Assembly (NCBI GenBank): GCA_009829735.1
Contig: CM020618.1
Span: 3,160,882-3,224,881, forward strand
Direction: 5' to 3'
DNA length: 64,000 nt
From: Pyropia yezoensis
Lineage: Eukaryota > Rhodophyta > Bangiophyceae > Bangiales > Bangiaceae
Below the pieces are notes generated by a model, which saw nothing but the letters and a program-made list of their open reading frames with translations, searched no databases and was not told where the DNA came from. Positions 1-64,000 of this stretch are shown one piece after another. A program made the translations under genes and the position numbers. Numbering within the stretch: the stretch's first letter is position 1; each line of letters starts with the position of its first letter.

Positions 1-257
1 ATCTTGTAAAATCAACAGTACTTTGGGTTCCTTCTCCCTCGGGCTTTTGTCCTGTTTACCTTTGCCTCGTATCGTGCCGGGCGAGTGGATCAGCAAGGGC
101 TCTTACCTGTTCCTTCCTGGGCTTCGGACTGTGGTCTCTGTGTGTGTGGTTGTGGTTTCTGGGTCCGGGAATCTGGGTCCCATTACGCTACACGGGGCAC
201 CCCATCCCGTCCTGCTCCGTAAGTCCTGCTGCTGAGCCCCCGCCGGCTACCGCAAGG
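1..257. other. unassigned leader upstream of transposase pseudogene
   Basis: There is no recognisable gene here. The stretch precedes the first ATG of the transposase frame at 258. A GTAAGT, a good match to a splice donor, lies at about 219-224, so an intron or 5' UTR is possible but unproven. A short open frame at 23-235 has low-complexity composition and no recognisable motif. Confidence 0.4.
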
Positions 258-1920
258 ATGGGGCGAGATCACGAGGTCGACATGGCTGCGTTGGAGCAGG
301 TCAAGGCAGGCGACCTAACGACGGCGGCATTCGCGCGCCGGTTTGGTATGAGCTACAACAAGGCGCGCTACTTCATCCTCACAGACGGTAACCGTTTAAG
401 GCGTGGACCCCAGCCATTTTTTACTGCTGAAGAGGAGCAGGTGTTGGTGAAGTACATCCGTATCAACGCAGTCATCGGCCGTGGTCTCTCTCGTGACGCC
501 TTCCTGCGCGTGTGCGGAGAATACGTCTCAAGTTTGTCCGTCAGGCGGCAGGAGACTGCGCGGCGGTACTTCCACGGCACCACCACGCCCGGCAGGGGAT
601 TCATGACTACTTTCCTGAAGCGCTGGCCAGAGCTGCGGGAATACCGCGCGGGGACGATTGAGGAGGGTCGGGCACGCAACGCGCGTCCCAAGACTGTGGC
701 CCACTGGTACGCCACCCTGTCCCTGATGAACCGTGACCTGCGGATTGTGTCCCCGCGTCAGGTATGGAACATGGACGAAACGCACATCAAGGCTCGAGAG
801 TCGGCGGGCAACAGCCGTGCAAGGATCCTGGGACCTGTGGGCATGACCTAACCGGAGGTGGTGATGCCCGACTTTGCGTCCGGGCGGGCGCGTGCACGGC
901 GGCATTTACCGTGTCAGCAGCCGGTACCGTGGCTCCCCATTTTATCGTGGTGGAGGGCGCCACCCCGGGTCACGCGTTCGTGCGTGTCACGGACCCGCAC
1001 GGGAAGGTGTGCACCGTACCCCTGGCTTCGTTTTTGAACGACTGCGCTGTGGCGTGGCGGCGGACCCCGCCAGGGTTCGACAAAAGCGTGTTCGACGTGT
1101 ACGCCGAGCATATTGCCACCTTTCGGCGGTCGTACTACCCCAAGGAGGCGAAGCTACTGGCGGTCGACGGGGCGAAGGTGCGCCTTTCGCCCGGCGGCCT
1201 GCTCACGCTTTTGCGCGCGAATGTGCACGTCATCGCTGAACCGTCCAAGATGTCTCACATTTTGCAGGCTCTTGACACCCCCAGCGCCTTTGGGCGCTTT
1301 CAGCCGAAGAAGCGGTCGCGTGTGCGAGAGCTCGCCCTCGCGTGCCATGCCGACGGCCGGCCGTTCACGATTGTCGAGTTGGTCAAGTCCATTGGACGCG
1401 CGGCGTCGGAAGCCCTGACGGTGGGCGCCCTGGTGTCGGCGTTCCGACGGGTGGGCACGTGGCCCCTCGACCCGACTGTTGTCTCCTGGGAGGACCTGTG
1501 TAAGGGTGCGGACGAGTCCCTCGCGGCAGATGTGGACATCCCTCTGTTGGTCTCAAGGCTTGCGCCCGTGGCGCGGAAGAACATGGCACGAGCGGTGGTG
1601 CAGAATGGCACGCTGTCTATTGCCGGGCGCGCGACCATCCTCAACGCCCTCGAGGTAATTTCTGCCCTCCTTAAGATGGACGCTGACAAGGAGGAGCAGC
1701 GCACGGAGGCGGAGGCCAGCAAGCGCGCCCGGGAGAAACGAGCGGCAAAGAAATCCACGAAGGACGTGGAGCGGGCGCGTGCCAAGCGGGCGCGCATGGA
1801 GGACAAGGCCGAGCGTGAGAGGCGCGAGATCTGGGCGGTCGTGGCCGCCGAGGCGGCGAGTGACGCGGGCTGCTGGCTGAGGGCTGTTGGCCACACCCCT
1901 CCGTCTGCTGCGAAGGCACG
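258..1920 (+). pseudogene. pogo/Tigger-like DDE transposase, 5' part, broken and interrupted by a retrotransposon
   Basis: This encodes a cut-and-paste transposase of the Tc1/mariner-pogo (DDE_1) type. The start chosen is the ATG at 258 (MGRDHEVDMAALEQV). The N-terminal half has a helix-turn-helix-like segment with FARRFGMS. The first catalytic Asp lies in VWNMDET (about 766-780), the second in LLAVDGAK (about 1156-1179), and a third in LQALDTPSAFGRF (about 1264-1300), which matches the usual LQPLD motif. The C-terminus is a Lys/Arg/Glu-rich coiled region. Two lesions are visible: an in-frame TAA at 849-851, and a frameshift near 890-900 after which the reading continues as TAAFTVSAAGTV. At 1920 the frame runs into the family-A LTR. 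It resumes at 21063 once the element and one GCACG copy are removed. Confidence 0.75.
1916..1920. repeat. target-site duplication GCACG (left copy)
   Basis: GCACG directly precedes the LTR that starts TGTAGCACAA. The same five bases follow the far LTR at 21058-21062. Five bases is the usual Ty3/gypsy duplication length, so these two LTRs bracket one insertion. Confidence 0.9.
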
Positions 1921-2282
1921 TGTAGCACAATAGGAATCCGTCGCACGTCCACTCTCAGGGAACACTCACCAAGGGGGATCGGCACCAACGTCACCGGGAG
2001 GCCAAGGTTGCTGTCCTTGGAGCGCAAGCCACGGGACCAAGATGGGAGCCCAAATGGGAGGGGTTTGTTGTTCTACCTTGGCCGGCGGTGGATTCGCCAC
2101 CGGCCCCCTCGTTATAAACCCTCGGAGACACTACTAACTACCCTCCACCCCAAGATGCAAGTCCCTCTGGTCATACGTAACTTATAGATACCGTGACCAG
2201 CTCGGACTCTCAAATTGAAGTTAAGGATTAGAAGTAGCCCCCCTGATATTAGGGTCACAATACGGACAACCATATTGCTACA
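1921..2282 (-). repeat. family-A 3' LTR (362 bp)
   Basis: It begins TGTAGCACAA and ends TTGCTACA, giving inverted TGTAGCA/TGCTACA termini. It matches the LTR at 20696-21057 in sequence and in length. On the minus (coding) strand TATAAG occurs at 2181-2186. On the plus strand TATAAA occurs at 2113-2118, facing the antisense ORF. Confidence 0.92.
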
Positions 2283-2294
2283 TATCCCCCCCTT
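2283..2294 (-). other. polypurine tract of family A
   Basis: Read on the minus strand this is AAGGGGGGGATA directly against the 3' LTR. That is the expected position and composition for the plus-strand DNA primer. The third element has the same tract after 59201. Confidence 0.8.
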
Positions 2295-2867
2295 AGATTC
2301 GGCCCGTCCTCGGGTCGAGTTGCATTTGGGTTACCGAATGTAAGTGGGTCGCGTGACTGTTTACCCGTCGGGTGGGGCTTTGCGCCCCGTCGCGACAGAC
2401 ACCCCTTTTCGAGGTTGTCCGAGGGGGGTGCCCCCCTTTGTGTGGTACACACACGATCCGTTTTCCGGACCGTTAATTTCCCGATGCGGGTTTTTGTTCA
2501 CGACCCCCCTTTCCGAGGGGTGGTGCAAGCGGATCCGCCACCAGGTGCCTGGTGGTAGGGGGGTCCCTCTCGTGTGGACGATTGAGTGGGGGGCGGGGGC
2601 TGCCCGCGTTGCGTGGGGGCGGTTGGGGGTGACCCCCCTTGCTTACCCCGTGTGTGGGGGTGGCCCCGTCCCGCCCAGGTGCCTGGGTGGGGCGCGTTCG
2701 TAGCCCCGTGCGGCGTGGGTCGACCCGCGTGTTTGTGGCGCTGCTCGTGGCCGTTTGTGGTCATAAGCGCGGGTGCCTGCGCTTCCCTGGCTCGTCCCGG
2801 TTATCCCACCGTACCGGGTCGTAGCCGTCGACGGCTTGTGGGCGCGGGGGACTCTGCACCCATTAAC
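2295..2867. other. leader between 3' LTR and antisense ORF
   Basis: This is a GC-rich stretch with no recognised gene. It is the presumed promoter and 5' UTR region of the opposite-strand ORF. The open frame extends upstream to 2586 without a convincing ATG. In the third element the corresponding interval (59202-59791) is conserved near the LTR and diverges towards the ORF. Confidence 0.5.
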
Positions 2868-5315
2868 ATGTCCTATCCCCAGGTGCTTGAAGAGGAGGAA
2901 GACCTCCTGATCGGGGAGGAGATGGAGGACGACGCGCCTGTCGGTCCCGACGCCGCGCGTTACGGGGTGAGCTCGTCTGACGACGACGAGCCTGCGGTGT
3001 CCGTCCGTCTGTCGGCCGGAGGACTGTCGTCCGTGTGCAGCGGCACGACGGTGCCGTCGGCCGGAGGTCAACCCGGCGGTCAACCGCGCGTGGCGGCTTC
3101 TACCCCCTCTCTGCCGGCTGCCCGGATGGAGCCTGGTGCCGGTGCCGGCTCACCGCAGCTACCTCAAGATGGTCCGCCCTGCGGCGGAGGTGGCGACCCG
3201 CAGCCGACTCCGGCTGGTCAAGGTGGTCCGGGTGTCCGGGCGGTGACTCCTCGAGGCAGTCCCGACGTTGACGCGGGTGGTGGTGGCGGTGCGACACCCG
3301 GTGCGGCGGGTCAAGACGGTGCGGGTGTCCGCACGGCCGGGGCTCCGGCTCCGGAGGCTGTCCAAGTGCCTTCCCCTTCCGAGGCGGGGGCTACGCCGAC
3401 GGGTGGTGCCGGCGCCGGTACCATACCTGCGGTGCCGCGGGTGTCGAGCGGTCAAGACGCTCCTTCTCCCATGGCGGTTGACACCGGGAGTTACTCCGGG
3501 CGGGCGCCCGCCCTTCTTCTTCCTCCTCGGCCTCGTCCATCTCCGACGTCGGCCCCTCTGCCGGTGGTGCGTCCCCCGGCGCCCCCGATTCTTCCTGGTC
3601 CTGCCCGGGTTGCCCCGTTGGGTGGCGGCGTCGCCGTGGCGGCGGGTCAACCCGCCATGTCGGTGTCCGACTTGGTGGCTCGGGTTCGAGGCCTCACGGT
3701 GCAAGAGTCGATGGAGTCCGATGGGCGTATGCGGGTGGACTTCCACCTGGTGCATCCCCGTGGAGAATCCTCCCGGCGCGTCAAGGTGGACCCGAGCTGG
3801 GAGCGGGAGTTGGTGCGGCTGGTCAACCAGCCGAACGCGGTCCGGGTGGAACACCATTGGATCCTGAGTCAGCCGGACGACCGGCATGCGCAGCTCTGGC
3901 GCACCCGGGTGGGACGGGGTGAGGTCTACCTCGACCCCAACTTCGGGGTCTGCGACCTGATTGCCCCCGCGTTGCCGCGGGAGATTGACTACCCGGCTAG
4001 TGCTCGGGGGATTGCGGCGGCGGCGGAGCCGGTTGCGTTTGGGGAGACGGTGGGCAGTACCGGTCGGTATCCCGACTTTGACTACTACCCGGGGGTACCC
4101 CCGTATCTGTCGTTGACGGCTCCCTACCCGCCCATGGCGGGGTTGAAGTCGGCGTCGAGTTGGCGACGTAACCATGGTGTCATGGCGGATGCGTTCCGCA
4201 CGGATATAACGTGTGCGTTGCAGACCGGCAACGGTCGTGCTCCGGTATACACTCCCGTGCGCCCGCCGCTATGGCAGGAGGGGTGGGAACCCGCCCCTGC
4301 TTTCCGGTTTGACACCGGCTCCTGTCTTCGCTACTTCGAGAGTGTGTTGGCCTCGCGACCGGTCCACCCGTTGCAGGGTACCTTCACCCTTGAGGTTACC
4401 CTCGGGCAGGCTTCATCCTTCTTGCTGTCCGTCCGCCGGCAGGGTCGTCTGTTTCATCTTCCGACGGGTGTCCGTCGGCACATCGCGCAGTTGGGCGTGG
4501 ATCTGATAGCCGCCAAGACCGGGTTGGCCCGGGAGTTCGAAGCCCTGCTGGCTGTTCACGATGCCGTGAACTGGGCTGGGGTGTTGGCCCTTCCCCCGTA
4601 CCGGGACCCGCAGGCTGGGGCTTCCCCCTTGCCTCGTCACTCGTTGCGTGTCCGGCGTACTCAGCCGGGTGAGCCCAGTTGCCATGGGTGGGTATCCACC
4701 GAGGCTGTTGCTGACCTGGGTATTCCCATGGTTATCCATGACCCTCTTCAGGTCCTTGCTCCGTGGTTCGGTAACCCGATGCCGGCGGCGGTTGGCCGTC
4801 GTCCCCGAGAGTGGGGCTCTGTGGGTGGGGAGCGTGAGGTGTCCCGTCGTCGGGCGGAGTACCGCCGTGGTTACGGTGGAGCCCCTTCGGTAGGGTCCTA
4901 CCGGGCCTCGTATCAGGTGCCACCGGCTCCGGTGGTAGCCGTGTCGGCTCCTGTGGCTCCTCTGGCTGCGCCAGTGTCACCTCCCGCCCCTGTCCTACAT
5001 GACGGGGGTCCCCGTCTCTGGTATGAGGGCGTTGACGCCCTTGTTACCCGCGCAATGCGTGGGGGTCTCTCTGTTAGCTGGGGGGATATCCCCCCAGGTG
5101 CTGCGCTGGTTGGGTCAGCGCGTTGCTTCGGTGGCGTGCTGGACCGCCTCCAGAAAGCTCTGGAGGACGTGGAGGCTAGCCGCAGCACCCTCGTCCAGCT
5201 ATGCACCGAGGTAACTCGGGTGGTCGACCGTCGTGACGTTGCCGACCGGTGGAGCACGGAGGTCTACGCGCTTACGCGTGAGTGGCCTCCCTCGGGCAGT
5301 GGGTCTACCCACTGA
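2868..5315 (+). CDS. antisense ORF protein of family A (copy 1), unknown function
   Basis: This is an 815-residue protein encoded opposite to gag-pol, between pol and the 3' LTR. I chose the ATG at 2868 (MSYPQVLEEEEDLL) because the equivalent ATG exists in the other copies. The first 60 residues are strongly acidic. Residues of about 60-260 are Gly/Pro/Ala-rich and look disordered. From about 265 the sequence is globular, with WERELVRLVNQP, PPYLSLTAPYPP, SSWRRNHGV, RYFESVLAS, RRQGRLFHLP and LLAVHDAVNW. I recognise no known family and see no membrane segment or signal peptide. The motif series recurs in the family-B antisense protein. The protein does not overlap pol, so its open frame is not a by-product of pol conservation. 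Function is not known; a regulatory, Gag-accessory or structural role are all possible. Confidence 0.75.
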   Translation: MSYPQVLEEEEDLLIGEEMEDDAPVGPDAARYGVSSSDDDEPAVSVRLSAGGLSSVCSGTTVPSAGGQPGGQPRVAASTPSLPAARMEPGAGAGSPQLPQDGPPCGGGGDPQPTPAGQGGPGVRAVTPRGSPDVDAGGGGGATPGAAGQDGAGVRTAGAPAPEAVQVPSPSEAGATPTGGAGAGTIPAVPRVSSGQDAPSPMAVDTGSYSGRAPALLLPPRPRPSPTSAPLPVVRPPAPPILPGPARVAPLGGGVAVAAGQPAMSVSDLVARVRGLTVQESMESDGRMRVDFHLVHPRGESSRRVKVDPSWERELVRLVNQPNAVRVEHHWILSQPDDRHAQLWRTRVGRGEVYLDPNFGVCDLIAPALPREIDYPASARGIAAAAEPVAFGETVGSTGRYPDFDYYPGVPPYLSLTAPYPPMAGLKSASSWRRNHGVMADAFRTDITCALQTGNGRAPVYTPVRPPLWQEGWEPAPAFRFDTGSCLRYFESVLASRPVHPLQGTFTLEVTLGQASSFLLSVRRQGRLFHLPTGVRRHIAQLGVDLIAAKTGLAREFEALLAVHDAVNWAGVLALPPYRDPQAGASPLPRHSLRVRRTQPGEPSCHGWVSTEAVADLGIPMVIHDPLQVLAPWFGNPMPAAVGRRPREWGSVGGEREVSRRRAEYRRGYGGAPSVGSYRASYQVPPAPVVAVSAPVAPLAAPVSPPAPVLHDGGPRLWYEGVDALVTRAMRGGLSVSWGDIPPGAALVGSARCFGGVLDRLQKALEDVEASRSTLVQLCTEVTRVVDRRDVADRWSTEVYALTREWPPSGSGSTH

Positions 5316-5769
5316 GGAGTGCTATTGTTTGTGCGGGAGAGGGCCCCGGCAACCCTTATGGTAGCCGGGTAGTAGTGAGTATAAACTCATCCCCTTTGGG
5401 GGCATTGCTTGCCTCTGTTTGCTGCCCTGGGGAGTACCCCTTCTGGCTCAGTGGTGCCTTGCCTCCCGTCCAACTTCTTCCGGTAGGTTCATGCTTGGGG
5501 AGGTCATCCTCCCTCACTTGGTGTCTTGGCTTGGGGAGGTCATCCTCCCGTGTAAGCTCCCTAGTTACTTCGATATTATCGGAGTTAGCCTTTACCTTTA
5601 AGTTAACTTATTAAGGTTCAGGTTTTACTTAGTTACCTAAGCTTGGTTCGACTTAGAAACCTAAGTCTGATTTGACTTAGAAACCTAAGTCTGCCGTAAC
5701 CATGTCACACCCTACTTAGTAGGTATAAGCCTCACCCCCCAGCAGCCGAAGTCGGTGTCGGTTGGGTTG
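5316..5769. promoter_or_regulatory. hairpin-rich junction between convergent antisense ORF and pol
   Basis: These 454 bp separate the stop of the antisense ORF from the stop of pol. They hold two copies of the perfect hairpin GGGAGG-TCAT-CCTCCC (5498-5513 and 5534-5549) and two 24-bp tandem units with the palindrome ACTTAG-AAAC-CTAAGT (5651-5666 and 5675-5690). A CCCC-TTT-GGGG palindrome lies near 5390-5405. No ORF is supported. By position it could hold the 3' ends and polyadenylation signals of both transcripts. Confidence 0.55.
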
Positions 5770-8700
5770 TTACAGTAGGCGTCGTCGCCTCATGTACGGC
5801 ATGAGGAGTTGGCGGGGTATATTTGCCGCCTGTTCCCAGGTGGGTGAGTCGTATCCGACCCACATAACCTTGACGTACCAGGGTCCTGGTAGGTCCGGGT
5901 CGGTGTGTCCGACCACGCTCTCTACTTGGTATGGAATCCCATCCGGTCCCACCGGGTTATCTGACCGGTGGGTTGTAAGAGCTTCATGTAGCAACCCAGC
6001 CGGTACCGGCTGAGGCTGTTCCGGCATCGGAGCTGGTGTGACGTCATTCATGCTGATGCGTTGAATCTCCGTATCGGAGTGTAAGATAATAGAGTGGTCA
6101 TCTCTGTGGAGGATCTGGTACGGTCCCTTGACCGGTTGCATGAGCTTGTTCCCTCGGAACTTCTGGTGTCTGATATAGACCCAGTCACCTGTCATCAGGG
6201 TAGCGTTGCGCACCCGTAGTCGGGCGTCGAAGTTCTTCTTATACCGAAGTTGTGTTCTGTCAAGGGCACCCTTGAGCTTAGGAATCATCCACGATAGCTT
6301 GGCCAACCAAGCTAGGTGGATGCGTTCGGCGGGTCGGCCCTTCGGTGTATCATACCGAGTGCACCTGCCGGGTGGCAGCGTCAAGTTACCGACGCCTAGT
6401 GGCATGACCCACTCCAGCGGAGCAATGTTTGTGCTCCGATGTGGCCTGGCATTGTATGCCAGGGTGAGTACGGACAGAAGCCTGTCCCAAGTGTTCGTGT
6501 GCTCGGCCACGTAGCACTGAAGCATCTTTACGATGGTGCGGTTGAACCGCTCCACCTGCCCGTTGGACTGCGGGTGGTAGTCGGATGCCCGACGTGGTTC
6601 GATACCGAACATGCCCAGGACCTTAGTGCAGAATGCCGACGTAAGGTTTGCTCCGTTATCGGAGAGGAGTTGCTTCATGACTCCGTATGCACTGATCCAG
6701 TGGTCAACCACTGCGTTCATGATCGTGTATGCCGTATCATTCGGGATGGCTGCCGCTCTTGACAGCTTAGTGAAGCGGTCAGACATGACCAGGATGTACC
6801 TGTTCCCTTCTTCCGTTATCGGAAGTGGCCCGAGTATGTCGATAGCGACTTGCTCGTTGGGCCCATCAGGTGGGAATAGCTTCATGGCAGACGCCCGCCT
6901 ATGTAGACTAATGCGGTTACGTGCACAGGGGTGGCATCCCCTTACGTGGTCGACCACGTCGACGGCCATTGCTGGCCAGTAGAAGAACCTTCGCATTGCT
7001 GCGAACATACGTGAACCCCCCGGGTGTCCGGCTGTAGGGTTCTCATGTTCTCGTTTCATGACGGCTTGCCGTAAGGACACGGGAACCACGACTTGATGTC
7101 GTCCATCGGCGGGTGCCCGCCGGTATATGAGTCCGTCTTCGTTCTCGGAGAAGATGCCGGCCGTACCGGCCAGGAGGTTAGCACGATGACGTCTACAGTC
7201 ATCGTCGTTGGCTTGTGCCTCGCGGAAGTCCGCGAGAGTCAGTGGGCACGCAAGGTGTGCCATGGTATGGTCAGCCATACCCTGGGTAGCATTACCCACC
7301 ATGCACACCGGTACTACCGGGATGTCCTCGTCCACCGGGCGGGTATCCCCGCTCGGGGTGTCGAGTCGAGACAACGCGTCTCCGAGGTGGTGGGTTGACC
7401 CAGCCTTATACACCGTGCGGTAGTCGTGCTCGGCCATCTTCAGCCTCCATCGGGCTAGCCTCCCATGGCTATCGGAATCCTTGTCACCAAGGTTGAGGAG
7501 CCATCGTAGGGGTTCGTGGTCGGACCTCACGATGAACCTGGAGCCCTCCAGGTATGGACGGAGCAGTTGCACTGCCCATATAACTCCGAGGCATTCACGC
7601 TCGGTGGCACTATAGTTCCGCTCAGCCGGGTTGAGTGTCCGGCTGAAGTACCCTACCGGACGTAGGTCCGGGATAACGTTGTCGGTACCTATCAACGTCT
7701 CTCCCTGTAACAGGGTGCATCCCACTTGTGTATCACACGCATCGACATCGATGACGAAGGTGCCCCGTCTATGCGGTAACGCAAGGACGGGTGGGGCTAG
7801 TAGGGCTCGCTTCAGCGACTCGAATGCCTCCTCTTCGCTAGGCGAAGGGGGTTGGAGTACCTTGGGTAAGGTACTGCTCGTAAGAACCGTTAACGGTTTA
7901 GCTATCCGAGCGAAGTCCTTGACGAACCGTCGGTATACATTGCACATTCCCAGGAAGCTCTTGAGCTGCGTCTGGGTGTTAGGGAACCGGGCATCCCGGA
8001 GTGCCCGGGTATTGGCTTCGAGTACCCCTAGTTTACCAGGGGTTATCTGGTGGCCCAGATACTCGACCGTCTGTTGGAAGAAGGCGCACTTCTTCAGACG
8101 CAGGGTTACCCCGGCGTTCCTCAAGAGGGTGAGTACCTCGTCAACATGTTGTACATGGTCATCCATGTTACGCGAGAAGACGATGACGTCATCGAGGTAC
8201 ACTAGGCAGTTACGCCACTTCACCCCCGACAGTATGATGTCGATAGCCCGCTGGAATGTAGCGGGGGCGTTGGACAATCCGAAGGGCATCCTTAGGAACT
8301 CGTACACTCCACTGTGACAGACGAATGCCGACTTGGGGATATCCTCGTCCGCCACCGGGATCTGCCAGTATCCGGCATTGCAGTCGATGGTGGTAAACAC
8401 CGTAGCTTCCCCAGGGAGTCGATGCATTCATCCATCCTTGGTAAAGGGTATGAGTCCTTCTTGGTAACCAAGTTGAGGCGTCGATAATCGATGCAAAACC
8501 GAGGGGTTTGATCCTTCTTCGGTACAATAACGACTGGGGCACCCCACTCCGACATCGAAGGTCGGATCACCTTAGCTTCACTCATCCTCTTCACTTCTCC
8601 ATCAGCGATCTCTCGTTGCATAGGTCCCGCTCGGTGCGGTTGTGACCGGGTGGGGCGTGCGCCTGGTACCAGGTCAATACGATGTTGGGTTGCCCCAATG

Positions 8701-9934
8701 GTACCCAAGGCCCCGCCTGTCCACATGACGTCATGCTTTCTTAGCATCCGTCGTACCCCTTCGGCTACCGAAGGGGGAAGGTGGTCGAGGTCAGCCTCGG
8801 CCAGTGCCTTCAAGGCCTCTTGGTCCTTTGGCGGCAGGTCCGCCGGAGCCGCCAATGGGTTAGGCTTCCCGTCATCGGGTTGCTGTCGCTCGGTGGTCTC
8901 GGCGACCGCCAGCACCTCAAGTGGTTCCACTTGACCTTCCTTATCAGGGGTAAGGATATCTCCTTCGTAGAGTTCGGCAATCCCGAGGATAGTTCCCTTC
9001 GGGAGGGTGACTGCCTTACGGCGATAGTTCGCCATCACTAGGAGGGACGACCCTCCTGCTGGGAGGTCTATGAGACCGTTGGCCATGGTCAACCCATGGC
9101 GCTTGTACGTCCGTAGGTTGGACGGGACTCTGCAGATGCCTGCGAGGTCGCAGTTAACCGGGAGGACTGTCTCTGACAACGGCTCAAAGCGAGTTCGCTT
9201 GGCCAACCGAAGTGTCTTCGGCTCGACGCTTGCGTACACCTCAGCCACGTTAACGTGGCTTCCTTGTAGCGTCAGGTCCCTGACGATAGCCGTGTGTCCT
9301 CGCTTCGTCCCGTCGGCTTCTTGAAGCTCGACGGTCCTCCGGCCTGGCCGGATTGCATCAACGTGAACGTTGATGAAGGTGCACCCCAGTATGCAGGGCA
9401 CCGATAGCGTTTCACATACCAGGAAGTCAACTTCCGTGGTGAGATCCCCGATGGTAACCTGCAGCGACATCGCTGCGGTCGTACGAATGAGTCGACCATT
9501 CGCGTCCTTGATGGTGGGTCCCCGAGTCACTCTGACTCGTGGAAGCCACTTGTCCGGGAGGGTATCCTTCCGGATAAGGTTGGGTCCAGCCCCTGTGTCC
9601 AGTACAGGGTAGTACGATCGTGTCGACTTGGGGTCAACCCCCAGTGTGGCTGATACCTTGAAGTTCTCCAAGGTAAACAACACATGTCCTACACCGATAT
9701 CCGGTGTAGCTCGGGCATCCTGAACAGGGCCCTTGTCTGGTTCAACGTGACGGGGCTTCCCGTCCACTCCTCCCAACCTTGGAGGTTGGTCATCAATCCC
9801 TGACGCCGTGTCGTCGGGGCCGGAAGGTGTACCCGGGGGTTGATGCGGCGTCGGCTCAACCGCGCTCTCCGTGGGGCTTTCCCCGCGGTACTCCGGGGTG
9901 GCTTGCTTGGGTAACCCCAGCGCCCCCCGGTCAT
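5770..9934 (-). pseudogene. pol: family-A pol, copy 1 (frameshifted, probably by assembly error)
   Basis: This is the same protein as the intact copy at 14112-18278: aspartic protease, RT with YLDD, RNase H, integrase and chromodomain. Two single-base differences from copy 2 break it. One C is missing near 8411 in a C-run (in RT, just before the [11 protein letters not shown] segment), and one C is missing near 9799. Between 5316 and 8410 no indel separates the two copies. Both breaks are in homopolymers at the end of a contig, so they look like consensus errors rather than real decay. Confidence 0.85.
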
Positions 9935-9942
9935 CCTTCCTC

Positions 9943-10656
9943 TTACTCGTTTCCCGCCCTTGGTAGGGTGCTGTCCGCCGGGACATCCGGCTGAGGAGGT
10001 GCCCCCTCGACGGCCAGTACTCCACCTGGAGCTGGCTGCCTACCCGGTGCGGGGTCCGGGTGCTCGGGCGGGATACCCCCCGGTGGATGCCTTGCGTTGC
10101 GCCGCTGCCCGCCGAGACTCCTCGGGGATGAGTGGGCAGGAAGACACCCAGTGCTGGGGATCCCCACACAACATACACCCGGACGTGCCGGTCCCCCCTT
10201 GAGTTCGCATAGGGGTAGCCCCGTAGCTACGGTTGCCTCCCTCGGGCGCCCGAGTGCCTGCTCCCTGGTAGGCCTCGGGTCCTTGGGTCAACCGGAACAT
10301 GGACTCCCCCAACCGGTTGGGTCGGCCCGCAATCTGCGGAGGTGCCTCCGTGCGCACCGCCCATGTTAGCAAGGGTTGGTGAGGGTTACCCGTCACCGGG
10401 GAGTACCCCGTAGTCCGCACATACGGGACGCGCCGTCCCGTTCCTTCGTTGACCTGGAACTGGGTTCCAGCCGGGGCGATGTACGCTACCGTACCATGTT
10501 CATCAATCACCGGCGTCGCCGGTAGCAACAGGTGGCCCTGTTGGTCGACTAGAGGGTCATCCTCACCAATAGGGGTATGTTCGGTCGCCACCAGTACTGG
10601 TGCGGCCTTACGTTCCACCTTCTCTTGCCTCGGTACCGGGGTAAGACTGGGCTTGC
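9943..10656 (-). pseudogene. gag: family-A gag, copy 1, partial at the gap
   Basis: This is the C-terminal third of Gag, including the CCHC knuckle [14 protein letters not shown]. It ends at the same AGNE-stop as copy 2, with the GGGAAAC slippery site at 9949-9955 (minus). An extra G in a G-run near 10047 shifts the frame relative to copy 2. The N-terminal part is lost in the N gap. Confidence 0.8.
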
Positions 10657-11156
10657 NNNNNNNNNNNNNNNNNNNNNNNNNNNNNNNNNNNNNNNNNNNN
10701 NNNNNNNNNNNNNNNNNNNNNNNNNNNNNNNNNNNNNNNNNNNNNNNNNNNNNNNNNNNNNNNNNNNNNNNNNNNNNNNNNNNNNNNNNNNNNNNNNNNN
10801 NNNNNNNNNNNNNNNNNNNNNNNNNNNNNNNNNNNNNNNNNNNNNNNNNNNNNNNNNNNNNNNNNNNNNNNNNNNNNNNNNNNNNNNNNNNNNNNNNNNN
10901 NNNNNNNNNNNNNNNNNNNNNNNNNNNNNNNNNNNNNNNNNNNNNNNNNNNNNNNNNNNNNNNNNNNNNNNNNNNNNNNNNNNNNNNNNNNNNNNNNNNN
11001 NNNNNNNNNNNNNNNNNNNNNNNNNNNNNNNNNNNNNNNNNNNNNNNNNNNNNNNNNNNNNNNNNNNNNNNNNNNNNNNNNNNNNNNNNNNNNNNNNNNN
11101 NNNNNNNNNNNNNNNNNNNNNNNNNNNNNNNNNNNNNNNNNNNNNNNNNNNNNNNN
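10657..11156. other. assembly gap, exactly 500 N
   Basis: A run of exactly 500 N is a conventional placeholder for a gap of unknown size. The bases on its left match position 18999 of the second block. The bases on its right match position 2808 of the first block. The two contig ends therefore overlap by about 7.8 kb. Confidence 0.97.
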
Positions 11157-11217
11157 ACCGTACCGGGTCGTAGCCGTCGACGGCTTGTGGGCGGCGGGGG
11201 ACTCTGCACCCGTTATC

Positions 11218-13657
11218 ATGTCCTATCCCCAGGTGCTTGAAGAGGAGGAAGACCTCCTGATCGGGGGAGGAGATGAGGACGACGCGCCTGTCGGTCCCGA
11301 CGCCGCGCGTTACGGGGTGAGCTCGTCTGACGACGACGGCCTGCGGTGTCCGTCCGTCTGTCGGCCGGAGGACTGTCGTCCGTGTGCAGCGGCACGACGG
11401 TGCCGTCGGCCGGAGGTCAACCCGGCGGTCAACCGCGCGTGGCGGCTTCTACCCCTCTCTGCCGGCTGCCCGGATGGAGCCTGGTGCCGGTGCCGGCTCA
11501 CCGCAGCTACCTCAAGATGGTCCGCCCTGCGGCGGAGGTGGCGACCCGCAGCCGACTCCGGCTGGTCAAGGTGGTCCGGGTGTCCGGGCGGTGACTCCTC
11601 GAGGCGGTCCCGACGTTGACGCGGGTGGTGGTGGCGGTGCGACACCCGGTGCGGCGGGTCAAGACGGTGCGGGTGTCCGCACGGCCGGGGCTCCGGCTCC
11701 GGAGGCTGTCCAAGTGCCTTCCCCTTCCGAGGCGGGGGCTACGCCGACGGGTGGTGCGGCGCCGGTACCATACCTGCGGTGCCGCGGGTGTCGAGCGGTC
11801 AAGACGCTCCTTCTCCCATGGCGGTTGACACCGGGAGTTACTCCGGGCGGGCGCCCGCCCTTCTTCTTCCTCCTCGGCCTCGTCCATCTCCGACGTCGGC
11901 CCTCTGCCGGTGGTGCGTCCCCCGGCGCCCCCGATTCTTCCTGGTCCTGCCCGGGTTGCCCGTTGGGTGGGCGGGCGTCGCCGTGGCGGCGGGTCAACCC
12001 GCCATGTCGGTGTCCGACTTGGTGGCTCGGGTTCGAGGCCTCACGGTGCAAGAGTCGATGGAGTCCGATGGGCGTATGCGGTGGACTTCCACCTGGTGCA
12101 TCCCCGTGGAGAATCCTCCCGGCGCGTCAAGGTGGACCCGAGCTGGAGCGGGAGTTGGTGCGGCTGGTCAACCAGCCGAACGCGGGTCCGGGTGGAACAC
12201 CATTGGATCCTGAGTCAGCCGGACGACCGGCATGCGCAGCTCTGGCGCACCCGGTGGGACGGGGTGAGGTCTACCTCGACCCCAACTTCGGGGTCTGCGA
12301 CTGATTGCCCCCGCGTTGCCGCGGGAGATTGACTACCCGGCTAGTGCTCGGGGGATTGCGGCGGCGGCGGAGCCGGTTGCGTTTGGGGAGACGGTGGGCA
12401 GTACCGGTCGGTATCCCGACTTTGACTACTACCCGGGGGTACCCCGTATCTGTCGTTGACGGCTCCCTACCCGCCCATGGCGGGGTTGAAGTCGGCGTCG
12501 AGTTGGCGACGTAACCATGGTGTCATGGCGGATGCGTTCCGCACGGATATAACGTGTGCGTTGCAGACCGGCAACGGTCGTGCTCCGGTATACACTCCCG
12601 TGCGCCCGCCGCTATGGCAGGAGGGGTGGGAACCCGCCCCTGCTTTCCGGTTTGACACCGGCTCCTGTCTTCGCTACTTCGAGAGTGTGTTGGCCTCGCG
12701 ACCGGTCCACCCGTTGCAGGGTACCTTCACCCTTGAGGTTACCCTCGGGCAGGCTTCATCCTTCTTGCTGTCCGTCCGCCGGCAGGGTCGTCTGTTTCAT
12801 CTTCCGACGGGTGTCCGTCGGCACATCGCGCAGTTGGGCGTGGATCTGATAGCCGCCAAGACCGGGTTGGCCCGGGAGTTCGAAGCCCTGCTGGCTGTTC
12901 ACGATGCCGTGAACTGGGCTGGGGTGTTGGCCCTTCCCCCGTACCGGGACCCGCAGGCTGGGGCTTCCCCCTTGCCTCGTCACTCGTTGCGTGTCCGGCG
13001 TACTCAGCCGGGTGAGCCCAGTTGCCATGGGTGGGTATCCACCGAGGCTGTTGCTGACCTGGGTATTCCCATGGTTATCCATGACCCTCTTCAGGTCCTT
13101 GCTCCGTGGTTCGGTAACCCGATGCCGGCGGCGGTTGGCCGTCGTCCCGAGAGTGGGGCTCTGTGGGTGGGGAGCGTGAGGTGTCCCGTCGTCGGGCGGA
13201 GTACCGCCGTGGTTACGGTGGAGCCCCTTCGGTAGGGTCCTACCGGGCCTCGTATCAGGTGCCACCGGCTCCGGTGGTAGCCGTGTCGGCTCCTGTGGCT
13301 CCTCTGGCTGCGCCAGTGTCACCTCCCGCCCCTGTCCTACATGACGGGGGTCCCCGTCTCTGGTATGAGGGCGTTGACGCCCTTGTTACCCGCGCAATGC
13401 GTGGGGGTCTCTCTGTTAGCTGGGGGGATATCCCCCCAGGTGCTGCGCTGGTTGGGTCAGCGCGTTGCTTCGGTGGCGTGCTGGACCGCCTCCAGAAAGC
13501 TCTGGAGGACGTGGAGGCTAGCCGCAGCACCCTCGTCCAGCTATGCACCGAGGTAACTCGGGTGGTCGACCGTCGTGACGTTGCCGACCGGTGGAGCACG
13601 GAGGTCTACGCGCTTACGCGTGAGTGGCCTCCCTCGGGCAGTGGGTCTACCCACTGA
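11218..13657 (+). pseudogene. antisense ORF of family A, copy 2, broken by clustered small indels near the gap
   Basis: This corresponds to 2868-5315. The ATG at 11218 and the C-terminus (stop at 13657) are present. Many single-base indels at 11260-12450 and one near 13147 scatter the protein over three frames. The downstream part, from RRNHGVMADAF on, reads cleanly except for the break near 13147. As the lesions cluster at a contig edge, they are probably sequencing errors. Confidence 0.75.
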
Positions 13658-14111
13658 GGAGTGCTATTGTTTGTGCGGGAGAGGGCCCCGGCAACCCTTA
13701 TGGTAGCCGGGTAGTAGTGAGTATAAACTCATCCCCTTTGGGGGCATTGCTTGCCTCTGTTTGCTGCCCTGGGGAGTACCCCTTCTGGCTCAGTGGTGCC
13801 TTGCCTCCCGTCCAACTTCTTCCGGTAGGTTCATGCTTGGGGAGGTCATCCTCCCTCACTTGGTGTCTTGGCTTGGGGAGGTCATCCTCCCGTGTAAGCT
13901 CCCTAGTTACTTCGATATTATCGGAGTTAGCCTTTACCTTTAAGTTAACTTATTAAGGTTCAGGTTTTACTTAGTTACCTAAGCTTGGTTCGACTTAGAA
14001 ACCTAAGTCTGATTTGACTTAGAAACCTAAGTCTGCCGTAACCATGTCACACCCTACTTAGTAGGTATAAGCCTCACCCCCCAGCAGCCGAAGTCGGTGT
14101 CGGTTGGGTTG
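13658..14111. promoter_or_regulatory. hairpin-rich convergent junction, copy 2
   Basis: This is the same 454 bp as 5316-5769, including both GGGAGG-TCAT-CCTCCC hairpins and both ACTTAG-AAAC-CTAAGT units. Confidence 0.5.
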
Positions 14112-17100
14112 TTACAGTAGGCGTCGTCGCCTCATGTACGGCATGAGGAGTTGGCGGGGTATATTTGCCGCCTGTTCCCAGGTGGGTGAGTCGTATCCGA
14201 CCCACATAACCTTGACGTACCAGGGTCCTGGTAGGTCCGGGTCGGTGTGTCCGACCACGCTCTCTACTTGGTATGGAATCCCATCCGGTCCCACCGGGTT
14301 ATCTGACCGGTGGGTTGTAAGAGCTTCATGTAGCAACCCAGCCGGTACCGGCTGAGGCTGTTCCGGCATCGGAGCTGGTGTGACGTCATTCATGCTGATG
14401 CGTTGAATCTCCGTATCGGAGTGTAAGATAATAGAGTGGTCATCTCTGTGGAGGATCTGGTACGGTCCCTTGACCGGTTGCATGAGCTTGTTCCCTCGGA
14501 ACTTCTGGTGTCTGATATAGACCCAGTCACCTGTCATCAGGGTAGCGTTGCGCACCCGTAGTCGGGCGTCGAAGTTCTTCTTATACCGAAGTTGTGTTCT
14601 GTCAAGGGCACCCTTGAGCTTAGGAATCATCCACGATAGCTTGGCCAACCAAGCTAGGTGGATGCGTTCGGCGGGTCGGCCCTTCGGTGTATCATACCGA
14701 GTGCACCTGCCGGGTGGCAGCGTCAAGTTACCGACGCCTAGTGGCATGACCCACTCCAGCGGAGCAATGTTTGTGCTCCGATGTGGCCTGGCATTGTATG
14801 CCAGGGTGAGTACGGACAGAAGCCTGTCCCAAGTGTTCGTGTGCTCGGCCACGTAGCACTGAAGCATCTTTACGATGGTGCGGTTGAACCGCTCCACCTG
14901 CCCGTTGGACTGCGGGTGGTAGTCGGATGCCCGACGTGGTTCGATACCGAACATGCCCAGGACCTTAGTGCAGAATGCCGACGTAAGGTTTGCTCCGTTA
15001 TCGGAGAGGAGTTGCTTCATGACTCCGTATGCACTGATCCAGTGGTCAACCACTGCGTTCATGATCGTGTATGCCGTATCATTCGGGATGGCTGCCGCTC
15101 TTGACAGCTTAGTGAAGCGGTCAGACATGACCAGGATGTACCTGTTCCCTTCTTCCGTTATCGGAAGTGGCCCGAGTATGTCGATAGCGACTTGCTCGTT
15201 GGGCCCATCAGGTGGGAATAGCTTCATGGCAGACGCCCGCCTATGTAGACTAATGCGGTTACGTGCACAGGGGTGGCATCCCCTTACGTGGTCGACCACG
15301 TCGACGGCCATTGCTGGCCAGTAGAAGAACCTTCGCATTGCTGCGAACATACGTGAACCCCCCGGGTGTCCGGCTGTAGGGTTCTCATGTTCTCGTTTCA
15401 TGACGGCTTGCCGTAAGGACACGGGAACCACGACTTGATGTCGTCCATCGGCGGGTGCCCGCCGGTATATGAGTCCGTCTTCGTTCTCGGAGAAGATGCC
15501 GGCCGTACCGGCCAGGAGGTTAGCACGATGACGTCTACAGTCATCGTCGTTGGCTTGTGCCTCGCGGAAGTCCGCGAGAGTCAGTGGGCACGCAAGGTGT
15601 GCCATGGTATGGTCAGCCATACCCTGGGTAGCATTACCCACCATGCACACCGGTACTACCGGGATGTCCTCGTCCACCGGGCGGGTATCCCCGCTCGGGG
15701 TGTCGAGTCGAGACAACGCGTCTCCGAGGTGGTGGGTTGACCCAGCCTTATACACCGTGCGGTAGTCGTGCTCGGCCATCTTCAGCCTCCATCGGGCTAG
15801 CCTCCCATGGCTATCGGAATCCTTGTCACCAAGGTTGAGGAGCCATCGTAGGGGTTCGTGGTCGGACCTCACGATGAACCTGGAGCCCTCCAGGTATGGA
15901 CGGAGCAGTTGCACTGCCCATATAACTCCGAGGCATTCACGCTCGGTGGCACTATAGTTCCGCTCAGCCGGGTTGAGTGTCCGGCTGAAGTACCCTACCG
16001 GACGTAGGTCCGGGATAACGTTGTCGGTACCTATCAACGTCTCTCCCTGTAACAGGGTGCATCCCACTTGTGTATCACACGCATCGACATCGATGACGAA
16101 GGTGCCCCGTCTATGCGGTAACGCAAGGACGGGTGGGGCTAGTAGGGCTCGCTTCAGCGACTCGAATGCCTCCTCTTCGCTAGGCGAAGGGGGTTGGAGT
16201 ACCTTGGGTAAGGTACTGCTCGTAAGAACCGTTAACGGTTTAGCTATCCGAGCGAAGTCCTTGACGAACCGTCGGTATACATTGCACATTCCCAGGAAGC
16301 TCTTGAGCTGCGTCTGGGTGTTAGGGAACCGGGCATCCCGGAGTGCCCGGGTATTGGCTTCGAGTACCCCTAGTTTACCAGGGGTTATCTGGTGGCCCAG
16401 ATACTCGACCGTCTGTTGGAAGAAGGCGCACTTCTTCAGACGCAGGGTTACCCCGGCGTTCCTCAAGAGGGTGAGTACCTCGTCAACATGTTGTACATGG
16501 TCATCCATGTTACGCGAGAAGACGATGACGTCATCGAGGTACACTAGGCAGTTACGCCACTTCACCCCCGACAGTATGATGTCGATAGCCCGCTGGAATG
16601 TAGCGGGGGCGTTGGACAATCCGAAGGGCATCCTTAGGAACTCGTACACTCCACTGTGACAGACGAATGCCGACTTGGGGATATCCTCGTCCGCCACCGG
16701 GATCTGCCAGTATCCGGCATTGCAGTCGATGGTGGTAAACACCGTAGCTTCCCCCAGGGAGTCGATGCATTCATCCATCCTTGGTAAAGGGTATGAGTCC
16801 TTCTTGGTAACCAAGTTGAGGCGTCGATAATCGATGCAAAACCGAGGGGTTTGATCCTTCTTCGGTACAATAACGACTGGGGCACCCCACTCCGACATCG
16901 AAGGTCGGATCACCTTAGCTTCACTCATCCTCTTCACTTCTCCATCAGCGATCTCTCGTTGCATAGGTCCCGCTCGGTGCGGTTGTGACCGGGTGGGGCG
17001 TGCGCCTGGTACCAGGTCAATACGATGTTGGGTTGCCCCAATGGTACCCAAGGCCCCGCCTGTCCACATGACGTCATGCTTTCTTAGCATCCGTCGTACC

Positions 17101-18278
17101 CCTTCGGCTACCGAAGGGGGAAGGTGGTCGAGGTCAGCCTCGGCCAGTGCCTTCAAGGCCTCTTGGTCCTTTGGCGGCAGGTCCGCCGGAGCCGCCAATG
17201 GGTTAGGCTTCCCGTCATCGGGTTGCTGTCGCTCGGTGGTCTCGGCGACCGCCAGCACCTCAAGTGGTTCCACTTGACCTTCCTTATCAGGGGTAAGGAT
17301 ATCTCCTTCGTAGAGTTCGGCAATCCCGAGGATAGTTCCCTTCGGGAGGGTGACTGCCTTACGGCGATAGTTCGCCATCACTAGGAGGGACGACCCTCCT
17401 GCTGGGAGGTCTATGAGACCGTTGGCCATGGTCAACCCATGGCGCTTGTACGTCCGTAGGTTGGACGGGACTCTGCAGATGCCTGCGAGGTCGCAGTTAA
17501 CCGGGAGGACTGTCTCTGACAACGGCTCAAAGCGAGTTCGCTTGGCCAACCGAAGTGTCTTCGGCTCGACGCTTGCGTACACCTCAGCCACGTTAACGTG
17601 GCTTCCTTGTAGCGTCAGGTCCCTGACGATAGCCGTGTGTCCTCGCTTCGTCCCGTCGGCTTCTTGAAGCTCGACGGTCCTCCGGCCTGGCCGGATTGCA
17701 TCAACGTGAACGTTGATGAAGGTGCACCCCAGTATGCAGGGCACCGATAGCGTTTCACATACCAGGAAGTCAACTTCCGTGGTGAGATCCCCGATGGTAA
17801 CCTGCAGCGACATCGCTGCGGTCGTACGAATGAGTCGACCATTCGCGTCCTTGATGGTGGGTCCCCGAGTCACTCTGACTCGTGGAAGCCACTTGTCCGG
17901 GAGGGTATCCTTCCGGATAAGGTTGGGTCCAGCCCCTGTGTCCAGTACAGGGTAGTACGATCGTGTCGACTTGGGGTCAACCCCCAGTGTGGCTGATACC
18001 TTGAAGTTCTCCAAGGTAAACAACACATGTCCTACACCGATATCCGGTGTAGCTCGGGCATCCTGAACAGGGCCCTTGTCTGGTTCAACGTGACGGGGCT
18101 TCCCGTCCACTCCTCCCAACCTTGGAGGTTGGTCATCAATCCCCTGACGCCGTGTCGTCGGGGCCGGAAGGTGTACCCGGGGGTTGATGCGGCGTCGGCT
18201 CAACCGCGCTCTCCGTGGGGCTTTCCCCGCGGTACTCCGGGGTGGCTTGCTTGGGTAACCCCAGCGCCCCCCGGTCAT
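14112..18278 (-). CDS. pol: family-A Pol polyprotein (protease-RT-RNase H-integrase-chromodomain)
   Basis: This is 1388 intact residues, made as a -1 frameshift extension of Gag. An ATG at 18278 lies 8 nt after the gag stop and is in the pol frame. Protease active site DTGAG is at about 113-117. RT has the VVIVPKKD and FCIDYRRLN motifs and the catalytic YLDD at about 578. RNase H begins near 725 (DACDTQVG). Integrase has a HHCC zinc finger at about 960-1005 (HEN...H...CHPC), then catalytic Asp in AIDILGPLP (about 1032), Asp in LLSDNGA (about 1093) and Glu in GQVERF (about 1129). A GPYQIL (GPY/F) motif follows. A C-terminal chromodomain (about 1333-1388, with WYVKVMWVGYDSPTWE) is expected to target heterochromatin. 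Domain order is that of Ty3/gypsy chromoviruses. Confidence 0.95.
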   Translation of the reverse strand: MTGGRWGYPSKPPRSTAGKAPRRARLSRRRINPRVHLPAPTTRRQGIDDQPPRLGGVDGKPRHVEPDKGPVQDARATPDIGVGHVLFTLENFKVSATLGVDPKSTRSYYPVLDTGAGPNLIRKDTLPDKWLPRVRVTRGPTIKDANGRLIRTTAAMSLQVTIGDLTTEVDFLVCETLSVPCILGCTFINVHVDAIRPGRRTVELQEADGTKRGHTAIVRDLTLQGSHVNVAEVYASVEPKTLRLAKRTRFEPLSETVLPVNCDLAGICRVPSNLRTYKRHGLTMANGLIDLPAGGSSLLVMANYRRKAVTLPKGTILGIAELYEGDILTPDKEGQVEPLEVLAVAETTERQQPDDGKPNPLAAPADLPPKDQEALKALAEADLDHLPPSVAEGVRRMLRKHDVMWTGGALGTIGATQHRIDLVPGARPTRSQPHRAGPMQREIADGEVKRMSEAKVIRPSMSEWGAPVVIVPKKDQTPRFCIDYRRLNLVTKKDSYPLPRMDECIDSLGEATVFTTIDCNAGYWQIPVADEDIPKSAFVCHSGVYEFLRMPFGLSNAPATFQRAIDIILSGVKWRNCLVYLDDVIVFSRNMDDHVQHVDEVLTLLRNAGVTLRLKKCAFFQQTVEYLGHQITPGKLGVLEANTRALRDARFPNTQTQLKSFLGMCNVYRRFVKDFARIAKPLTVLTSSTLPKVLQPPSPSEEEAFESLKRALLAPPVLALPHRRGTFVIDVDACDTQVGCTLLQGETLIGTDNVIPDLRPVGYFSRTLNPAERNYSATERECLGVIWAVQLLRPYLEGSRFIVRSDHEPLRWLLNLGDKDSDSHGRLARWRLKMAEHDYRTVYKAGSTHHLGDALSRLDTPSGDTRPVDEDIPVVPVCMVGNATQGMADHTMAHLACPLTLADFREAQANDDDCRRHRANLLAGTAGIFSENEDGLIYRRAPADGRHQVVVPVSLRQAVMKREHENPTAGHPGGSRMFAAMRRFFYWPAMAVDVVDHVRGCHPCARNRISLHRRASAMKLFPPDGPNEQVAIDILGPLPITEEGNRYILVMSDRFTKLSRAAAIPNDTAYTIMNAVVDHWISAYGVMKQLLSDNGANLTSAFCTKVLGMFGIEPRRASDYHPQSNGQVERFNRTIVKMLQCYVAEHTNTWDRLLSVLTLAYNARPHRSTNIAPLEWVMPLGVGNLTLPPGRCTRYDTPKGRPAERIHLAWLAKLSWMIPKLKGALDRTQLRYKKNFDARLRVRNATLMTGDWVYIRHQKFRGNKLMQPVKGPYQILHRDDHSIILHSDTEIQRISMNDVTPAPMPEQPQPVPAGLLHEALTTHRSDNPVGPDGIPYQVESVVGHTDPDLPGPWYVKVMWVGYDSPTWEQAANIPRQLLMPYMRRRRLL

Positions 18279-18286
18279 CCTTCCTC

Positions 18287-20470
18287 TTACTCGTTTCCCG
18301 CCCTTGGTAGGGTGCTGTCCGCCGGGACATCCGGCTGAGGAGGTGCCCCCTCGACGGCCAGTACTCCACCTGGAGCTGGCTGCCTACCCGGTGCGGGTCC
18401 GGGTGCTCGGGCGGGATACCCCCCGGTGGATGCCTTGCGTTGCGCCGCTGCCCGCCGAGACTCCTCGGGGATGAGTGGGCAGGAAGACACCCAGTGCTGG
18501 GGATCCCCACACAACATACACCCGGACGTGCCGGTCCCCCCTTGAGTTCGCATAGGGGTAGCCCCGTAGCTACGGTTGCCTCCCTCGGGCGCCCGAGTGC
18601 CTGCTCCCTGGTAGGCCTCGGGTCCTTGGGTCAACCGGAACATGGACTCCCCCAACCGGTTGGGTCGGCCCGCAATCTGCGGAGGTGCCTCCGTGCGCAC
18701 CGCCCATGTTAGCAAGGGTTGGTGAGGGTTACCCGTCACCGGGGAGTACCCCGTAGTCCGCACATACGGGACGCGCCGTCCCGTTCCTTCGTTGACCTGG
18801 AACTGGGTTCCAGCCGGGGCGATGTACGCTACCGTACCATGTTCATCAATCACCGGCGTCGCCGGTAGCAACAGGTGGCCCTGTTGGTCGACTAGAGGGT
18901 CATCCTCACCAATAGGGGTATGTTCGGTCGCCACCAGTACTGGTGCGGCCTTACGTTCCACCTTCTCTTGCCTCGGTACCGGGGTAAGACTGGGCTTGCC
19001 TCCCTCACCCTTGGGCTTCGGGGCCAAGGCACACTCCGGGTGTAGAACCCGGTAGGCGTCCCCTAGGGACTTGCACATATGCATCAGTCTACTGAAGTTC
19101 GTCCGTGCCGTGTTGGCGCCCCGTGCGGATATCCGCACGTAGTTGGGTACTCCTGCGAACAGGATGGCCCGTAGCTCCCCTTCTCCGAGGAGCTTCCCCA
19201 GCTCGTAGTCGAGCTCTTGGATCCGGCGTCCAAACATCTCCTCATCCTCCCAGGACTGGGCGGTGGCAGTGCGAAGGGCCCGATAGTGGTCCTCGCACTT
19301 GTCCTCACTGAGGTAGCTGCTCAGCAGCTCCTTCAATATCCCACGGTAATCCATGGGGGTGGCCGCGACCCTCATTCCCGGCATCGGGGATGCCTGGCGA
19401 AGAATGCCTCGCACCCGTTCATCAACAAAGAACGGGAGGATCTCCAGGGCCAGCCCCTCGTTAACGAGCGCCTTGACTGCGGCTGCCTTGAAGCTAGTCA
19501 AGAAGCCGATGACTGCCAACGGGCGTCCGTTCGGCCCCCCGAACATAGGGACTCCCTTCATAAGGGTCTGCATAGAGCGGATCGCCCGATGCGACGTATT
19601 ACGCATCGATTCCGATACGGTGGTAGAGCGGTCCTCCAAACGATAACGTTCCGGAGTAAGAACCGACCGGAAGACCTCGTTGACGATCTCCGTGTCAGCG
19701 TCCTGGATATCCAGTCGCTTAGCCAGTTGATGAGCGAACTCATCGGACTCCATCCGCTTCAGTAGGCTCGCAGTTACCTGCGCGGTCATAGCTTCCACCA
19801 CTGAAGATGGTACTTCAGGCGTCGGCACCTCGGGAACCCGAGTTGCCTGGCCTCCTTCGTCGTGGGGGTACTGCGAGAGGGTACCCCCTCCCCCAATAAC
19901 CGACTCTCCCCCGGCGTACGTATCCGCCGGGTCGTGTCCGCGGAGTCCGCTTCGGGTGCTCCGAGCGTATCGCTCCGTGTGACGCCGTTCCAACTCTGCC
20001 GACGAGTCGGACCCATACCCCATTGTGTCCGGGGGTTGTCCAGGAGTAGCAACCCCGGGATTGACCCTGGTGGACTCCGAAAGTAGTCCGGCCGGTTCGA
20101 ACCGTACCGGTGTGGGAGGAACACGACGGGGTCCCGTCGTGTGCCGTGTTGACATCAACACTGCCATTGCGTCCTCCGTCCGATCTTGACGGGCGTCGAG
20201 CCCGGAAAACCGGGCCTCGATGCGGGCCGATGATGCCATCAGGGAATCCCCTGGTGAAGGAGGCGGCGGAGTGAGGTCGGTCGACGACAGTTGAGGCGGG
20301 CCCCCGCCTCCTGCCGTCCGAGCCGTGCCAAACGTCGATCCGGCACCGGAAAGCATTGGCGTCTCAATGTTATCGATCGGGTTCCCGATCCCGGTTCCCG
20401 TAGTCACCTCCGGAGTCGGCGTCGACGCCGATCCGTCATCTTGAACGTTCCCCGTCTCTTGGGTAGACAT
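18287..20470 (-). CDS. gag: family-A Gag
   Basis: This is 727 residues from the ATG at 20470 (MSTQETGNVQDDG). The N-terminal 200 residues are Pro/Gly/Thr-rich and probably disordered. A capsid-like helical region follows (for example MQTLMKGVPMFGG, RALRTATAQSWEDEEMFGRR). A CCHC zinc knuckle, [14 protein letters not shown], is near residue 650. The tail is Pro-rich and ends AGNE-stop. Gag packages the RNA and forms the particle. The slippery GGGAAAC sits two codons before the stop. The 5' LTR and primer site lie 206 bp upstream. Confidence 0.9.
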   Translation of the reverse strand: MSTQETGNVQDDGSASTPTPEVTTGTGIGNPIDNIETPMLSGAGSTFGTARTAGGGGPPQLSSTDLTPPPPSPGDSLMASSARIEARFSGLDARQDRTEDAMAVLMSTRHTTGPRRVPPTPVRFEPAGLLSESTRVNPGVATPGQPPDTMGYGSDSSAELERRHTERYARSTRSGLRGHDPADTYAGGESVIGGGGTLSQYPHDEGGQATRVPEVPTPEVPSSVVEAMTAQVTASLLKRMESDEFAHQLAKRLDIQDADTEIVNEVFRSVLTPERYRLEDRSTTVSESMRNTSHRAIRSMQTLMKGVPMFGGPNGRPLAVIGFLTSFKAAAVKALVNEGLALEILPFFVDERVRGILRQASPMPGMRVAATPMDYRGILKELLSSYLSEDKCEDHYRALRTATAQSWEDEEMFGRRIQELDYELGKLLGEGELRAILFAGVPNYVRISARGANTARTNFSRLMHMCKSLGDAYRVLHPECALAPKPKGEGGKPSLTPVPRQEKVERKAAPVLVATEHTPIGEDDPLVDQQGHLLLPATPVIDEHGTVAYIAPAGTQFQVNEGTGRRVPYVRTTGYSPVTGNPHQPLLTWAVRTEAPPQIAGRPNRLGESMFRLTQGPEAYQGAGTRAPEGGNRSYGATPMRTQGGTGTSGCMLCGDPQHWVSSCPLIPEESRRAAAQRKASTGGYPARAPGPAPGRQPAPGGVLAVEGAPPQPDVPADSTLPRAGNE
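18293..18299 (-). promoter_or_regulatory. -1 ribosomal frameshift heptamer GGGAAAC (family A gag/pol)
   Basis: On the minus strand the gag frame reads G GGA AAC GAG TAA. This is a canonical X XXY YYZ heptamer in exact phase just before the stop. A -1 slip enters CGA GTA AGA GGA AGG ATG ACC, the frame of the 1388-residue pol. Downstream, CCGGGG and CCCCGG can pair around an inner TGGG/CCCA, although that stem starts some 17 nt away. Confidence 0.8.
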
Positions 20471-20676
20471 AGTCACAATCAGTCCACCGACGCAACGATC
20501 ACCACGAATAAGAGAGCGAGGGGATAGATTGGGGAGAGTAACAGTATGTCACAGTCACAGGTAAAATCTCAACACAATCGATCAGGTCGCAACACCACGA
20601 GTACAAGAAAAGGACCGGATCCCTATCCGTGTGCCAGGGCCGAAGACGGCGTCACCACAAGGGTGACGGAAACCCG

Positions 20677-20694
20677 TCCCCTGCTGCTCCACCA
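20677..20694 (-). other. primer-binding site of family A
   Basis: The minus strand reads TGGTGGAGCAGCAGGGGA, one base after the 5' LTR. It is complementary to a tRNA 3' end finishing CTGCTCCACCA. It begins with the TGG expected against CCA. The tRNA identity is not known to me. The same 18-mer occurs in element B2. Confidence 0.85.
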
Positions 20695-20695
20695 A

Positions 20696-21057
20696 TGTAG
20701 CACAATAGGAATCCGTCGCACGTCCACTCTCAGGGAACACTCACCAAGGGGGATCGGCACCAACGTCACCGGGAGGCCAAGGTTGCTGTCCTTGGAGCGC
20801 AAGCCACGGGACCAAGATGGGAGCCCAAATGGGAGGGGTTTGTTGTTCTACCTTGGCCGGCGGTGGATTCGCCACCGGCCCCCTCGTTATAAACCCTCGG
20901 AGACACTACTAACTACCCTCCACCCCAAGATGCAAGTCCCTCTGGTCATACGTAACTTATAGATACCGTGACCAGCTCGGACTCTCAAATTGAAGTTAAG
21001 GATTAGAAGTAGCCCCCCTGATATTAGGGTCACAATACGGACAACCATATTGCTACA
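20696..21057 (-). repeat. family-A 5' LTR (362 bp)
   Basis: It is the same as the LTR at 1921-2282, with TGTAGCACAA and TTGCTACA ends. It is followed by GCACG at 21058-21062, the right copy of the target-site duplication. Confidence 0.92.
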
Positions 21058-21062
21058 GCACG
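21058..21062. repeat. target-site duplication GCACG (right copy)
   Basis: It matches 1916-1920. Confidence 0.9.
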
Positions 21063-21234
21063 CCGCCGCCTTGCAGCCGGCCGCATGCGGACACCCATAC
21101 TGCGGCCACGCGAGGCCTGGAGAGTGGATGGCCGAGACGCGGCCCAGAAGGCGATGTGTTTGTTTTGCGGGCGGGGGGGGGGGGGCTCGAAGGACAGAGC
21201 GTAGCCATCAGGTGTCCACTAGGATGATTGTCTC
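21063..21234 (+). pseudogene. 3' remainder of the pogo-like transposase
   Basis: If the retrotransposon and one GCACG are removed, the frame ending at 1920 (AAKAR) continues here as RRLAAGRMRTPILRPREAW and then VDGRDAAQKAMCLFCGRG. A G-run at about 21170-21183 makes the frame beyond uncertain. The family-B insertion follows 1-5 bp further on. Confidence 0.5.
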
Positions 21235-21239
21235 CACTG
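21235..21239. repeat. target-site duplication CACTG of the original left B element
   Basis: CACTG directly precedes the B1 5' LTR. Its partner is not at the other end of B1 (ACTGC there). It is at 33118-33122, reading CAGTG, the reverse complement. See the inversion finding. Confidence 0.85.
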
Positions 21240-21708
21240 TGTGGCAGTATTGACCCCCAGGTAGGGGGGCAACACGTGCCATGCAAGGGGCGGCAGGCCA
21301 CTAGCCTGATCCGTTCCTCCCCCTGCATTTGGGTCCGTATTCCCTAAGTTTGGGATAGTTAGCTTAGTAGTAAATCCAACTTGGATTTGAGGGTTTTCTG
21401 CATTTATCGTCTTGAATTTTCGTGTGGCCCGGTGGGCAGGTGCTGGGGTGGGAGATTCTGAGTGGCGAGATTCTGAGGGGACCCTGGGGGGATAAGGGGA
21501 GGGACAGCGGGGCTTGGCCCTGCGTCCCCGTCCCGACCAAGAAACTGTTGGACCACACACCATCCTCTTGTTTGTCAGTGGGGGGTTTGCCCCACAACAG
21601 GGACAGAGTGTGTGCGACCTGCACTTTTTCCGGTTCCCCCGACACGGGAGGCAGCCCTCGTACACCGCCCCAACTTGGGTGCCGTGTGTGTAATTGGTTT
21701 TTGCCACA
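21240..21708 (+). repeat. B1 5' LTR, subtype alpha (469 bp)
   Basis: It starts TGTGGCAGTATTG and ends TTTTTGCCACA. Diagnostic subtype-alpha sequences are CTGCGTCCCC, GGGGGGTTTGCC and GTGCCGTGTGTGTAA. Confidence 0.92.
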
Positions 21709-21710
21709 TT

Positions 21711-21728
21711 TGGTGCAGCAGCAGGGGA
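21711..21728 (+). other. primer-binding site of B1
   Basis: It reads TGGTGCAGCAGCAGGGGA, two bases after the LTR. It differs by one base from the sites of family A and of B2, which read TGGTGGAGCAGC. Confidence 0.8.
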
Positions 21729-21827
21729 CAGTGGTAAACTTTACCTCCGGGTGCACCTGGGTGTAGGGGGCCCTCTGTCTCAGAGGAACGGTGGACTTGG
21801 ACCGTGTCACACGGATCGTCAGCCAAC

Positions 21828-23773
21828 ATGGCTAGTTCGGACCCCCCGTCGTCCGGGGAGTACACGGGTGACGCACGTACTTCAGTGGCTTTGAATACTG
21901 GTGAGACACAGGTGGGTTTACCTGGGGTCGCAGAGGGACTGGAGGTCCCTCAAGCCAGCAGGACTGGAAGTGCGGGCGGGCAACAGGCCACCCCGACTCA
22001 GTCGGGAGTTCACTCGGGTGACACTTCTGATGTGGGTGGGCCGAAGTCTGGCCACCGCGTGGTATACTCAACGGGAACGTCCCAAGGTGAGAGGACTCTC
22101 CCTGCGGGTTCCACCCGGGTTGGAGCCAACTTTGGCTTGGAGCCGTCGCCAACTAGGCTTTCGGAGGACGGCGGACCTCCGTTGGTCGGCGATGGGCTCG
22201 CGCCCATGCCCCCGGTTGAGACCCCTGAGGAACGTGGTTACCCCTCAGGTGGACTCCCGGAGGCGGACCGAGACTCAACTGGAGTCGTCAATCCACTCCT
22301 CGCGGAAACTGTCCGTCGGGAGGCGACCGATGTGTTGCGGCAGACTTTGCCAGACCTGGTGGTCACGATGACGAATACTATTCTGAATCAGATTGTGGCG
22401 AGTTTGCCAGATGGCCTTAGTGTCCACACCGGATCGGGGCTTTCGAGCCCGCAGGCGCAGGGGGAATCCCTCCTCACGCCTATCTCGGGTCGCCCCGAAC
22501 AGGGGGCGACACCTGTGATTCCCAACGAGGGAGCCACACCATACTCGGTGGGGCGTACGCCCTTCATGGGGGAGTTTCCCCCGGAAATGCCGGCGGCTAC
22601 ACCAGGCGCGCCGCGCCAGACTATGGGCACTGAGGGTCAACTTACCCCAGTGCCACAGCGGCTGTTCCCTCAACGTGAGGTGCCGCCCAAGATCCAGGTA
22701 GCCAACCCGGTCTGCCAGAGGATCTTTGATTGTGAGACCTACGTTCTCCACAACAAGTCGGTGGCGTATGGTCCTGACCAGGCCCGAGCCATGGGCCGTG
22801 CCAAGAAGAATGCACTTCACTCTTTTGGGCACAAAGCGGAGTGGGATGGAACTCCCCCCCTCCGTGTCTTTGAGTTCCTACGTCGTTTCACAAAAGCCTG
22901 TGACGACAATGCCATAAGTGAAGGCATGGCTTTTTACATGCTACAGGAGTTTACGAAGGGAGACCTGCGGACAGAACTTATGTCCGTCATGCCAAGCTCC
23001 TCAAGTGGAGGCACTGGTGAGGTGACGTCCTATTTGGAGCTCGTCAACTGGTTGTTGAGAGCCATGGTTGATGAAGCGGCGTTGGCTTCTCAAGTCGAGG
23101 AGTTTACGCAAGCCCATCAGGAAGAGGCTGAGGACGAGTTGTCCTTTGCGGAGCGAGTCCGTAAGCTCAACAATCTTTGTGGGTTTCTTCATCCACAAGC
23201 TGTGGTGAAGAGTCGGTTTGTGGAGGGACTCCATTGGTCAGTCCGGATGGCGACCCGGGAGCATAGCACTGCCCGGGCGACACTGGCCGAGTTGGCTAGG
23301 TTCGCCTACCGCAGAGGCGAGGCCTACCGCAAGTTGCGGGAGGAACAACGCCAGGAGCGTCAAGCCGAGTTGGCCAAGGAACGCGAGGAGGCGCGCCAGG
23401 CCAGAGAGTTGAGAGAGGCACGCCGAATCCGCAAGGAGAGGGCGGTAGCTGCCGTGGGAACTTCCCAGGGTATCTCTTCGTCTTCCCAAGTCGGGAAGAC
23501 CCCTCCGGGAACTGAGAATCGGTGTTGGAACTGCAACTCCGATGGACACTGGGCATATGATTCTCCCAAGTTGAGTAAACGCATTCAATAACTTGTTAAG
23601 AATGCGAGTAAGAAGTCGGCTACGAACGAAGTACGTTCACGCCGCGAGGGTGGGTCTCGACCGGTGGTGGCGGTCGCCACACCCTCGGCGGAGGGGCGGA
23701 CACGTCGTCCTCGGACTCGTCGTCTTCCTCTTCGTCCTCAGATTCGGACGCCAAGTCGGCGGGAAACGAATGA
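21828..23773 (+). pseudogene. gag: B1 Gag with internal stop
   Basis: It starts at the ATG at 21828 (MASSDPPSSGEYTGD), as in B2. The N-terminal 250 residues are Pro/Gly/Thr-rich. The capsid-like core includes FLRRFTKACDDNAISEG and ELSFAERVRKLNNLCG, then a long Arg/Glu coiled coil. The knuckle CWNCNSDGHWAYDS has Ser instead of the last Cys. A TAA at 23589-23591 (shared with B2) stops the protein at 587 residues. The gag frame then continues as a Ser/Asp-rich tail to AGNE-TGA at 23771-23773, if a 1-base deletion in the G-run near 23695 is discounted. Confidence 0.85.
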
Positions 23774-23817
23774 CCGTTGGAGCTGGCCGTCCGAAGCTCA
23801 CAACGGCAGCCTCGGCC
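23761..23817 (+). promoter_or_regulatory. -1 frameshift cassette of B1: GGGAAAC plus predicted pseudoknot
   Basis: GGGAAAC is at 23761-23767, in the phase G GGA AAC GAA TGA. The 6-nt spacer GAATGA is followed by stem 1: CCGTTG (23774-23779) with CAACGG (23801-23806), continued by GAGCT (23780-23784) with AGCTC (23795-23799). Loop GGCCG (23785-23789) can pair with CGGCC (23813-23817) as an H-type pseudoknot. A -1 slip enters the pol frame at CGA ATG ACC. Confidence 0.75.
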
Positions 23818-26800
23818 AAGTGGGTCAAGAGGACGAACCAACCGTGCCGGATACTGCGGCGACCTAAGGGAGTCCGCCCACCTCGGGTAGGACTCCCCAA
23901 GAACGTAAACCCACGTCGGGTCATCGCGGTGCTGACGGGTGAGAACTTCCGGGTGGCTGGACGGGTGCAACTAGCCCCCGGCCGTGCCTGCTGTGCCCGT
24001 ATCGTACTTGATACCGGGTCAGGAGCCTTCTTGATACGCAAATCGCTATTACCAAAGGAGATCAAGCTCCAACGCTGGAAGTCTAAAGCTGACCATCTGA
24101 TCGATATCAATGGTGGGGTACTTCCCATCGTTGGTGCCGTGACCCTACCACTAGGTTGGGGACCCATGAGGTCGACGTGACCTATGAAGTAGTCGAGAAT
24201 ACATCGGTACCCCTGCTTCTGGGTACCCCTTATGTTGTTACACAAGTGCCTTTGATTTGTGGCCCTGAGTATTGGGTCAGGTTGATGAATGGGGAGACCA
24301 TCCCCATCCTTGGTAAGGGAAAGTCTGTGGCTCCTGTCACAGTCTCACAGTCGAAGCCTGTTTGTTCTGTGAGGAAAGGGTTTACTGCTACCCTGCGTTT
24401 AGCCCGTAAAGTCACGTTGCCCCCCAACTCGGGTGACGCACGTTGACGTTGTAACTGATTATACGGGGAACGGGTTGGTGCACCCCTACCCCCGTCTTGC
24501 TCGCAAGCACCAAGTGCATGTTGCCCTTGGCACGATGGACTCCAAAGCTGGAGTCCCGTGGAGGATCCAGGTTACGAACCTGAGCTCGTCGCCCAAGTAC
24601 TTCAAGTCGGGAGCCAAGTTCGGCTATATCGACCAACACGAGGGACCGGTAGTAGCGGTCACCCTCAACGCGGGCGCAAGTAGCGACCCGAAGTCCGGAA
24701 AGGAGAAGCATCAAGCCAAGTCGGCCGCCTCTCCTCGGCCCCATGTGAACATGGAGGGTGTCCTACCCAGGTTGAGGGTTCAAGTTGAACGCCTCTTGGA
24801 CCAATATCACAAGTTGTGGGATGGTCAATTGGGACTCATGAGAGCCACCCAACACCGGATCGAGTTGAAACCCGGTGCACCCCCCATACGCCAACAACCG
24901 TATGGGGGAGGGCCCCGTTCAAGGGCCCTCGTTAAGGAGCAAGTTGCTCGCATGGAGGCCCTCGATGTGATCGAGGCCAGCAACGCCGAGTGGGCGAGCC
25001 CGGTGGTTATCGTCCCCAAAGTTGATGGCACCCCCCGGTTCTGTATCGACTACCGTAAGCTCAACGAGAGCACGGTGAAGGACAGTTATCCCCTACCCAG
25101 GATGGACGACTGTCTGGACTCTCTGGGGGAGGCAAACGTGTTCTCTACCCTAGACTGTAACGCGGGGTATTTCTCGATGTGATCGAGGCCAGCAACGCCG
25201 AGTGGGCGAGCCCGGTGGTTATCGTCCCCAAAGTTGATGGCACCCCCCGGTTCTGTATCGACTACCGTAAGCTCAACGAGAGCACGGTGAAGGACAGTTA
25301 TCCCCTACCCAGGATGGACGACTGTCTGGACTCTCTGGGGGAGGCAAACGTGTTCTCTACCCTAGACTGTAACGCGGGGTATTGGCAAATTCCCATTGCC
25401 CCGGAAGACAGGCATTAAACTACCTTTACCTGTCACTGTGGTACCTACCAGTGCAAGCGACTACCGTTTGGACTGTGCAACGCGCCGGCAACTTTCCAGC
25501 GCGCTATGGACATGATTCTGGCCGGAGTACGGTGGCAGATCTGTCTCGTGTACCTAGACGATATCATTGTGTTCTCCCGAAGTCCGGAGGAGCACATTGG
25601 CCATCTTGGCCAGGTGTTCAAGCTACTTGCTGACGCCGGTGTGTCACTGAAGGCGAGTAAGTGCCACCTCTTCACTCAGGAGGTGGAATAGTTGGGACAT
25701 GTTGTCCGTGCGGGGCGCCTCAGTGTTAACGAGAAGAACTTGAGGGCCATTCGTAAGGCTGAGTACCCCCGGACCCAGACCCGGATAAGGAGCTTCCTCG
25801 GGATGTGTATCGTGTACCGACGTTTCACCAAGGGCTTCGCCAAGGTGGCGAAACCGTTGAATGAGTTAGTGAGCTCAACGCTACCAAAGAACCTGCCTCC
25901 CCCAAGTCGGGTGGCGCAGGAATCTTTTGAGACTCTTCGGGACCTTCTGCTGAAGCCCCCTATCCTGGCTATTCCCAGGTTGGGAGGCCACTACATCCTG
26001 GATGTGGACGCTAGCTACGACCAACTTGGTTGTGTGTTGCTTCAGCAGCAGCCGGACAAGGAGTACTTGCCGGTGGGATACTTCAGCAAGGGGCTGAACT
26101 CGGCGGAGAAGAACTATGGAGTCACCGAGTTAGAAGGACTCGCAGTGGTGTGGGCGGTGACGTCACTTCGTCACTACCTAGAGGGTGAGAAGTTCCTCAT
26201 CCGCTGTGACCACCGCGCGTCGCAGTTCATCTTTAAGACGGATTGCACGAACACACGCCTCAACAGGTGGAGGGTGCGACTGGCACCCTTCAACTTTGAT
26301 ATTGAGTACCGACCTGGCAGGCAACGTGCCCTGGCCGACGGCCTTTATCGGGTACCTACCGAGGGGCTGGACACTAACTCAGTCGATGAGGACATTCCCA
26401 TCGTGGGGATTGTCACGCGCTCGGGGCAGGCGTTGGACCCCGAGGCGCCAGGGAACAAGAAGTACTTGCCCCTGTCTCTGGGCGAGGTGGTGAAGGCCCA
26501 GGCCGAGGACCCCTTCTGCAAGTCGCAGAGGGATACACTGGATACGGTGGCGGAGACGCGGTTCTTTATCGGAGACGATGGCCTCCTCTTGAGGAGGGGG
26601 GTATTCCAGGGGACCGAACAACTTGTCGTCCCCGCATCCCTCAAGGACAGTATCCTTGAGAGGGAGCATAACGCTCCCACAGGTGGACACCTGGGGTCTA
26701 GTAAACTGCACCAGACCCTGAGGACCAGGTACTACTGGCCGTCCATGGTGGTGGACATCTACAGTTGGGTGGCTGCCTGCACAAGTTGTGCACAGAACCG

Positions 26801-27965
26801 TCTGATGGAACGGCGGCCTACTACGGCTATGCTACTGTTCCCGGCCAAGGAGCCCTTTGCCGCGTTGGCAATGGACATCCTTGGGCCACTGCCAGTGACC
26901 GAGGAGGGCAACCAGTACCTCCTGGTTATCTGTGACCGCTTCACGAAACTTACGCGAGCGATCCCTCTGGCAGAGGTCACGGCCATGTCGGTCGCGTCAG
27001 CCTTCCTAGATCACTGGGTTGCCGCGTATGGCATCCCGGATAGTACACTATCGGACAATGGACCGCAATTTGCGTCTGCACTGTTTCAGGGAGTGCTGGA
27101 TATGTTGGGGGTGCGGGCAAACTATGCCACCCCCTACCACCCACGAACTAATGGGCAGGTGGAGCGCTTCAACAAAACTATTGTTAGGCAGCTGCGCCAC
27201 TATGTGAGTGAGCACGTGAAAACGTGGGACCAATACATTTCTATTCTTACCACTGCCTACAATTCGCAGGTTCACTCATCTACCGGGGAAGTACCCCTCG
27301 CTTTTGTGACCCCCCGTCGCGTGCGGTCTATTGCCGTGCGGCGGCCGCTCCCAACTAGGGAGGATGGTGGCAGTACGCCTACTCCTACTGAGAGTAAGGC
27401 GGAGTTCGCTGCTAGGCTTGAAAACCTCATCCCTAAAGTCAGGGCTGAGATGGACAAAGCACAAAAGCGCTACAAGCGTACCTTTGACAAAAAAGTGCGC
27501 AACGCCAAGCATGTCCCCGAGCAGGGTGACTGGGTACTGGTTCACTCACACACCCCAACTGGGGGTAAGTTGGTATTCTAGACGAAGCGGCCGTACCAGG
27601 TCCTTCGTACTGATGGGCGGCGCTTCACCATCGAAAGTGACGATGGGGTCCGCACAGTGAACGGACAGGACGTGGTCAAAGTTGCACCACAGCCTGCAGG
27701 CGACCCAGCTTGGGCGCGTGCGTTGGAAGCGTGGCGCCTGCCCTCGCTGCCTGCGGCCAAACAGGGCCCGCAGGAGTACGTTTTCGATATGTTCATTGAC
27801 CACGGATGGGATGAGGACACTAACCGCCTCATGTTGAGGGTGCGTTGGTTCGGCTATAGGGCCAAGGATGCTACGTGGGAATATGTGGAGGACCTTCCCG
27901 CTGAGAAGGTCCGGGCCTACTGTGCCCGGAATGAGATAGACCCTCACAGCCCTCCCTCAACGTGA
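23770..27965 (+). pseudogene. pol: B1 Pol with chromodomain, multiply broken
   Basis: Domains in order are: protease with DTGSG (24010-24024); RT with VVIVPKVDG, FCIDYRKLN and YLDD (25551-25562); RNase H (LDVDASYDQLG, about 26000); integrase HHCC (about 26660-26790) and DDE in AMDILGPLP, LSDNGPQ and GQVERF (about 26870, 27050, 27160); and a C-terminal chromodomain (about 27770-27945, MLRVRWFGYRAKDATWEYVE). Lesions shared with B2 are a frame change near 24430, TAA 25416-25418 (where K is usual), TAG 25689-25691 (where family A has Y in VEYLGH) and TAG 27579-27581. B1-only lesions are a 1-bp deletion near 24151 and a 212-bp tandem duplication in RT. Confidence 0.9.
24961..25384 (+). repeat. 212-bp tandem duplication inside B1 RT
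   Basis: Positions 24961-25172 repeat at 25173-25384 with only the junction base differing. As 212 is not a multiple of three, it shifts the frame and duplicates the segment from LDVIEASNAEW to LDCNAGY. B2 does not have it. Confidence 0.92.
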
Positions 27966-28076
27966 GGGAAGGCCGAGCAACAGTGCCAAGAGAGTGCTTC
28001 AAGTCGAAGTGGTACGCAGAGTGGCTTTTAACTACAGCCCTAACCCTCACACTCTCACAACAAAGGCAGCTGCCAA

Positions 28077-29747
28077 CTAGGCATGCATGCTGGACTCTCC
28101 AACCCCACGGCCCTCGCCCTCACGTGGAGGCGAGCGACGCGACCCCCGGCGATAACGCTCCCCACCAGTCGGAGGGGCCGGCGGCTCCAAGTCGGACCCG
28201 TCGCGCCCCTCACGGTCGCGCAAGTGGCGACGACCGCGGCTACCCTTCTGCTTAGTCTTGCGCGCAAGTTGGCCACGCAGACGCCGGACCGACTCCGACT
28301 CTGACGGGGTAGAGGACTCCGAGACGGAGTAAGACAACTCGTCTTCCGACATGGAGGGAGAGCGCCGCGAACGACGGCGACGACGGCGAGGAGGCGAGTA
28401 TGCCCGGCTCGCCCGGCGTTTGCCACGCCCAAGTAGGGCTGGTTGGGGCACGATAGCCCCGATGCGAGCCAACTTGGCCGTCATAAACCCCGCCACGGAC
28501 TCGCAACTCGCGGTCGCCACCGCAGTACGAACGCGCTCCTCAAGTTGAGGAGTCTCGGAAGCTTGAAGGGTTGCGGTCGACGCGGCCAACCAGGAATTGG
28601 TGCGCACCAACGTGGTGATCATCATCTCGGAGGTCAGAGGCGTGGCCGGTAACACCAACTTGGGATAAACCGTCAGAAGAGTGGCCCCCAAGTTGGGGGA
28701 CACCGGGGTGGACGACTCAACGGCCACGCTTATCGGGATGTCCCCGTGCGGCTGGTAGGGGACAGGAGGAAGCGGAGGGGCACGCCGAGGTGGCGGGACC
28801 CGGGTGTAACTGCGACCCCGACTTGGGGCCCCCGCAGTGGGTTGAGTCATATGGTCATCATGTGAGGGCACGGCCATAACTATGGCCTTGTCCGGGGGTG
28901 GCGCAGTGTGGCGATCCACCCCCGGGGCATACGGGTAGTCCCCGATGCCCAACCCCTCTCGTAGGACCACACGGCCGTCATGAAGTTCACGAGCGACCCA
29001 TAAGAACTGGCTAAGTGCGCCATCATCCTTGGGCCCGCGGGTGGGGCGGCGCGACTTGTGCTCGATGCTCTCCCACTCGATGAACGTGTGGAGATGGAGC
29101 ATCTCCTCAAGTAGAGTGAGTTGTCCTGATGAGCACCCCTCAGCAACTAGCTGAGAAGTGAGCTGTTCCAAACCTTGGATAAGCCGGAGGGGAAGATGCC
29201 AGAGCATCCCCCGCCGCTGGACACAAGACACCCAGGTCGACATGACCTCGAGGAGCCACTGGGTGGCCAACATGGCCCACACCACGTGATCAGGGCCAGC
29301 CGTCAACATGACGGAACCGAAGTGGTCAAGCAACCGTGGCAGCAACGCCGGGAACCCATAGGGGACCTCAACTTGAGGCCACCACTCGGGCATCTTGGGG
29401 TAGTACTGCTCCTTGCTGGCAGCAGACTGCTGAGGAGACTCAAGTTGAGCCGAGGTCACCAAGTAGGGACCTCGCCGGAAGTCCTTCTCCATCCGCACAT
29501 CAAAGTGATGAGTGTGCGGATCGGCCTCGTGAAGGTACGGGGGGCGAGTTGCCACCGCGTCCCAAGTAAAGGTCGGCAAGTCGCCGGGACCCGGGGTAGT
29601 TCCTCCGCGGTCCACCATGGCCTTTGCCCGCTGAACGTCTTCGACTTCGTCATCGTCCAGGAAGGCAAACTTGTCCGTCCTGAAGCCGGCAGGGAACCCG
29701 ACCCTACGGGGATACTTCTCCCGTAGGCGGTCCCATACCCGATCCAT
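28077..29747 (-). CDS. antisense ORF protein of family B (B1), unknown function
   Basis: This is 556 residues from the first in-frame ATG at 29747 (MDRVWDRLREKYPRR). The frame stays open to about 29950 without an ATG. The protein lies between pol and the 3' LTR on the opposite strand, converging on pol with about 110 bp between stops. The core has PPYLHEADPH, DFRRGPYLV, YYPKMPEWW, LLDHFGSVML, RRGMLWHLP and LHTFIEW. The C-terminal 110 residues are Arg/Ser-rich (RRRRRRSRRSPS type) with an acidic patch, resembling an RS domain or a nucleic-acid-binding tail. The motif series matches the family-A antisense protein. It is nearly identical to the B2 copy, and both are free of stops although pol in the same elements is full of them. 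No known family is recognised. Confidence 0.75.
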   Translation of the reverse strand: MDRVWDRLREKYPRRVGFPAGFRTDKFAFLDDDEVEDVQRAKAMVDRGGTTPGPGDLPTFTWDAVATRPPYLHEADPHTHHFDVRMEKDFRRGPYLVTSAQLESPQQSAASKEQYYPKMPEWWPQVEVPYGFPALLPRLLDHFGSVMLTAGPDHVVWAMLATQWLLEVMSTWVSCVQRRGMLWHLPLRLIQGLEQLTSQLVAEGCSSGQLTLLEEMLHLHTFIEWESIEHKSRRPTRGPKDDGALSQFLWVARELHDGRVVLREGLGIGDYPYAPGVDRHTAPPPDKAIVMAVPSHDDHMTQPTAGAPSRGRSYTRVPPPRRAPPLPPVPYQPHGDIPISVAVESSTPVSPNLGATLLTVYPKLVLPATPLTSEMMITTLVRTNSWLAASTATLQASETPQLEERVRTAVATASCESVAGFMTAKLARIGAIVPQPALLGRGKRRASRAYSPPRRRRRRSRRSPSMSEDELSYSVSESSTPSESESVRRLRGQLARKTKQKGSRGRRHLRDREGRDGSDLEPPAPPTGGERYRRGSRRSPPREGEGRGVGESSMHA

Positions 29748-30356
29748 CGCTGCGCCACGTCGGCCACAGCGAAGAACAGTCAACCCCTCCTCATATAGAG
29801 GCCAAGCGGGGTAAAACCACCGCCCCAGGGCCTCACGTGGGGTGACGCGGCCCGCCTCCGGGGGAGATCCCGCCGTCAACCCAAAGCCAGGTGACGCGGG
29901 AATCCCATCCCCCGGAGCGATCGCGGAGCCCCCGCCTAAGTTCCGGCGGGCGCTGCACCGTAGGAGGTGTCCTCCATACGTTCATCCAGAGAGTCAGTCT
30001 CCACCCCCGGGGTCACCATGGCTCTCCCCGAGTTGGGGAGAGACGCCCTGGCTACAGCGGCACGAGACCCGCCTCGACCTGAGGGGGACTCGGATCGTGG
30101 GTAGATGGGTGGCCTCCCCAGCGTGGGGCGGCCCAGTGGACGGTGAAGGGGAGGTGGTGGTGATGGTGAAGTGCGAACCGGAGAGAGCAAGCTGCCTAGT
30201 GGGCAAGCTTCAGGAGAGGGGCGGTCAGCGTGACCGCCTTTACATCCACGTTAGGTACTCGAGGGGGACAGCAAGTCGCGCCCCCAACGCCGAGACGTGC
30301 GTTTACGCGCCCCCTCACAGGGCCGACCGGGTCGGTCGGAACTGAGGCGAGGGGAG
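29748..30356. other. B1 region between antisense ORF and 3' LTR
   Basis: This is a GC-rich, presumed leader of the antisense gene. On the minus strand it includes a short acidic frame beginning MVTPGVETDSLDERMED, in a different frame, that could be an upstream exon or a uORF. It ends in the polypurine tract GGCGAGGGGAG. Confidence 0.45.
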
Positions 30357-30825
30357 TGTGGCAGTATTGACCCCCAGGTAGGGGGACAACACGTGCCATG
30401 CAAGGGGCGGCAGGCCACTAGCCTGACCCGTTCCTTCCCCTGCATTTGGGTCCGTATTCCCTAAGTTTGGGATAGTTAGCTTAGTAGTAAATCCAACTTG
30501 GATTTGAGGGTTTTCTGCATTTATTGTCTTGAATTTTCGTGTGGCCCGGTGGGCAGGTGCTGGGGTGGGAGATCCTGAGTGGCGAGATTCTGAGGGGACC
30601 CTGGGGGGATAAGGGGAGGGACAGCGGAGCTTGGCCCTGCTTCCCCGTCCCGACCAAGAAACTGTTGGACCACACACCATCTTCTTGTTTGTCCGTGGGG
30701 GGATTGCCCCACAACAGGGATAGAGTGTGTGCGACTTGCACTTCTTCCGGTTCCCCCGACACAGGAGGCAGCCCTTGTACACCGCCCGAACTTGGGCGTC
30801 GCGTGTGTGAGAGGGTTTTGCCACA
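30357..30825 (+). repeat. B1 3' LTR, subtype beta (469 bp)
   Basis: It starts TGTGGCAGTATTG and ends TTTTGCCACA. It differs from the B1 5' LTR at the diagnostic sites (CTGCTTCCCC, GGGGGGATTGCC, GTCGCGTGTGTGAGAGGG) and instead matches the 5' LTR of B2. Confidence 0.92.
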
Positions 30826-30830
30826 ACTGC
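30826..30830. repeat. inverted copy (ACTGC) of the GCAGT target-site duplication
   Basis: It is the reverse complement of GCAGT at 42203-42207, the right flank of B2. It marks the right element's inner duplication, moved here by the inversion. Confidence 0.85.
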
Positions 30831-30840
30831 GACACCCGCC

Positions 30841-31760
30841 GCAACCGTGGATGCCGGTGGCGGCCGTGCCAGAAACCTCGCCGCAGCCGTCACCGCGGCG
30901 ACAACCGCGACAAACGCCGCCGCCGCCACTGCGGCGACCACCGCCAACCACGCCGTCGTGGCGGTGGCCAGGATGACAACCGCACACAATGACGTCGCCG
31001 CCGCCGCCACAGCGACCACTGCCGGCGAGGCGGCGGTGAAAACCACCAACACCTCCGCCGTCAATACCGCCGCGACAACCACCCCACACCGGGACGCCGC
31101 CTTCGCCGCATCAGCGACCACTCCTGGCGCCGCCGCGGCGACCTTCGAGAACAACGCCGCGGCGACTACCGCCGCCAGGGCGGTGACCGCCGGCGACATC
31201 GTCGCCACAGCTGCCGCCGCGGCGATTACCGCCCGCAACGCCGCGGCCGCCGCCACCGCGGCGACCACTGCCGACAACGCCGCTGCGGCCGCTGTCGCGG
31301 CGACCGGCGCGGCGGCCGCGGCGACCACCGCGAACATCGCCGCCGCAGCTTCTGCCGTGGTGACCACTGCCACCGCCGCAGTCGGCGTCCACCGCCGACA
31401 ACGCCTCCGCAGCCGCCGCCGTTGCGACCACCGCCAACGACGCCACGCTTGCCGCTGAGTCGGCGACCGCGGCCAATAAAGCCGCCGTCGCGGCGGCCAC
31501 AAAGACCACAGCAAGCAACGACGCCGCAGCTACCGCGGCGGCCATCTCTGCCGCCGCCACCGCGGCGACCGCTGGCCACAACGTCGCGGCACACGCCGTC
31601 GCAGCGACAGCCACCGACATCGCCGCCGCTGCCGCTGTCCCGGCGGACACTACCGGCGCCGTCGAAGTGACCTCTATCAAGAACACCGCCGCCGCCGCCG
31701 CCTCCGCCTCGGCGGCTACCGCCGCCACCGTCTCGGCGACGTTCGCCAACATGGCCACGC
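30841..31760. repeat. degenerate GCC-rich repeat tract (Ala/Thr-coding on plus)
   Basis: Imperfect repeats of GCCGCCRCYGCGGCGACCACYGCC-like units, often about 39 bp, read as N-A5-T-A2-T2-A-D in one frame. Open frames exist on both strands because of the composition. I see no conserved domain, so this is scored as a low-complexity repeat and not as a gene. Confidence 0.6.
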
Positions 31761-32326
31761 CAACGGTGCGGGGTAGCCAGAACCCCCCCAGGTGGCACGG
31801 AGCCGCCCCGGAGCGCCAGGGGCGGCTAAAGAGGCACCGGATCGCTCAAAAAGAGGCTGGACCGCTTCAAGGCGTCAAGGGAGTCGGCTTCGTGCCTTGG
31901 GTGGACGGAGGAACCCAGAAAAGCGTAGAGGCGCCAGGGGGGGCGCCAGAGTCGCCAGGGGCGCCAGGAGCCCCCCGCCCCCTGGCCGTGCCGGGGCGCG
32001 CGAGAAAAGGGGCGACCGCGCCCCATTCTTTCATGTGAACTATTGGGAGCCACAAGGTAGATCTATAATTGAAAGTGGTATCAACGTGGCATAACCGAAA
32101 GGGATCTGGATAAGAGTGAGGAGCGAGAGATATTGGACCCGTGCGACGGCGGTGTGAATATGCGGTTCATACCGAGCCGCGGGCGTGATTGCCAGCCTCA
32201 AATTTAGCGAGAGGCCGGCCAGCCCGACAGATCGGAGGGGTTCTATTGGCCCACGCACCAGTCTCGATGCGGAGTGACTGAATTGCAGCCGCAAGCTCCA
32301 TGCCCTGAAGCGCCATGTAGCCGTCT

Positions 32327-32516
32327 GACACCAGTTTTTCACAACTCGGGAATGAGAGAAGCTTGCGAGGCTGGTTTATTTCTCGAGAAACATATGAGCT
32401 GACTCCTGAGCACCTCAGCAGCTCTGCCGTCGTGTCCGTTTCTCCAGGCGATGGGTGGTTCTTTATAAAGAAAGGTACCCTCCTGTGGGGGGGGACACCA
32501 GTTTTTAACAACTCGG
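32327..32516 (+). repeat. pair of 23-bp direct repeats GACACCAGTTTTTNACAACTCGG
   Basis: Copies are at 32327-32349 and 32494-32516 with one mismatch, 167 bp apart. Origin is unknown. Confidence 0.6.
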
Positions 32517-33117
32517 TCTCTATATCAGAACAGGCCCCAGAGGGACCCTTACAGTGAAGCCCCCAAAAAACCTTGATTGTATTTGCACTCGTGGCCTCTT
32601 GTATCCCGTTCGTCGACCAATGATCTCTCAGAGATCGTGAGGCCGACTGCGAGGACCGGCGCCGCCTCTTCACTGATCCGACTGCAGGATGTGCGGGCGG
32701 CTCCCACCGCCCAATGGTCGCCATCGCTGCCAGCACTCTTCCATCGGAAACCTGTCCGGAGCGCTTCCCTCGAGTGTTCCACACCACAAGCTGCGCCCAC
32801 GAACCCGGCCCACAGAGGCACTCTCTCCCGTGAGCTTCCGTCCCAGTGGACCTTCCAGCGCTGGGCCAACCAATATCCACCCAATCCTCCCACCCACCCC
32901 CACCACACCCCCCCCCGCCCCCCCCCCCCCCATCCCGCCACTCTCGACATCGGGCGCACTCCTGCCCTCCCCCGTGTCGCGCCGCTCTGAGCTATATATG
33001 CAAAATGGCCTCGGCTCATGGATGAACAGGCCAGCCCCCCGGCTCGAAACAGCGGTCAGGACCGTTCCACCCCCCCCCCCCCACTCTCGACAGCAACCTC
33101 GAGAGAATACTCAACTC

Positions 33118-33122
33118 CAGTG
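33118..33122. repeat. inverted copy (CAGTG) of the CACTG target-site duplication
   Basis: It is the reverse complement of 21235-21239 and directly abuts the B2 left LTR. Confidence 0.85.
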
Positions 33123-33592
33123 TGTGGCAAAAACCACTTACGCAGACGGCACCCAAGTTCGGGCGGTGTACAAGGGCTGCCTCCCGTGTCGGGGGAACCG
33201 GAAGAAGTGCAAGTCGCACACACTCTATCCCTGTTGTGGGGCAAACCCCCCCCTGACAAACAAGAGGATGGTGTGTGGTCCAACAGTTTCTTGGTCGGGA
33301 CGGGGACGCAGGGCCAAGCTCCGCTGTCCCTCCCCTTATCCCCCCCAGGGTCCACTCAGAATCTCGCCACTCAGAATCTCCCACCCCAGCACCTGCCCAC
33401 CGGGCCACACGAAAATTCAAGACGATAAATGCAGAAAACCCTCAAATCCAAGTTGGATTTACTACTAAGCTAACTATCCCAAACTTAGGGAATACGGACC
33501 CAAATGCAGGGGGAGGAACGGATCAGGCTAGTGGCCTGCCGCCCCTTGCATGGCACGTGTTGTCCCCCTACCTGGGGGTCAATACTGCCACA
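33123..33592 (-). repeat. B2 3' LTR, subtype alpha (470 bp)
   Basis: On the plus strand it begins TGTGGCAAAAACC and ends CTGCCACA. Its diagnostic bases (reverse complements of CTGCGTCCCC and GTTTGCC) match the B1 5' LTR and the solo LTR at 56276, not the 5' LTR of its own element. Confidence 0.9.
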
Positions 33593-34202
33593 CTCCCCTC
33601 TCCTCAGGTCCGACCGACCCGGTCGGCCCTGTGAGGGGGCGCGTAAACGCACGTCTCGGCGTTGGGGGCGCGACTTGCTGTCCCCTCTTGAGTACGAAAC
33701 GCGGATGTAAAGGCGGTCACGTGGACCGCCCCTCTCCTCAAGCTTGCCCACTAGGCAGCTTGCTCTCTCCGGTTCGCACTTCACCATCACCACCACCTCC
33801 CCTTCACCGTCCACTGGGCCGCCCCACGCTGGGGAGGCCACCCATCTACCCACGATCCGAGTCCCCCTCAGGTCGAGGCGGGTCTCGTGCCGCTGTAGCC
33901 AGGGCGTCTCTCCCCAACTCGGGGAGAGCCATGGTGACCCCGGGGGTGGAGACTGACTCTCTGGATGAACGTATGGAGGACACCTCCTACGGTGCAGCGC
34001 CCGCCGGAACTTAGGCGGGGGCTCCGCGATCGCTCCGGGGGATGGGATTCCCGCGTCACCCGGCTTTGGGTTGACGGCGGGATCTCCCCCGGAGGCGGGC
34101 CGCGTCACCCCACGTGAGGCCCTGGGGCGGTGGTTTTACCCCGCTTGGCCTCTATATGAGGAGGGGTTGACTGTTCTTCGCTGTGGCCGACGTGGCGCAG
34201 CG
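33593..34202. other. B2 leader between 3' LTR and antisense ORF
   Basis: It is equivalent to 29748-30356. The polypurine tract GAGGAGAGGGGAG (minus) abuts the LTR. A 27-residue acidic frame starts MVTPGVETDSLDERMED at 33931 and stops at 34014. Confidence 0.45.
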
Positions 34203-35873
34203 ATGGATCGGGTATGGGACCGCCTACGGGAGAAGTATCCCCGTAGGGTCGGGTTCCCTGCCGGCTTCAGGACGGACAAGTTTGCCTTCCTGGACGATGA
34301 CGAAGTCGAAGACGTTCAGCGGGCAAAGGCCATGGTGGACCGCGGAGGAACTACCCCGGGTCCCGGCGACTTGCCGACCTTTACTTGGGACGCGGTGGCA
34401 ACTCGCCCCCCGTACCTTCACGAGGCCGATCCGCACACTCATCACTTTGATGTGCGGATGGAGAAGGACTTCCGGCGAGGTCCCTACTTGGTGACCTCGG
34501 CTCAACTTGAGTCTCCTCAGCAGTCTGCTGCCAGCAAGGAGCAGTACTACCCCAAGATGCCCGAGTGGTGGCCTCAAGTTGAGGTCCCCTATGGGTTCCC
34601 GGCGTTGCTGCCACGGTTGCTTGACCACTTCGGTTCCGTCATGTTGACGGCTGGCCCTGATCACGTGGTGTGGGCCATGTTGGCCACCCAGTGGCTCCTC
34701 GAGGTCATGTCGACCTGGGTGTCTTGTGTCCAGCGGCGGGGGATGCTCTGGCATCTTCCCCCCCGGCTTATCCAAGGTTTGGAACAGCTCACTTCTCAGC
34801 TAGTTGCTGAGGGGTGCTCATCAGGACAACTCACTCTACTTGAGGAGATGCTCCATCTCCACACGTTCATCGAGTGGGAGAGCATCGAGCACAAGTCGCG
34901 CCGCCCCACCCGCGGGCCCAAGGATGATGGCGCACTTAGCCAGTTCTTATGGGTCGCTCGTGAACTTCATGACGGCCGTGTGGTCCTACGAGAGGGGTTG
35001 GGCATCGGGGACTACCCGTATGCCCCGGGGGTGGATCGCCACACTGCGCCACCCCCGGACAGGGCCATAGTTATGGCCGTGCCCTCACATGATGACCATA
35101 TGACTCAACCCACTGCGGGGGCCCCAAGTCGGGGTCGCAGTTACACCCGGGTCCCGCCACCTCGGCGTGCCCCTCCGCTTCCTCCTGTCCCCTACCAGCC
35201 GCACGGGGACATCCCGATAAGCGTGGCCGTTGAGTCGTCCACCCCGGTGTCCCCCAACTTGGGGGCCACTCTTCTGACGGTTTATCCCAAGTTGGTGTTA
35301 CCGGCCACGCCTCTGACCTCCGAGATGATGATCACCACGTTGGTGCGCACCAATTCCTGGTTGGCCGCGTCGACCGCAACCCTTCAAGCTTCCGAGACTC
35401 CTCAACTTGAGGAGCGCGTTCGTACTGCGGTGGCGACCGCGAGTTGCGAGTCCGTGGCGGGGTTTATGACGGCCAAGTTGGCTCGCATCGGGGCTATCGT
35501 GCCCCAACCAGCCCTACTTGGGCGTGGCAAACGCCGGGCGAGCCGGGCATACTCGCCTCCTCGCCGTCGTCGCCGTCGTTCGCGGCGCTCTCCCTCCATG
35601 TCGGAAGACGAGTTGTCTTACTCCGTCTCGGAGTCCTCTACCCCGTCAGAGTCGGAGTCGGTCCGGCGTCTGCGTGGCCAACTTGCGCGCAAGACTAAGC
35701 AGAAGGGTAGCCGCGGTCGTCGCCACTTGCGCGACCGTGAGGGGCGCGACGGGTCCGACTTGGAGCCGCCGGCCCCTCCGACTGGTGGGGAGCGTTATCG
35801 CCGGGGGTCGCGTCGCTCGCCTCCACGTGAGGGCGAGGGCCGTGGGGTTGGAGAGTCCAGCATGCATGCCTAG
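34203..35873 (+). CDS. antisense ORF protein of family B (B2), unknown function
   Basis: This is 556 residues from the ATG at 34203. It is nearly identical to the B1 protein; I find only two amino-acid changes in the 600-codon open frame, for example PPRL for PLRL. It has the same core motifs (PPYLHEADPH, DFRRGPY, HFGSVML, RRGMLWHLP) and the same Arg/Ser-rich tail ending GESSMHA. It converges on the remains of pol. Intact reading in both copies, beside badly broken pol genes, suggests recent spread, gene conversion, or selection on this ORF. Confidence 0.75.
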   Translation: MDRVWDRLREKYPRRVGFPAGFRTDKFAFLDDDEVEDVQRAKAMVDRGGTTPGPGDLPTFTWDAVATRPPYLHEADPHTHHFDVRMEKDFRRGPYLVTSAQLESPQQSAASKEQYYPKMPEWWPQVEVPYGFPALLPRLLDHFGSVMLTAGPDHVVWAMLATQWLLEVMSTWVSCVQRRGMLWHLPPRLIQGLEQLTSQLVAEGCSSGQLTLLEEMLHLHTFIEWESIEHKSRRPTRGPKDDGALSQFLWVARELHDGRVVLREGLGIGDYPYAPGVDRHTAPPPDRAIVMAVPSHDDHMTQPTAGAPSRGRSYTRVPPPRRAPPLPPVPYQPHGDIPISVAVESSTPVSPNLGATLLTVYPKLVLPATPLTSEMMITTLVRTNSWLAASTATLQASETPQLEERVRTAVATASCESVAGFMTAKLARIGAIVPQPALLGRGKRRASRAYSPPRRRRRRSRRSPSMSEDELSYSVSESSTPSESESVRRLRGQLARKTKQKGSRGRRHLRDREGRDGSDLEPPAPPTGGERYRRGSRRSPPREGEGRGVGESSMHA

Positions 35874-35984
35874 TTGGCAGCTGCCTTTGTTGTGAGAGTG
35901 TGAGGGTTAGGGCTGTAGTTAAAAGCCACTCTGCGTACCACTTCGACTTGAAGCACTCTCTTGGCACTGTTGCTGGGCCTTCCC

Positions 35985-38900
35985 TCACGTTGAGGGAGGG
36001 CTGTGAGGGTCTATCTCATTCCGGGCACAGTAGGCCCGGACCTTCTCAGCGGGAAGGTCCTCCACATATTCCCACGTAGCATCCTTGGCCCTATAGCCGA
36101 ACCAACGCACCCTCAACATGAGGCGGTTAGTGTCCTCATCCCATCCGTGGTCAATGAACATATCGAAAACGTACTCCTGCGGGCCCTGTTTGGCCGCAGG
36201 CAGCGAGGGCAGGCGCCACGCTTCCAACGCACGCGCCCAAGCTGGGTCGCCTGCAGGCTGTGGTGCAACTTTGACCACGTCCTGTCCGTTCACTGTGCGG
36301 ACCCCATCGTCACTTTCGATGGTGAAGCGCCGCCCATCAGTACGAAGGACCTGGTACGGCCGCTTCGTCTAGAATACCAACTTACCCCCAGTTGGGGTGT
36401 GTGAGTGAACCAGTACCCAGTCACCCTGCTCGGGGACATGCTTGGCGTTGCGCACTTTTTTGTCAAAGGTACGCTTGTAGCGCTTTTGTGCTTTGTCCAT
36501 CTCAGCCCTGACTTTAGGGATGAGGTTTTCAAGCCTAGCAGCGAACTCCGCCTTACTCTCAGTAGGAGTAGGCGTACTGCCACCATCCTCCCTAGTTGGG
36601 AGCGGCCGCCGCACGGCAATAGACCGCACGCGACGGGGGGTCACAAAAGCGAGGGGTACTTCCCCGGTAGATGAGTGAACCTGCGAATTGTAGGCAGTGG
36701 TAAGAATAGAAATGTATTGGTCCCACGTTTTCACGTGCTCACTCACATAGTGGCGCAGCTGCCTAACAATAGTTTTGTTGAAGCGCTCCACCTGCCCATT
36801 AGTTCGTGGGTGGTAGGGGGTGGCATAGTTTGCCCGCACCCCCAATATATCCAGCACTCCCTGAAACAGTACGGACGCAAATTGCGGTACACTGTCCGAT
36901 AGTGTACTGTTCGGGATGCCATACGCGGCAACCCAGTGATCTAGGAAGGCTGACGCGACCGACATGGCCGTGACCTCTGCCAGAGGGATCGCTCGCGTAA
37001 GTTTTGTGAAGCGATCGCAGATGACCAGGAGGTATTGGTTGCCCTCCTCGGTCACTGGCAGTGGCCCAAGGATGTCCATTGCCAACGCGGCAAAGGGCTC
37101 CTTGGCCGGGAACAGTAGCATAGCCGTAGTAGGCCGCCGTTCCATCAGACGGTTCTGTGCACAACTTGTGCAGGCAGCCACCCAACTGTAGATGTCCACC
37201 ACCATGGACGGCCAGTAGTACCTGGTCCTCAGGGTCTGGTGCAGTTTACTAGACCCCAGGTGTCCACCTGTGGGAGCGTTATGCTCCCTCTCAAGGATAC
37301 TGTCCTTGAGGGATGCGGGGACGACAAGTTGTTCGGTCCCCTGGAATACCCCCCTCCTCAAGAGGAGGCCATCGTCTCCGATAAAGAACCGCGTCTCCGC
37401 CACCGTATCCAGTGTATCCCTCTGCGACTTGCAGAAGGGGTCCTCGGCCTGGGCCTTCACCACCTCGCCCAGAGACAGGGGCAAGTACTTCTTGTTCCCT
37501 GGCGCCTCGGGGTCCAACGCCTGCCCCGAGCGCGTGACAATCCCCACGATGGGAATGTCCTCATCGACTGAGTTAGTGTCCAGCCCCTCGGTAGGTACCC
37601 GATAAAGGCCGTCGGCCAGGGCACGTTGCCTGCCAGGTCGGTACTCAATATCAAAGTTGAAGGGTGCCAGTCGCACCCTCCACCAGTTGAGGCGTGTGTT
37701 CGTGCAATCCGTCTTAAAGATGAACTGCGACGCGCGGTGGTCACAGCGGATGAGGAACTTCTCACCCTCTAGGTAGTGACGAAGTGACGTCACCGCCCAC
37801 ACCACTGCGAGTCCTTCCAACTCGGTGACTCCATAGTTCTTCTCCGCCGAGTTCAGCCCCTTGCTGAAGTATCCCACCGGCAAGTACTCCTTGTCCGGCT
37901 GCTGCTGAAGCAACACACAACCAAGTTGGTCGTAGCTAGCGTCCACATCCAGGATGTAGTGGCCTCCCAACCTGGGAATAGCCAGGATAGGGGGCTTCAG
38001 CAGAAGGTCCCGAAGAGTCTCAAAGGATTCCTGCGCTACCCGACTTGGGGGAGGCAGGTTCTTTGGTAGCGTTGAGCTCACTAACTCATTCAACGGTTTC
38101 GCCACCTTGGCGAAGCCCTTGGTGAAACGTCGGTACACGATACACATCCCGAGGAAGCTCCTTATCCGGGTCGGGGTCCGGGGGTACTCAGCCTTACGAA
38201 TGGCCCTCAAGTTCTTCTCGTTAACACTGAGGCGCCCCGCACGGACAACATGTCCCAACTATTCCACCTCCTGAGTGAAGAGGTGGCACTTACTCGCCTT
38301 CAGTGACACACCGGCGTCAGCAAGTAGCTTGAACACCTGGCCAAGATGGCCAATGTGCTCCTCCGGACTTCGGGAGAACACAATGATATCGTCTAGGTAC
38401 ACGAGACAGATCTGCCACCGTACTCCGGCCAGAATCATGCCCATAGCGCGCTGGAAAGTTGCCGGTGCGTTGCACAGTCCAAACGGTAGTCGCTTGCACT
38501 GGTAGGTACCACAGTGACAGGTAAAGGTAGTTTAATGCCTGTCTTCCGGGGCAATGGGAATTTGCCAATACCCCGCGTTACAGTCTAGGGTAGAGAACAC
38601 GTTTGCCTCCCCCAGAGAGTCCAGACAGTCGTCCATCCTGGGTAGGGGATAACTGTCCTTCACCGTGCTCTCGTTGAGCTTACGGTAGTCGATACAGAAC
38701 CGGGGGGTGCCATCAACTTTGGGGACGATAACCACCGGGCTCGCCCACTCGGGTCGCTACTTGCGCACGCGTTGAGGGTGACCGCTACTACCGGTCCCTC
38801 GTGTTGGTCGATATAGCCGAACTTGGCTCCCGACTTGAAGTACTTGGGCGACGAGCTCAGGTTCATCACCTGGATCCTCCACGGGACTCCGGCTTTGGAT

Positions 38901-39671
38901 TCCATCGTGCCAAGGGCAACATGCACTTGGTGCTTGCGAGCAAGACGGGGGTAGGGGTGCACCAACCCGTTCCCCGTATAATCAGTTACAACGTCAACGT
39001 GCGTCACCCGAGTTGGGGGGCAACGTGACTTTACGGGCTAAACGCAGGGCAGCAGTAAACCCTTCTCTCACAGATCAAACAGGCTTCGACTATGAGACTG
39101 TCACAGGAGCCACAGACTTTCCCTTACCAAGGATGGGGATGGTCTCCCCATTCATCAACTTGACCCAATACTCAGGGTCACAAATCAAAGGCACTTGTGT
39201 TACAACATAGGGGGTACCCAGAAGCAGGGGTACCGATGTATTCTCGACTACTTCATAGGTCACGTCGACCTCATGGGTCCCCAACCTAGTTGGTAGGGTC
39301 ACGGCACCAACGATGGGAAGTACCCCACCATTGATGTCGATCAGATGGTCAGCTTTAGACTTCCAGCGTTGGAGCTTGATCTCCTTTGGTAATAGCGATT
39401 TGCGTATCAAGAAGGCTCCTGACCCGGTATCAAGTACGATACGGGCACAGCAGGCACGGCCGGGGGCTAGTTGCACCCGTCCAGCCACCCGGAAGTTCTC
39501 ACCCGTCAGCACCGCGATGACCCGACGTGGGTTTACGTTCTTGGGGAGTCCTACCCAAGGTGGGCGGACTCCCTTAGGTCGCCGCAGTATCCGGCACGGT
39601 TGGTTCGTCCTCTTGACCCACTTGGCCGAGGCTGCCGTTGTGAGCTTCGGACGGCCAGCTCCAACGGTCAT
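35985..39671 (-). pseudogene. pol: B2 Pol, broken
   Basis: The ATG at 39671 is in the -1 frame after GGGAAAC. The protease is intact through the site where B1 is frameshifted (DTGSG, then TLPTRLGTHEVDVTYE) but stops at a TAG after APVTVS (39090). RT has lost about 298 bp between short CCGA repeats (junction near 38750). The same TAA (after APEDRH), TAG (after TQEVE) and TAG (after GGKLVF) as in B1 follow. Integrase keeps the DDE residues, although the conserved SDNGPQ is SDSVPQ here. The chromodomain is at the end (36005-36180). Confidence 0.9.
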
Positions 39672-41614
39672 TCGTTTCCCGCCGACTTGGCGTCCGAATC
39701 TGAGGACGAAGAGGAAGACGACGAGTCCGAGGACGACGTGTCCGCCCCCTCCGCCGAGGGTGTGGCGACCGCCACCACCGGTCGAGACCCACCCTCGCGG
39801 CGTGAACGTACTTCGTTCGTAGCCGACTTCTTACTCGCATTCTTAACAAGTTATTGAATGCGTTTACTCAACTTGGGGGAATCATATGCCCAGTGTCCAT
39901 CGGAGTTGCAGTTCCAACACCGATTCTCAGTTCCCGGAGGGGTCTTCCCGACTTGGGAAGCCAAAGAGGTACCCTGGGAAGTTCCCACGGCAGCTACTAC
40001 CCTCTCCTTGCGGATTCGGCGTGCCTCTCGCAGCTCTCTGGCCTGGCGCGCCTCCTCGCGTTCCTTGGCCAACTCGGCTTGACGCTCCTGGCGTTGTTCC
40101 TCCCGCAACTTGCGGTAGGCCTCGCCTCTGCGGTAGGCGAACCTAGCCAACTCGGCCAGTGTCGCCCGGGCAGTGCTATGCTCCCGGGTCGCCATCCGGA
40201 CTGACCAATGGAGTCCCTCCACAAACCGACTCTTCACCACAGCTTGTGGATGAAGAAACCCACAAAGATTGTTGAGCTTACGGACTCGCTCCGCAAAGGA
40301 CAACTCGTCCTCAGCCTCTTCCTGGTGAGCTTGGGTAAACTCCTCGACTTGAGAAGCCAACGCCGCTTCATCAACCATGGCTCTCAACAACCAGTTGACG
40401 AGCTCCAAATAGGACGTCACCTCACCAGCGCCTCCACTTGAGGAACTGTGCATGACGGACATAAGTTCTGTCCGCAGATCTCCCTTAGTAAACTCCTGTA
40501 GCATATAGAAAGCCATGCCTTCACTCATGGCATTGTAGTCACAGGCTTTTGTGAAACGACGTAGAAATTGAAAGGCTCGGAGGGGGGGAGTTCCATCCCA
40601 CTCCGCTTTGTGCCCAAAAGAGTGAAGTGCATTCTTCTTGGCACGGCCCATGGCTCGGGCCTGGACAAGACCATACGCCATTGACTTGTTGTGGAGGGCG
40701 TAGGTCTCACAATCAAAGATCCTCTGGCAGACCTGGTTGGCTACCTGGATCTTGGGCGGCACCTCACGTTGAGGGAACAGCCGCTGTGGCACTGGGGTAA
40801 GATGACCCGCAGTGCCTGCTGTCTGCCGCGGCGAGCTTGGTGTAGCCGCCGGCGTTTCCGAGGGGAACTCCCCCGTAAGGGGCGTACGCCCCACCGAGAA
40901 TGGTGTCGCTCCCTCGTTGGGAGTCACTGGGGACGCCCCCTGTTCGGGGCGACCCGAGACAGGCGTGAGGAGGGACTCCTTCCGCGCCTGCGGGCTCGAA
41001 AGCCCCAATCCGGTGTGGACACTAAGGCCATCTGGCAAACTCGCCACAATCTGATTCAGAATAGTATTCGTCATCGTGACCACCAGGTCCGGCAAAGTCT
41101 GCCGTAACCCATTGTTCGCCTTCCGACGGACAGTTTCCACGAGGAGTGGATTGTCGACTCCAGTTGAGTCTCGGTCCGCCTCCGGGAGTCCACTTGAGGG
41201 GTAGCCACGTTCCTCAGGGGTCTCAACCGGGGGCATGGGCGCGAGCCCATCGCCGACCAACGGAGGTCCGCCGTCCTCCGAAAGCCTAGTTGGCGACGGC
41301 TCCAAGCCAAAGTTGGCTCCAACCCGGGTGGAACCCGCAGGGAGAGTCCTCTCACCTTGGGACGTTCCCGTTGAGTACACCACGCGGTGGCCAGACTTCG
41401 GCCCACCCACATCAGAAGTGTCACCCGAATGAACTCCCGACTGAGTCGGGGTGGCCTGTTGCCCGCCCGCACTTCCAGTCCTGCTGGCTTGAGGGACCTC
41501 CAGTCCCTCTGCGACCCCAGGTAAACCCACCTGTGTCTCACCAGTATTCAAAGGCACTGAAGTACGTGCGTCACCCGTGTACTCCCCGGACGACGGGGGG
41601 TCCGAACTAGCCAT
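39668..41614 (-). pseudogene. gag: B2 Gag with internal stop
   Basis: The ATG is at 41614 (MASSDPPSSGEYTGD). It has 587 residues before the TAA at 39851-39853, at the same codon as in B1. Beyond it the frame stays open through SAEGADTSSSDSSSSS to AGNE-TGA (39668-39673), so the original Gag was about 60 residues longer. The knuckle has the same Cys-to-Ser change. The central 230-290 region differs from B1 more than the rest of the protein. Confidence 0.85.
39674..39680 (-). promoter_or_regulatory. -1 frameshift heptamer GGGAAAC of B2
   Basis: It has the same phase as B1: G GGA AAC GAA TGA. The pol ATG lies in CGA ATG ACC immediately after. The stem and pseudoknot sequences of B1 are conserved downstream. 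Confidence 0.78.
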
Positions 41615-41713
41615 GTTGGCTGACGATCCGTATGAAACGGTCCAAGTCCACCGTTCCTCTGAGACAGAGGGCCCCCTACACCCGGGTGCACCCGGAGGTA
41701 AAGTTTACCTCTA

Positions 41714-41731
41714 TCCCCTGCTGCTCCACCA
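41714..41731 (-). other. primer-binding site of B2
   Basis: The minus strand reads TGGTGGAGCAGCAGGGGA, two bases after the LTR. It is identical to the family-A site. Confidence 0.85.
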
Positions 41732-41733
41732 AA

Positions 41734-42202
41734 TGTGGAAAAACCCTCTCACACACGCGACACCCAAGTTGGGGCGGTGCACAAGGGCTGCCTCCCGTGT
41801 CGGGGGAACCGGAAGAAGTGCAAGACGCACACACTCTATCCCTGTTGTGGGGCAATCCCCCCACGGACAAACAAGAAGATGGTGTGTGGTCCAACAGTTT
41901 CTTGGTCGGGACGGGGAAGCAAGGCCAAGCCCCGCTGTCCCTCCCCTTATCCCCCCAGGGTCCCCTCAGAATCTCGCCACTCAGAATCTCCCACCCCAGC
42001 ACCTGCCCACCGGGCCACACGAAAATTCAAGACGATAAATGCAGAAAACCCTCAAATCCAAGTTGGATTTACTACTAAGCTAACTATCCCAAACTTAGGG
42101 AATACGGACCCAAATGCAGGGGGAGGAACGGGTCAGGCGAGTGGCCTGCCGCCCCTTGCATGGCACGTGTTGCCCCCCTATCTGGGGGTCAATGCTGCCA
42201 CA
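41734..42202 (-). repeat. B2 5' LTR, subtype beta (469 bp)
   Basis: On the plus strand it begins TGTGGAAAAACCC and ends CTGCCACA. Its subtype-beta markers match the 3' LTR of B1. Confidence 0.92.
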
Positions 42203-42207
42203 GCAGT
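42203..42207. repeat. target-site duplication GCAGT of the original right B element
   Basis: It directly follows the B2 5' LTR. Its partner is at 30826-30830 as ACTGC, the reverse complement. Confidence 0.85.
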
Positions 42208-42441
42208 AGAGATGAGAGCCTCGGGCGCTGCAGAATGGGGAGGTCTGCGAGCCGGGGGTGAGGGCGGAACTGTACGACGCCGGCTTCGACGCCGGCGGTG
42301 AGAGCGCTGGCGGAGGATGCATGTGGGAGCGCAGGGAGTCAATATGAATGTGAGTGACAAGGGAAGAAGTTATGTTACGTTCACCGCGACGGAGGAGACC
42401 GATGCTCACCCACAGCCAGCACTCACAACGCCAACACAGGT

Positions 42442-42860
42442 TCAGTCGCGACGACCGCGAATGCGCCGCGCCAGCATGATGTCCTTGAGGTTGACGGTGA
42501 CGCGCTTGGCATGGGACGCGCACAGCACAGGGTCTTCAAAAAGCTGCACAACGTGCTGCACCACCACCTCCTGCTGCGCGGTAGAGGCGGCCTCCTGGAA
42601 GCGCACGCCAGGGGTAGCGACATTATCAGCGATCTTGCGAACAAGGCGATGGAAAGGCGCCTGAGGTACGAGAAGGCTGGGGTGCTTCTGAAAGTGACGA
42701 ATCTCACGCAAGGCCATGGTGCCACGGCGGCATGACGCACATGCATGCGAATGCCTGCGTTGGCATGAATGCGGCGCCGTGCGGCAGCGGTGGGCTTGCG
42801 CCTGGTCTTGGTGACGAAGGGCGGGCAGCGCTGCGGCGTCACACTCTTCACGCGGCCCAT
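42442..42860 (-). pseudogene. centromeric histone H3 (CenH3/CENP-A-like), one apparent frame break
   Basis: The minus strand encodes a complete histone-fold H3: GTMALREIRHFQK, LLVPQAPFHRLVRKIADNV, RFQEAA, LFEDPVLCASHAKRVTV and KDIMLARRIRG, ending RRD-stop at 42442. Signs of a centromeric variant are divergence from canonical H3 in helices 1 and 2, a loop-1 one residue longer than in H3 (DNVATPGVRFQ), and RHFQK plus LLVP as in plant CenH3. A histone-like basic tail starts at the ATG at 42860 (MGRVKSVTPQRCPPF, TKTRRKPTAAARRR) but in another frame. One extra nucleotide near 42733 would join it to the fold. That may be a sequencing error or a real lesion. CenH3 would mark centromeric nucleosomes. 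The B2 LTR lies 240 bp downstream. Confidence 0.72.
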
Positions 42861-45099
42861 GTCGGTGTGACAGTGTGCCCGAATGGGTGGGCTGCTGGGA
42901 GATGCGTGCGACCGCAAGGCTGGTTGTTGGAGGATGGTCGCTATCCTGAGCCTTTATTCCTGCAGCCAGAGGCAAGGGATGCCGACTGAGGCCGTCCGGC
43001 CGCAAAGACGACCGACAAACTCTGACGGCGGCACCGCGGATGCCTTCTGCTTTCACAAAATCGCAGGAAACGTGGCGTGCCAAATGTTTTGGGCTTCCTG
43101 TGAGATGAAGAAATGAATGACGCTGCGCAGCCCCTACGGCACTTTCCCGCAAACACGAGGCGCAGTCGTCCCTGCTGGTGAGACTGCATAGGACGACCAG
43201 TCGTAACACTGTGTGATTCGTACTCGTGGGGATCCTGTGCGCTGCTGGTGCCCACCGGTTGTGGGGATACGTTTGTGGGGAAACACCCTTGCAACAGCGT
43301 GTGCCTGCCCACCATCACGAAGGCAGTGCGGAGTGCGTGTGGGAATGCATCCCGCTAGGACGCACGGCAAGGGGTAGGCGAATGCGGCCTTTTTTGAGCC
43401 GGGGAGATAGAGGTCCTCAGCGAGCCGTCTTTCGTGCGGCACCTCCATGAGAATATCTCACTGTCGGTCGTGTGACTGGGCCCGTGACTGCACACGCTCC
43501 ACACGCTGGTCAATCGAGACCATCCACGTCGCTGGGCAGCCCCCCAGGCTGCACTCGCCAATCACAAGGACGAAACGTGGTCCCTGTTCGCGGCAGCCGA
43601 GAACAACTCGGACTGGAAGACCCGCTCCGATTTCAGGGAATGGCCGCGGTCGGGCCGTCCGATTCACATCGCGAACAACCATGGCTCGCAGAGAGGCCTT
43701 GGGCCGGCATATTCAGCAAACAGGATCGTGCATTAGCAAGCCGGACTGGAACCACCTCGCCCATTTCACCGGTCCATTGCAACCCGGGACACGGTTCGCG
43801 CAGTGGTCCCCGGAAGCCCGCGATCTTGCCATCGCCGAGCACGTGACGCCCACAACGAGCCCTACTTACCAACACAATGGAGCTACACGAGAGTCTGGCG
43901 GACATGTGACGCGCCTGGAAGACCAGCCAGGGCACGTGTCGGGGTCCTGTCAAAGGTTGCGTTCCACACCGATGTGGCCTCGTTCGGGAAAAGCACCATA
44001 GATAGTAGTCGCTGGACGACGTCGGACCAAGTCCAACGAAGAAGCAGATTATTCGGGGGATCACAATGACAAAACCCACGCGGTCCGGAGATTGAGCGCG
44101 ATCGCCGCAGATCACAACTGAACGAGCCCCTGTGTGAACTACTATGACACGATCAAGGGCGACATGTCGACTAAATTTGTCGATCGTGAGCGGTCGTACG
44201 CGTCAAATAGACTTGATTGACACCAATTTATTTGACGATCGCCGCGCAGAACGCGATCTCGTGGCCATATCTCATGAGGGCCCTCTCCGACCGGCGCACT
44301 CAGCGCATCGCCATGATGCTGTCGGCCCGGGCTTACGTTTTGCCCCCCTCATACACCCGCACAGTGGGGGGGGGCGCTAAGTTCTTGCCGCCTGGGTCGG
44401 GTCTGGCGCAGGCGTATCACCGATGCTCCCGCCTGTCACGGGGATCCCTTCCGCGCTTGTTGCGGGGGAGCCCCTCCCGCTCTCCCCTCAAGCCCGCTGT
44501 CGGCCGCCTCCTCTGGGGTCGGCCACCCCGGCGGACGCCACTACCACGACCGCATGGGTCCTGCGGCACGATCCCCACCGTGTTGCCTGCTTGGCGCACG
44601 ACCCCCTCGCACTTTCCGACGGCAACCTCATGTGCTGGGCCCAGGAAGGTCCAATCAGAACCCCGCACAACGCGGCTCCCCTCCAGCCCGCCGCCGAGTC
44701 GCCAGCGCGTAGGCGCGGCGCCCATTCGGACTCCCCGATCCCAAGGACGATACCTTCCGGGTCTTTCCCTCCGCGCTCTTCACCACCCGTCCAGCGCCAA
44801 CGGTCGCGCGGAGTGGCCAAGCAGAAACCTTCACACGGACTGCAATCCCTGCTGGGCTTGCCCCCCTACCCCCACTCCACCGTCCAGCCACACCTGCGCG
44901 AGCGGGTCGCCCGGTCGAGGTGCCCACAATGCGCACCAGGCGCCTCCCGCCCCCCTCTACACGGCTGTCAACGCGACACAGCGCACGCGCTGCGGCCGGT
45001 CGGACAGGCTGATCACAGTTGTGATTTCAGTCCGGCGCCCCACACCGCGCCCCCACCAGCGCCTTCCAGAAGGCCCCACCCGCGCGGGTCTCCAGTTCC
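42861..45099. other. unassigned region upstream of the CenH3-like gene
   Basis: Open frames on both strands (for example 43447-44001 plus and 43633-44115 minus) have no recognisable motif and are probably chance frames in GC-rich DNA. 44140-44240 is distinctly AT-richer. From about 44400 the DNA becomes C-rich and grades into the minisatellite. The first few hundred bases may contain the CenH3 promoter. Confidence 0.5.
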
Positions 45100-46360
45100 C
45101 GCCCGACTCCAACAGGAGTAGCTTCAGGGCTCCCCCGTCCGCGCCACATGCCGCATTCCATCTGCAACCGGGGGGTGGGTCGCCTTGTCGGCGCCCCTTC
45201 AAAAACCCGCCAACGCTGCGATGCTGCCCCGCACCCCTCTAAAACAAGCGCCTTTCCCCCCCCTCATATCGCGCCTTCCAGGCGCGACATTCGGGCAAGG
45301 CGCCATGTTGGCGCGCCATCCCCCAAACACAAAAGCTGTGGGCCGTCTCGCCCCGCCCCCCCCAACACCCTCCATCCGCATGATGTGGACGGGGCTCCCT
45401 CTCCGCTCCCCAACCCGGAAGCAGAAGACCTGGGAGACTCCCTTCTCCCTCCCAGTTCGGCCTCCCATCCGCAATCGGTGGGCGGGCCCCCCCGTCGGCG
45501 ACCCGACCACCAACCACATAAACTGGGCCCCCCCCCCCGGCCCCCCCAACTCTGCCTTCCATCCGCATTTGGTGGGCCGTGCCCCCCGTCGGCGACTCGA
45601 CAGCCAACCACAAAAGCTGCGGGGCAACCCCCCTTTGCGCTTACACCGCCTTCCTTGCACACCCGGCGGGCGAGGCGGCCCGCCCGTGGCCCAGCCCCCA
45701 ACCGCAAGTGCTGCCGGGCTCCTGCCCCCCACCCACACCGCCCTCTAAGCACACCCCGTGGGCGGGGCGCCCCGTCGGCGCCCCAGCCCCCAACCGAAAA
45801 TGCTGCGGGGCTCCCGCCCCCTCCCAACACCGCCCTCCAGACACACCCGGCGGGCGGGGCGCCCCGTCCGTGGCTCAAACCCCAACAGGACATTCTGCCG
45901 GGCTCCCAAGCCCCCCCCCACACCACCCTCCAGACAGACGCCGTGGGCGGGGTGCCCCGTCGGGGCCCCAGTCCCCAACTGAAAATGCTGCGGGGCTCCC
46001 GCCCCCCCCCGACACCGCCCTCTAGGCACACCCGGCGGGCGGGGCGGCCCGTCCATGGCCCAACCCCCAACCGGAAATGCTGCAGGGCTCTTGCCCCCCC
46101 CCGACACCGCCCTCCAGGCACACCCGGCGGGCGGGGCGCCCCGTCCGTGGCTCAAACCCCAGCCGGAAATTCTGCCGGGCTCCCAAGCCCCCCCCCACAC
46201 CACCCGCCAGACAGACGCCGTGGGCGGGGTGCCCCGTCGGCGCCCCAATTCCCAACCGCAAAGTATGCGGGGCTCTCTCCTCCCCCCCACACACCGCCCT
46301 CCAGGCACACACGGAAGGCGGGGTGCCCCGTAGGCGCCCCAACCGCAATCTGGTCGGGGC
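45100..46360 (+). repeat. GC-rich minisatellite, 92-94-bp unit, about 13 units
   Basis: The phase marker GGCGGGGNGCCCCGT or variants recurs at 45481, 45575, 45669, 45761, 45853, 45946, 46038, 46130, 46223 and 46317, with spacings 92-94. Units fall into subtypes. Those at 45853 and 46130 resemble each other (TGGCTCAAACCCC, AATTCTGCCGGG or ACATTCTGCCGGG), as do those at 45946 and 46223, implying a three-unit higher-order period of 277 bp. Long open frames on both strands here are by-products of the repeat. Confidence 0.85.
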
Positions 46361-46710
46361 ACCTCCTCGAGCGCGTGCGCGGGGTGTGCGTGGGCGGCGG
46401 CCGGCGGGCGTTCGTGGGCGGGGGTTGGTTGGTGTGCGCGGGCGTGTTGGGGCGTTAAGATAGGTGGGCGCACTGAGAGGGGTAGATCGAAGGGGGGGGG
46501 GTGGGTGCGCGCACGGGGCCCCGTGCCGCCTGTTGGACGGAGCATACTCTCCCGCCCGTGGAAACGGCACCGCCGCGCCCGCGCTTTTCCACCGCCACCA
46601 CCGTGCACGGTGGCCGTGCCCAGCTCAACCCAACCCTCCCGCCCTCGACCGCCACCGCGCCGCGCGCGGCTCGCCCCGCCCTCTCTGCCCGCCACCCGCT
46701 CCTGCCCGCC

Positions 46711-48618
46711 ATGCATGGCTACTGCAACGGCCGCGGCGATGGTCGCCGTGGCGGCCCGGCGGGACCGCCGCGTTATCGCCGCAACTCCTGGGAGCAGCAG
46801 CAGCTGCAGCAGCCGTACGCCGACTGGGCGTCGTCGCCGTCGACCTCGCCGTCTCTGCTCTGCCACTGGACGTTCCCTTGCCCGTGGACGGCCGCGCCCC
46901 CTCCCGGCTGGACCTTTGGGCCCCCGCCGCCTTTTTATGGCGGCCGAGGCCGCTGCTGGGACGCCGGCACCCCCACTATCTGCCACAACGGCAACGACGA
47001 GTGGGACCGACGAAGCGGCTTCCCGTGCCCTCCTCGTGACCACCGCGACGAGCAGCCGCGCCCCCGTACCCCCGTCTGCACCACTGACGGACGTGACGAC
47101 TACCGAGAGACCCGACGTAACGACGCGGGCAACGAGGACCGCTGGGCAGCGTCCTGCCCCCCGCCCTCCCTTCCCAACGACGAAGACCGCCTGCCGCGCA
47201 GCTTCGACCGACGGGTCCCGCAGCTCCCGCCCCAACCGCCCACGCCCCAGCCCCCGCCCCGCCGCCTCCGTACTGCGACGACCAGGCCGGCCCGCCAGGC
47301 GCCACCTCTCGACGCCGTCTGCCACGCCACGCCTCCCGCGCCCTCTATCCGGCTCAAGGTCGTCCGCGTCGCTAACAGAGCTACCGTCACCAATGGCTCG
47401 GGCCTGGGCTGGTCCGAGGCGGAGCTGACCTGCCTGTGCCAGGCCTGGCTGGAGAAGACGCGGGACAACATTGTGGGGACGGACCAGAAGGGAGCCGACT
47501 TTTACAACGGCGTGCGGACGGTGTACCTGGACCTGATGCGCGCCCGTGGCACGCAGCCGCAGACAAGCGACCGGACGGTGGGGGCGCTGACAAAAACATG
47601 GGACAAGGTGAAGAAGAGGACGAGTGCGTTTGCGTCATCGTTCCTGGCCGTGCAGCGGCTGAAGCTGACGGGCAACCCGTCGGAGGAGGCTGTCATCCAG
47701 GGAGCGCTGGCCCACAGCAAGGGCGTGGATATTTACGAGGCCATCCGGGCTCACCAGGCGCGCCAGGAGGGGACCGAGACGGACGCTGGGGCGAAGCGCA
47801 AGTACTACGCCCAGAAGAAGTACGTACCGTCCTGGAAGGTGCTGAGACACTCGGACAAGTGTAGCGGGGCTGCTAGTGCGGCTACTGTGGGGATTGGCAC
47901 CCGGAGCAGCACGGAAGGGAGCGGCGACAGCAACGAAGAAGTGGATACGGACGACCCGACAAAGGGCCCCAGCACGACTGGCCAACTGGGGGGCCCTGCC
48001 CGCAGGTTTGACCCCCGCACCACTGGGAACAAGGCGGCAAAGCGGGGACAGAAGGAGGACCTGGCTGCGGCGCGCGAGGAGCGCGCGAGCGCGGATGCAC
48101 TGAACGCTATTTCTGCTGCGTCCGCCGAGCGGTCTGCCATCATTCTTTTCAACCAGCCGGGCATGAGCGACACCGATGAGGCGAATCTATTCATGCGCAC
48201 GAAGGCGCGGCAGATGCTGGAGGCAGCCGGCGTCTTTGTTGGCCACCCGCACGGGAAATCCTGGACTCCTGCCGACCTGCCTGCCGCTGTGGCGGGCTAT
48301 CGAGCCACAGGGGTCTCCGCCGTGTACGAGGTGATCGATGAAGACGACGCGGAGTCGCAGACGGAGCGCCCGCCACCTCCGCCCCCCGCGGCGCCGTTGT
48401 CTATGGCGCCCTCGCCGGCGCCGCCTCCTGTGACGCCCGGTCCGCAGCCCAAGGTCCCGTCCCCGATTGCCACCGAGCAGGGTGCCGCTACGGCCGACGC
48501 TACACCTCCCCATGCTGCCCCGCACGGGCCGGCCGACGACAACGCCTGTCCCACTCCTGTGCGCGTGGGGGGGTTGGCGAGAGTGCACCCCTCTCTCGAG
48601 CGGCCAAGCCCCAGCTGA
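46711..48618 (+). CDS. PIF/Harbinger Myb/SANT-like accessory protein (ORF1)
   Basis: The protein is 635 residues from the ATG at 46711; the frame is open upstream but only with a GTG. The first 210 residues are Pro/Arg-rich. The conserved domain is residues of about 225-380: GLGWSEAELTCLCQAWLEK, IVGTDQKGADFYNGVRTVY, ALTKTWDKVKKRTSAFASSF, and a terminal YVPSWKVLRHSD. This is the pattern of the Myb/SANT-like, NAM-associated family encoded by PIF/Harbinger transposons. An Ala/Glu-rich helix and a Pro-rich tail follow. In these transposons the protein binds DNA and assists nuclear import of the transposase. It converges on the transposase at 49040-50551, tail to tail, 421 bp apart. An origin as a host gene from the same family cannot be excluded. 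Confidence 0.78.
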   Translation: MHGYCNGRGDGRRGGPAGPPRYRRNSWEQQQLQQPYADWASSPSTSPSLLCHWTFPCPWTAAPPPGWTFGPPPPFYGGRGRCWDAGTPTICHNGNDEWDRRSGFPCPPRDHRDEQPRPRTPVCTTDGRDDYRETRRNDAGNEDRWAASCPPPSLPNDEDRLPRSFDRRVPQLPPQPPTPQPPPRRLRTATTRPARQAPPLDAVCHATPPAPSIRLKVVRVANRATVTNGSGLGWSEAELTCLCQAWLEKTRDNIVGTDQKGADFYNGVRTVYLDLMRARGTQPQTSDRTVGALTKTWDKVKKRTSAFASSFLAVQRLKLTGNPSEEAVIQGALAHSKGVDIYEAIRAHQARQEGTETDAGAKRKYYAQKKYVPSWKVLRHSDKCSGAASAATVGIGTRSSTEGSGDSNEEVDTDDPTKGPSTTGQLGGPARRFDPRTTGNKAAKRGQKEDLAAAREERASADALNAISAASAERSAIILFNQPGMSDTDEANLFMRTKARQMLEAAGVFVGHPHGKSWTPADLPAAVAGYRATGVSAVYEVIDEDDAESQTERPPPPPPAAPLSMAPSPAPPPVTPGPQPKVPSPIATEQGAATADATPPHAAPHGPADDNACPTPVRVGGLARVHPSLERPSPS

Positions 48619-49039
48619 CAAAGGCCTCGGCTGCTTCCCAGGCGGCTATCCGGTCGCTGGGTTTTTTGGGGGGTTGCCGCCTCCCCGCTGGCGGCGGCGC
48701 CCCCCCACCCTTCCCAACAGCGTGGCGTTGCGGGTGGTGGCGGCGTTTCTGCTTTGTTGGGGGGCGCCACACTCCGTGTCACCTAGCAGGCAATGCTACG
48801 GTGGCGCTCCTGTCCTTGGCTTTAGCTCTGTTCCACTGTGCTCTTACCCCTGAGATCCCACCTGCTCACACGCTGCCCGGTATGCTGCGCATATCGTGTC
48901 CACTGTTAAAAACTGGCTCTGTCCACTCCACGACCTGGTCTCTTGCGCGCTGGCCACTCATATATATGGCCGCCAAGACAAAAAAAATCCAAGGAAAAAT
49001 TAAACCCCTGCTGAACGGGGAAAAAAAAAACTTTTAATG
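48619..49039. other. intergenic region between convergent Harbinger ORFs
   Basis: No ORF is supported. It has A-rich runs near 48980-49035 and C/G runs near 48660-48740. It presumably holds the 3' UTRs of both genes. Confidence 0.5.
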
Positions 49040-50551
49040 TCATGTACATGATGCCAAGTAGCGACAGGTCCCTCGCAGGTACGGCTCCAGAATAGCCCCG
49101 CGCGCGGCGAAGATGTTCTCAGCGAGGTCGTCCCGCAGTGCCTCGTGCTCGCGCGTGCTGCGCACCTCTCCCCACGCGTGCATCGCCCGTATGAAAGCGT
49201 TCGGGGCAACTTGGCCGATCGGCTGCACAATGGGCGGCTCGTGGTCCCCGGCGACGATGCCCACGGCTGGCCCGCCGCCCCCCCCGCCGCCAGGTGCTGC
49301 AGTCCCGGCGGCAGCGGCCACAGGTCCAAGCTCCTCATCAACTCCCCCCACGTCTCCTGCCGCAGCCGCGGTCAGGTCCCGCCGCTGCTGGCCAAGATAG
49401 CCCCCCCTGCGTTGCTCTGTTACCATGTTGTGCAAGATTGCCACTTCCTTCACCACTGCGCAGATAGTAGTCACCCGTGCGTAGCGCGCTGGGTGCATGG
49501 CGATGTGGAAGCGGGCCGTCAAGACGGCGTAAAGCCGCTCCACGTCCCTCGGCAACGCCTCCTGCAGCCCGTTGAACGTCTTCCGCTTCTCGGTGTTTGC
49601 GTTGCTGTACGAGGAAGTAAAAAAACGGTAGCTGGGGTAGATGCCGTCCACCAGATAGCAAAGCAGCGTGTGCGTTTTGCCGATGACCGTAAATGGCTTA
49701 CTGCGAAGATGTCAGTCCCCAGCAGTGACGGCTTGGTAGAGCGGCGACTGCTGCATCACGTTCAGGTCGTTCATGCTTCCCGAACACCACACAAAGAGGT
49801 GCCAGATGTACAGGTCCTCATCACAAACCGTCTCCAGCACCACCGCGCGCCGCCCCTTCCGGTTCTGGTATAGGCCCGCCGGACTCTTGGGGCAGTATTT
49901 CCACTCCCATTGAGAACAGTCCAGCGACCCGATACACCCCGGAATCCCCCTGGCCGCGTTACGTCGCAATATGATCGCTAACTCTGCATCGTTGGGGGGG
50001 TGCAGGTAGATAGGTCCAAACTCATCAACCAGAAAGGTCAACAGGCGCTTCACAGCCAGTTCAATGGCCGAGGCGGATACGCGGCAGTACTCGTCAGCAC
50101 GGTCAGTTGCTTCCCCGTAGGCCAGCACACGAAAAGCGCCGACCAGCTTCCGGAGCGGATGGGACTGCAGGCGACCTGTGGCATTAGTGGACTGCTTCCA
50201 CCACGGCCGCTCGCACAGTGCGCGGTAGATCCGCACAAACACCTGCCGGGGAACACGAAAACGACGCTCAAAGTCACTCTCGGAGTACAACGGCGGGGCC
50301 CCGTTCAGACCAAAATAGTCCTTCAAAATGAGGTGAACACCCCGGGCAAAGTCACGCTGCTTGGTGGCCCCGCGACCTCGGGGAGACCCCCGGAAAGGTC
50401 AGCGGCGGGCGCGACGGGACGCGCGCGCCCGCCGCCGAAAGAGGCGCATCACCGCCAGGTGCGCGGCAACAGCAGAGGCAGCTTCCAAGTCTTTCTGGTC
50501 CTGCAGCAGTGCACCAACATCTAGGTCCAGCGTGATGTCGTGAGGGTCCAT
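49040..50551 (-). pseudogene. PIF/Harbinger DDE transposase with two in-frame TGA stops
   Basis: One frame runs 504 codons from the ATG at 50551 (MDPHDITLDLDVGALL) to the stop at 49040. It includes QRDFARGVHLILKDYFG, ESDFERRFRVPRQVF, catalytic Asp in IGSLDCSQWEWKYCP, Asp in SGSMNDLNVMQQSPLY, DGIYPSYRFF, and Glu in PRDVERLYAVLTARF, the DDE_Tnp_4 pattern. TGA occurs at 50399-50401 (after RASRRARR) and at 49712-49714 (after QAVTAGD). Both could come from single transitions (CGA and TGG codons). The C-terminus has a Gly/Ala-rich insertion. No terminal inverted repeats were found by eye. Confidence 0.82.
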
Positions 50552-53500
50552 TGGGTCGGGCCACGGGCGCCGGTGGTGGCCCGTAGTGCCGCGAGACGGG
50601 TGGCGACGAGAATGGTAGCGACGACGGCGGGGGGCTACGGGGGGCGACGACCACGGAGACCGGCCCGCAACCGCCGCCACCTGATGTGGCAACATGACAG
50701 GGGGGCCAGTGTGCAGCTCCCCCCCGGCCCACTGGCCCCACCTGTCACTGCCCAGCAAATGGGAGCCAAAGAACCTCCCCACCTGGCGTTCGCTCCCCCA
50801 TTCACACAGCGCCAGCAGTGCGGGCCGTAAGGGGCCCGCCTGTGGCGCCCCCAGGAAGGTGACCGGCTGCGACAGCACGACAGCATGCTGACCCCCTCCC
50901 AGACCGCGTGCCCATTGGGACTGTCAAAATGATCTCGTGACATTCTCTACCGGCGACCGGACACGGCAGACAGTGTAGCGGACCCGTAGCAAGGGGTGCT
51001 AGGCGAGCCAGGAAAGACGGTCTAGCATCTGTCCTGAAGTGCCACAGTCCGAGGTGGGGGGGAGTGCTGAGTCGTCGTACGAGCAGCGATCGTCCAGCGT
51101 CGCAGACGCGATCGAGTACACTTGGAAAAGTATTCGAAAACTTGCCGTGTCATGGGCTGCATGTGCTCCCAGAACAGCCCAAATCGGGTTCGCAGATGGG
51201 GAATTGTCTTGGTCACACCCCATTCTTAAAAAGAAAGGGGGATGACCAAGACCAAGCCCCATTCTTGACTTCCAATGTGGATGGAGGAACATTGATTGAG
51301 GTAACTCGGCCTAATCCCGCAGGAACCTGCTTGGAAGTCCAGTGTTGCTGTCTGAGGTCGCGAACCACCGCATGGACCATACACACCAGAATTGACGCAT
51401 ATTTGGACCGTTTCGGCTGCAAGTTTCTGAAGTTCATGCTTATTGCGTTGGGATTCGCTGTTGCAGGTTGTGCTCTAAAACATTCATCCATGGGAGAACG
51501 ACTGTAGTGCTCTAAGAGTTCTATTAAGAATGCCGCGTGTGTCACGTGTGCGGTACTGCTTGGTGGGACTATCCCTGTAGTCCGCGGACTCTCGGGGATG
51601 GTCAAGACGACAACGTAGTTGAGCTCGGACGAGGGCAACATGTCTGAAACACGTCGGCTTCAGGTCTGCGTGGTCACGTCGACGCCCCAGAACCTTCCAG
51701 AGGCAAGAAATGAAACCTTGACCACAATCCGCTTGCGACAGGAAAATGCGACAAAGACCGCCCGCAGGTGCCCAATAAGCCCTCCACACAGTGGCGTGCG
51801 AGACTATTCAAAAATTGTATCGTAGAACGGTTCAAGAACTGAACATACCGAAGAGCCCTGAATATCACCAATTCGACAAAACGGTAACATTGCCTTCAAA
51901 TGCAACTTCAAGAACACCCATAAATATGCTACTCAAAACTAAACTTGTCGCATTTTAACAAGAACTGTTGAACCGTTCTGCAAACTGTTCCAGAGTCAAG
52001 AGAAAAAATGTTGACCAGAATCATCAGCGCCCACTCTCGGAATCGGTCTGGGAACTGTTCAGGGACTCGGAACGATGAAAACATGGTAAAGTAATGACGA
52101 GAACTGGTAGGGATTTTTCCTCAAGTCTGCGACTTGCAGTTCCTGAAGGCTGAACTCGACCAGATTGTCTGCATTTTGCGCCCGCTCCCGTGCCTCAGCA
52201 ACGTTCAGCTGAACGCTAAGATATCCGGGCGAGCAAGGCGAGTTATCCGCGAGAGCAGTGCGAAGAGCAAAAAACTCGTTAACTTCAAAGAGGACACAAG
52301 CTGCTCTTGGAACGGCCATGAGAACTGAAGCCAAAACTTTCATGAAAACAATCTCGGGCTTTTTTCCCCGATATTGTTGGCGCCAAGAGTGCGACAGTTC
52401 TGCCATTATGCATGGCAAGAATATTGCAGCACGACAAAAGCAACATTGAAAAAGTATTATGCACTATGTTCCCTGGCTCGGCAGGAACCTTTTTATTCGT
52501 TTCTTGCAGTTTCAGATATCGCAGAAATGCTCTCGGCAACCCAGAATTCTTTGCTGATATTTCGTAATAAGGGAATAGTATTTCAGGTTAAGGAAAGCTC
52601 GAATAAGATACTTCCGTATGTGTTTTGAATCGTGCCCATGACAATCCCAGGATCGCCACGGAAATGTTCCGAAGATTTTATTCAAGACTGTTCCAGATCG
52701 GTCGATCTCAGCTTACAGGAAGCGTCACATCACGCTGTGGAGAGCGTCTGATGTCGACAAATCTCCAAAGCTGCTCGGAAGTTCATTGAACGGCTTATGC
52801 GAAACCAATGTAGAATTTATGATTACATGCTGCGAGCAGCCTTCGCTGGACACTGTGCTAAAGCTTATGGGCCACGTCACATGAAGCGTGATCCGGCACG
52901 CTTGACGGCGGCCAGCTGACTGCCCAGCTGGCTCGCTGCCGGTCCCACCATCGCTGCCGTGCTTCCCCGGACTCTCGCGCGGGGCGTTGCCGTCTTCTTC
53001 CTCATCGCGATCGGTTCTCCTAGGCTTCAGGGGCGGTGACGAGCCGCACAAAGCGGATCTCCCACCACCGGCAGCCAGGATGCATGCTGCCTTGGCAGCC
53101 TTTTTGGTGTCGATCGCTAAGCAGGCCTCAATGAGAGTCAGGGAGGCTCGCATGAAGCCTTGCTTCGTCAGCAAGCCCGTCCATCGGCAGGTGTGGTAGA
53201 GCGCACAACATCGCTTTTGCCGCTTGTATTCGAAAAACCAAAAACAAGACACTGCAAAGAACTGGATTCTTCAGGAGAAAATACAATTCGTCCCAAGGAA
53301 TAGCGTATACTATTTTCGTGTACGAGTCCTGGACCGGAAGAGAGAATGAGTGCCCGCCTTGTTTACTGCTCTTGTCGTGCTCCTAGTGCCAGAACAAGGC
53401 CGCATGTAACCGTACTAGCCCATCAAGCATTTTTCGGCTGTCGCTCCCCCTTTGAGATAGGGGAAATCTGGGGATCCTAGGGACCCCCAACACTCGCGCC

Positions 53501-56167
53501 AGAGCACGACCCAGGTGAGACGGTGGCCTACGGTTCAACCGATGCCAATGAAAGGATATGTGGAGGCCTGACCGGGTGGCCACGCGGCTCTCCGCGCGGC
53601 TCCCCGGTTGGTGGGTCCTGTCGGGATCCTTGGGCTCGCTCGGGAATGAAGTGACCCGAGACCGACACCGGTATCTCAACGAGAGGCCGGATGTGGGGCG
53701 TAAGCCGAATCCAATGGTATCGGTTTTGCCCTCAGTAGGGGGGCACTGTGTTTTTGAGTGTTCGCATTTCGAAGGATTTATTATTGTTACTGCCCCGCTG
53801 GTTGGGATGACCCCTCAGAGAGGGACGGGGAGATTTCTGGTGGCACCGCTGGCTTGGGACATGATTGGCCCGCACGTGGCCCGAGGTGTAGGGTCGATGA
53901 GTGCGGAGTGAGGGGAGGATATGTGCGCGCAGGGGGTGCTCGTTGCACTCCCCCTTTGTAAACGTAGACTTGCGTGTGCTTGGATACTGCTGTCCTGGTG
54001 CGTGCTCCTCGCGTCCTAGCCAGCCAGGTAGTTGGGGGCTCTGCATCTCACCGGTCTCCATATACGTACACATGGTTCGTTTTCCGTGTGATCAGAGTGC
54101 TAGACGCCTACAAAGTGAAGCCGCCGCAATGATAGGCCACGACTCTACCGCGTGTATCTTCTGCCGGTCAGCGAGTGGTGCCTTTGGCAGCACCGGAGGC
54201 GGTGCGCAGCGGTAGGCGGCCAAAGACACCAGGCCGCTTTCCACCGCATCGCTGGGCGAGAAAAAAGCCCGACCAGAGTCGAGATCTGAACGAGTGATAA
54301 CGAACCGGCCGAGACCCACGACGGGAAAAACTAATGATCGAGGACACTGCACTTCCTCGAAGTCAGTAGCGATCTAAAAATCGTGACAGATTCGGTCCCA
54401 GACTCTAAGAAGGGGTTGTGACTCGTCAGCGGAACAAAAAAAAAAATTCCATGCGTTCCTCGTTCCCTTTGCCTCAAGTCCCCCTCTCTTTTCTACGCGC
54501 CGGCAGGGCGAGCTGCCAGCATCCCGACGGACATAAAGACGTAAGGGACTGTGTGCCTGTTTCGTGCTCGTGAGTGAGGGCGGGGGGCATCGGTATGCAG
54601 GCGAGCTGTCAAGAACTTAAAGGGGCTGGACGATTGGTAGGTAGGGAAGTGTTCAAGACCACTGTGAGGCACAAGGACTGGGTGTGATATGGGGGACTTT
54701 TTTTTTTGACGCTCATCCCTTCACTAGCAGCTTGCTAAGATTGCTTCTCTCCATCCTGCTGCTTCTGCCGGCTGTCTGCCGCCTGTCGTCCACCGCTCTG
54801 TCCACCATCTTCTCGCCACCCTCTCCCCCTTTTCTAGTGGATCACTTCCGCTCCCGTTTCCCGTGAAGGCAGGTTGGGTGGTGTGGAGTCAGTGTACTGA
54901 GCACTGGGACTTAGACATGTAAATGAAGTGGTGTCTGTCCATCAATGACCAATCCCGGAGAAAAGCCCAGGAGGCTGCAGAACCCTCTTCTCAAGATCTA
55001 TTTTTCTCTCCGCTCCCTCATTTCCTTTTGTGGGGGTATCTTTGAAGGCTGGTGGCAAGACGTTTTCGAATCCTCTCTCCACGGATATCTCGTCTGTCCT
55101 TTTCGCGCTTTTTTGGAAGTGCTGTGGACCGCTACGCACTCGAGTCAATTGGCCGCCATCGGGGTGCTGCAAACGATGCCCCGCATGAGCCTCGTGAACA
55201 AACTGCTGGTTTAGCTCGGGCGCACCAGATGAGCCAGAGCCTCGAGGGTATGCATGCCCGCCCCATCTTGATCCCGGCGGACTCTTCGCCAGACGCGCTG
55301 GTATATGTAAAGTAGTTATTCGACTCTGTTCTGCTGGGTTATATATGGTCCACATACAACCCAGCCGCACTCGCACTAAGGGTGCTCTCCATTTACGAAC
55401 AGATATCTCTATCCGACCGAATTCGAAAGCCGACACCCACAAATTAGGACCGGCCAAAAACACAATTGCTGTGCTGGTCACACACGGCGCGCACGGACGC
55501 GACACCCCACCGCCGTCACCACCACCGTGCTCTCCCACCATCCTTGCGGCCGCGCCGTCCCACCACCCCTGCGGCCTCGATCGAGCGGCCGGGCTCCCCT
55601 CTGTTTTCTTTTGCATCCCGTGCACTGTGCGCTTCCCAAATCAAGTTGCGTGTGCTTCTCTGATATTCATTGGAACCCGCAGATCTGCCCCTCATTGACG
55701 CTTCGCCCACCAAGATTCAGGAGGATTACGAGACCGTCGCCCATGCCGGCAGGCGATCGGATCCGGCTTCAACAACTGGTGGCCCAACGGGTGCTTCTTC
55801 CGTCGCCCAGTCTACGATGCAAGGGCGGCCTGCCAATGTTTCGAACTAAGAGTGGGTTAAAATGAGAATGGAGCAGCAGGTCGGAAGCGCAGCCATGGCC
55901 CCAGCGGTGCCCGCTACGCGACGGTCGGAAGGAGATTCGATGCAGATGACCGGCATTCAGCGATCGTCTCCGTCAGGTGTCGGCGCGGAGGGCGCATCTC
56001 CGGACGAGGCCGATCACCCTCGGTTGGACTTTCCACTGACATTCTCGTCGGACAATACCCGACTGTCCACCGCACCACTAATCGGCGCCGCCGCCCTGGA
56101 AGTGAACTGAAAGTATCTGCACCCGCGGCCCACCGGCGGTGGGGCGCCAATCAGGCCTGGTGGTGGC
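50552..56167. other. long region without a confident gene
   Basis: This is lower-GC DNA than its surroundings, especially 51800-52700. Small open frames exist (52725-53252 minus, 175 codons; 54942-55625 minus, 227 codons; 55862-56110 plus, 82 codons), but none has a recognisable motif. 51820-52080 has several copies of AAC(T/G)GTTC. Homopolymers occur at about 54437 (A-run) and 54698 (T-run). No LTR, rRNA or tRNA was recognised. Confidence 0.5.
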
Positions 56168-58440
56168 GTGGTGCTGCTGTCTGCGCACGCGAGGGGTCGC
56201 GGCACCGTTACTCCGTCCACCCCGTTGGCCAGCAGATCGGGCAGTGCACCCTCTGGGCAACCAGGGCCTGCAGCTTGTGGCAGTATTGACCCCCAGGTAC
56301 GGGGGCAACACGTGCCGTGCAAGGGGCGGCAGGCCACTAGCCTGATCCGTTTTTCCCCCTGCATTTGGGTCCGTATTCCCTAAGTTTAAGATAGTTAGCT
56401 TAGTAGTAAATCCAACTTAGATTAGAGGGTTCTCTGCATTTATCGTCTTGAATTTTCGTGTGGCCCGGTGGGCAGGTGCTGGGGTGGGAGATCCTGAGTG
56501 GCGAGATTCTGAGGGGACCCTGGGGGGATAAGGGGAGGGACAGCGGGGCTTGGCCCTGCGTCCCCGTCCCGACCAAGAATCTGTTGGACCACACACCATC
56601 TTCTTGTTTGTCAGTGGGAGGTTTGCCCCACAACAGGGACAGAGTGTGTGCGACTTGCACTTCTTCCGGTTCCCCCGACACAGGAGGCAGCCCTTGTACA
56701 CCGCCCCAACTTGGGTGCCGTGTGTGTAAGTGGTTTTTGCCACACAGCTGCCACTGCGCAGTCGCTTTCGGCAGGCTGCGCGGCCCAAGCACCAATTACG
56801 ATTTCGAGCGGGCTGCGTCTTGCAGGCGTCGCAAGAGTGATCAACGGTGCGGCGGCGGCCGCCAAGGCGTCGATGATGCACCACCCCTCTGACGTGGCCC
56901 CTGACGTGTCCGAGGGAGCGCGCGAGGCTGCCCGAGCGGCAGCCGTGACGGCACACGCTGTGCTGACATCACCTCCGTCTTCGCGGACGCCGGCGAGTGA
57001 TGTGGCGGGACATAGACGTAAATAAACCCCCAGTACTCTCGAGACCAAGTTCCTTGTGATCCACTGGAAGGAGGCGGCAAAATCCTGGCCCTTCATCCAC
57101 AACAAGCTGGGTGAGCGCTTCCCCTAGAGTACGCTCAAGAAGATCTACTTCCACCGCGCTTCCATTTTCGCGAGAGCGGAAGCCGGCGCTTCGCCTGAGC
57201 AGCAGTCATCGAAAGCCGACACACATCCGGCTCTTGATGCGCAGCTGCACGCCTTGTGCTTGGCTCTGCGGGCCGGCGGGCGCAAGCAGGTTCCACTGTC
57301 GTTGGCAATCCTAGGGTGCAAGGCGCTGGGGATTGCAGCCTCCCTGGGCGTCACCAACTTCTCTGCTTCATATGGCTACATGCAGGGGTGGTCCCGACGC
57401 TCCGGGTGGCCCGACGTGGATCTTCACGGGTCTGGGGCATCCGCCAACGTGGAGGAGGCTGCGGCGCGGATGAAATCCGCCGCCAACTGGAAGGAGTGGA
57501 CCCCGACCTGATGTACAAGTGGATGAGACTGGCCTTCTGTACAGGTGCCTTCCTTCCCGGTATTACGTGCCGTCGGCAGACCACAGCCAAGCGAGGGGCT
57601 CGAAGGTGAGGAAATGCAAGGACCGGGTCACCCTCACCCTGTGCTGTGACGCAGATGGGTCCCACAAGCTTCCCGTCGCCATGATCGGCAAGGTCGTCTA
57701 GACATTGTCCTTCACTGGCGAGGGCAAGAGGTGTCCTCTACCAGACGTTTCGCGAAAACCGGCCTGGACGGACTCAGCCGTATTCCTTCGGTGGTTTCAG
57801 GAGGTATTTTTCTACCAGCCATCAGAAAGCGGAGAAGGAGCCACGTGTTCCTTACAATGGATAACCACGGCTGCCACAGCGAATTATCCGACCTCCAGCT
57901 GACCGTCATTGAGCTCCCGCCAAATACCACGGCCGTGTCCCAGCCGTTGGACGCCGGGGTCATGGCGGCACTGAAGCGTAGGTACTAAGTCCGCATGCTG
58001 CAACGGGTGGTTCACAGCCTGATCACCCCGACTGCGTCTGGCGCCGTGGCTGCACGGGTGCCACGTGGGAGGGTTTCGACGTCGGTGGTCAAGCGCACCT
58101 GATAGACGCCACGCGAGTTATTGAGGAGGAGTGGCTGGCTATCGCAGCCCAGTATCTGGCCAACTGCTGGCTCCAGGCAGCTGTACTCCCCGCCGAGGCC
58201 ACAGCAGAGGTGCGGCGCACTGTGCACGGGGTTGTGCCGGCCTTCGTCAACTCGCACATGAACGTCTCAGAAACTGTCGCCTTGATGGCTAATGCGACCA
58301 TTTCGGAGGAGTTTGAGGGTGTGGGTGACTCCAAGCAGGAGGTGGCGGCGAGACAGTGGTTGGCACCTAAGGAGGACATTGAGGCTATAAGCGCCACAGT
58401 GAACATGGTGGTACAGAGCGAGGAGGCCGAGGACGAGTGA
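56168..58440 (+). pseudogene. CENP-B/pogo-type DDE transposase, decayed, split by a solo LTR
   Basis: An Ala-rich N-terminal frame (open from 56168) continues after the solo LTR as AATAQSLSAGCAAQAP when the LTR and one CAGCT are removed. It then meets stops near 57024 and 57125 and gives LKKIYF and a CENP-B-type helix-turn-helix (LGVTNFSASYGYMQGWSRRSG, LHGSG). The catalytic segments are VDETGLLYRCLPSRYY with KDRVTLTLCCDADGSHKLPV (57519-57698), then a TAG at 57699-57701 and WTDSAVFLRWFQEVF. After another frameshift come TMDNHGCHSE and LPPNTTAVSQPLDAGVMAALKRRY (57860-57988). The frame later resumes at 58210-58440. It differs from the transposase at 258, so two pogo-like lineages are present. 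Confidence 0.78.
56276..56744 (+). repeat. family-B solo LTR, subtype alpha (469 bp)
   Basis: TGTGGCAGTATTG to TTTTTGCCACA, flanked on both sides by CAGCT (56271-56275 and 56745-56749). There is no internal retrotransposon sequence. This is the product of LTR-LTR recombination after a normal insertion with a 5-bp duplication. Confidence 0.95.
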
Positions 58441-58837
58441 GCCCTATGCGTGAGAGCGTGCTATGAACCAGTCGATTATTTTTGCGCTGGATACGGTCCT
58501 CCCGGTCGAGCCTGTTTGACCCCCGGGTTGTGACTTGTCCGCAGGCTGACTGCTCAGCCGCACCTCCATCCCTGCACCAGTGACCAAGTTGCATATACAT
58601 ACACATTTATTAGAAGGACTGGTCCGACTCGAGCAGCAGTACTTCAATCTTGGCATATACTCTAAATTAAAAGTGGGCTACTATCCGAGATGACCCCCAC
58701 GTATAACCCCGTACGCACTCTACAGCTTCAGAATCTTTGACTCGTGTTTCAGCCAGACCTCTGGACCGTGAACGCCGCTTGTGCAGCACATCCCTGCGTG
58801 GGTGCGTTCTTGGGCTCTATATGCGGTCGCATCTACG
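58441..58837. other. short unassigned region left of third A element
   Basis: Nothing recognisable. 58833-58837 (CTACG) is the expected left target-site duplication of the following element; its partner lies outside the window. Confidence 0.5.
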
Positions 58838-59201
58838 TGTAGCACAATAGGGTATCCGTCGCACGTCCACTCTCAGGGAACACTCACCAAGGGGGATCGA
58901 CACCAACGTCACCGGGAGGCCAAGGTTGCTGTCCTTGGAGCGCAAGCCACGGGACCAAGATGGGAGCCCAAATGGGAAGGGTTTGTTGTTCTGCCTTGGC
59001 CGGCGGTGGATTCGCCGCCGGCCGCCTCGTTATAAACCCTCGGAGACACTACTAACTACCCTCCACCCCAAGATGCAAGTCCCTCTGGTCATACGTAACT
59101 TATAGATACCGTGACCAGGACGGACTCTCAAATTGAAAGCCAAGGATTAGAAGTAGCCCCCCTAATATTAGGGTCACAATACGGCCAACCATATTGCTAC
59201 A
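58838..59201 (-). repeat. family-A 3' LTR (364 bp)
   Basis: TGTAGCACAATAGGGTATCC to ATATTGCTACA. TATAAA is at 59031-59036 on the plus strand. The polypurine tract follows as TATCCCCCCCTT. Confidence 0.9.
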
Positions 59202-59791
59202 TATCCCCCCCTTAGATTCGGCCCGTCCTCGGGTCGAGTTGCATTCGGGTTACCGAATGTAAGTGGGTCGCGTGACCGTTTACCAGTCGGGTGGGGCTTT
59301 GCGCCCCGTCGCGACAGACACCCCTTTTCGAGGTTGTCTGAGGGGGGTGCCCCCCTTTGTGTGGTACCCACACGATCCGTTTTCCGGACCGTTAATTTCC
59401 CGATGCGGGTTTCTGTTCACGACCCCCCTTTCCGAGGGGTGGTGCAAGCGGATCCGCCACCAGGTGTCTGGTGGTAGGGGAGCCCCTCTCGTGTTACCGA
59501 GTGAGTGGGGGCGGCCGCTCCCGCTTTTCGCGGGGGCGGTTTCGGGGTGAACCCCTCTTGGTTGCCCCGTACGGGGGTGTGGCCCCGGCCCGCCCAGGTG
59601 CCTGGGTGGAGCGCGTTCGTAGCCACGTGGAGCGCGGGTCGACCCGCGTGCCTGCGGCGCTTCTCGTGGCCGGTTGTGGTCATAAGCGCGGGTGCCCGCG
59701 CTTCCCTGGCTCGTCCCGGCTGTCCCACCGTACCGGGTCGTAGCTGTCGACGGCTTGTCTGACGGGCCGCCCCTGCTACCCTGGTTTCACC
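59202..59791. other. leader between LTR and antisense ORF, third A element
   Basis: No gene is supported. It is well conserved with 2283-2867 over the first 280 bp, then increasingly diverged. It is the presumed upstream region of the antisense gene. Confidence 0.45.
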
Positions 59792-62161
59792 ATGTCGGAC
59801 CCCCACGTACCCGGGGGCGAGGACGGCCTCCTGCTTGAGGAGGAGGAAGAGGTGATGGTGGACGACGTTCCCGTCTCCGCCACCGCCGCCGAGTGCTTCT
59901 TAGCGAGCTCGTCGGAGGACGAGGACGACCGGGTGACCGTTCGTGTGGCCCCGGACGGCGCGCCGGGCGGGTTGTCGTCCGTGTGTAGCGGCACGACGGC
60001 TCCGTCGGGTGGCGGACAATCGCGTGCAGCGGTGGCCTCTATTGCTACTCCTCCGGCGGCGCGGATGGCTTCTGTCGCCGGTGCCGGCGCGGCTCTACCT
60101 CAAGACGGTGTCGCCGGCGTGGCGGATGGTAGTGGCGGCACCCCGGCCGGTACGGCGGGTCAAGACGGCGCGGGTGCCCGCCCGGATGGTGTGTCCGCTG
60201 CGGTGGGTAGCGGGTCTACCCGTGCTGCCCCCGTGGTACCCTCGTCGGGCCCGGGTGGCGGCGATGCTCTGCCCGCGGTGCCGCGGACGCGTGATGGTCA
60301 AGAATTATCTACCCCGATGGCAGTGGACTCCGGGAGCTACTCCGGGCGGGCGCCCGCCCTTCTTCTTCCTCCTCGGCCTCGTGCACCTTCGGCGCCGGCC
60401 CATCTGCCGGTGGGGCATCCCCCGGCGCCCCCGATTTTTCCTGGTCCTGCCCAGGTTGCCCCGTTGGGTGGCGGCGTCGCCGTGGCGGCGGGTCAACCCG
60501 CCATGTCGTTGTCCGACTTGGTGGCTCGGGTTCGAAGCATGACTGTGCAAGAGTCAATGGAGTCCGCTGGGCGGATGAGGGTGGACTTCCACCAATCGCG
60601 TCTCTCTGGAGGGACTTCCCGCCGCGTCAGGGTGGACCCGAGCTGGGAGCGGGAGTTGGTGCGGCTGGTCAACCAGCCGAACGCGGTGCGGGTGGAACAC
60701 CATTGGATCCTGAGTCAGCCGGACGACCGGCATGCGCAGCTCTGGCGCACCCGGGTGGGACGGGGTGAGGTCTACCTCGACCCCGCCTTCGGGGTATGCG
60801 ACCTGATTGCCCCCGCGTTGCCGCAGGAGGTTGACTACCCGGCTAGTGCTCGGGGGATAGCGGCGGCGGCGGAGCCGGTTGCGTTTGGGGAGACGGTGGG
60901 CGATACCGGTCGTTATCCCGACTTTGATTATTACCCGGGGGTATCCCCGTATCTGTCGTTGACGGCTCCCTACCCGCCTAGGGCGGGGTTGAAGTCGGCG
61001 TCGAGCTGGCGACGTAACCATGGTGTCATGGCGGATGCGTTCCGCACCGATATAACGTGAGCGTTGCAGACCGGCAACGGTCGTGCGCCGGTATACACTC
61101 CCGTGCGCCCGCCTCTGTGGCAGGAGGGGTGGGAACCCGCCCCTGCTTTCCGGTTTGACACCGGCTCCTGTCTCCGATACTTCGGGAGTGTGTTGGCCTC
61201 CCGGCCGGTCCACCCGTTGCAGGGTACCTTCACCCTTGAGGTTACCCTCGGGCAGGCTTCCTCCTTCTTGCTGTCCGTCCGCCGGCAGGGGCGCCTGTTT
61301 CATCTTCCGACGGGTGTCCGTCGGCACATCGCGCAGTTGGGCGTGGACCTGATAGCCGCCAAGACCGGGTTGGCCCGGGAGTTCGAGGCCCTGCTGGCTG
61401 TTCACGATGCCGTGAACTGGGCTGGGGTGTTGGCCCTTCCCCCGTACCGGGACCCGCAGGCTGGGGCTTCCCTCTTGCCTCGTCACTCGTTGCGTATCCG
61501 GCGTACTCAGCCGGGTGAGCCCAATTGCCATGGGTGGGCGTCCACCGAGGCTGTTGCTGACCTGGGTATTCCCATGGTTATCCATGACCCTCTCCAGGTC
61601 CTTGCCCCGTGGTTCGGTAACCCGATACCGGCGGCGGTAGGCCGTCGTCCCCGAGAGTGGGGCTCTGCGGGTGGAGAGCGTGAGGTGTCCCGTCGTCGGG
61701 CGGAGCCCCGCCGGGGATACGGTGGAGCCCCTTCGGTGGGGTCCTACCGGGCCTCATATCAGGCGCCACCGGCTCCGGTGGTGGCCGTGTCGGCTCCTGT
61801 GGCTCCTCTGGCTGCGCCAGTGTCACCTCCCGCCCCTGTCATGAATGGCGTGGGTCCCCGTCTCTGGTATGAGGGCGTTGACGCCCTTGTTGCCCGCGCA
61901 GTGCGGGAGGGTCTCTCTGTTAGCTGGGGGGATATCCCCCCAGGTGCTGCGCTGGTTGGGTCAGCGCGTTGCTTCGGTGGTGTGCTTGACCGCCCCCAGA
62001 CAGCTCTGGAGGACGTGGAGGCTGGCCGCAGCACCCTCGGCCAGCTATGCACCGAGGTAACTCGGGTGATTGACCGTCGTGAGATTGCCGACCGGTGGAG
62101 CACGGAGGTATACGCGCTTACGCGTGAGTTGCCTCCCTCGGGCAGTGGGTCTACCCACTGA
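59792..62161 (+). pseudogene. antisense ORF of third A element, one TGA stop
   Basis: The ATG at 59792 (MSDPHVPGGEDGLLLEEEEE) gives 789 codons to the stop at 62159-62161. A TGA at 61058-61060 replaces the TGT Cys codon of the other copies. The N-terminal 190 residues keep an acidic start and Gly/Pro/Ala-rich composition but have largely different sequence from copy 1. From about residue 195 (APALLLPPRPR) onward the two are nearly identical in protein, with several silent differences in DNA. Confidence 0.75.
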
Positions 62162-62639
62162 GGAGTGCTATTGTTAGTGCGGGAGAGGGCCCCGGTGACC
62201 CTTATGGTGGCCGGGTATTAGTGAGTATAAACTCATCCCCTTTGGGGGCATTGCTTGCCTCTGTTTGCTGCCCTGGGAAGTACTCCTTCCGGCTCAGTGG
62301 TGCCTTGCCTCCCGTCCAACTTCTTCCGGTTGGTTCACGCTAGGGGAGGTCATCCTCCCTCACTTTGTGTCTTGGCTTGGGGAGGTCATCCTCCCTTGTA
62401 AGCCCCCTAGTTACTTCGATATTATCGGAGTTAGCCTTTACCTTTAAGTCAACTTATTAAGGTTCAGGTTTTGCTTAGTTACCTAAGCTTGGTTCGACTT
62501 AGAAACCTAAGTCTGATTTGACTTAGAAACCTAAGTCTGATTTGACTTAGAAACCTAAGTCTGCCATAACCATGTCACACCCTACTTAGTAGGTCTAAGC
62601 CCCACCCCCCAACATCCGAAGTCGGTGTCGGTTGGGTTG
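62162..62639. promoter_or_regulatory. hairpin-rich convergent junction, third A element
   Basis: Equivalent to 5316-5769. Both GGGAGG-TCAT-CCTCCC hairpins are kept. The ACTTAG-AAAC-CTAAGT unit is present three times (62497, 62521, 62545) instead of two. Confidence 0.5.
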
Positions 62640-64000
62640 TTACAGGAGGCGGCGTCGCCTCATGTAAGGCATGAGTAGTTGGCGGGGTATATTCGCCGCT
62701 TGTTCCCAGGTGGGTGAGTCGTAACCAACCCACATTACCTTGACGTACCAGGGTTCTGGTAGATCTGGGTCGGTATGTCCGACGATGCTCTCCACCTGGT
62801 ATGGGATTCCATCCGGTCCCACCGGGTCATCCGACCGGTGGGTGGTAAGCGCTTCATGTAGCAACCCAGCCGGTACCGGCTGAGGATGTTCCGGCTTTGG
62901 CGCCGGTGTGCCATCGTTAATACTGATGCGTTGTATCTCCGTATCGGAGTGCAGTATGACAGAGTGATCATCTCTGTGTAAGATCTGGTACGGTCCCTTG
63001 ACCGGTTGCATGAGCTTGTTCCCTCGGAACTTCTGGTGTCTGATATAGACCCAGTCACCTGTCATCAGGGTAGCGTTGCGCACCCGTAGTCGGGCGTCGA
63101 AGTTCTTCTTGTATCGAAGTTGTGTTCTGTCAAGGGCACCCTTGAGCTTAGGAATCATCCACGATAGCTTGGCCAACCAAGCTAAGTGGATGCGTTCGGC
63201 CGGTCGGCCCTTCGGTGTATCATACCGGGTGCACCTGCCAGGTGGCAGCGTCAGGTTCCCGACGCCTAGTGGCATGACCCACTCCAGTGGGGCGATGTTT
63301 GTACTCCGATGTGGCCTGGCATTTTATGCCAGGGTGAGTACGGACAGAAGCCTGTCCCAAGTGTTCGTGTGCTCGGCCACGTAGCACTGTAGCATCTTAA
63401 CGATGGTGCGGTTAAACCGCTCCACTGGCCCGTTGGTTTGCGGGTGGTAGTCGGATGCCCGACGTGGTTCGATGCCGAACATGCCCATGACCTTAGTGCA
63501 GAATGCCGACGTCAGGTTTGCTCCGTTGTCGGAGAGGAGTTGCTTCATGACTCCGTATGCACTGATCCAGTGGTCACCCACTGCGTTCATAATTGTGTAT
63601 GCCGTATCATTCGGGATGGCTGCCGCTCGTGACAGCTTAGTGAAGCGGTCAGACATGACTAGGATGTACCTGTTCCCTTCTTCCGTTACCGGAAGTGGCC
63701 CGAGTATGTCGATAGCGACTTGCTCGTTGGGCCCATCAGGTGGGAATAGCTTCATGGCAGACGCCCGCCTATGTAGACTAATGCGGTTACGTGCACAGGG
63801 GTGGCATCCCCTTACGTGGTCGACCACATCGACGGCCATTGCTGGCCAGTAGAAGAACCTTCGCATTGCTGCGAACATGCGCGAACCCCCCGGGTGTCCG
63901 GCTGTGGGGTTCTCGTGTTCTCGTTCCATGACGGCCTGCCGTAAGGACACGCGAACCACGACCTGATGCCGTCCATCGGCGGGTGCCCGCCGATATATGA
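62640..64000 (-). pseudogene. pol: family-A pol, third element, partial
   Basis: This is the C-terminal part of Pol: integrase zinc finger and DDE core, GPYQIL motif and chromodomain (WYVKVMWVGYDSPTWE, ending MRRRRLL). A TAA at 63324-63326 replaces the Tyr codon in LTLAYNARPH. The frame is open to the window edge. The protein is otherwise close to the intact copy. Confidence 0.88.

Follow-up and report, generated by a model that had tools for sequence, protein, structure and literature searches.

The window analysed here is a 64,000-nt piece of DNA of Pyropia (Neopyropia) yezoensis, a red alga (CM020618.1 of assembly GCA_009829735.1, positions 3,160,882-3,224,881), with a GC content of 61%. 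It contains LTR retrotransposons of two apparently chromoviral families, A and B. Both carry a long open reading frame (ORF) for an accessory protein, which runs antisense to gag-pol and is placed between pol and the 3' LTR. The features are, in window coordinates:

1921..2282, minus strand: family A 3' LTR of 362 bp, flanked by GCACG
2868..5315, plus strand: antisense accessory ORF of family A, copy A1, 815 codons, open
11218..13657, plus strand: A2, a second reading of the A1 ORF from the other contig end, frame broken several times
14112..18278, minus strand: family A pol, with protease, RT, RNase H, integrase and a weak chromodomain match
18287..20476, minus strand: gag-like ORF of family A; its zinc-knuckle match is weak and below cut-off (E 0.072)
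20696..21057, minus strand: 5' LTR belonging to the same family A element, a perfect match of 1921-2282, flanked by GCACG
21240..21708, plus strand: 5' LTR of element B1
25692..27581, plus strand: B1 pol piece with RNase H and integrase, TAG stop at its end
27582..27965, plus strand: B1 pol tail after the TAG stop, with a chromodomain match
28077..29747, minus strand: copy B1 of the family B antisense ORF, open over 556 codons from its ATG
30357..30825, plus strand: 3' LTR of element B1
33123..33592, minus strand: 3' LTR of element B2
34203..35873, plus strand: copy B2 of the family B antisense ORF, open over 556 codons from its ATG
41734..42202, minus strand: 5' LTR of element B2
59792..62161, plus strand: copy A3 of the family A antisense ORF, with a single in-frame stop (codon 423)

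A preliminary description of this DNA had listed three family A copies of the ORF. Their coordinates proved right, but A2 is neither separate nor open in one frame, and A3 contains a stop. Positions 2808-10656 and 11157-18999 are 99.7% identical and flank a run of 500 N, and identical 362-bp LTRs with an outer 5-bp duplication (GCACG) occur only at 1921-2282 and 20696-21057. Most likely, therefore, A1 and A2 are unmerged duplicate readings of a single element; the near-identical flanks, the single LTR pair and the broken frame speak against A2 as an independent second copy. A Pfam domain scan showed that family A pol has the gypsy order of RT, RNase H and integrase, and the chromodomain match at the integrase C-terminus (E 0.019, under the curated cut-off) lies in the expected place. 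In B1 the scanned piece of pol contains RNase H and integrase, followed at the integrase C-terminus, again as expected, by a chromodomain match with E 5.3e-5 and 23.5 bits against a curated cut-off of 25.1. The accessory ORF had been described as separate from pol, and in both families it is antisense to pol without overlap, at a spacing of 454 nt in A and 111 nt in B.

Family B was also proposed to keep the ORF intact beside a broken pol. Both ORFs are indeed open, but the broken pol is that of B1 and B2. Among the 121 best matches to the C-terminal piece of family B pol (121 of 4749 candidates scored), none has a stop inside the piece, and dozens sit in open frames of 1380 codons. Of 14 regions chosen by pol from these 121, twelve were examined, and all twelve contain the ORF, whole or in part. 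In 30 family B loci picked by the score of the ORF protein, pol is antiparallel to the ORF in 29; a start 91 codons upstream, giving a protein of 647 aa, is present in 25 and missing from B1 and B2.

Full-length accessory proteins comprise approximately 640-815 aa and share a layout of low-complexity variable N-terminus, conserved and mainly helical core, and variable tail. The C-terminal tail of the family B protein is strongly basic and Arg/Ser-rich. No strongly hydrophobic span is present, the largest 19-residue mean hydropathy being 1.2 to 1.5. As judged by sequence comparison, the family A and B proteins are homologous, with a similarity beyond chance. In two tests of 1000 shuffles each, none reached their Smith-Waterman score of 123, and for the core alone two tests of 2000 shuffles each likewise produced no score as high as the real one; BLASTP gave 5e-9 and hhalign an E value of 1.5e-5 (probability 79.6). 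The expected profile-profile match between A and B was thus obtained directly, and also by way of a third family, C (B vs C: hhalign 7.5e-38, BLASTP 2e-43; A vs C by profile: E 2.2e-6). Between B and C, the accessory proteins are 31% identical, compared with 64% for the integrases. The motifs noticed earlier occur in the order described, with SSWRR (A) and KDFRR (B) 19 residues after PPYL in both; the spacings otherwise hold only within a few residues, and the distance from PPYL to HLP, given before as 118-122 residues, is 119 in A but 115 in B.

Homologues in other chromoviruses of the genome, which the preliminary description had suggested collecting, were recovered: family C encodes a related antisense protein, and a fourth family, D, is known in P. 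yezoensis from one decayed copy. Protein searches of two species, scoring the best 7987-7994 candidates by shared words, also found relatives in P. vietnamensis. The genome searches scored the best 78 of 3489, 55 of 37165, 121 of 4749, 92 of 4940 and 150 of 1625 candidates. Among the matches listed for family C, the core lies on the strand opposite to pol in 70 of 70 paired matches, about 850 nt away; these are 70 of the 92 pol matches (best 92 of 4940), paired with the core matches listed. The pairing used 101 of the 150 core matches (best 150 of 1625), the other 49 being matches at the level of family B (~39-43% identity) and three at two D-like places. Some family C copies retain a long open pol frame but lack the core of the accessory gene.

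Purifying selection is clear in B and C and weaker in A. In 23 family B copies omega was 0.228 for the accessory ORF and 0.269 for pol, seven of the 30 loci having been dropped beforehand because the stretch was broken, missing or of another length. Ten of the twelve pol-chosen copies gave 0.098, two being excluded as broken or truncated. For family C, omega was 0.295 in eight copies, with all 638 codons stop-free; the seven extra copies had been picked by hand, chiefly among the lower-ranking matches. The dN/dS check proposed earlier thus yielded values well below 1 in B, in C and in the family A core compared with A3 (0.29), and about 0.5 among young A copies. Selection on the protein in B and C is about equal to that on family B pol. 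These elements combine homology between families, a constant antisense position and purifying selection on the antisense reading frame.

Integrases group as (A,(B,C)), with a long-branch warning for A, and the accessory proteins group in the same way. Seven closely related gypsy copies, which represent one outside clade and were taken from 150 H2C2 matches, were searched over the 5 kb that follow the integrase site, by tblastn with the proteins of families A, B and C and by five profiles. No relative was found; the same search recovered the positive controls L047 and L051-L054, copies of C and D. The family A profile alone found none of the controls and adds nothing to the absence outside the clade. 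The agreement of the groupings and the lack of a relative in the outside copies support the earlier proposal that the gene has been retained since the families split.

The protein had also been called undescribed, and the searches agree. Pfam, NCBIfam and PHROGs gave no credible match; the hits of DUF6214 to A (E 0.02-0.04, short of the cut-off for that family) and of PHROG 8447 to B (E 0.23) were taken as chance. Sequence searches of the PDB returned no entry at E 0.001, and two matches of A1 alone (0.07 and 0.38) were likewise taken as chance. One family C-like protein had no match in phage records. A structure model of family A built from five sequences was useless (pLDDT 29.7). The family C core, modelled over 361 residues from 16 sequences, reached a pLDDT of 71.3 and a pTM of 0.73, the five models spanning 54 to 71; this model matched nothing in PDB and BFVD by Foldseek at E 0.001, nor any of the 74 chains compared by VIA-align. 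Literature searches, covering titles, abstract openings and few subscription papers, brought up no red-algal case. Antisense accessory ORFs are already a known kind of gene; the protein family and the red-algal host lineage appear to be new.

HBZ of HTLV, a regulatory protein with a leucine zipper, is made from a transcript that runs antisense at the 3' end of a retroelement. The Pyropia proteins differ, with no similarity to HBZ and no leucine-zipper (bZIP) or other match in Pfam. The available text of PMC7264820 assigns the antisense promoter of HTLV to its 3' LTR. In the Retand elements of the plant Tat clade, described in the accessible part of PMC11963269 as non-chromoviral and found only in flowering plants, a long antisense ORF likewise separates pol from the 3' LTR throughout the lineage, and a regulatory role has been proposed. 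Those ORFs encode Transposase_28 (TRP28, PF04195), whereas the Pyropia elements are chromoviral, belong to another branch of hosts and show no PF04195 match in Pfam. By description only, the gene23 of Grande in maize and the RIRE2 antisense ORF of rice resemble the Pyropia gene in position and strand, although the available text describes neither as algal or chromoviral; the gene23 protein is reported there to be nuclear and transcribed from its own promoter (PMC7264820). The brtn gene of fungal Boty, also likened by description only, is an antisense extra gene of a gypsy element outside plants, as far as the available texts go (PMC7264820, PMC8365987). Structurally, the Pyropia ORFs belong with the eORF-3'R of green-plant LTR elements. 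According to the part of PMC6317226 available, these are very heterogeneous, with 314 groups in gypsy, and their function has been questioned, whereas one protein family spans four Pyropia element families.

We consider it likely that a red-algal chromovirus clade gained one antisense gene before A diverged from B and C, and that its product is a trans-acting, nuclear regulatory accessory factor. The extra gene, placed between pol and the 3' LTR on the opposite strand, is convergent with gag-pol. Its protein would be made from its own antisense transcript, enter the nucleus and act in trans through transcription, RNA handling or the passage of DNA into chromatin. Action in trans is suggested by the family C copies that keep an open pol frame without the core of the gene. 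The basic Arg/Ser tail in B and the lack of a strongly hydrophobic span favour a nuclear role.

Instead of regulating the element's own cycle, the protein might counter defences of the host, for instance RNA silencing or repression by chromatin. The gene does evolve faster than the integrase and some copies can lose it, as a counter-defence gene might; we nevertheless regard this as unlikely, given the steady purifying selection on the conserved core and the lack of similarity to known suppressors or other known domains. It is more doubtful still that the antisense RNA rather than the protein matters, for example as a source of dsRNA tuning the element. Such a role has been discussed for plant elements in the available text of PMC7264820, and the genes are convergent, but the variable sites fall chiefly on third codon positions (118/84/227 in family B, 102/55/174 in family C) and out-of-phase frames give omega values of about 1.2 to 2.0. 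An RNA role can also exist alongside the protein.

An envelope-like or other structural particle protein would occupy the position of env in retroviruses. The opposite strand, the low maximal hydropathy and the separate gag-like ORFs of A and B speak against this reading, which we hold to be very improbable. Least credible are chance ORFs in GC-rich DNA or the shadow of a sense-strand gene. The base composition of the window would allow long open frames, and the strand opposite the family A ORF is open for 369 codons. Against this stand the protein similarity across families and species and the low omega; moreover, sense-strand frames across the family B ORF are open for at most 191 codons, and when the observed changes were placed at random, four C copies stayed stop-free in 0.9 to 15% of trials.

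One antisense accessory protein can be traced across four element families and two species, which suggests that neglected extra antisense genes can have real function and makes the question whether such genes encode working proteins directly testable. More tentatively, a protein of new fold could have been gained once by red-algal chromoviruses and become a trans-acting antisense regulator, such that full elements and gene-less, pol-keeping derivatives might form a helper-dependent community. The gene would then be a retrovirus-style regulator occurring beyond retroviruses and land plants. Natural deletion copies provide a built-in control: L052 and L053 share a common deletion of the core and C-terminus beside pol frames of 1346 codons.

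The antisense proteins of the two chromovirus families A and B, encoded opposite to gag-pol between pol and the 3' LTR, are related to each other. BLASTP aligns them with 24% identity across 230 residues (E 5e-9), a score reached by 0 of 1000 shuffles in each of two tests. Profile-profile comparison (E 1.5e-5, probability 79.6) bears out the common ancestry proposed for them in the preliminary description. The same description spoke of two families; their homology stands and the distribution is wider, since relatives are also carried by a family C and a decayed family D elsewhere in the P. yezoensis genome. The 3' regions were taken for eight integrase H2C2 matches (out of the 150 matches listed). 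Seven belong to one outside clade, and none of these seven copies showed a relative of the antisense protein; the eighth, L047, led to the discovery of family C. In L051, another family C copy, the antisense frame spans 846 codons, with 638 amino acids counted from the ATG. Family C is close to B (BLASTP 2e-43; hhalign 7.5e-38) and matches A by profile (E 2.2e-6, probability 89). Pairwise, C and A match weakly (BLASTP 2.5e-4), and their Smith-Waterman score of 95 was not above shuffles (maximum 119). L054, the decayed family D copy, shows about 50-55% identity to C, with a pol tail encoded on the other strand. Three protein database searches returned at least 1, 8 and 9 matches, with P. vietnamensis accounting for 6 of the 8 and 4 of the 9. 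Among the matches listed, A-like proteins showed 34-53% identity and C-like proteins 44-52% (P. vietnamensis) or 35-99% (other sources). Adjoining the family C element, L051 holds a 391-codon open frame (3315-4487, minus strand), which by eye we take to resemble a DDE transposase.

The position of the gene relative to pol is constant. Among the matches listed for family C, 101 to the core (the conserved middle part of the protein) and 92 to pol, 70 pairs are no more than 3 kb apart, every one of them with core and pol on opposite strands and about 850 nt between the two; 31 of the 101 core matches have no listed pol and 22 of the 92 pol matches no listed core. Three of these 22 were inspected (L047, L052, L053), and the core is absent from each. 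The family B pol piece runs antiparallel to the ORF in 29 of 30 loci, and among 12 B copies chosen by pol the ORF is intact in nine and carries a stop, is frameshifted or is truncated in one each. Integrase identity is 64% for B-C, 44% for A-B and 40% for A-C, as compared to 26-34% against the outside clade. In the integrase tree, support is 100/100 for a group of A, B and C and 96/93 for B and C within it; A drew a long-branch warning. The antisense proteins diverge faster and are related in the same order, which together with the lack of a relative in the seven outside copies upholds the view that the protein was retained since the families split.

The elements of the window are arranged as follows.

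1921-2282 and 20696-21057: family A LTRs, identical, 362 bp, GCACG outside each
2868-5315, 11218-13657 and 59792-62161: family A antisense ORFs A1, A2 and A3
21240-30825 and 33123-42202: family B copies in opposite orientation
28077-29747 (minus) and 34203-35873 (plus): family B antisense ORFs B1 and B2

Contrary to the preliminary description, A2 is not a separate copy. There is a single LTR pair with GCACG flanks, and 2808-10656 and 11157-18999 are 99.7% identical on either side of a run of 500 N (10657-11156). On the simplest reading these are two overlapping contig ends left unmerged and A2 is the error-rich contig end of one element, which this assembly artefact makes look like a near-tandem pair. 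In family B, the 5-bp flanks mismatch inside each copy, B1 or B2, and match exactly crosswise between the copies (CACTG, ACTGC, element strand). As crosswise flanks are what inversion by exchange between B1 and B2 predicts, they suggest an inversion of the intervening stretch, either in the living genome or during assembly (21235-42207). Synonymous divergence of B1 from other B copies is 0.136 for the ORF and about half that, 0.070, for pol, a hint that B1 is of mosaic origin (28077-29747). The C-terminal end of family B pol has a chromodomain-like stretch (E 5.3e-5, slightly below the curated cut-off) and family A pol a weak one (E 0.019). Primer-binding sites of A and B are nearly identical and lie directly inside the 5' LTR (20650-20695; 21709-21740).

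Omega (dN/dS) is well below 1 for the antisense frame of B and C. In 23 B copies it is 0.228, with 0.269 for the pol piece and 1.2-2.0 for the remaining frames except the opposite-strand frame with shared wobble position (0.287); the longest open stretch in the opposite-strand frames of B1 is at most 191 codons. Ten pol-chosen B copies give 0.098, and B1 against those ten 0.170. For family C, omega from eight copies is 0.295, and single copies set against L051 range over 0.21-0.37. Each of the eight is stop-free over 638 codons, and four of them stay so in 0.9-15% of trials when the same changes are placed at random. The signal is weaker in A: omega in the core is 0.29 against A3 (overall 0.47, seven copies), but the seven young copies give only 0.50 among themselves (N-terminal part, 0.82). 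Among the best-scoring genome matches, 52 of 55 A and 60 of 78 B ORFs are stop-free, fractions biased upward by that choice.

PMC7264820 and PMC11963269 report antisense ORFs placed alike in Grande, RIRE2, Retand and Boty and give their roles as undetermined; the Boty gene, brtn, is also named in PMC8365987. Because the position is known from these plant elements and Boty, the antisense-ORF domain of Retand was not found in these P. yezoensis proteins and no red-algal case was found in the literature searched by title and abstract start, the ORF is of an already known kind and the red-algal protein family appears to be new. The family C core is predicted to be mainly helical (moderate confidence), with no structural match in the libraries searched. 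No strongly hydrophobic span was found in the protein; in B the tail is basic with many Arg and Ser residues, and in A the N-terminus is acidic. L052 and L053 keep pol frames of 1346 codons, and one common deletion removes their core and C-terminus. As long open pol is kept without the core, the sequences suggest that the gene is dispensable in cis, and the protein would be a nuclear, trans-acting accessory factor.

The assembly around the window comprises 107.5 Mb, with large contigs of 43.6, 34.3 and 29.4 Mb. According to PMC7423979, LTR retrotransposons predominate among P. yezoensis repeats, and gene prediction was run after repeats had been masked; antisense ORFs of such elements would therefore tend to be missing from that gene set. 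The window further contains a solo family B LTR (56276-56744) with CAGCT flanks on both sides and a tandem array of diverged copies repeating about every 92 bp (45293-46344).
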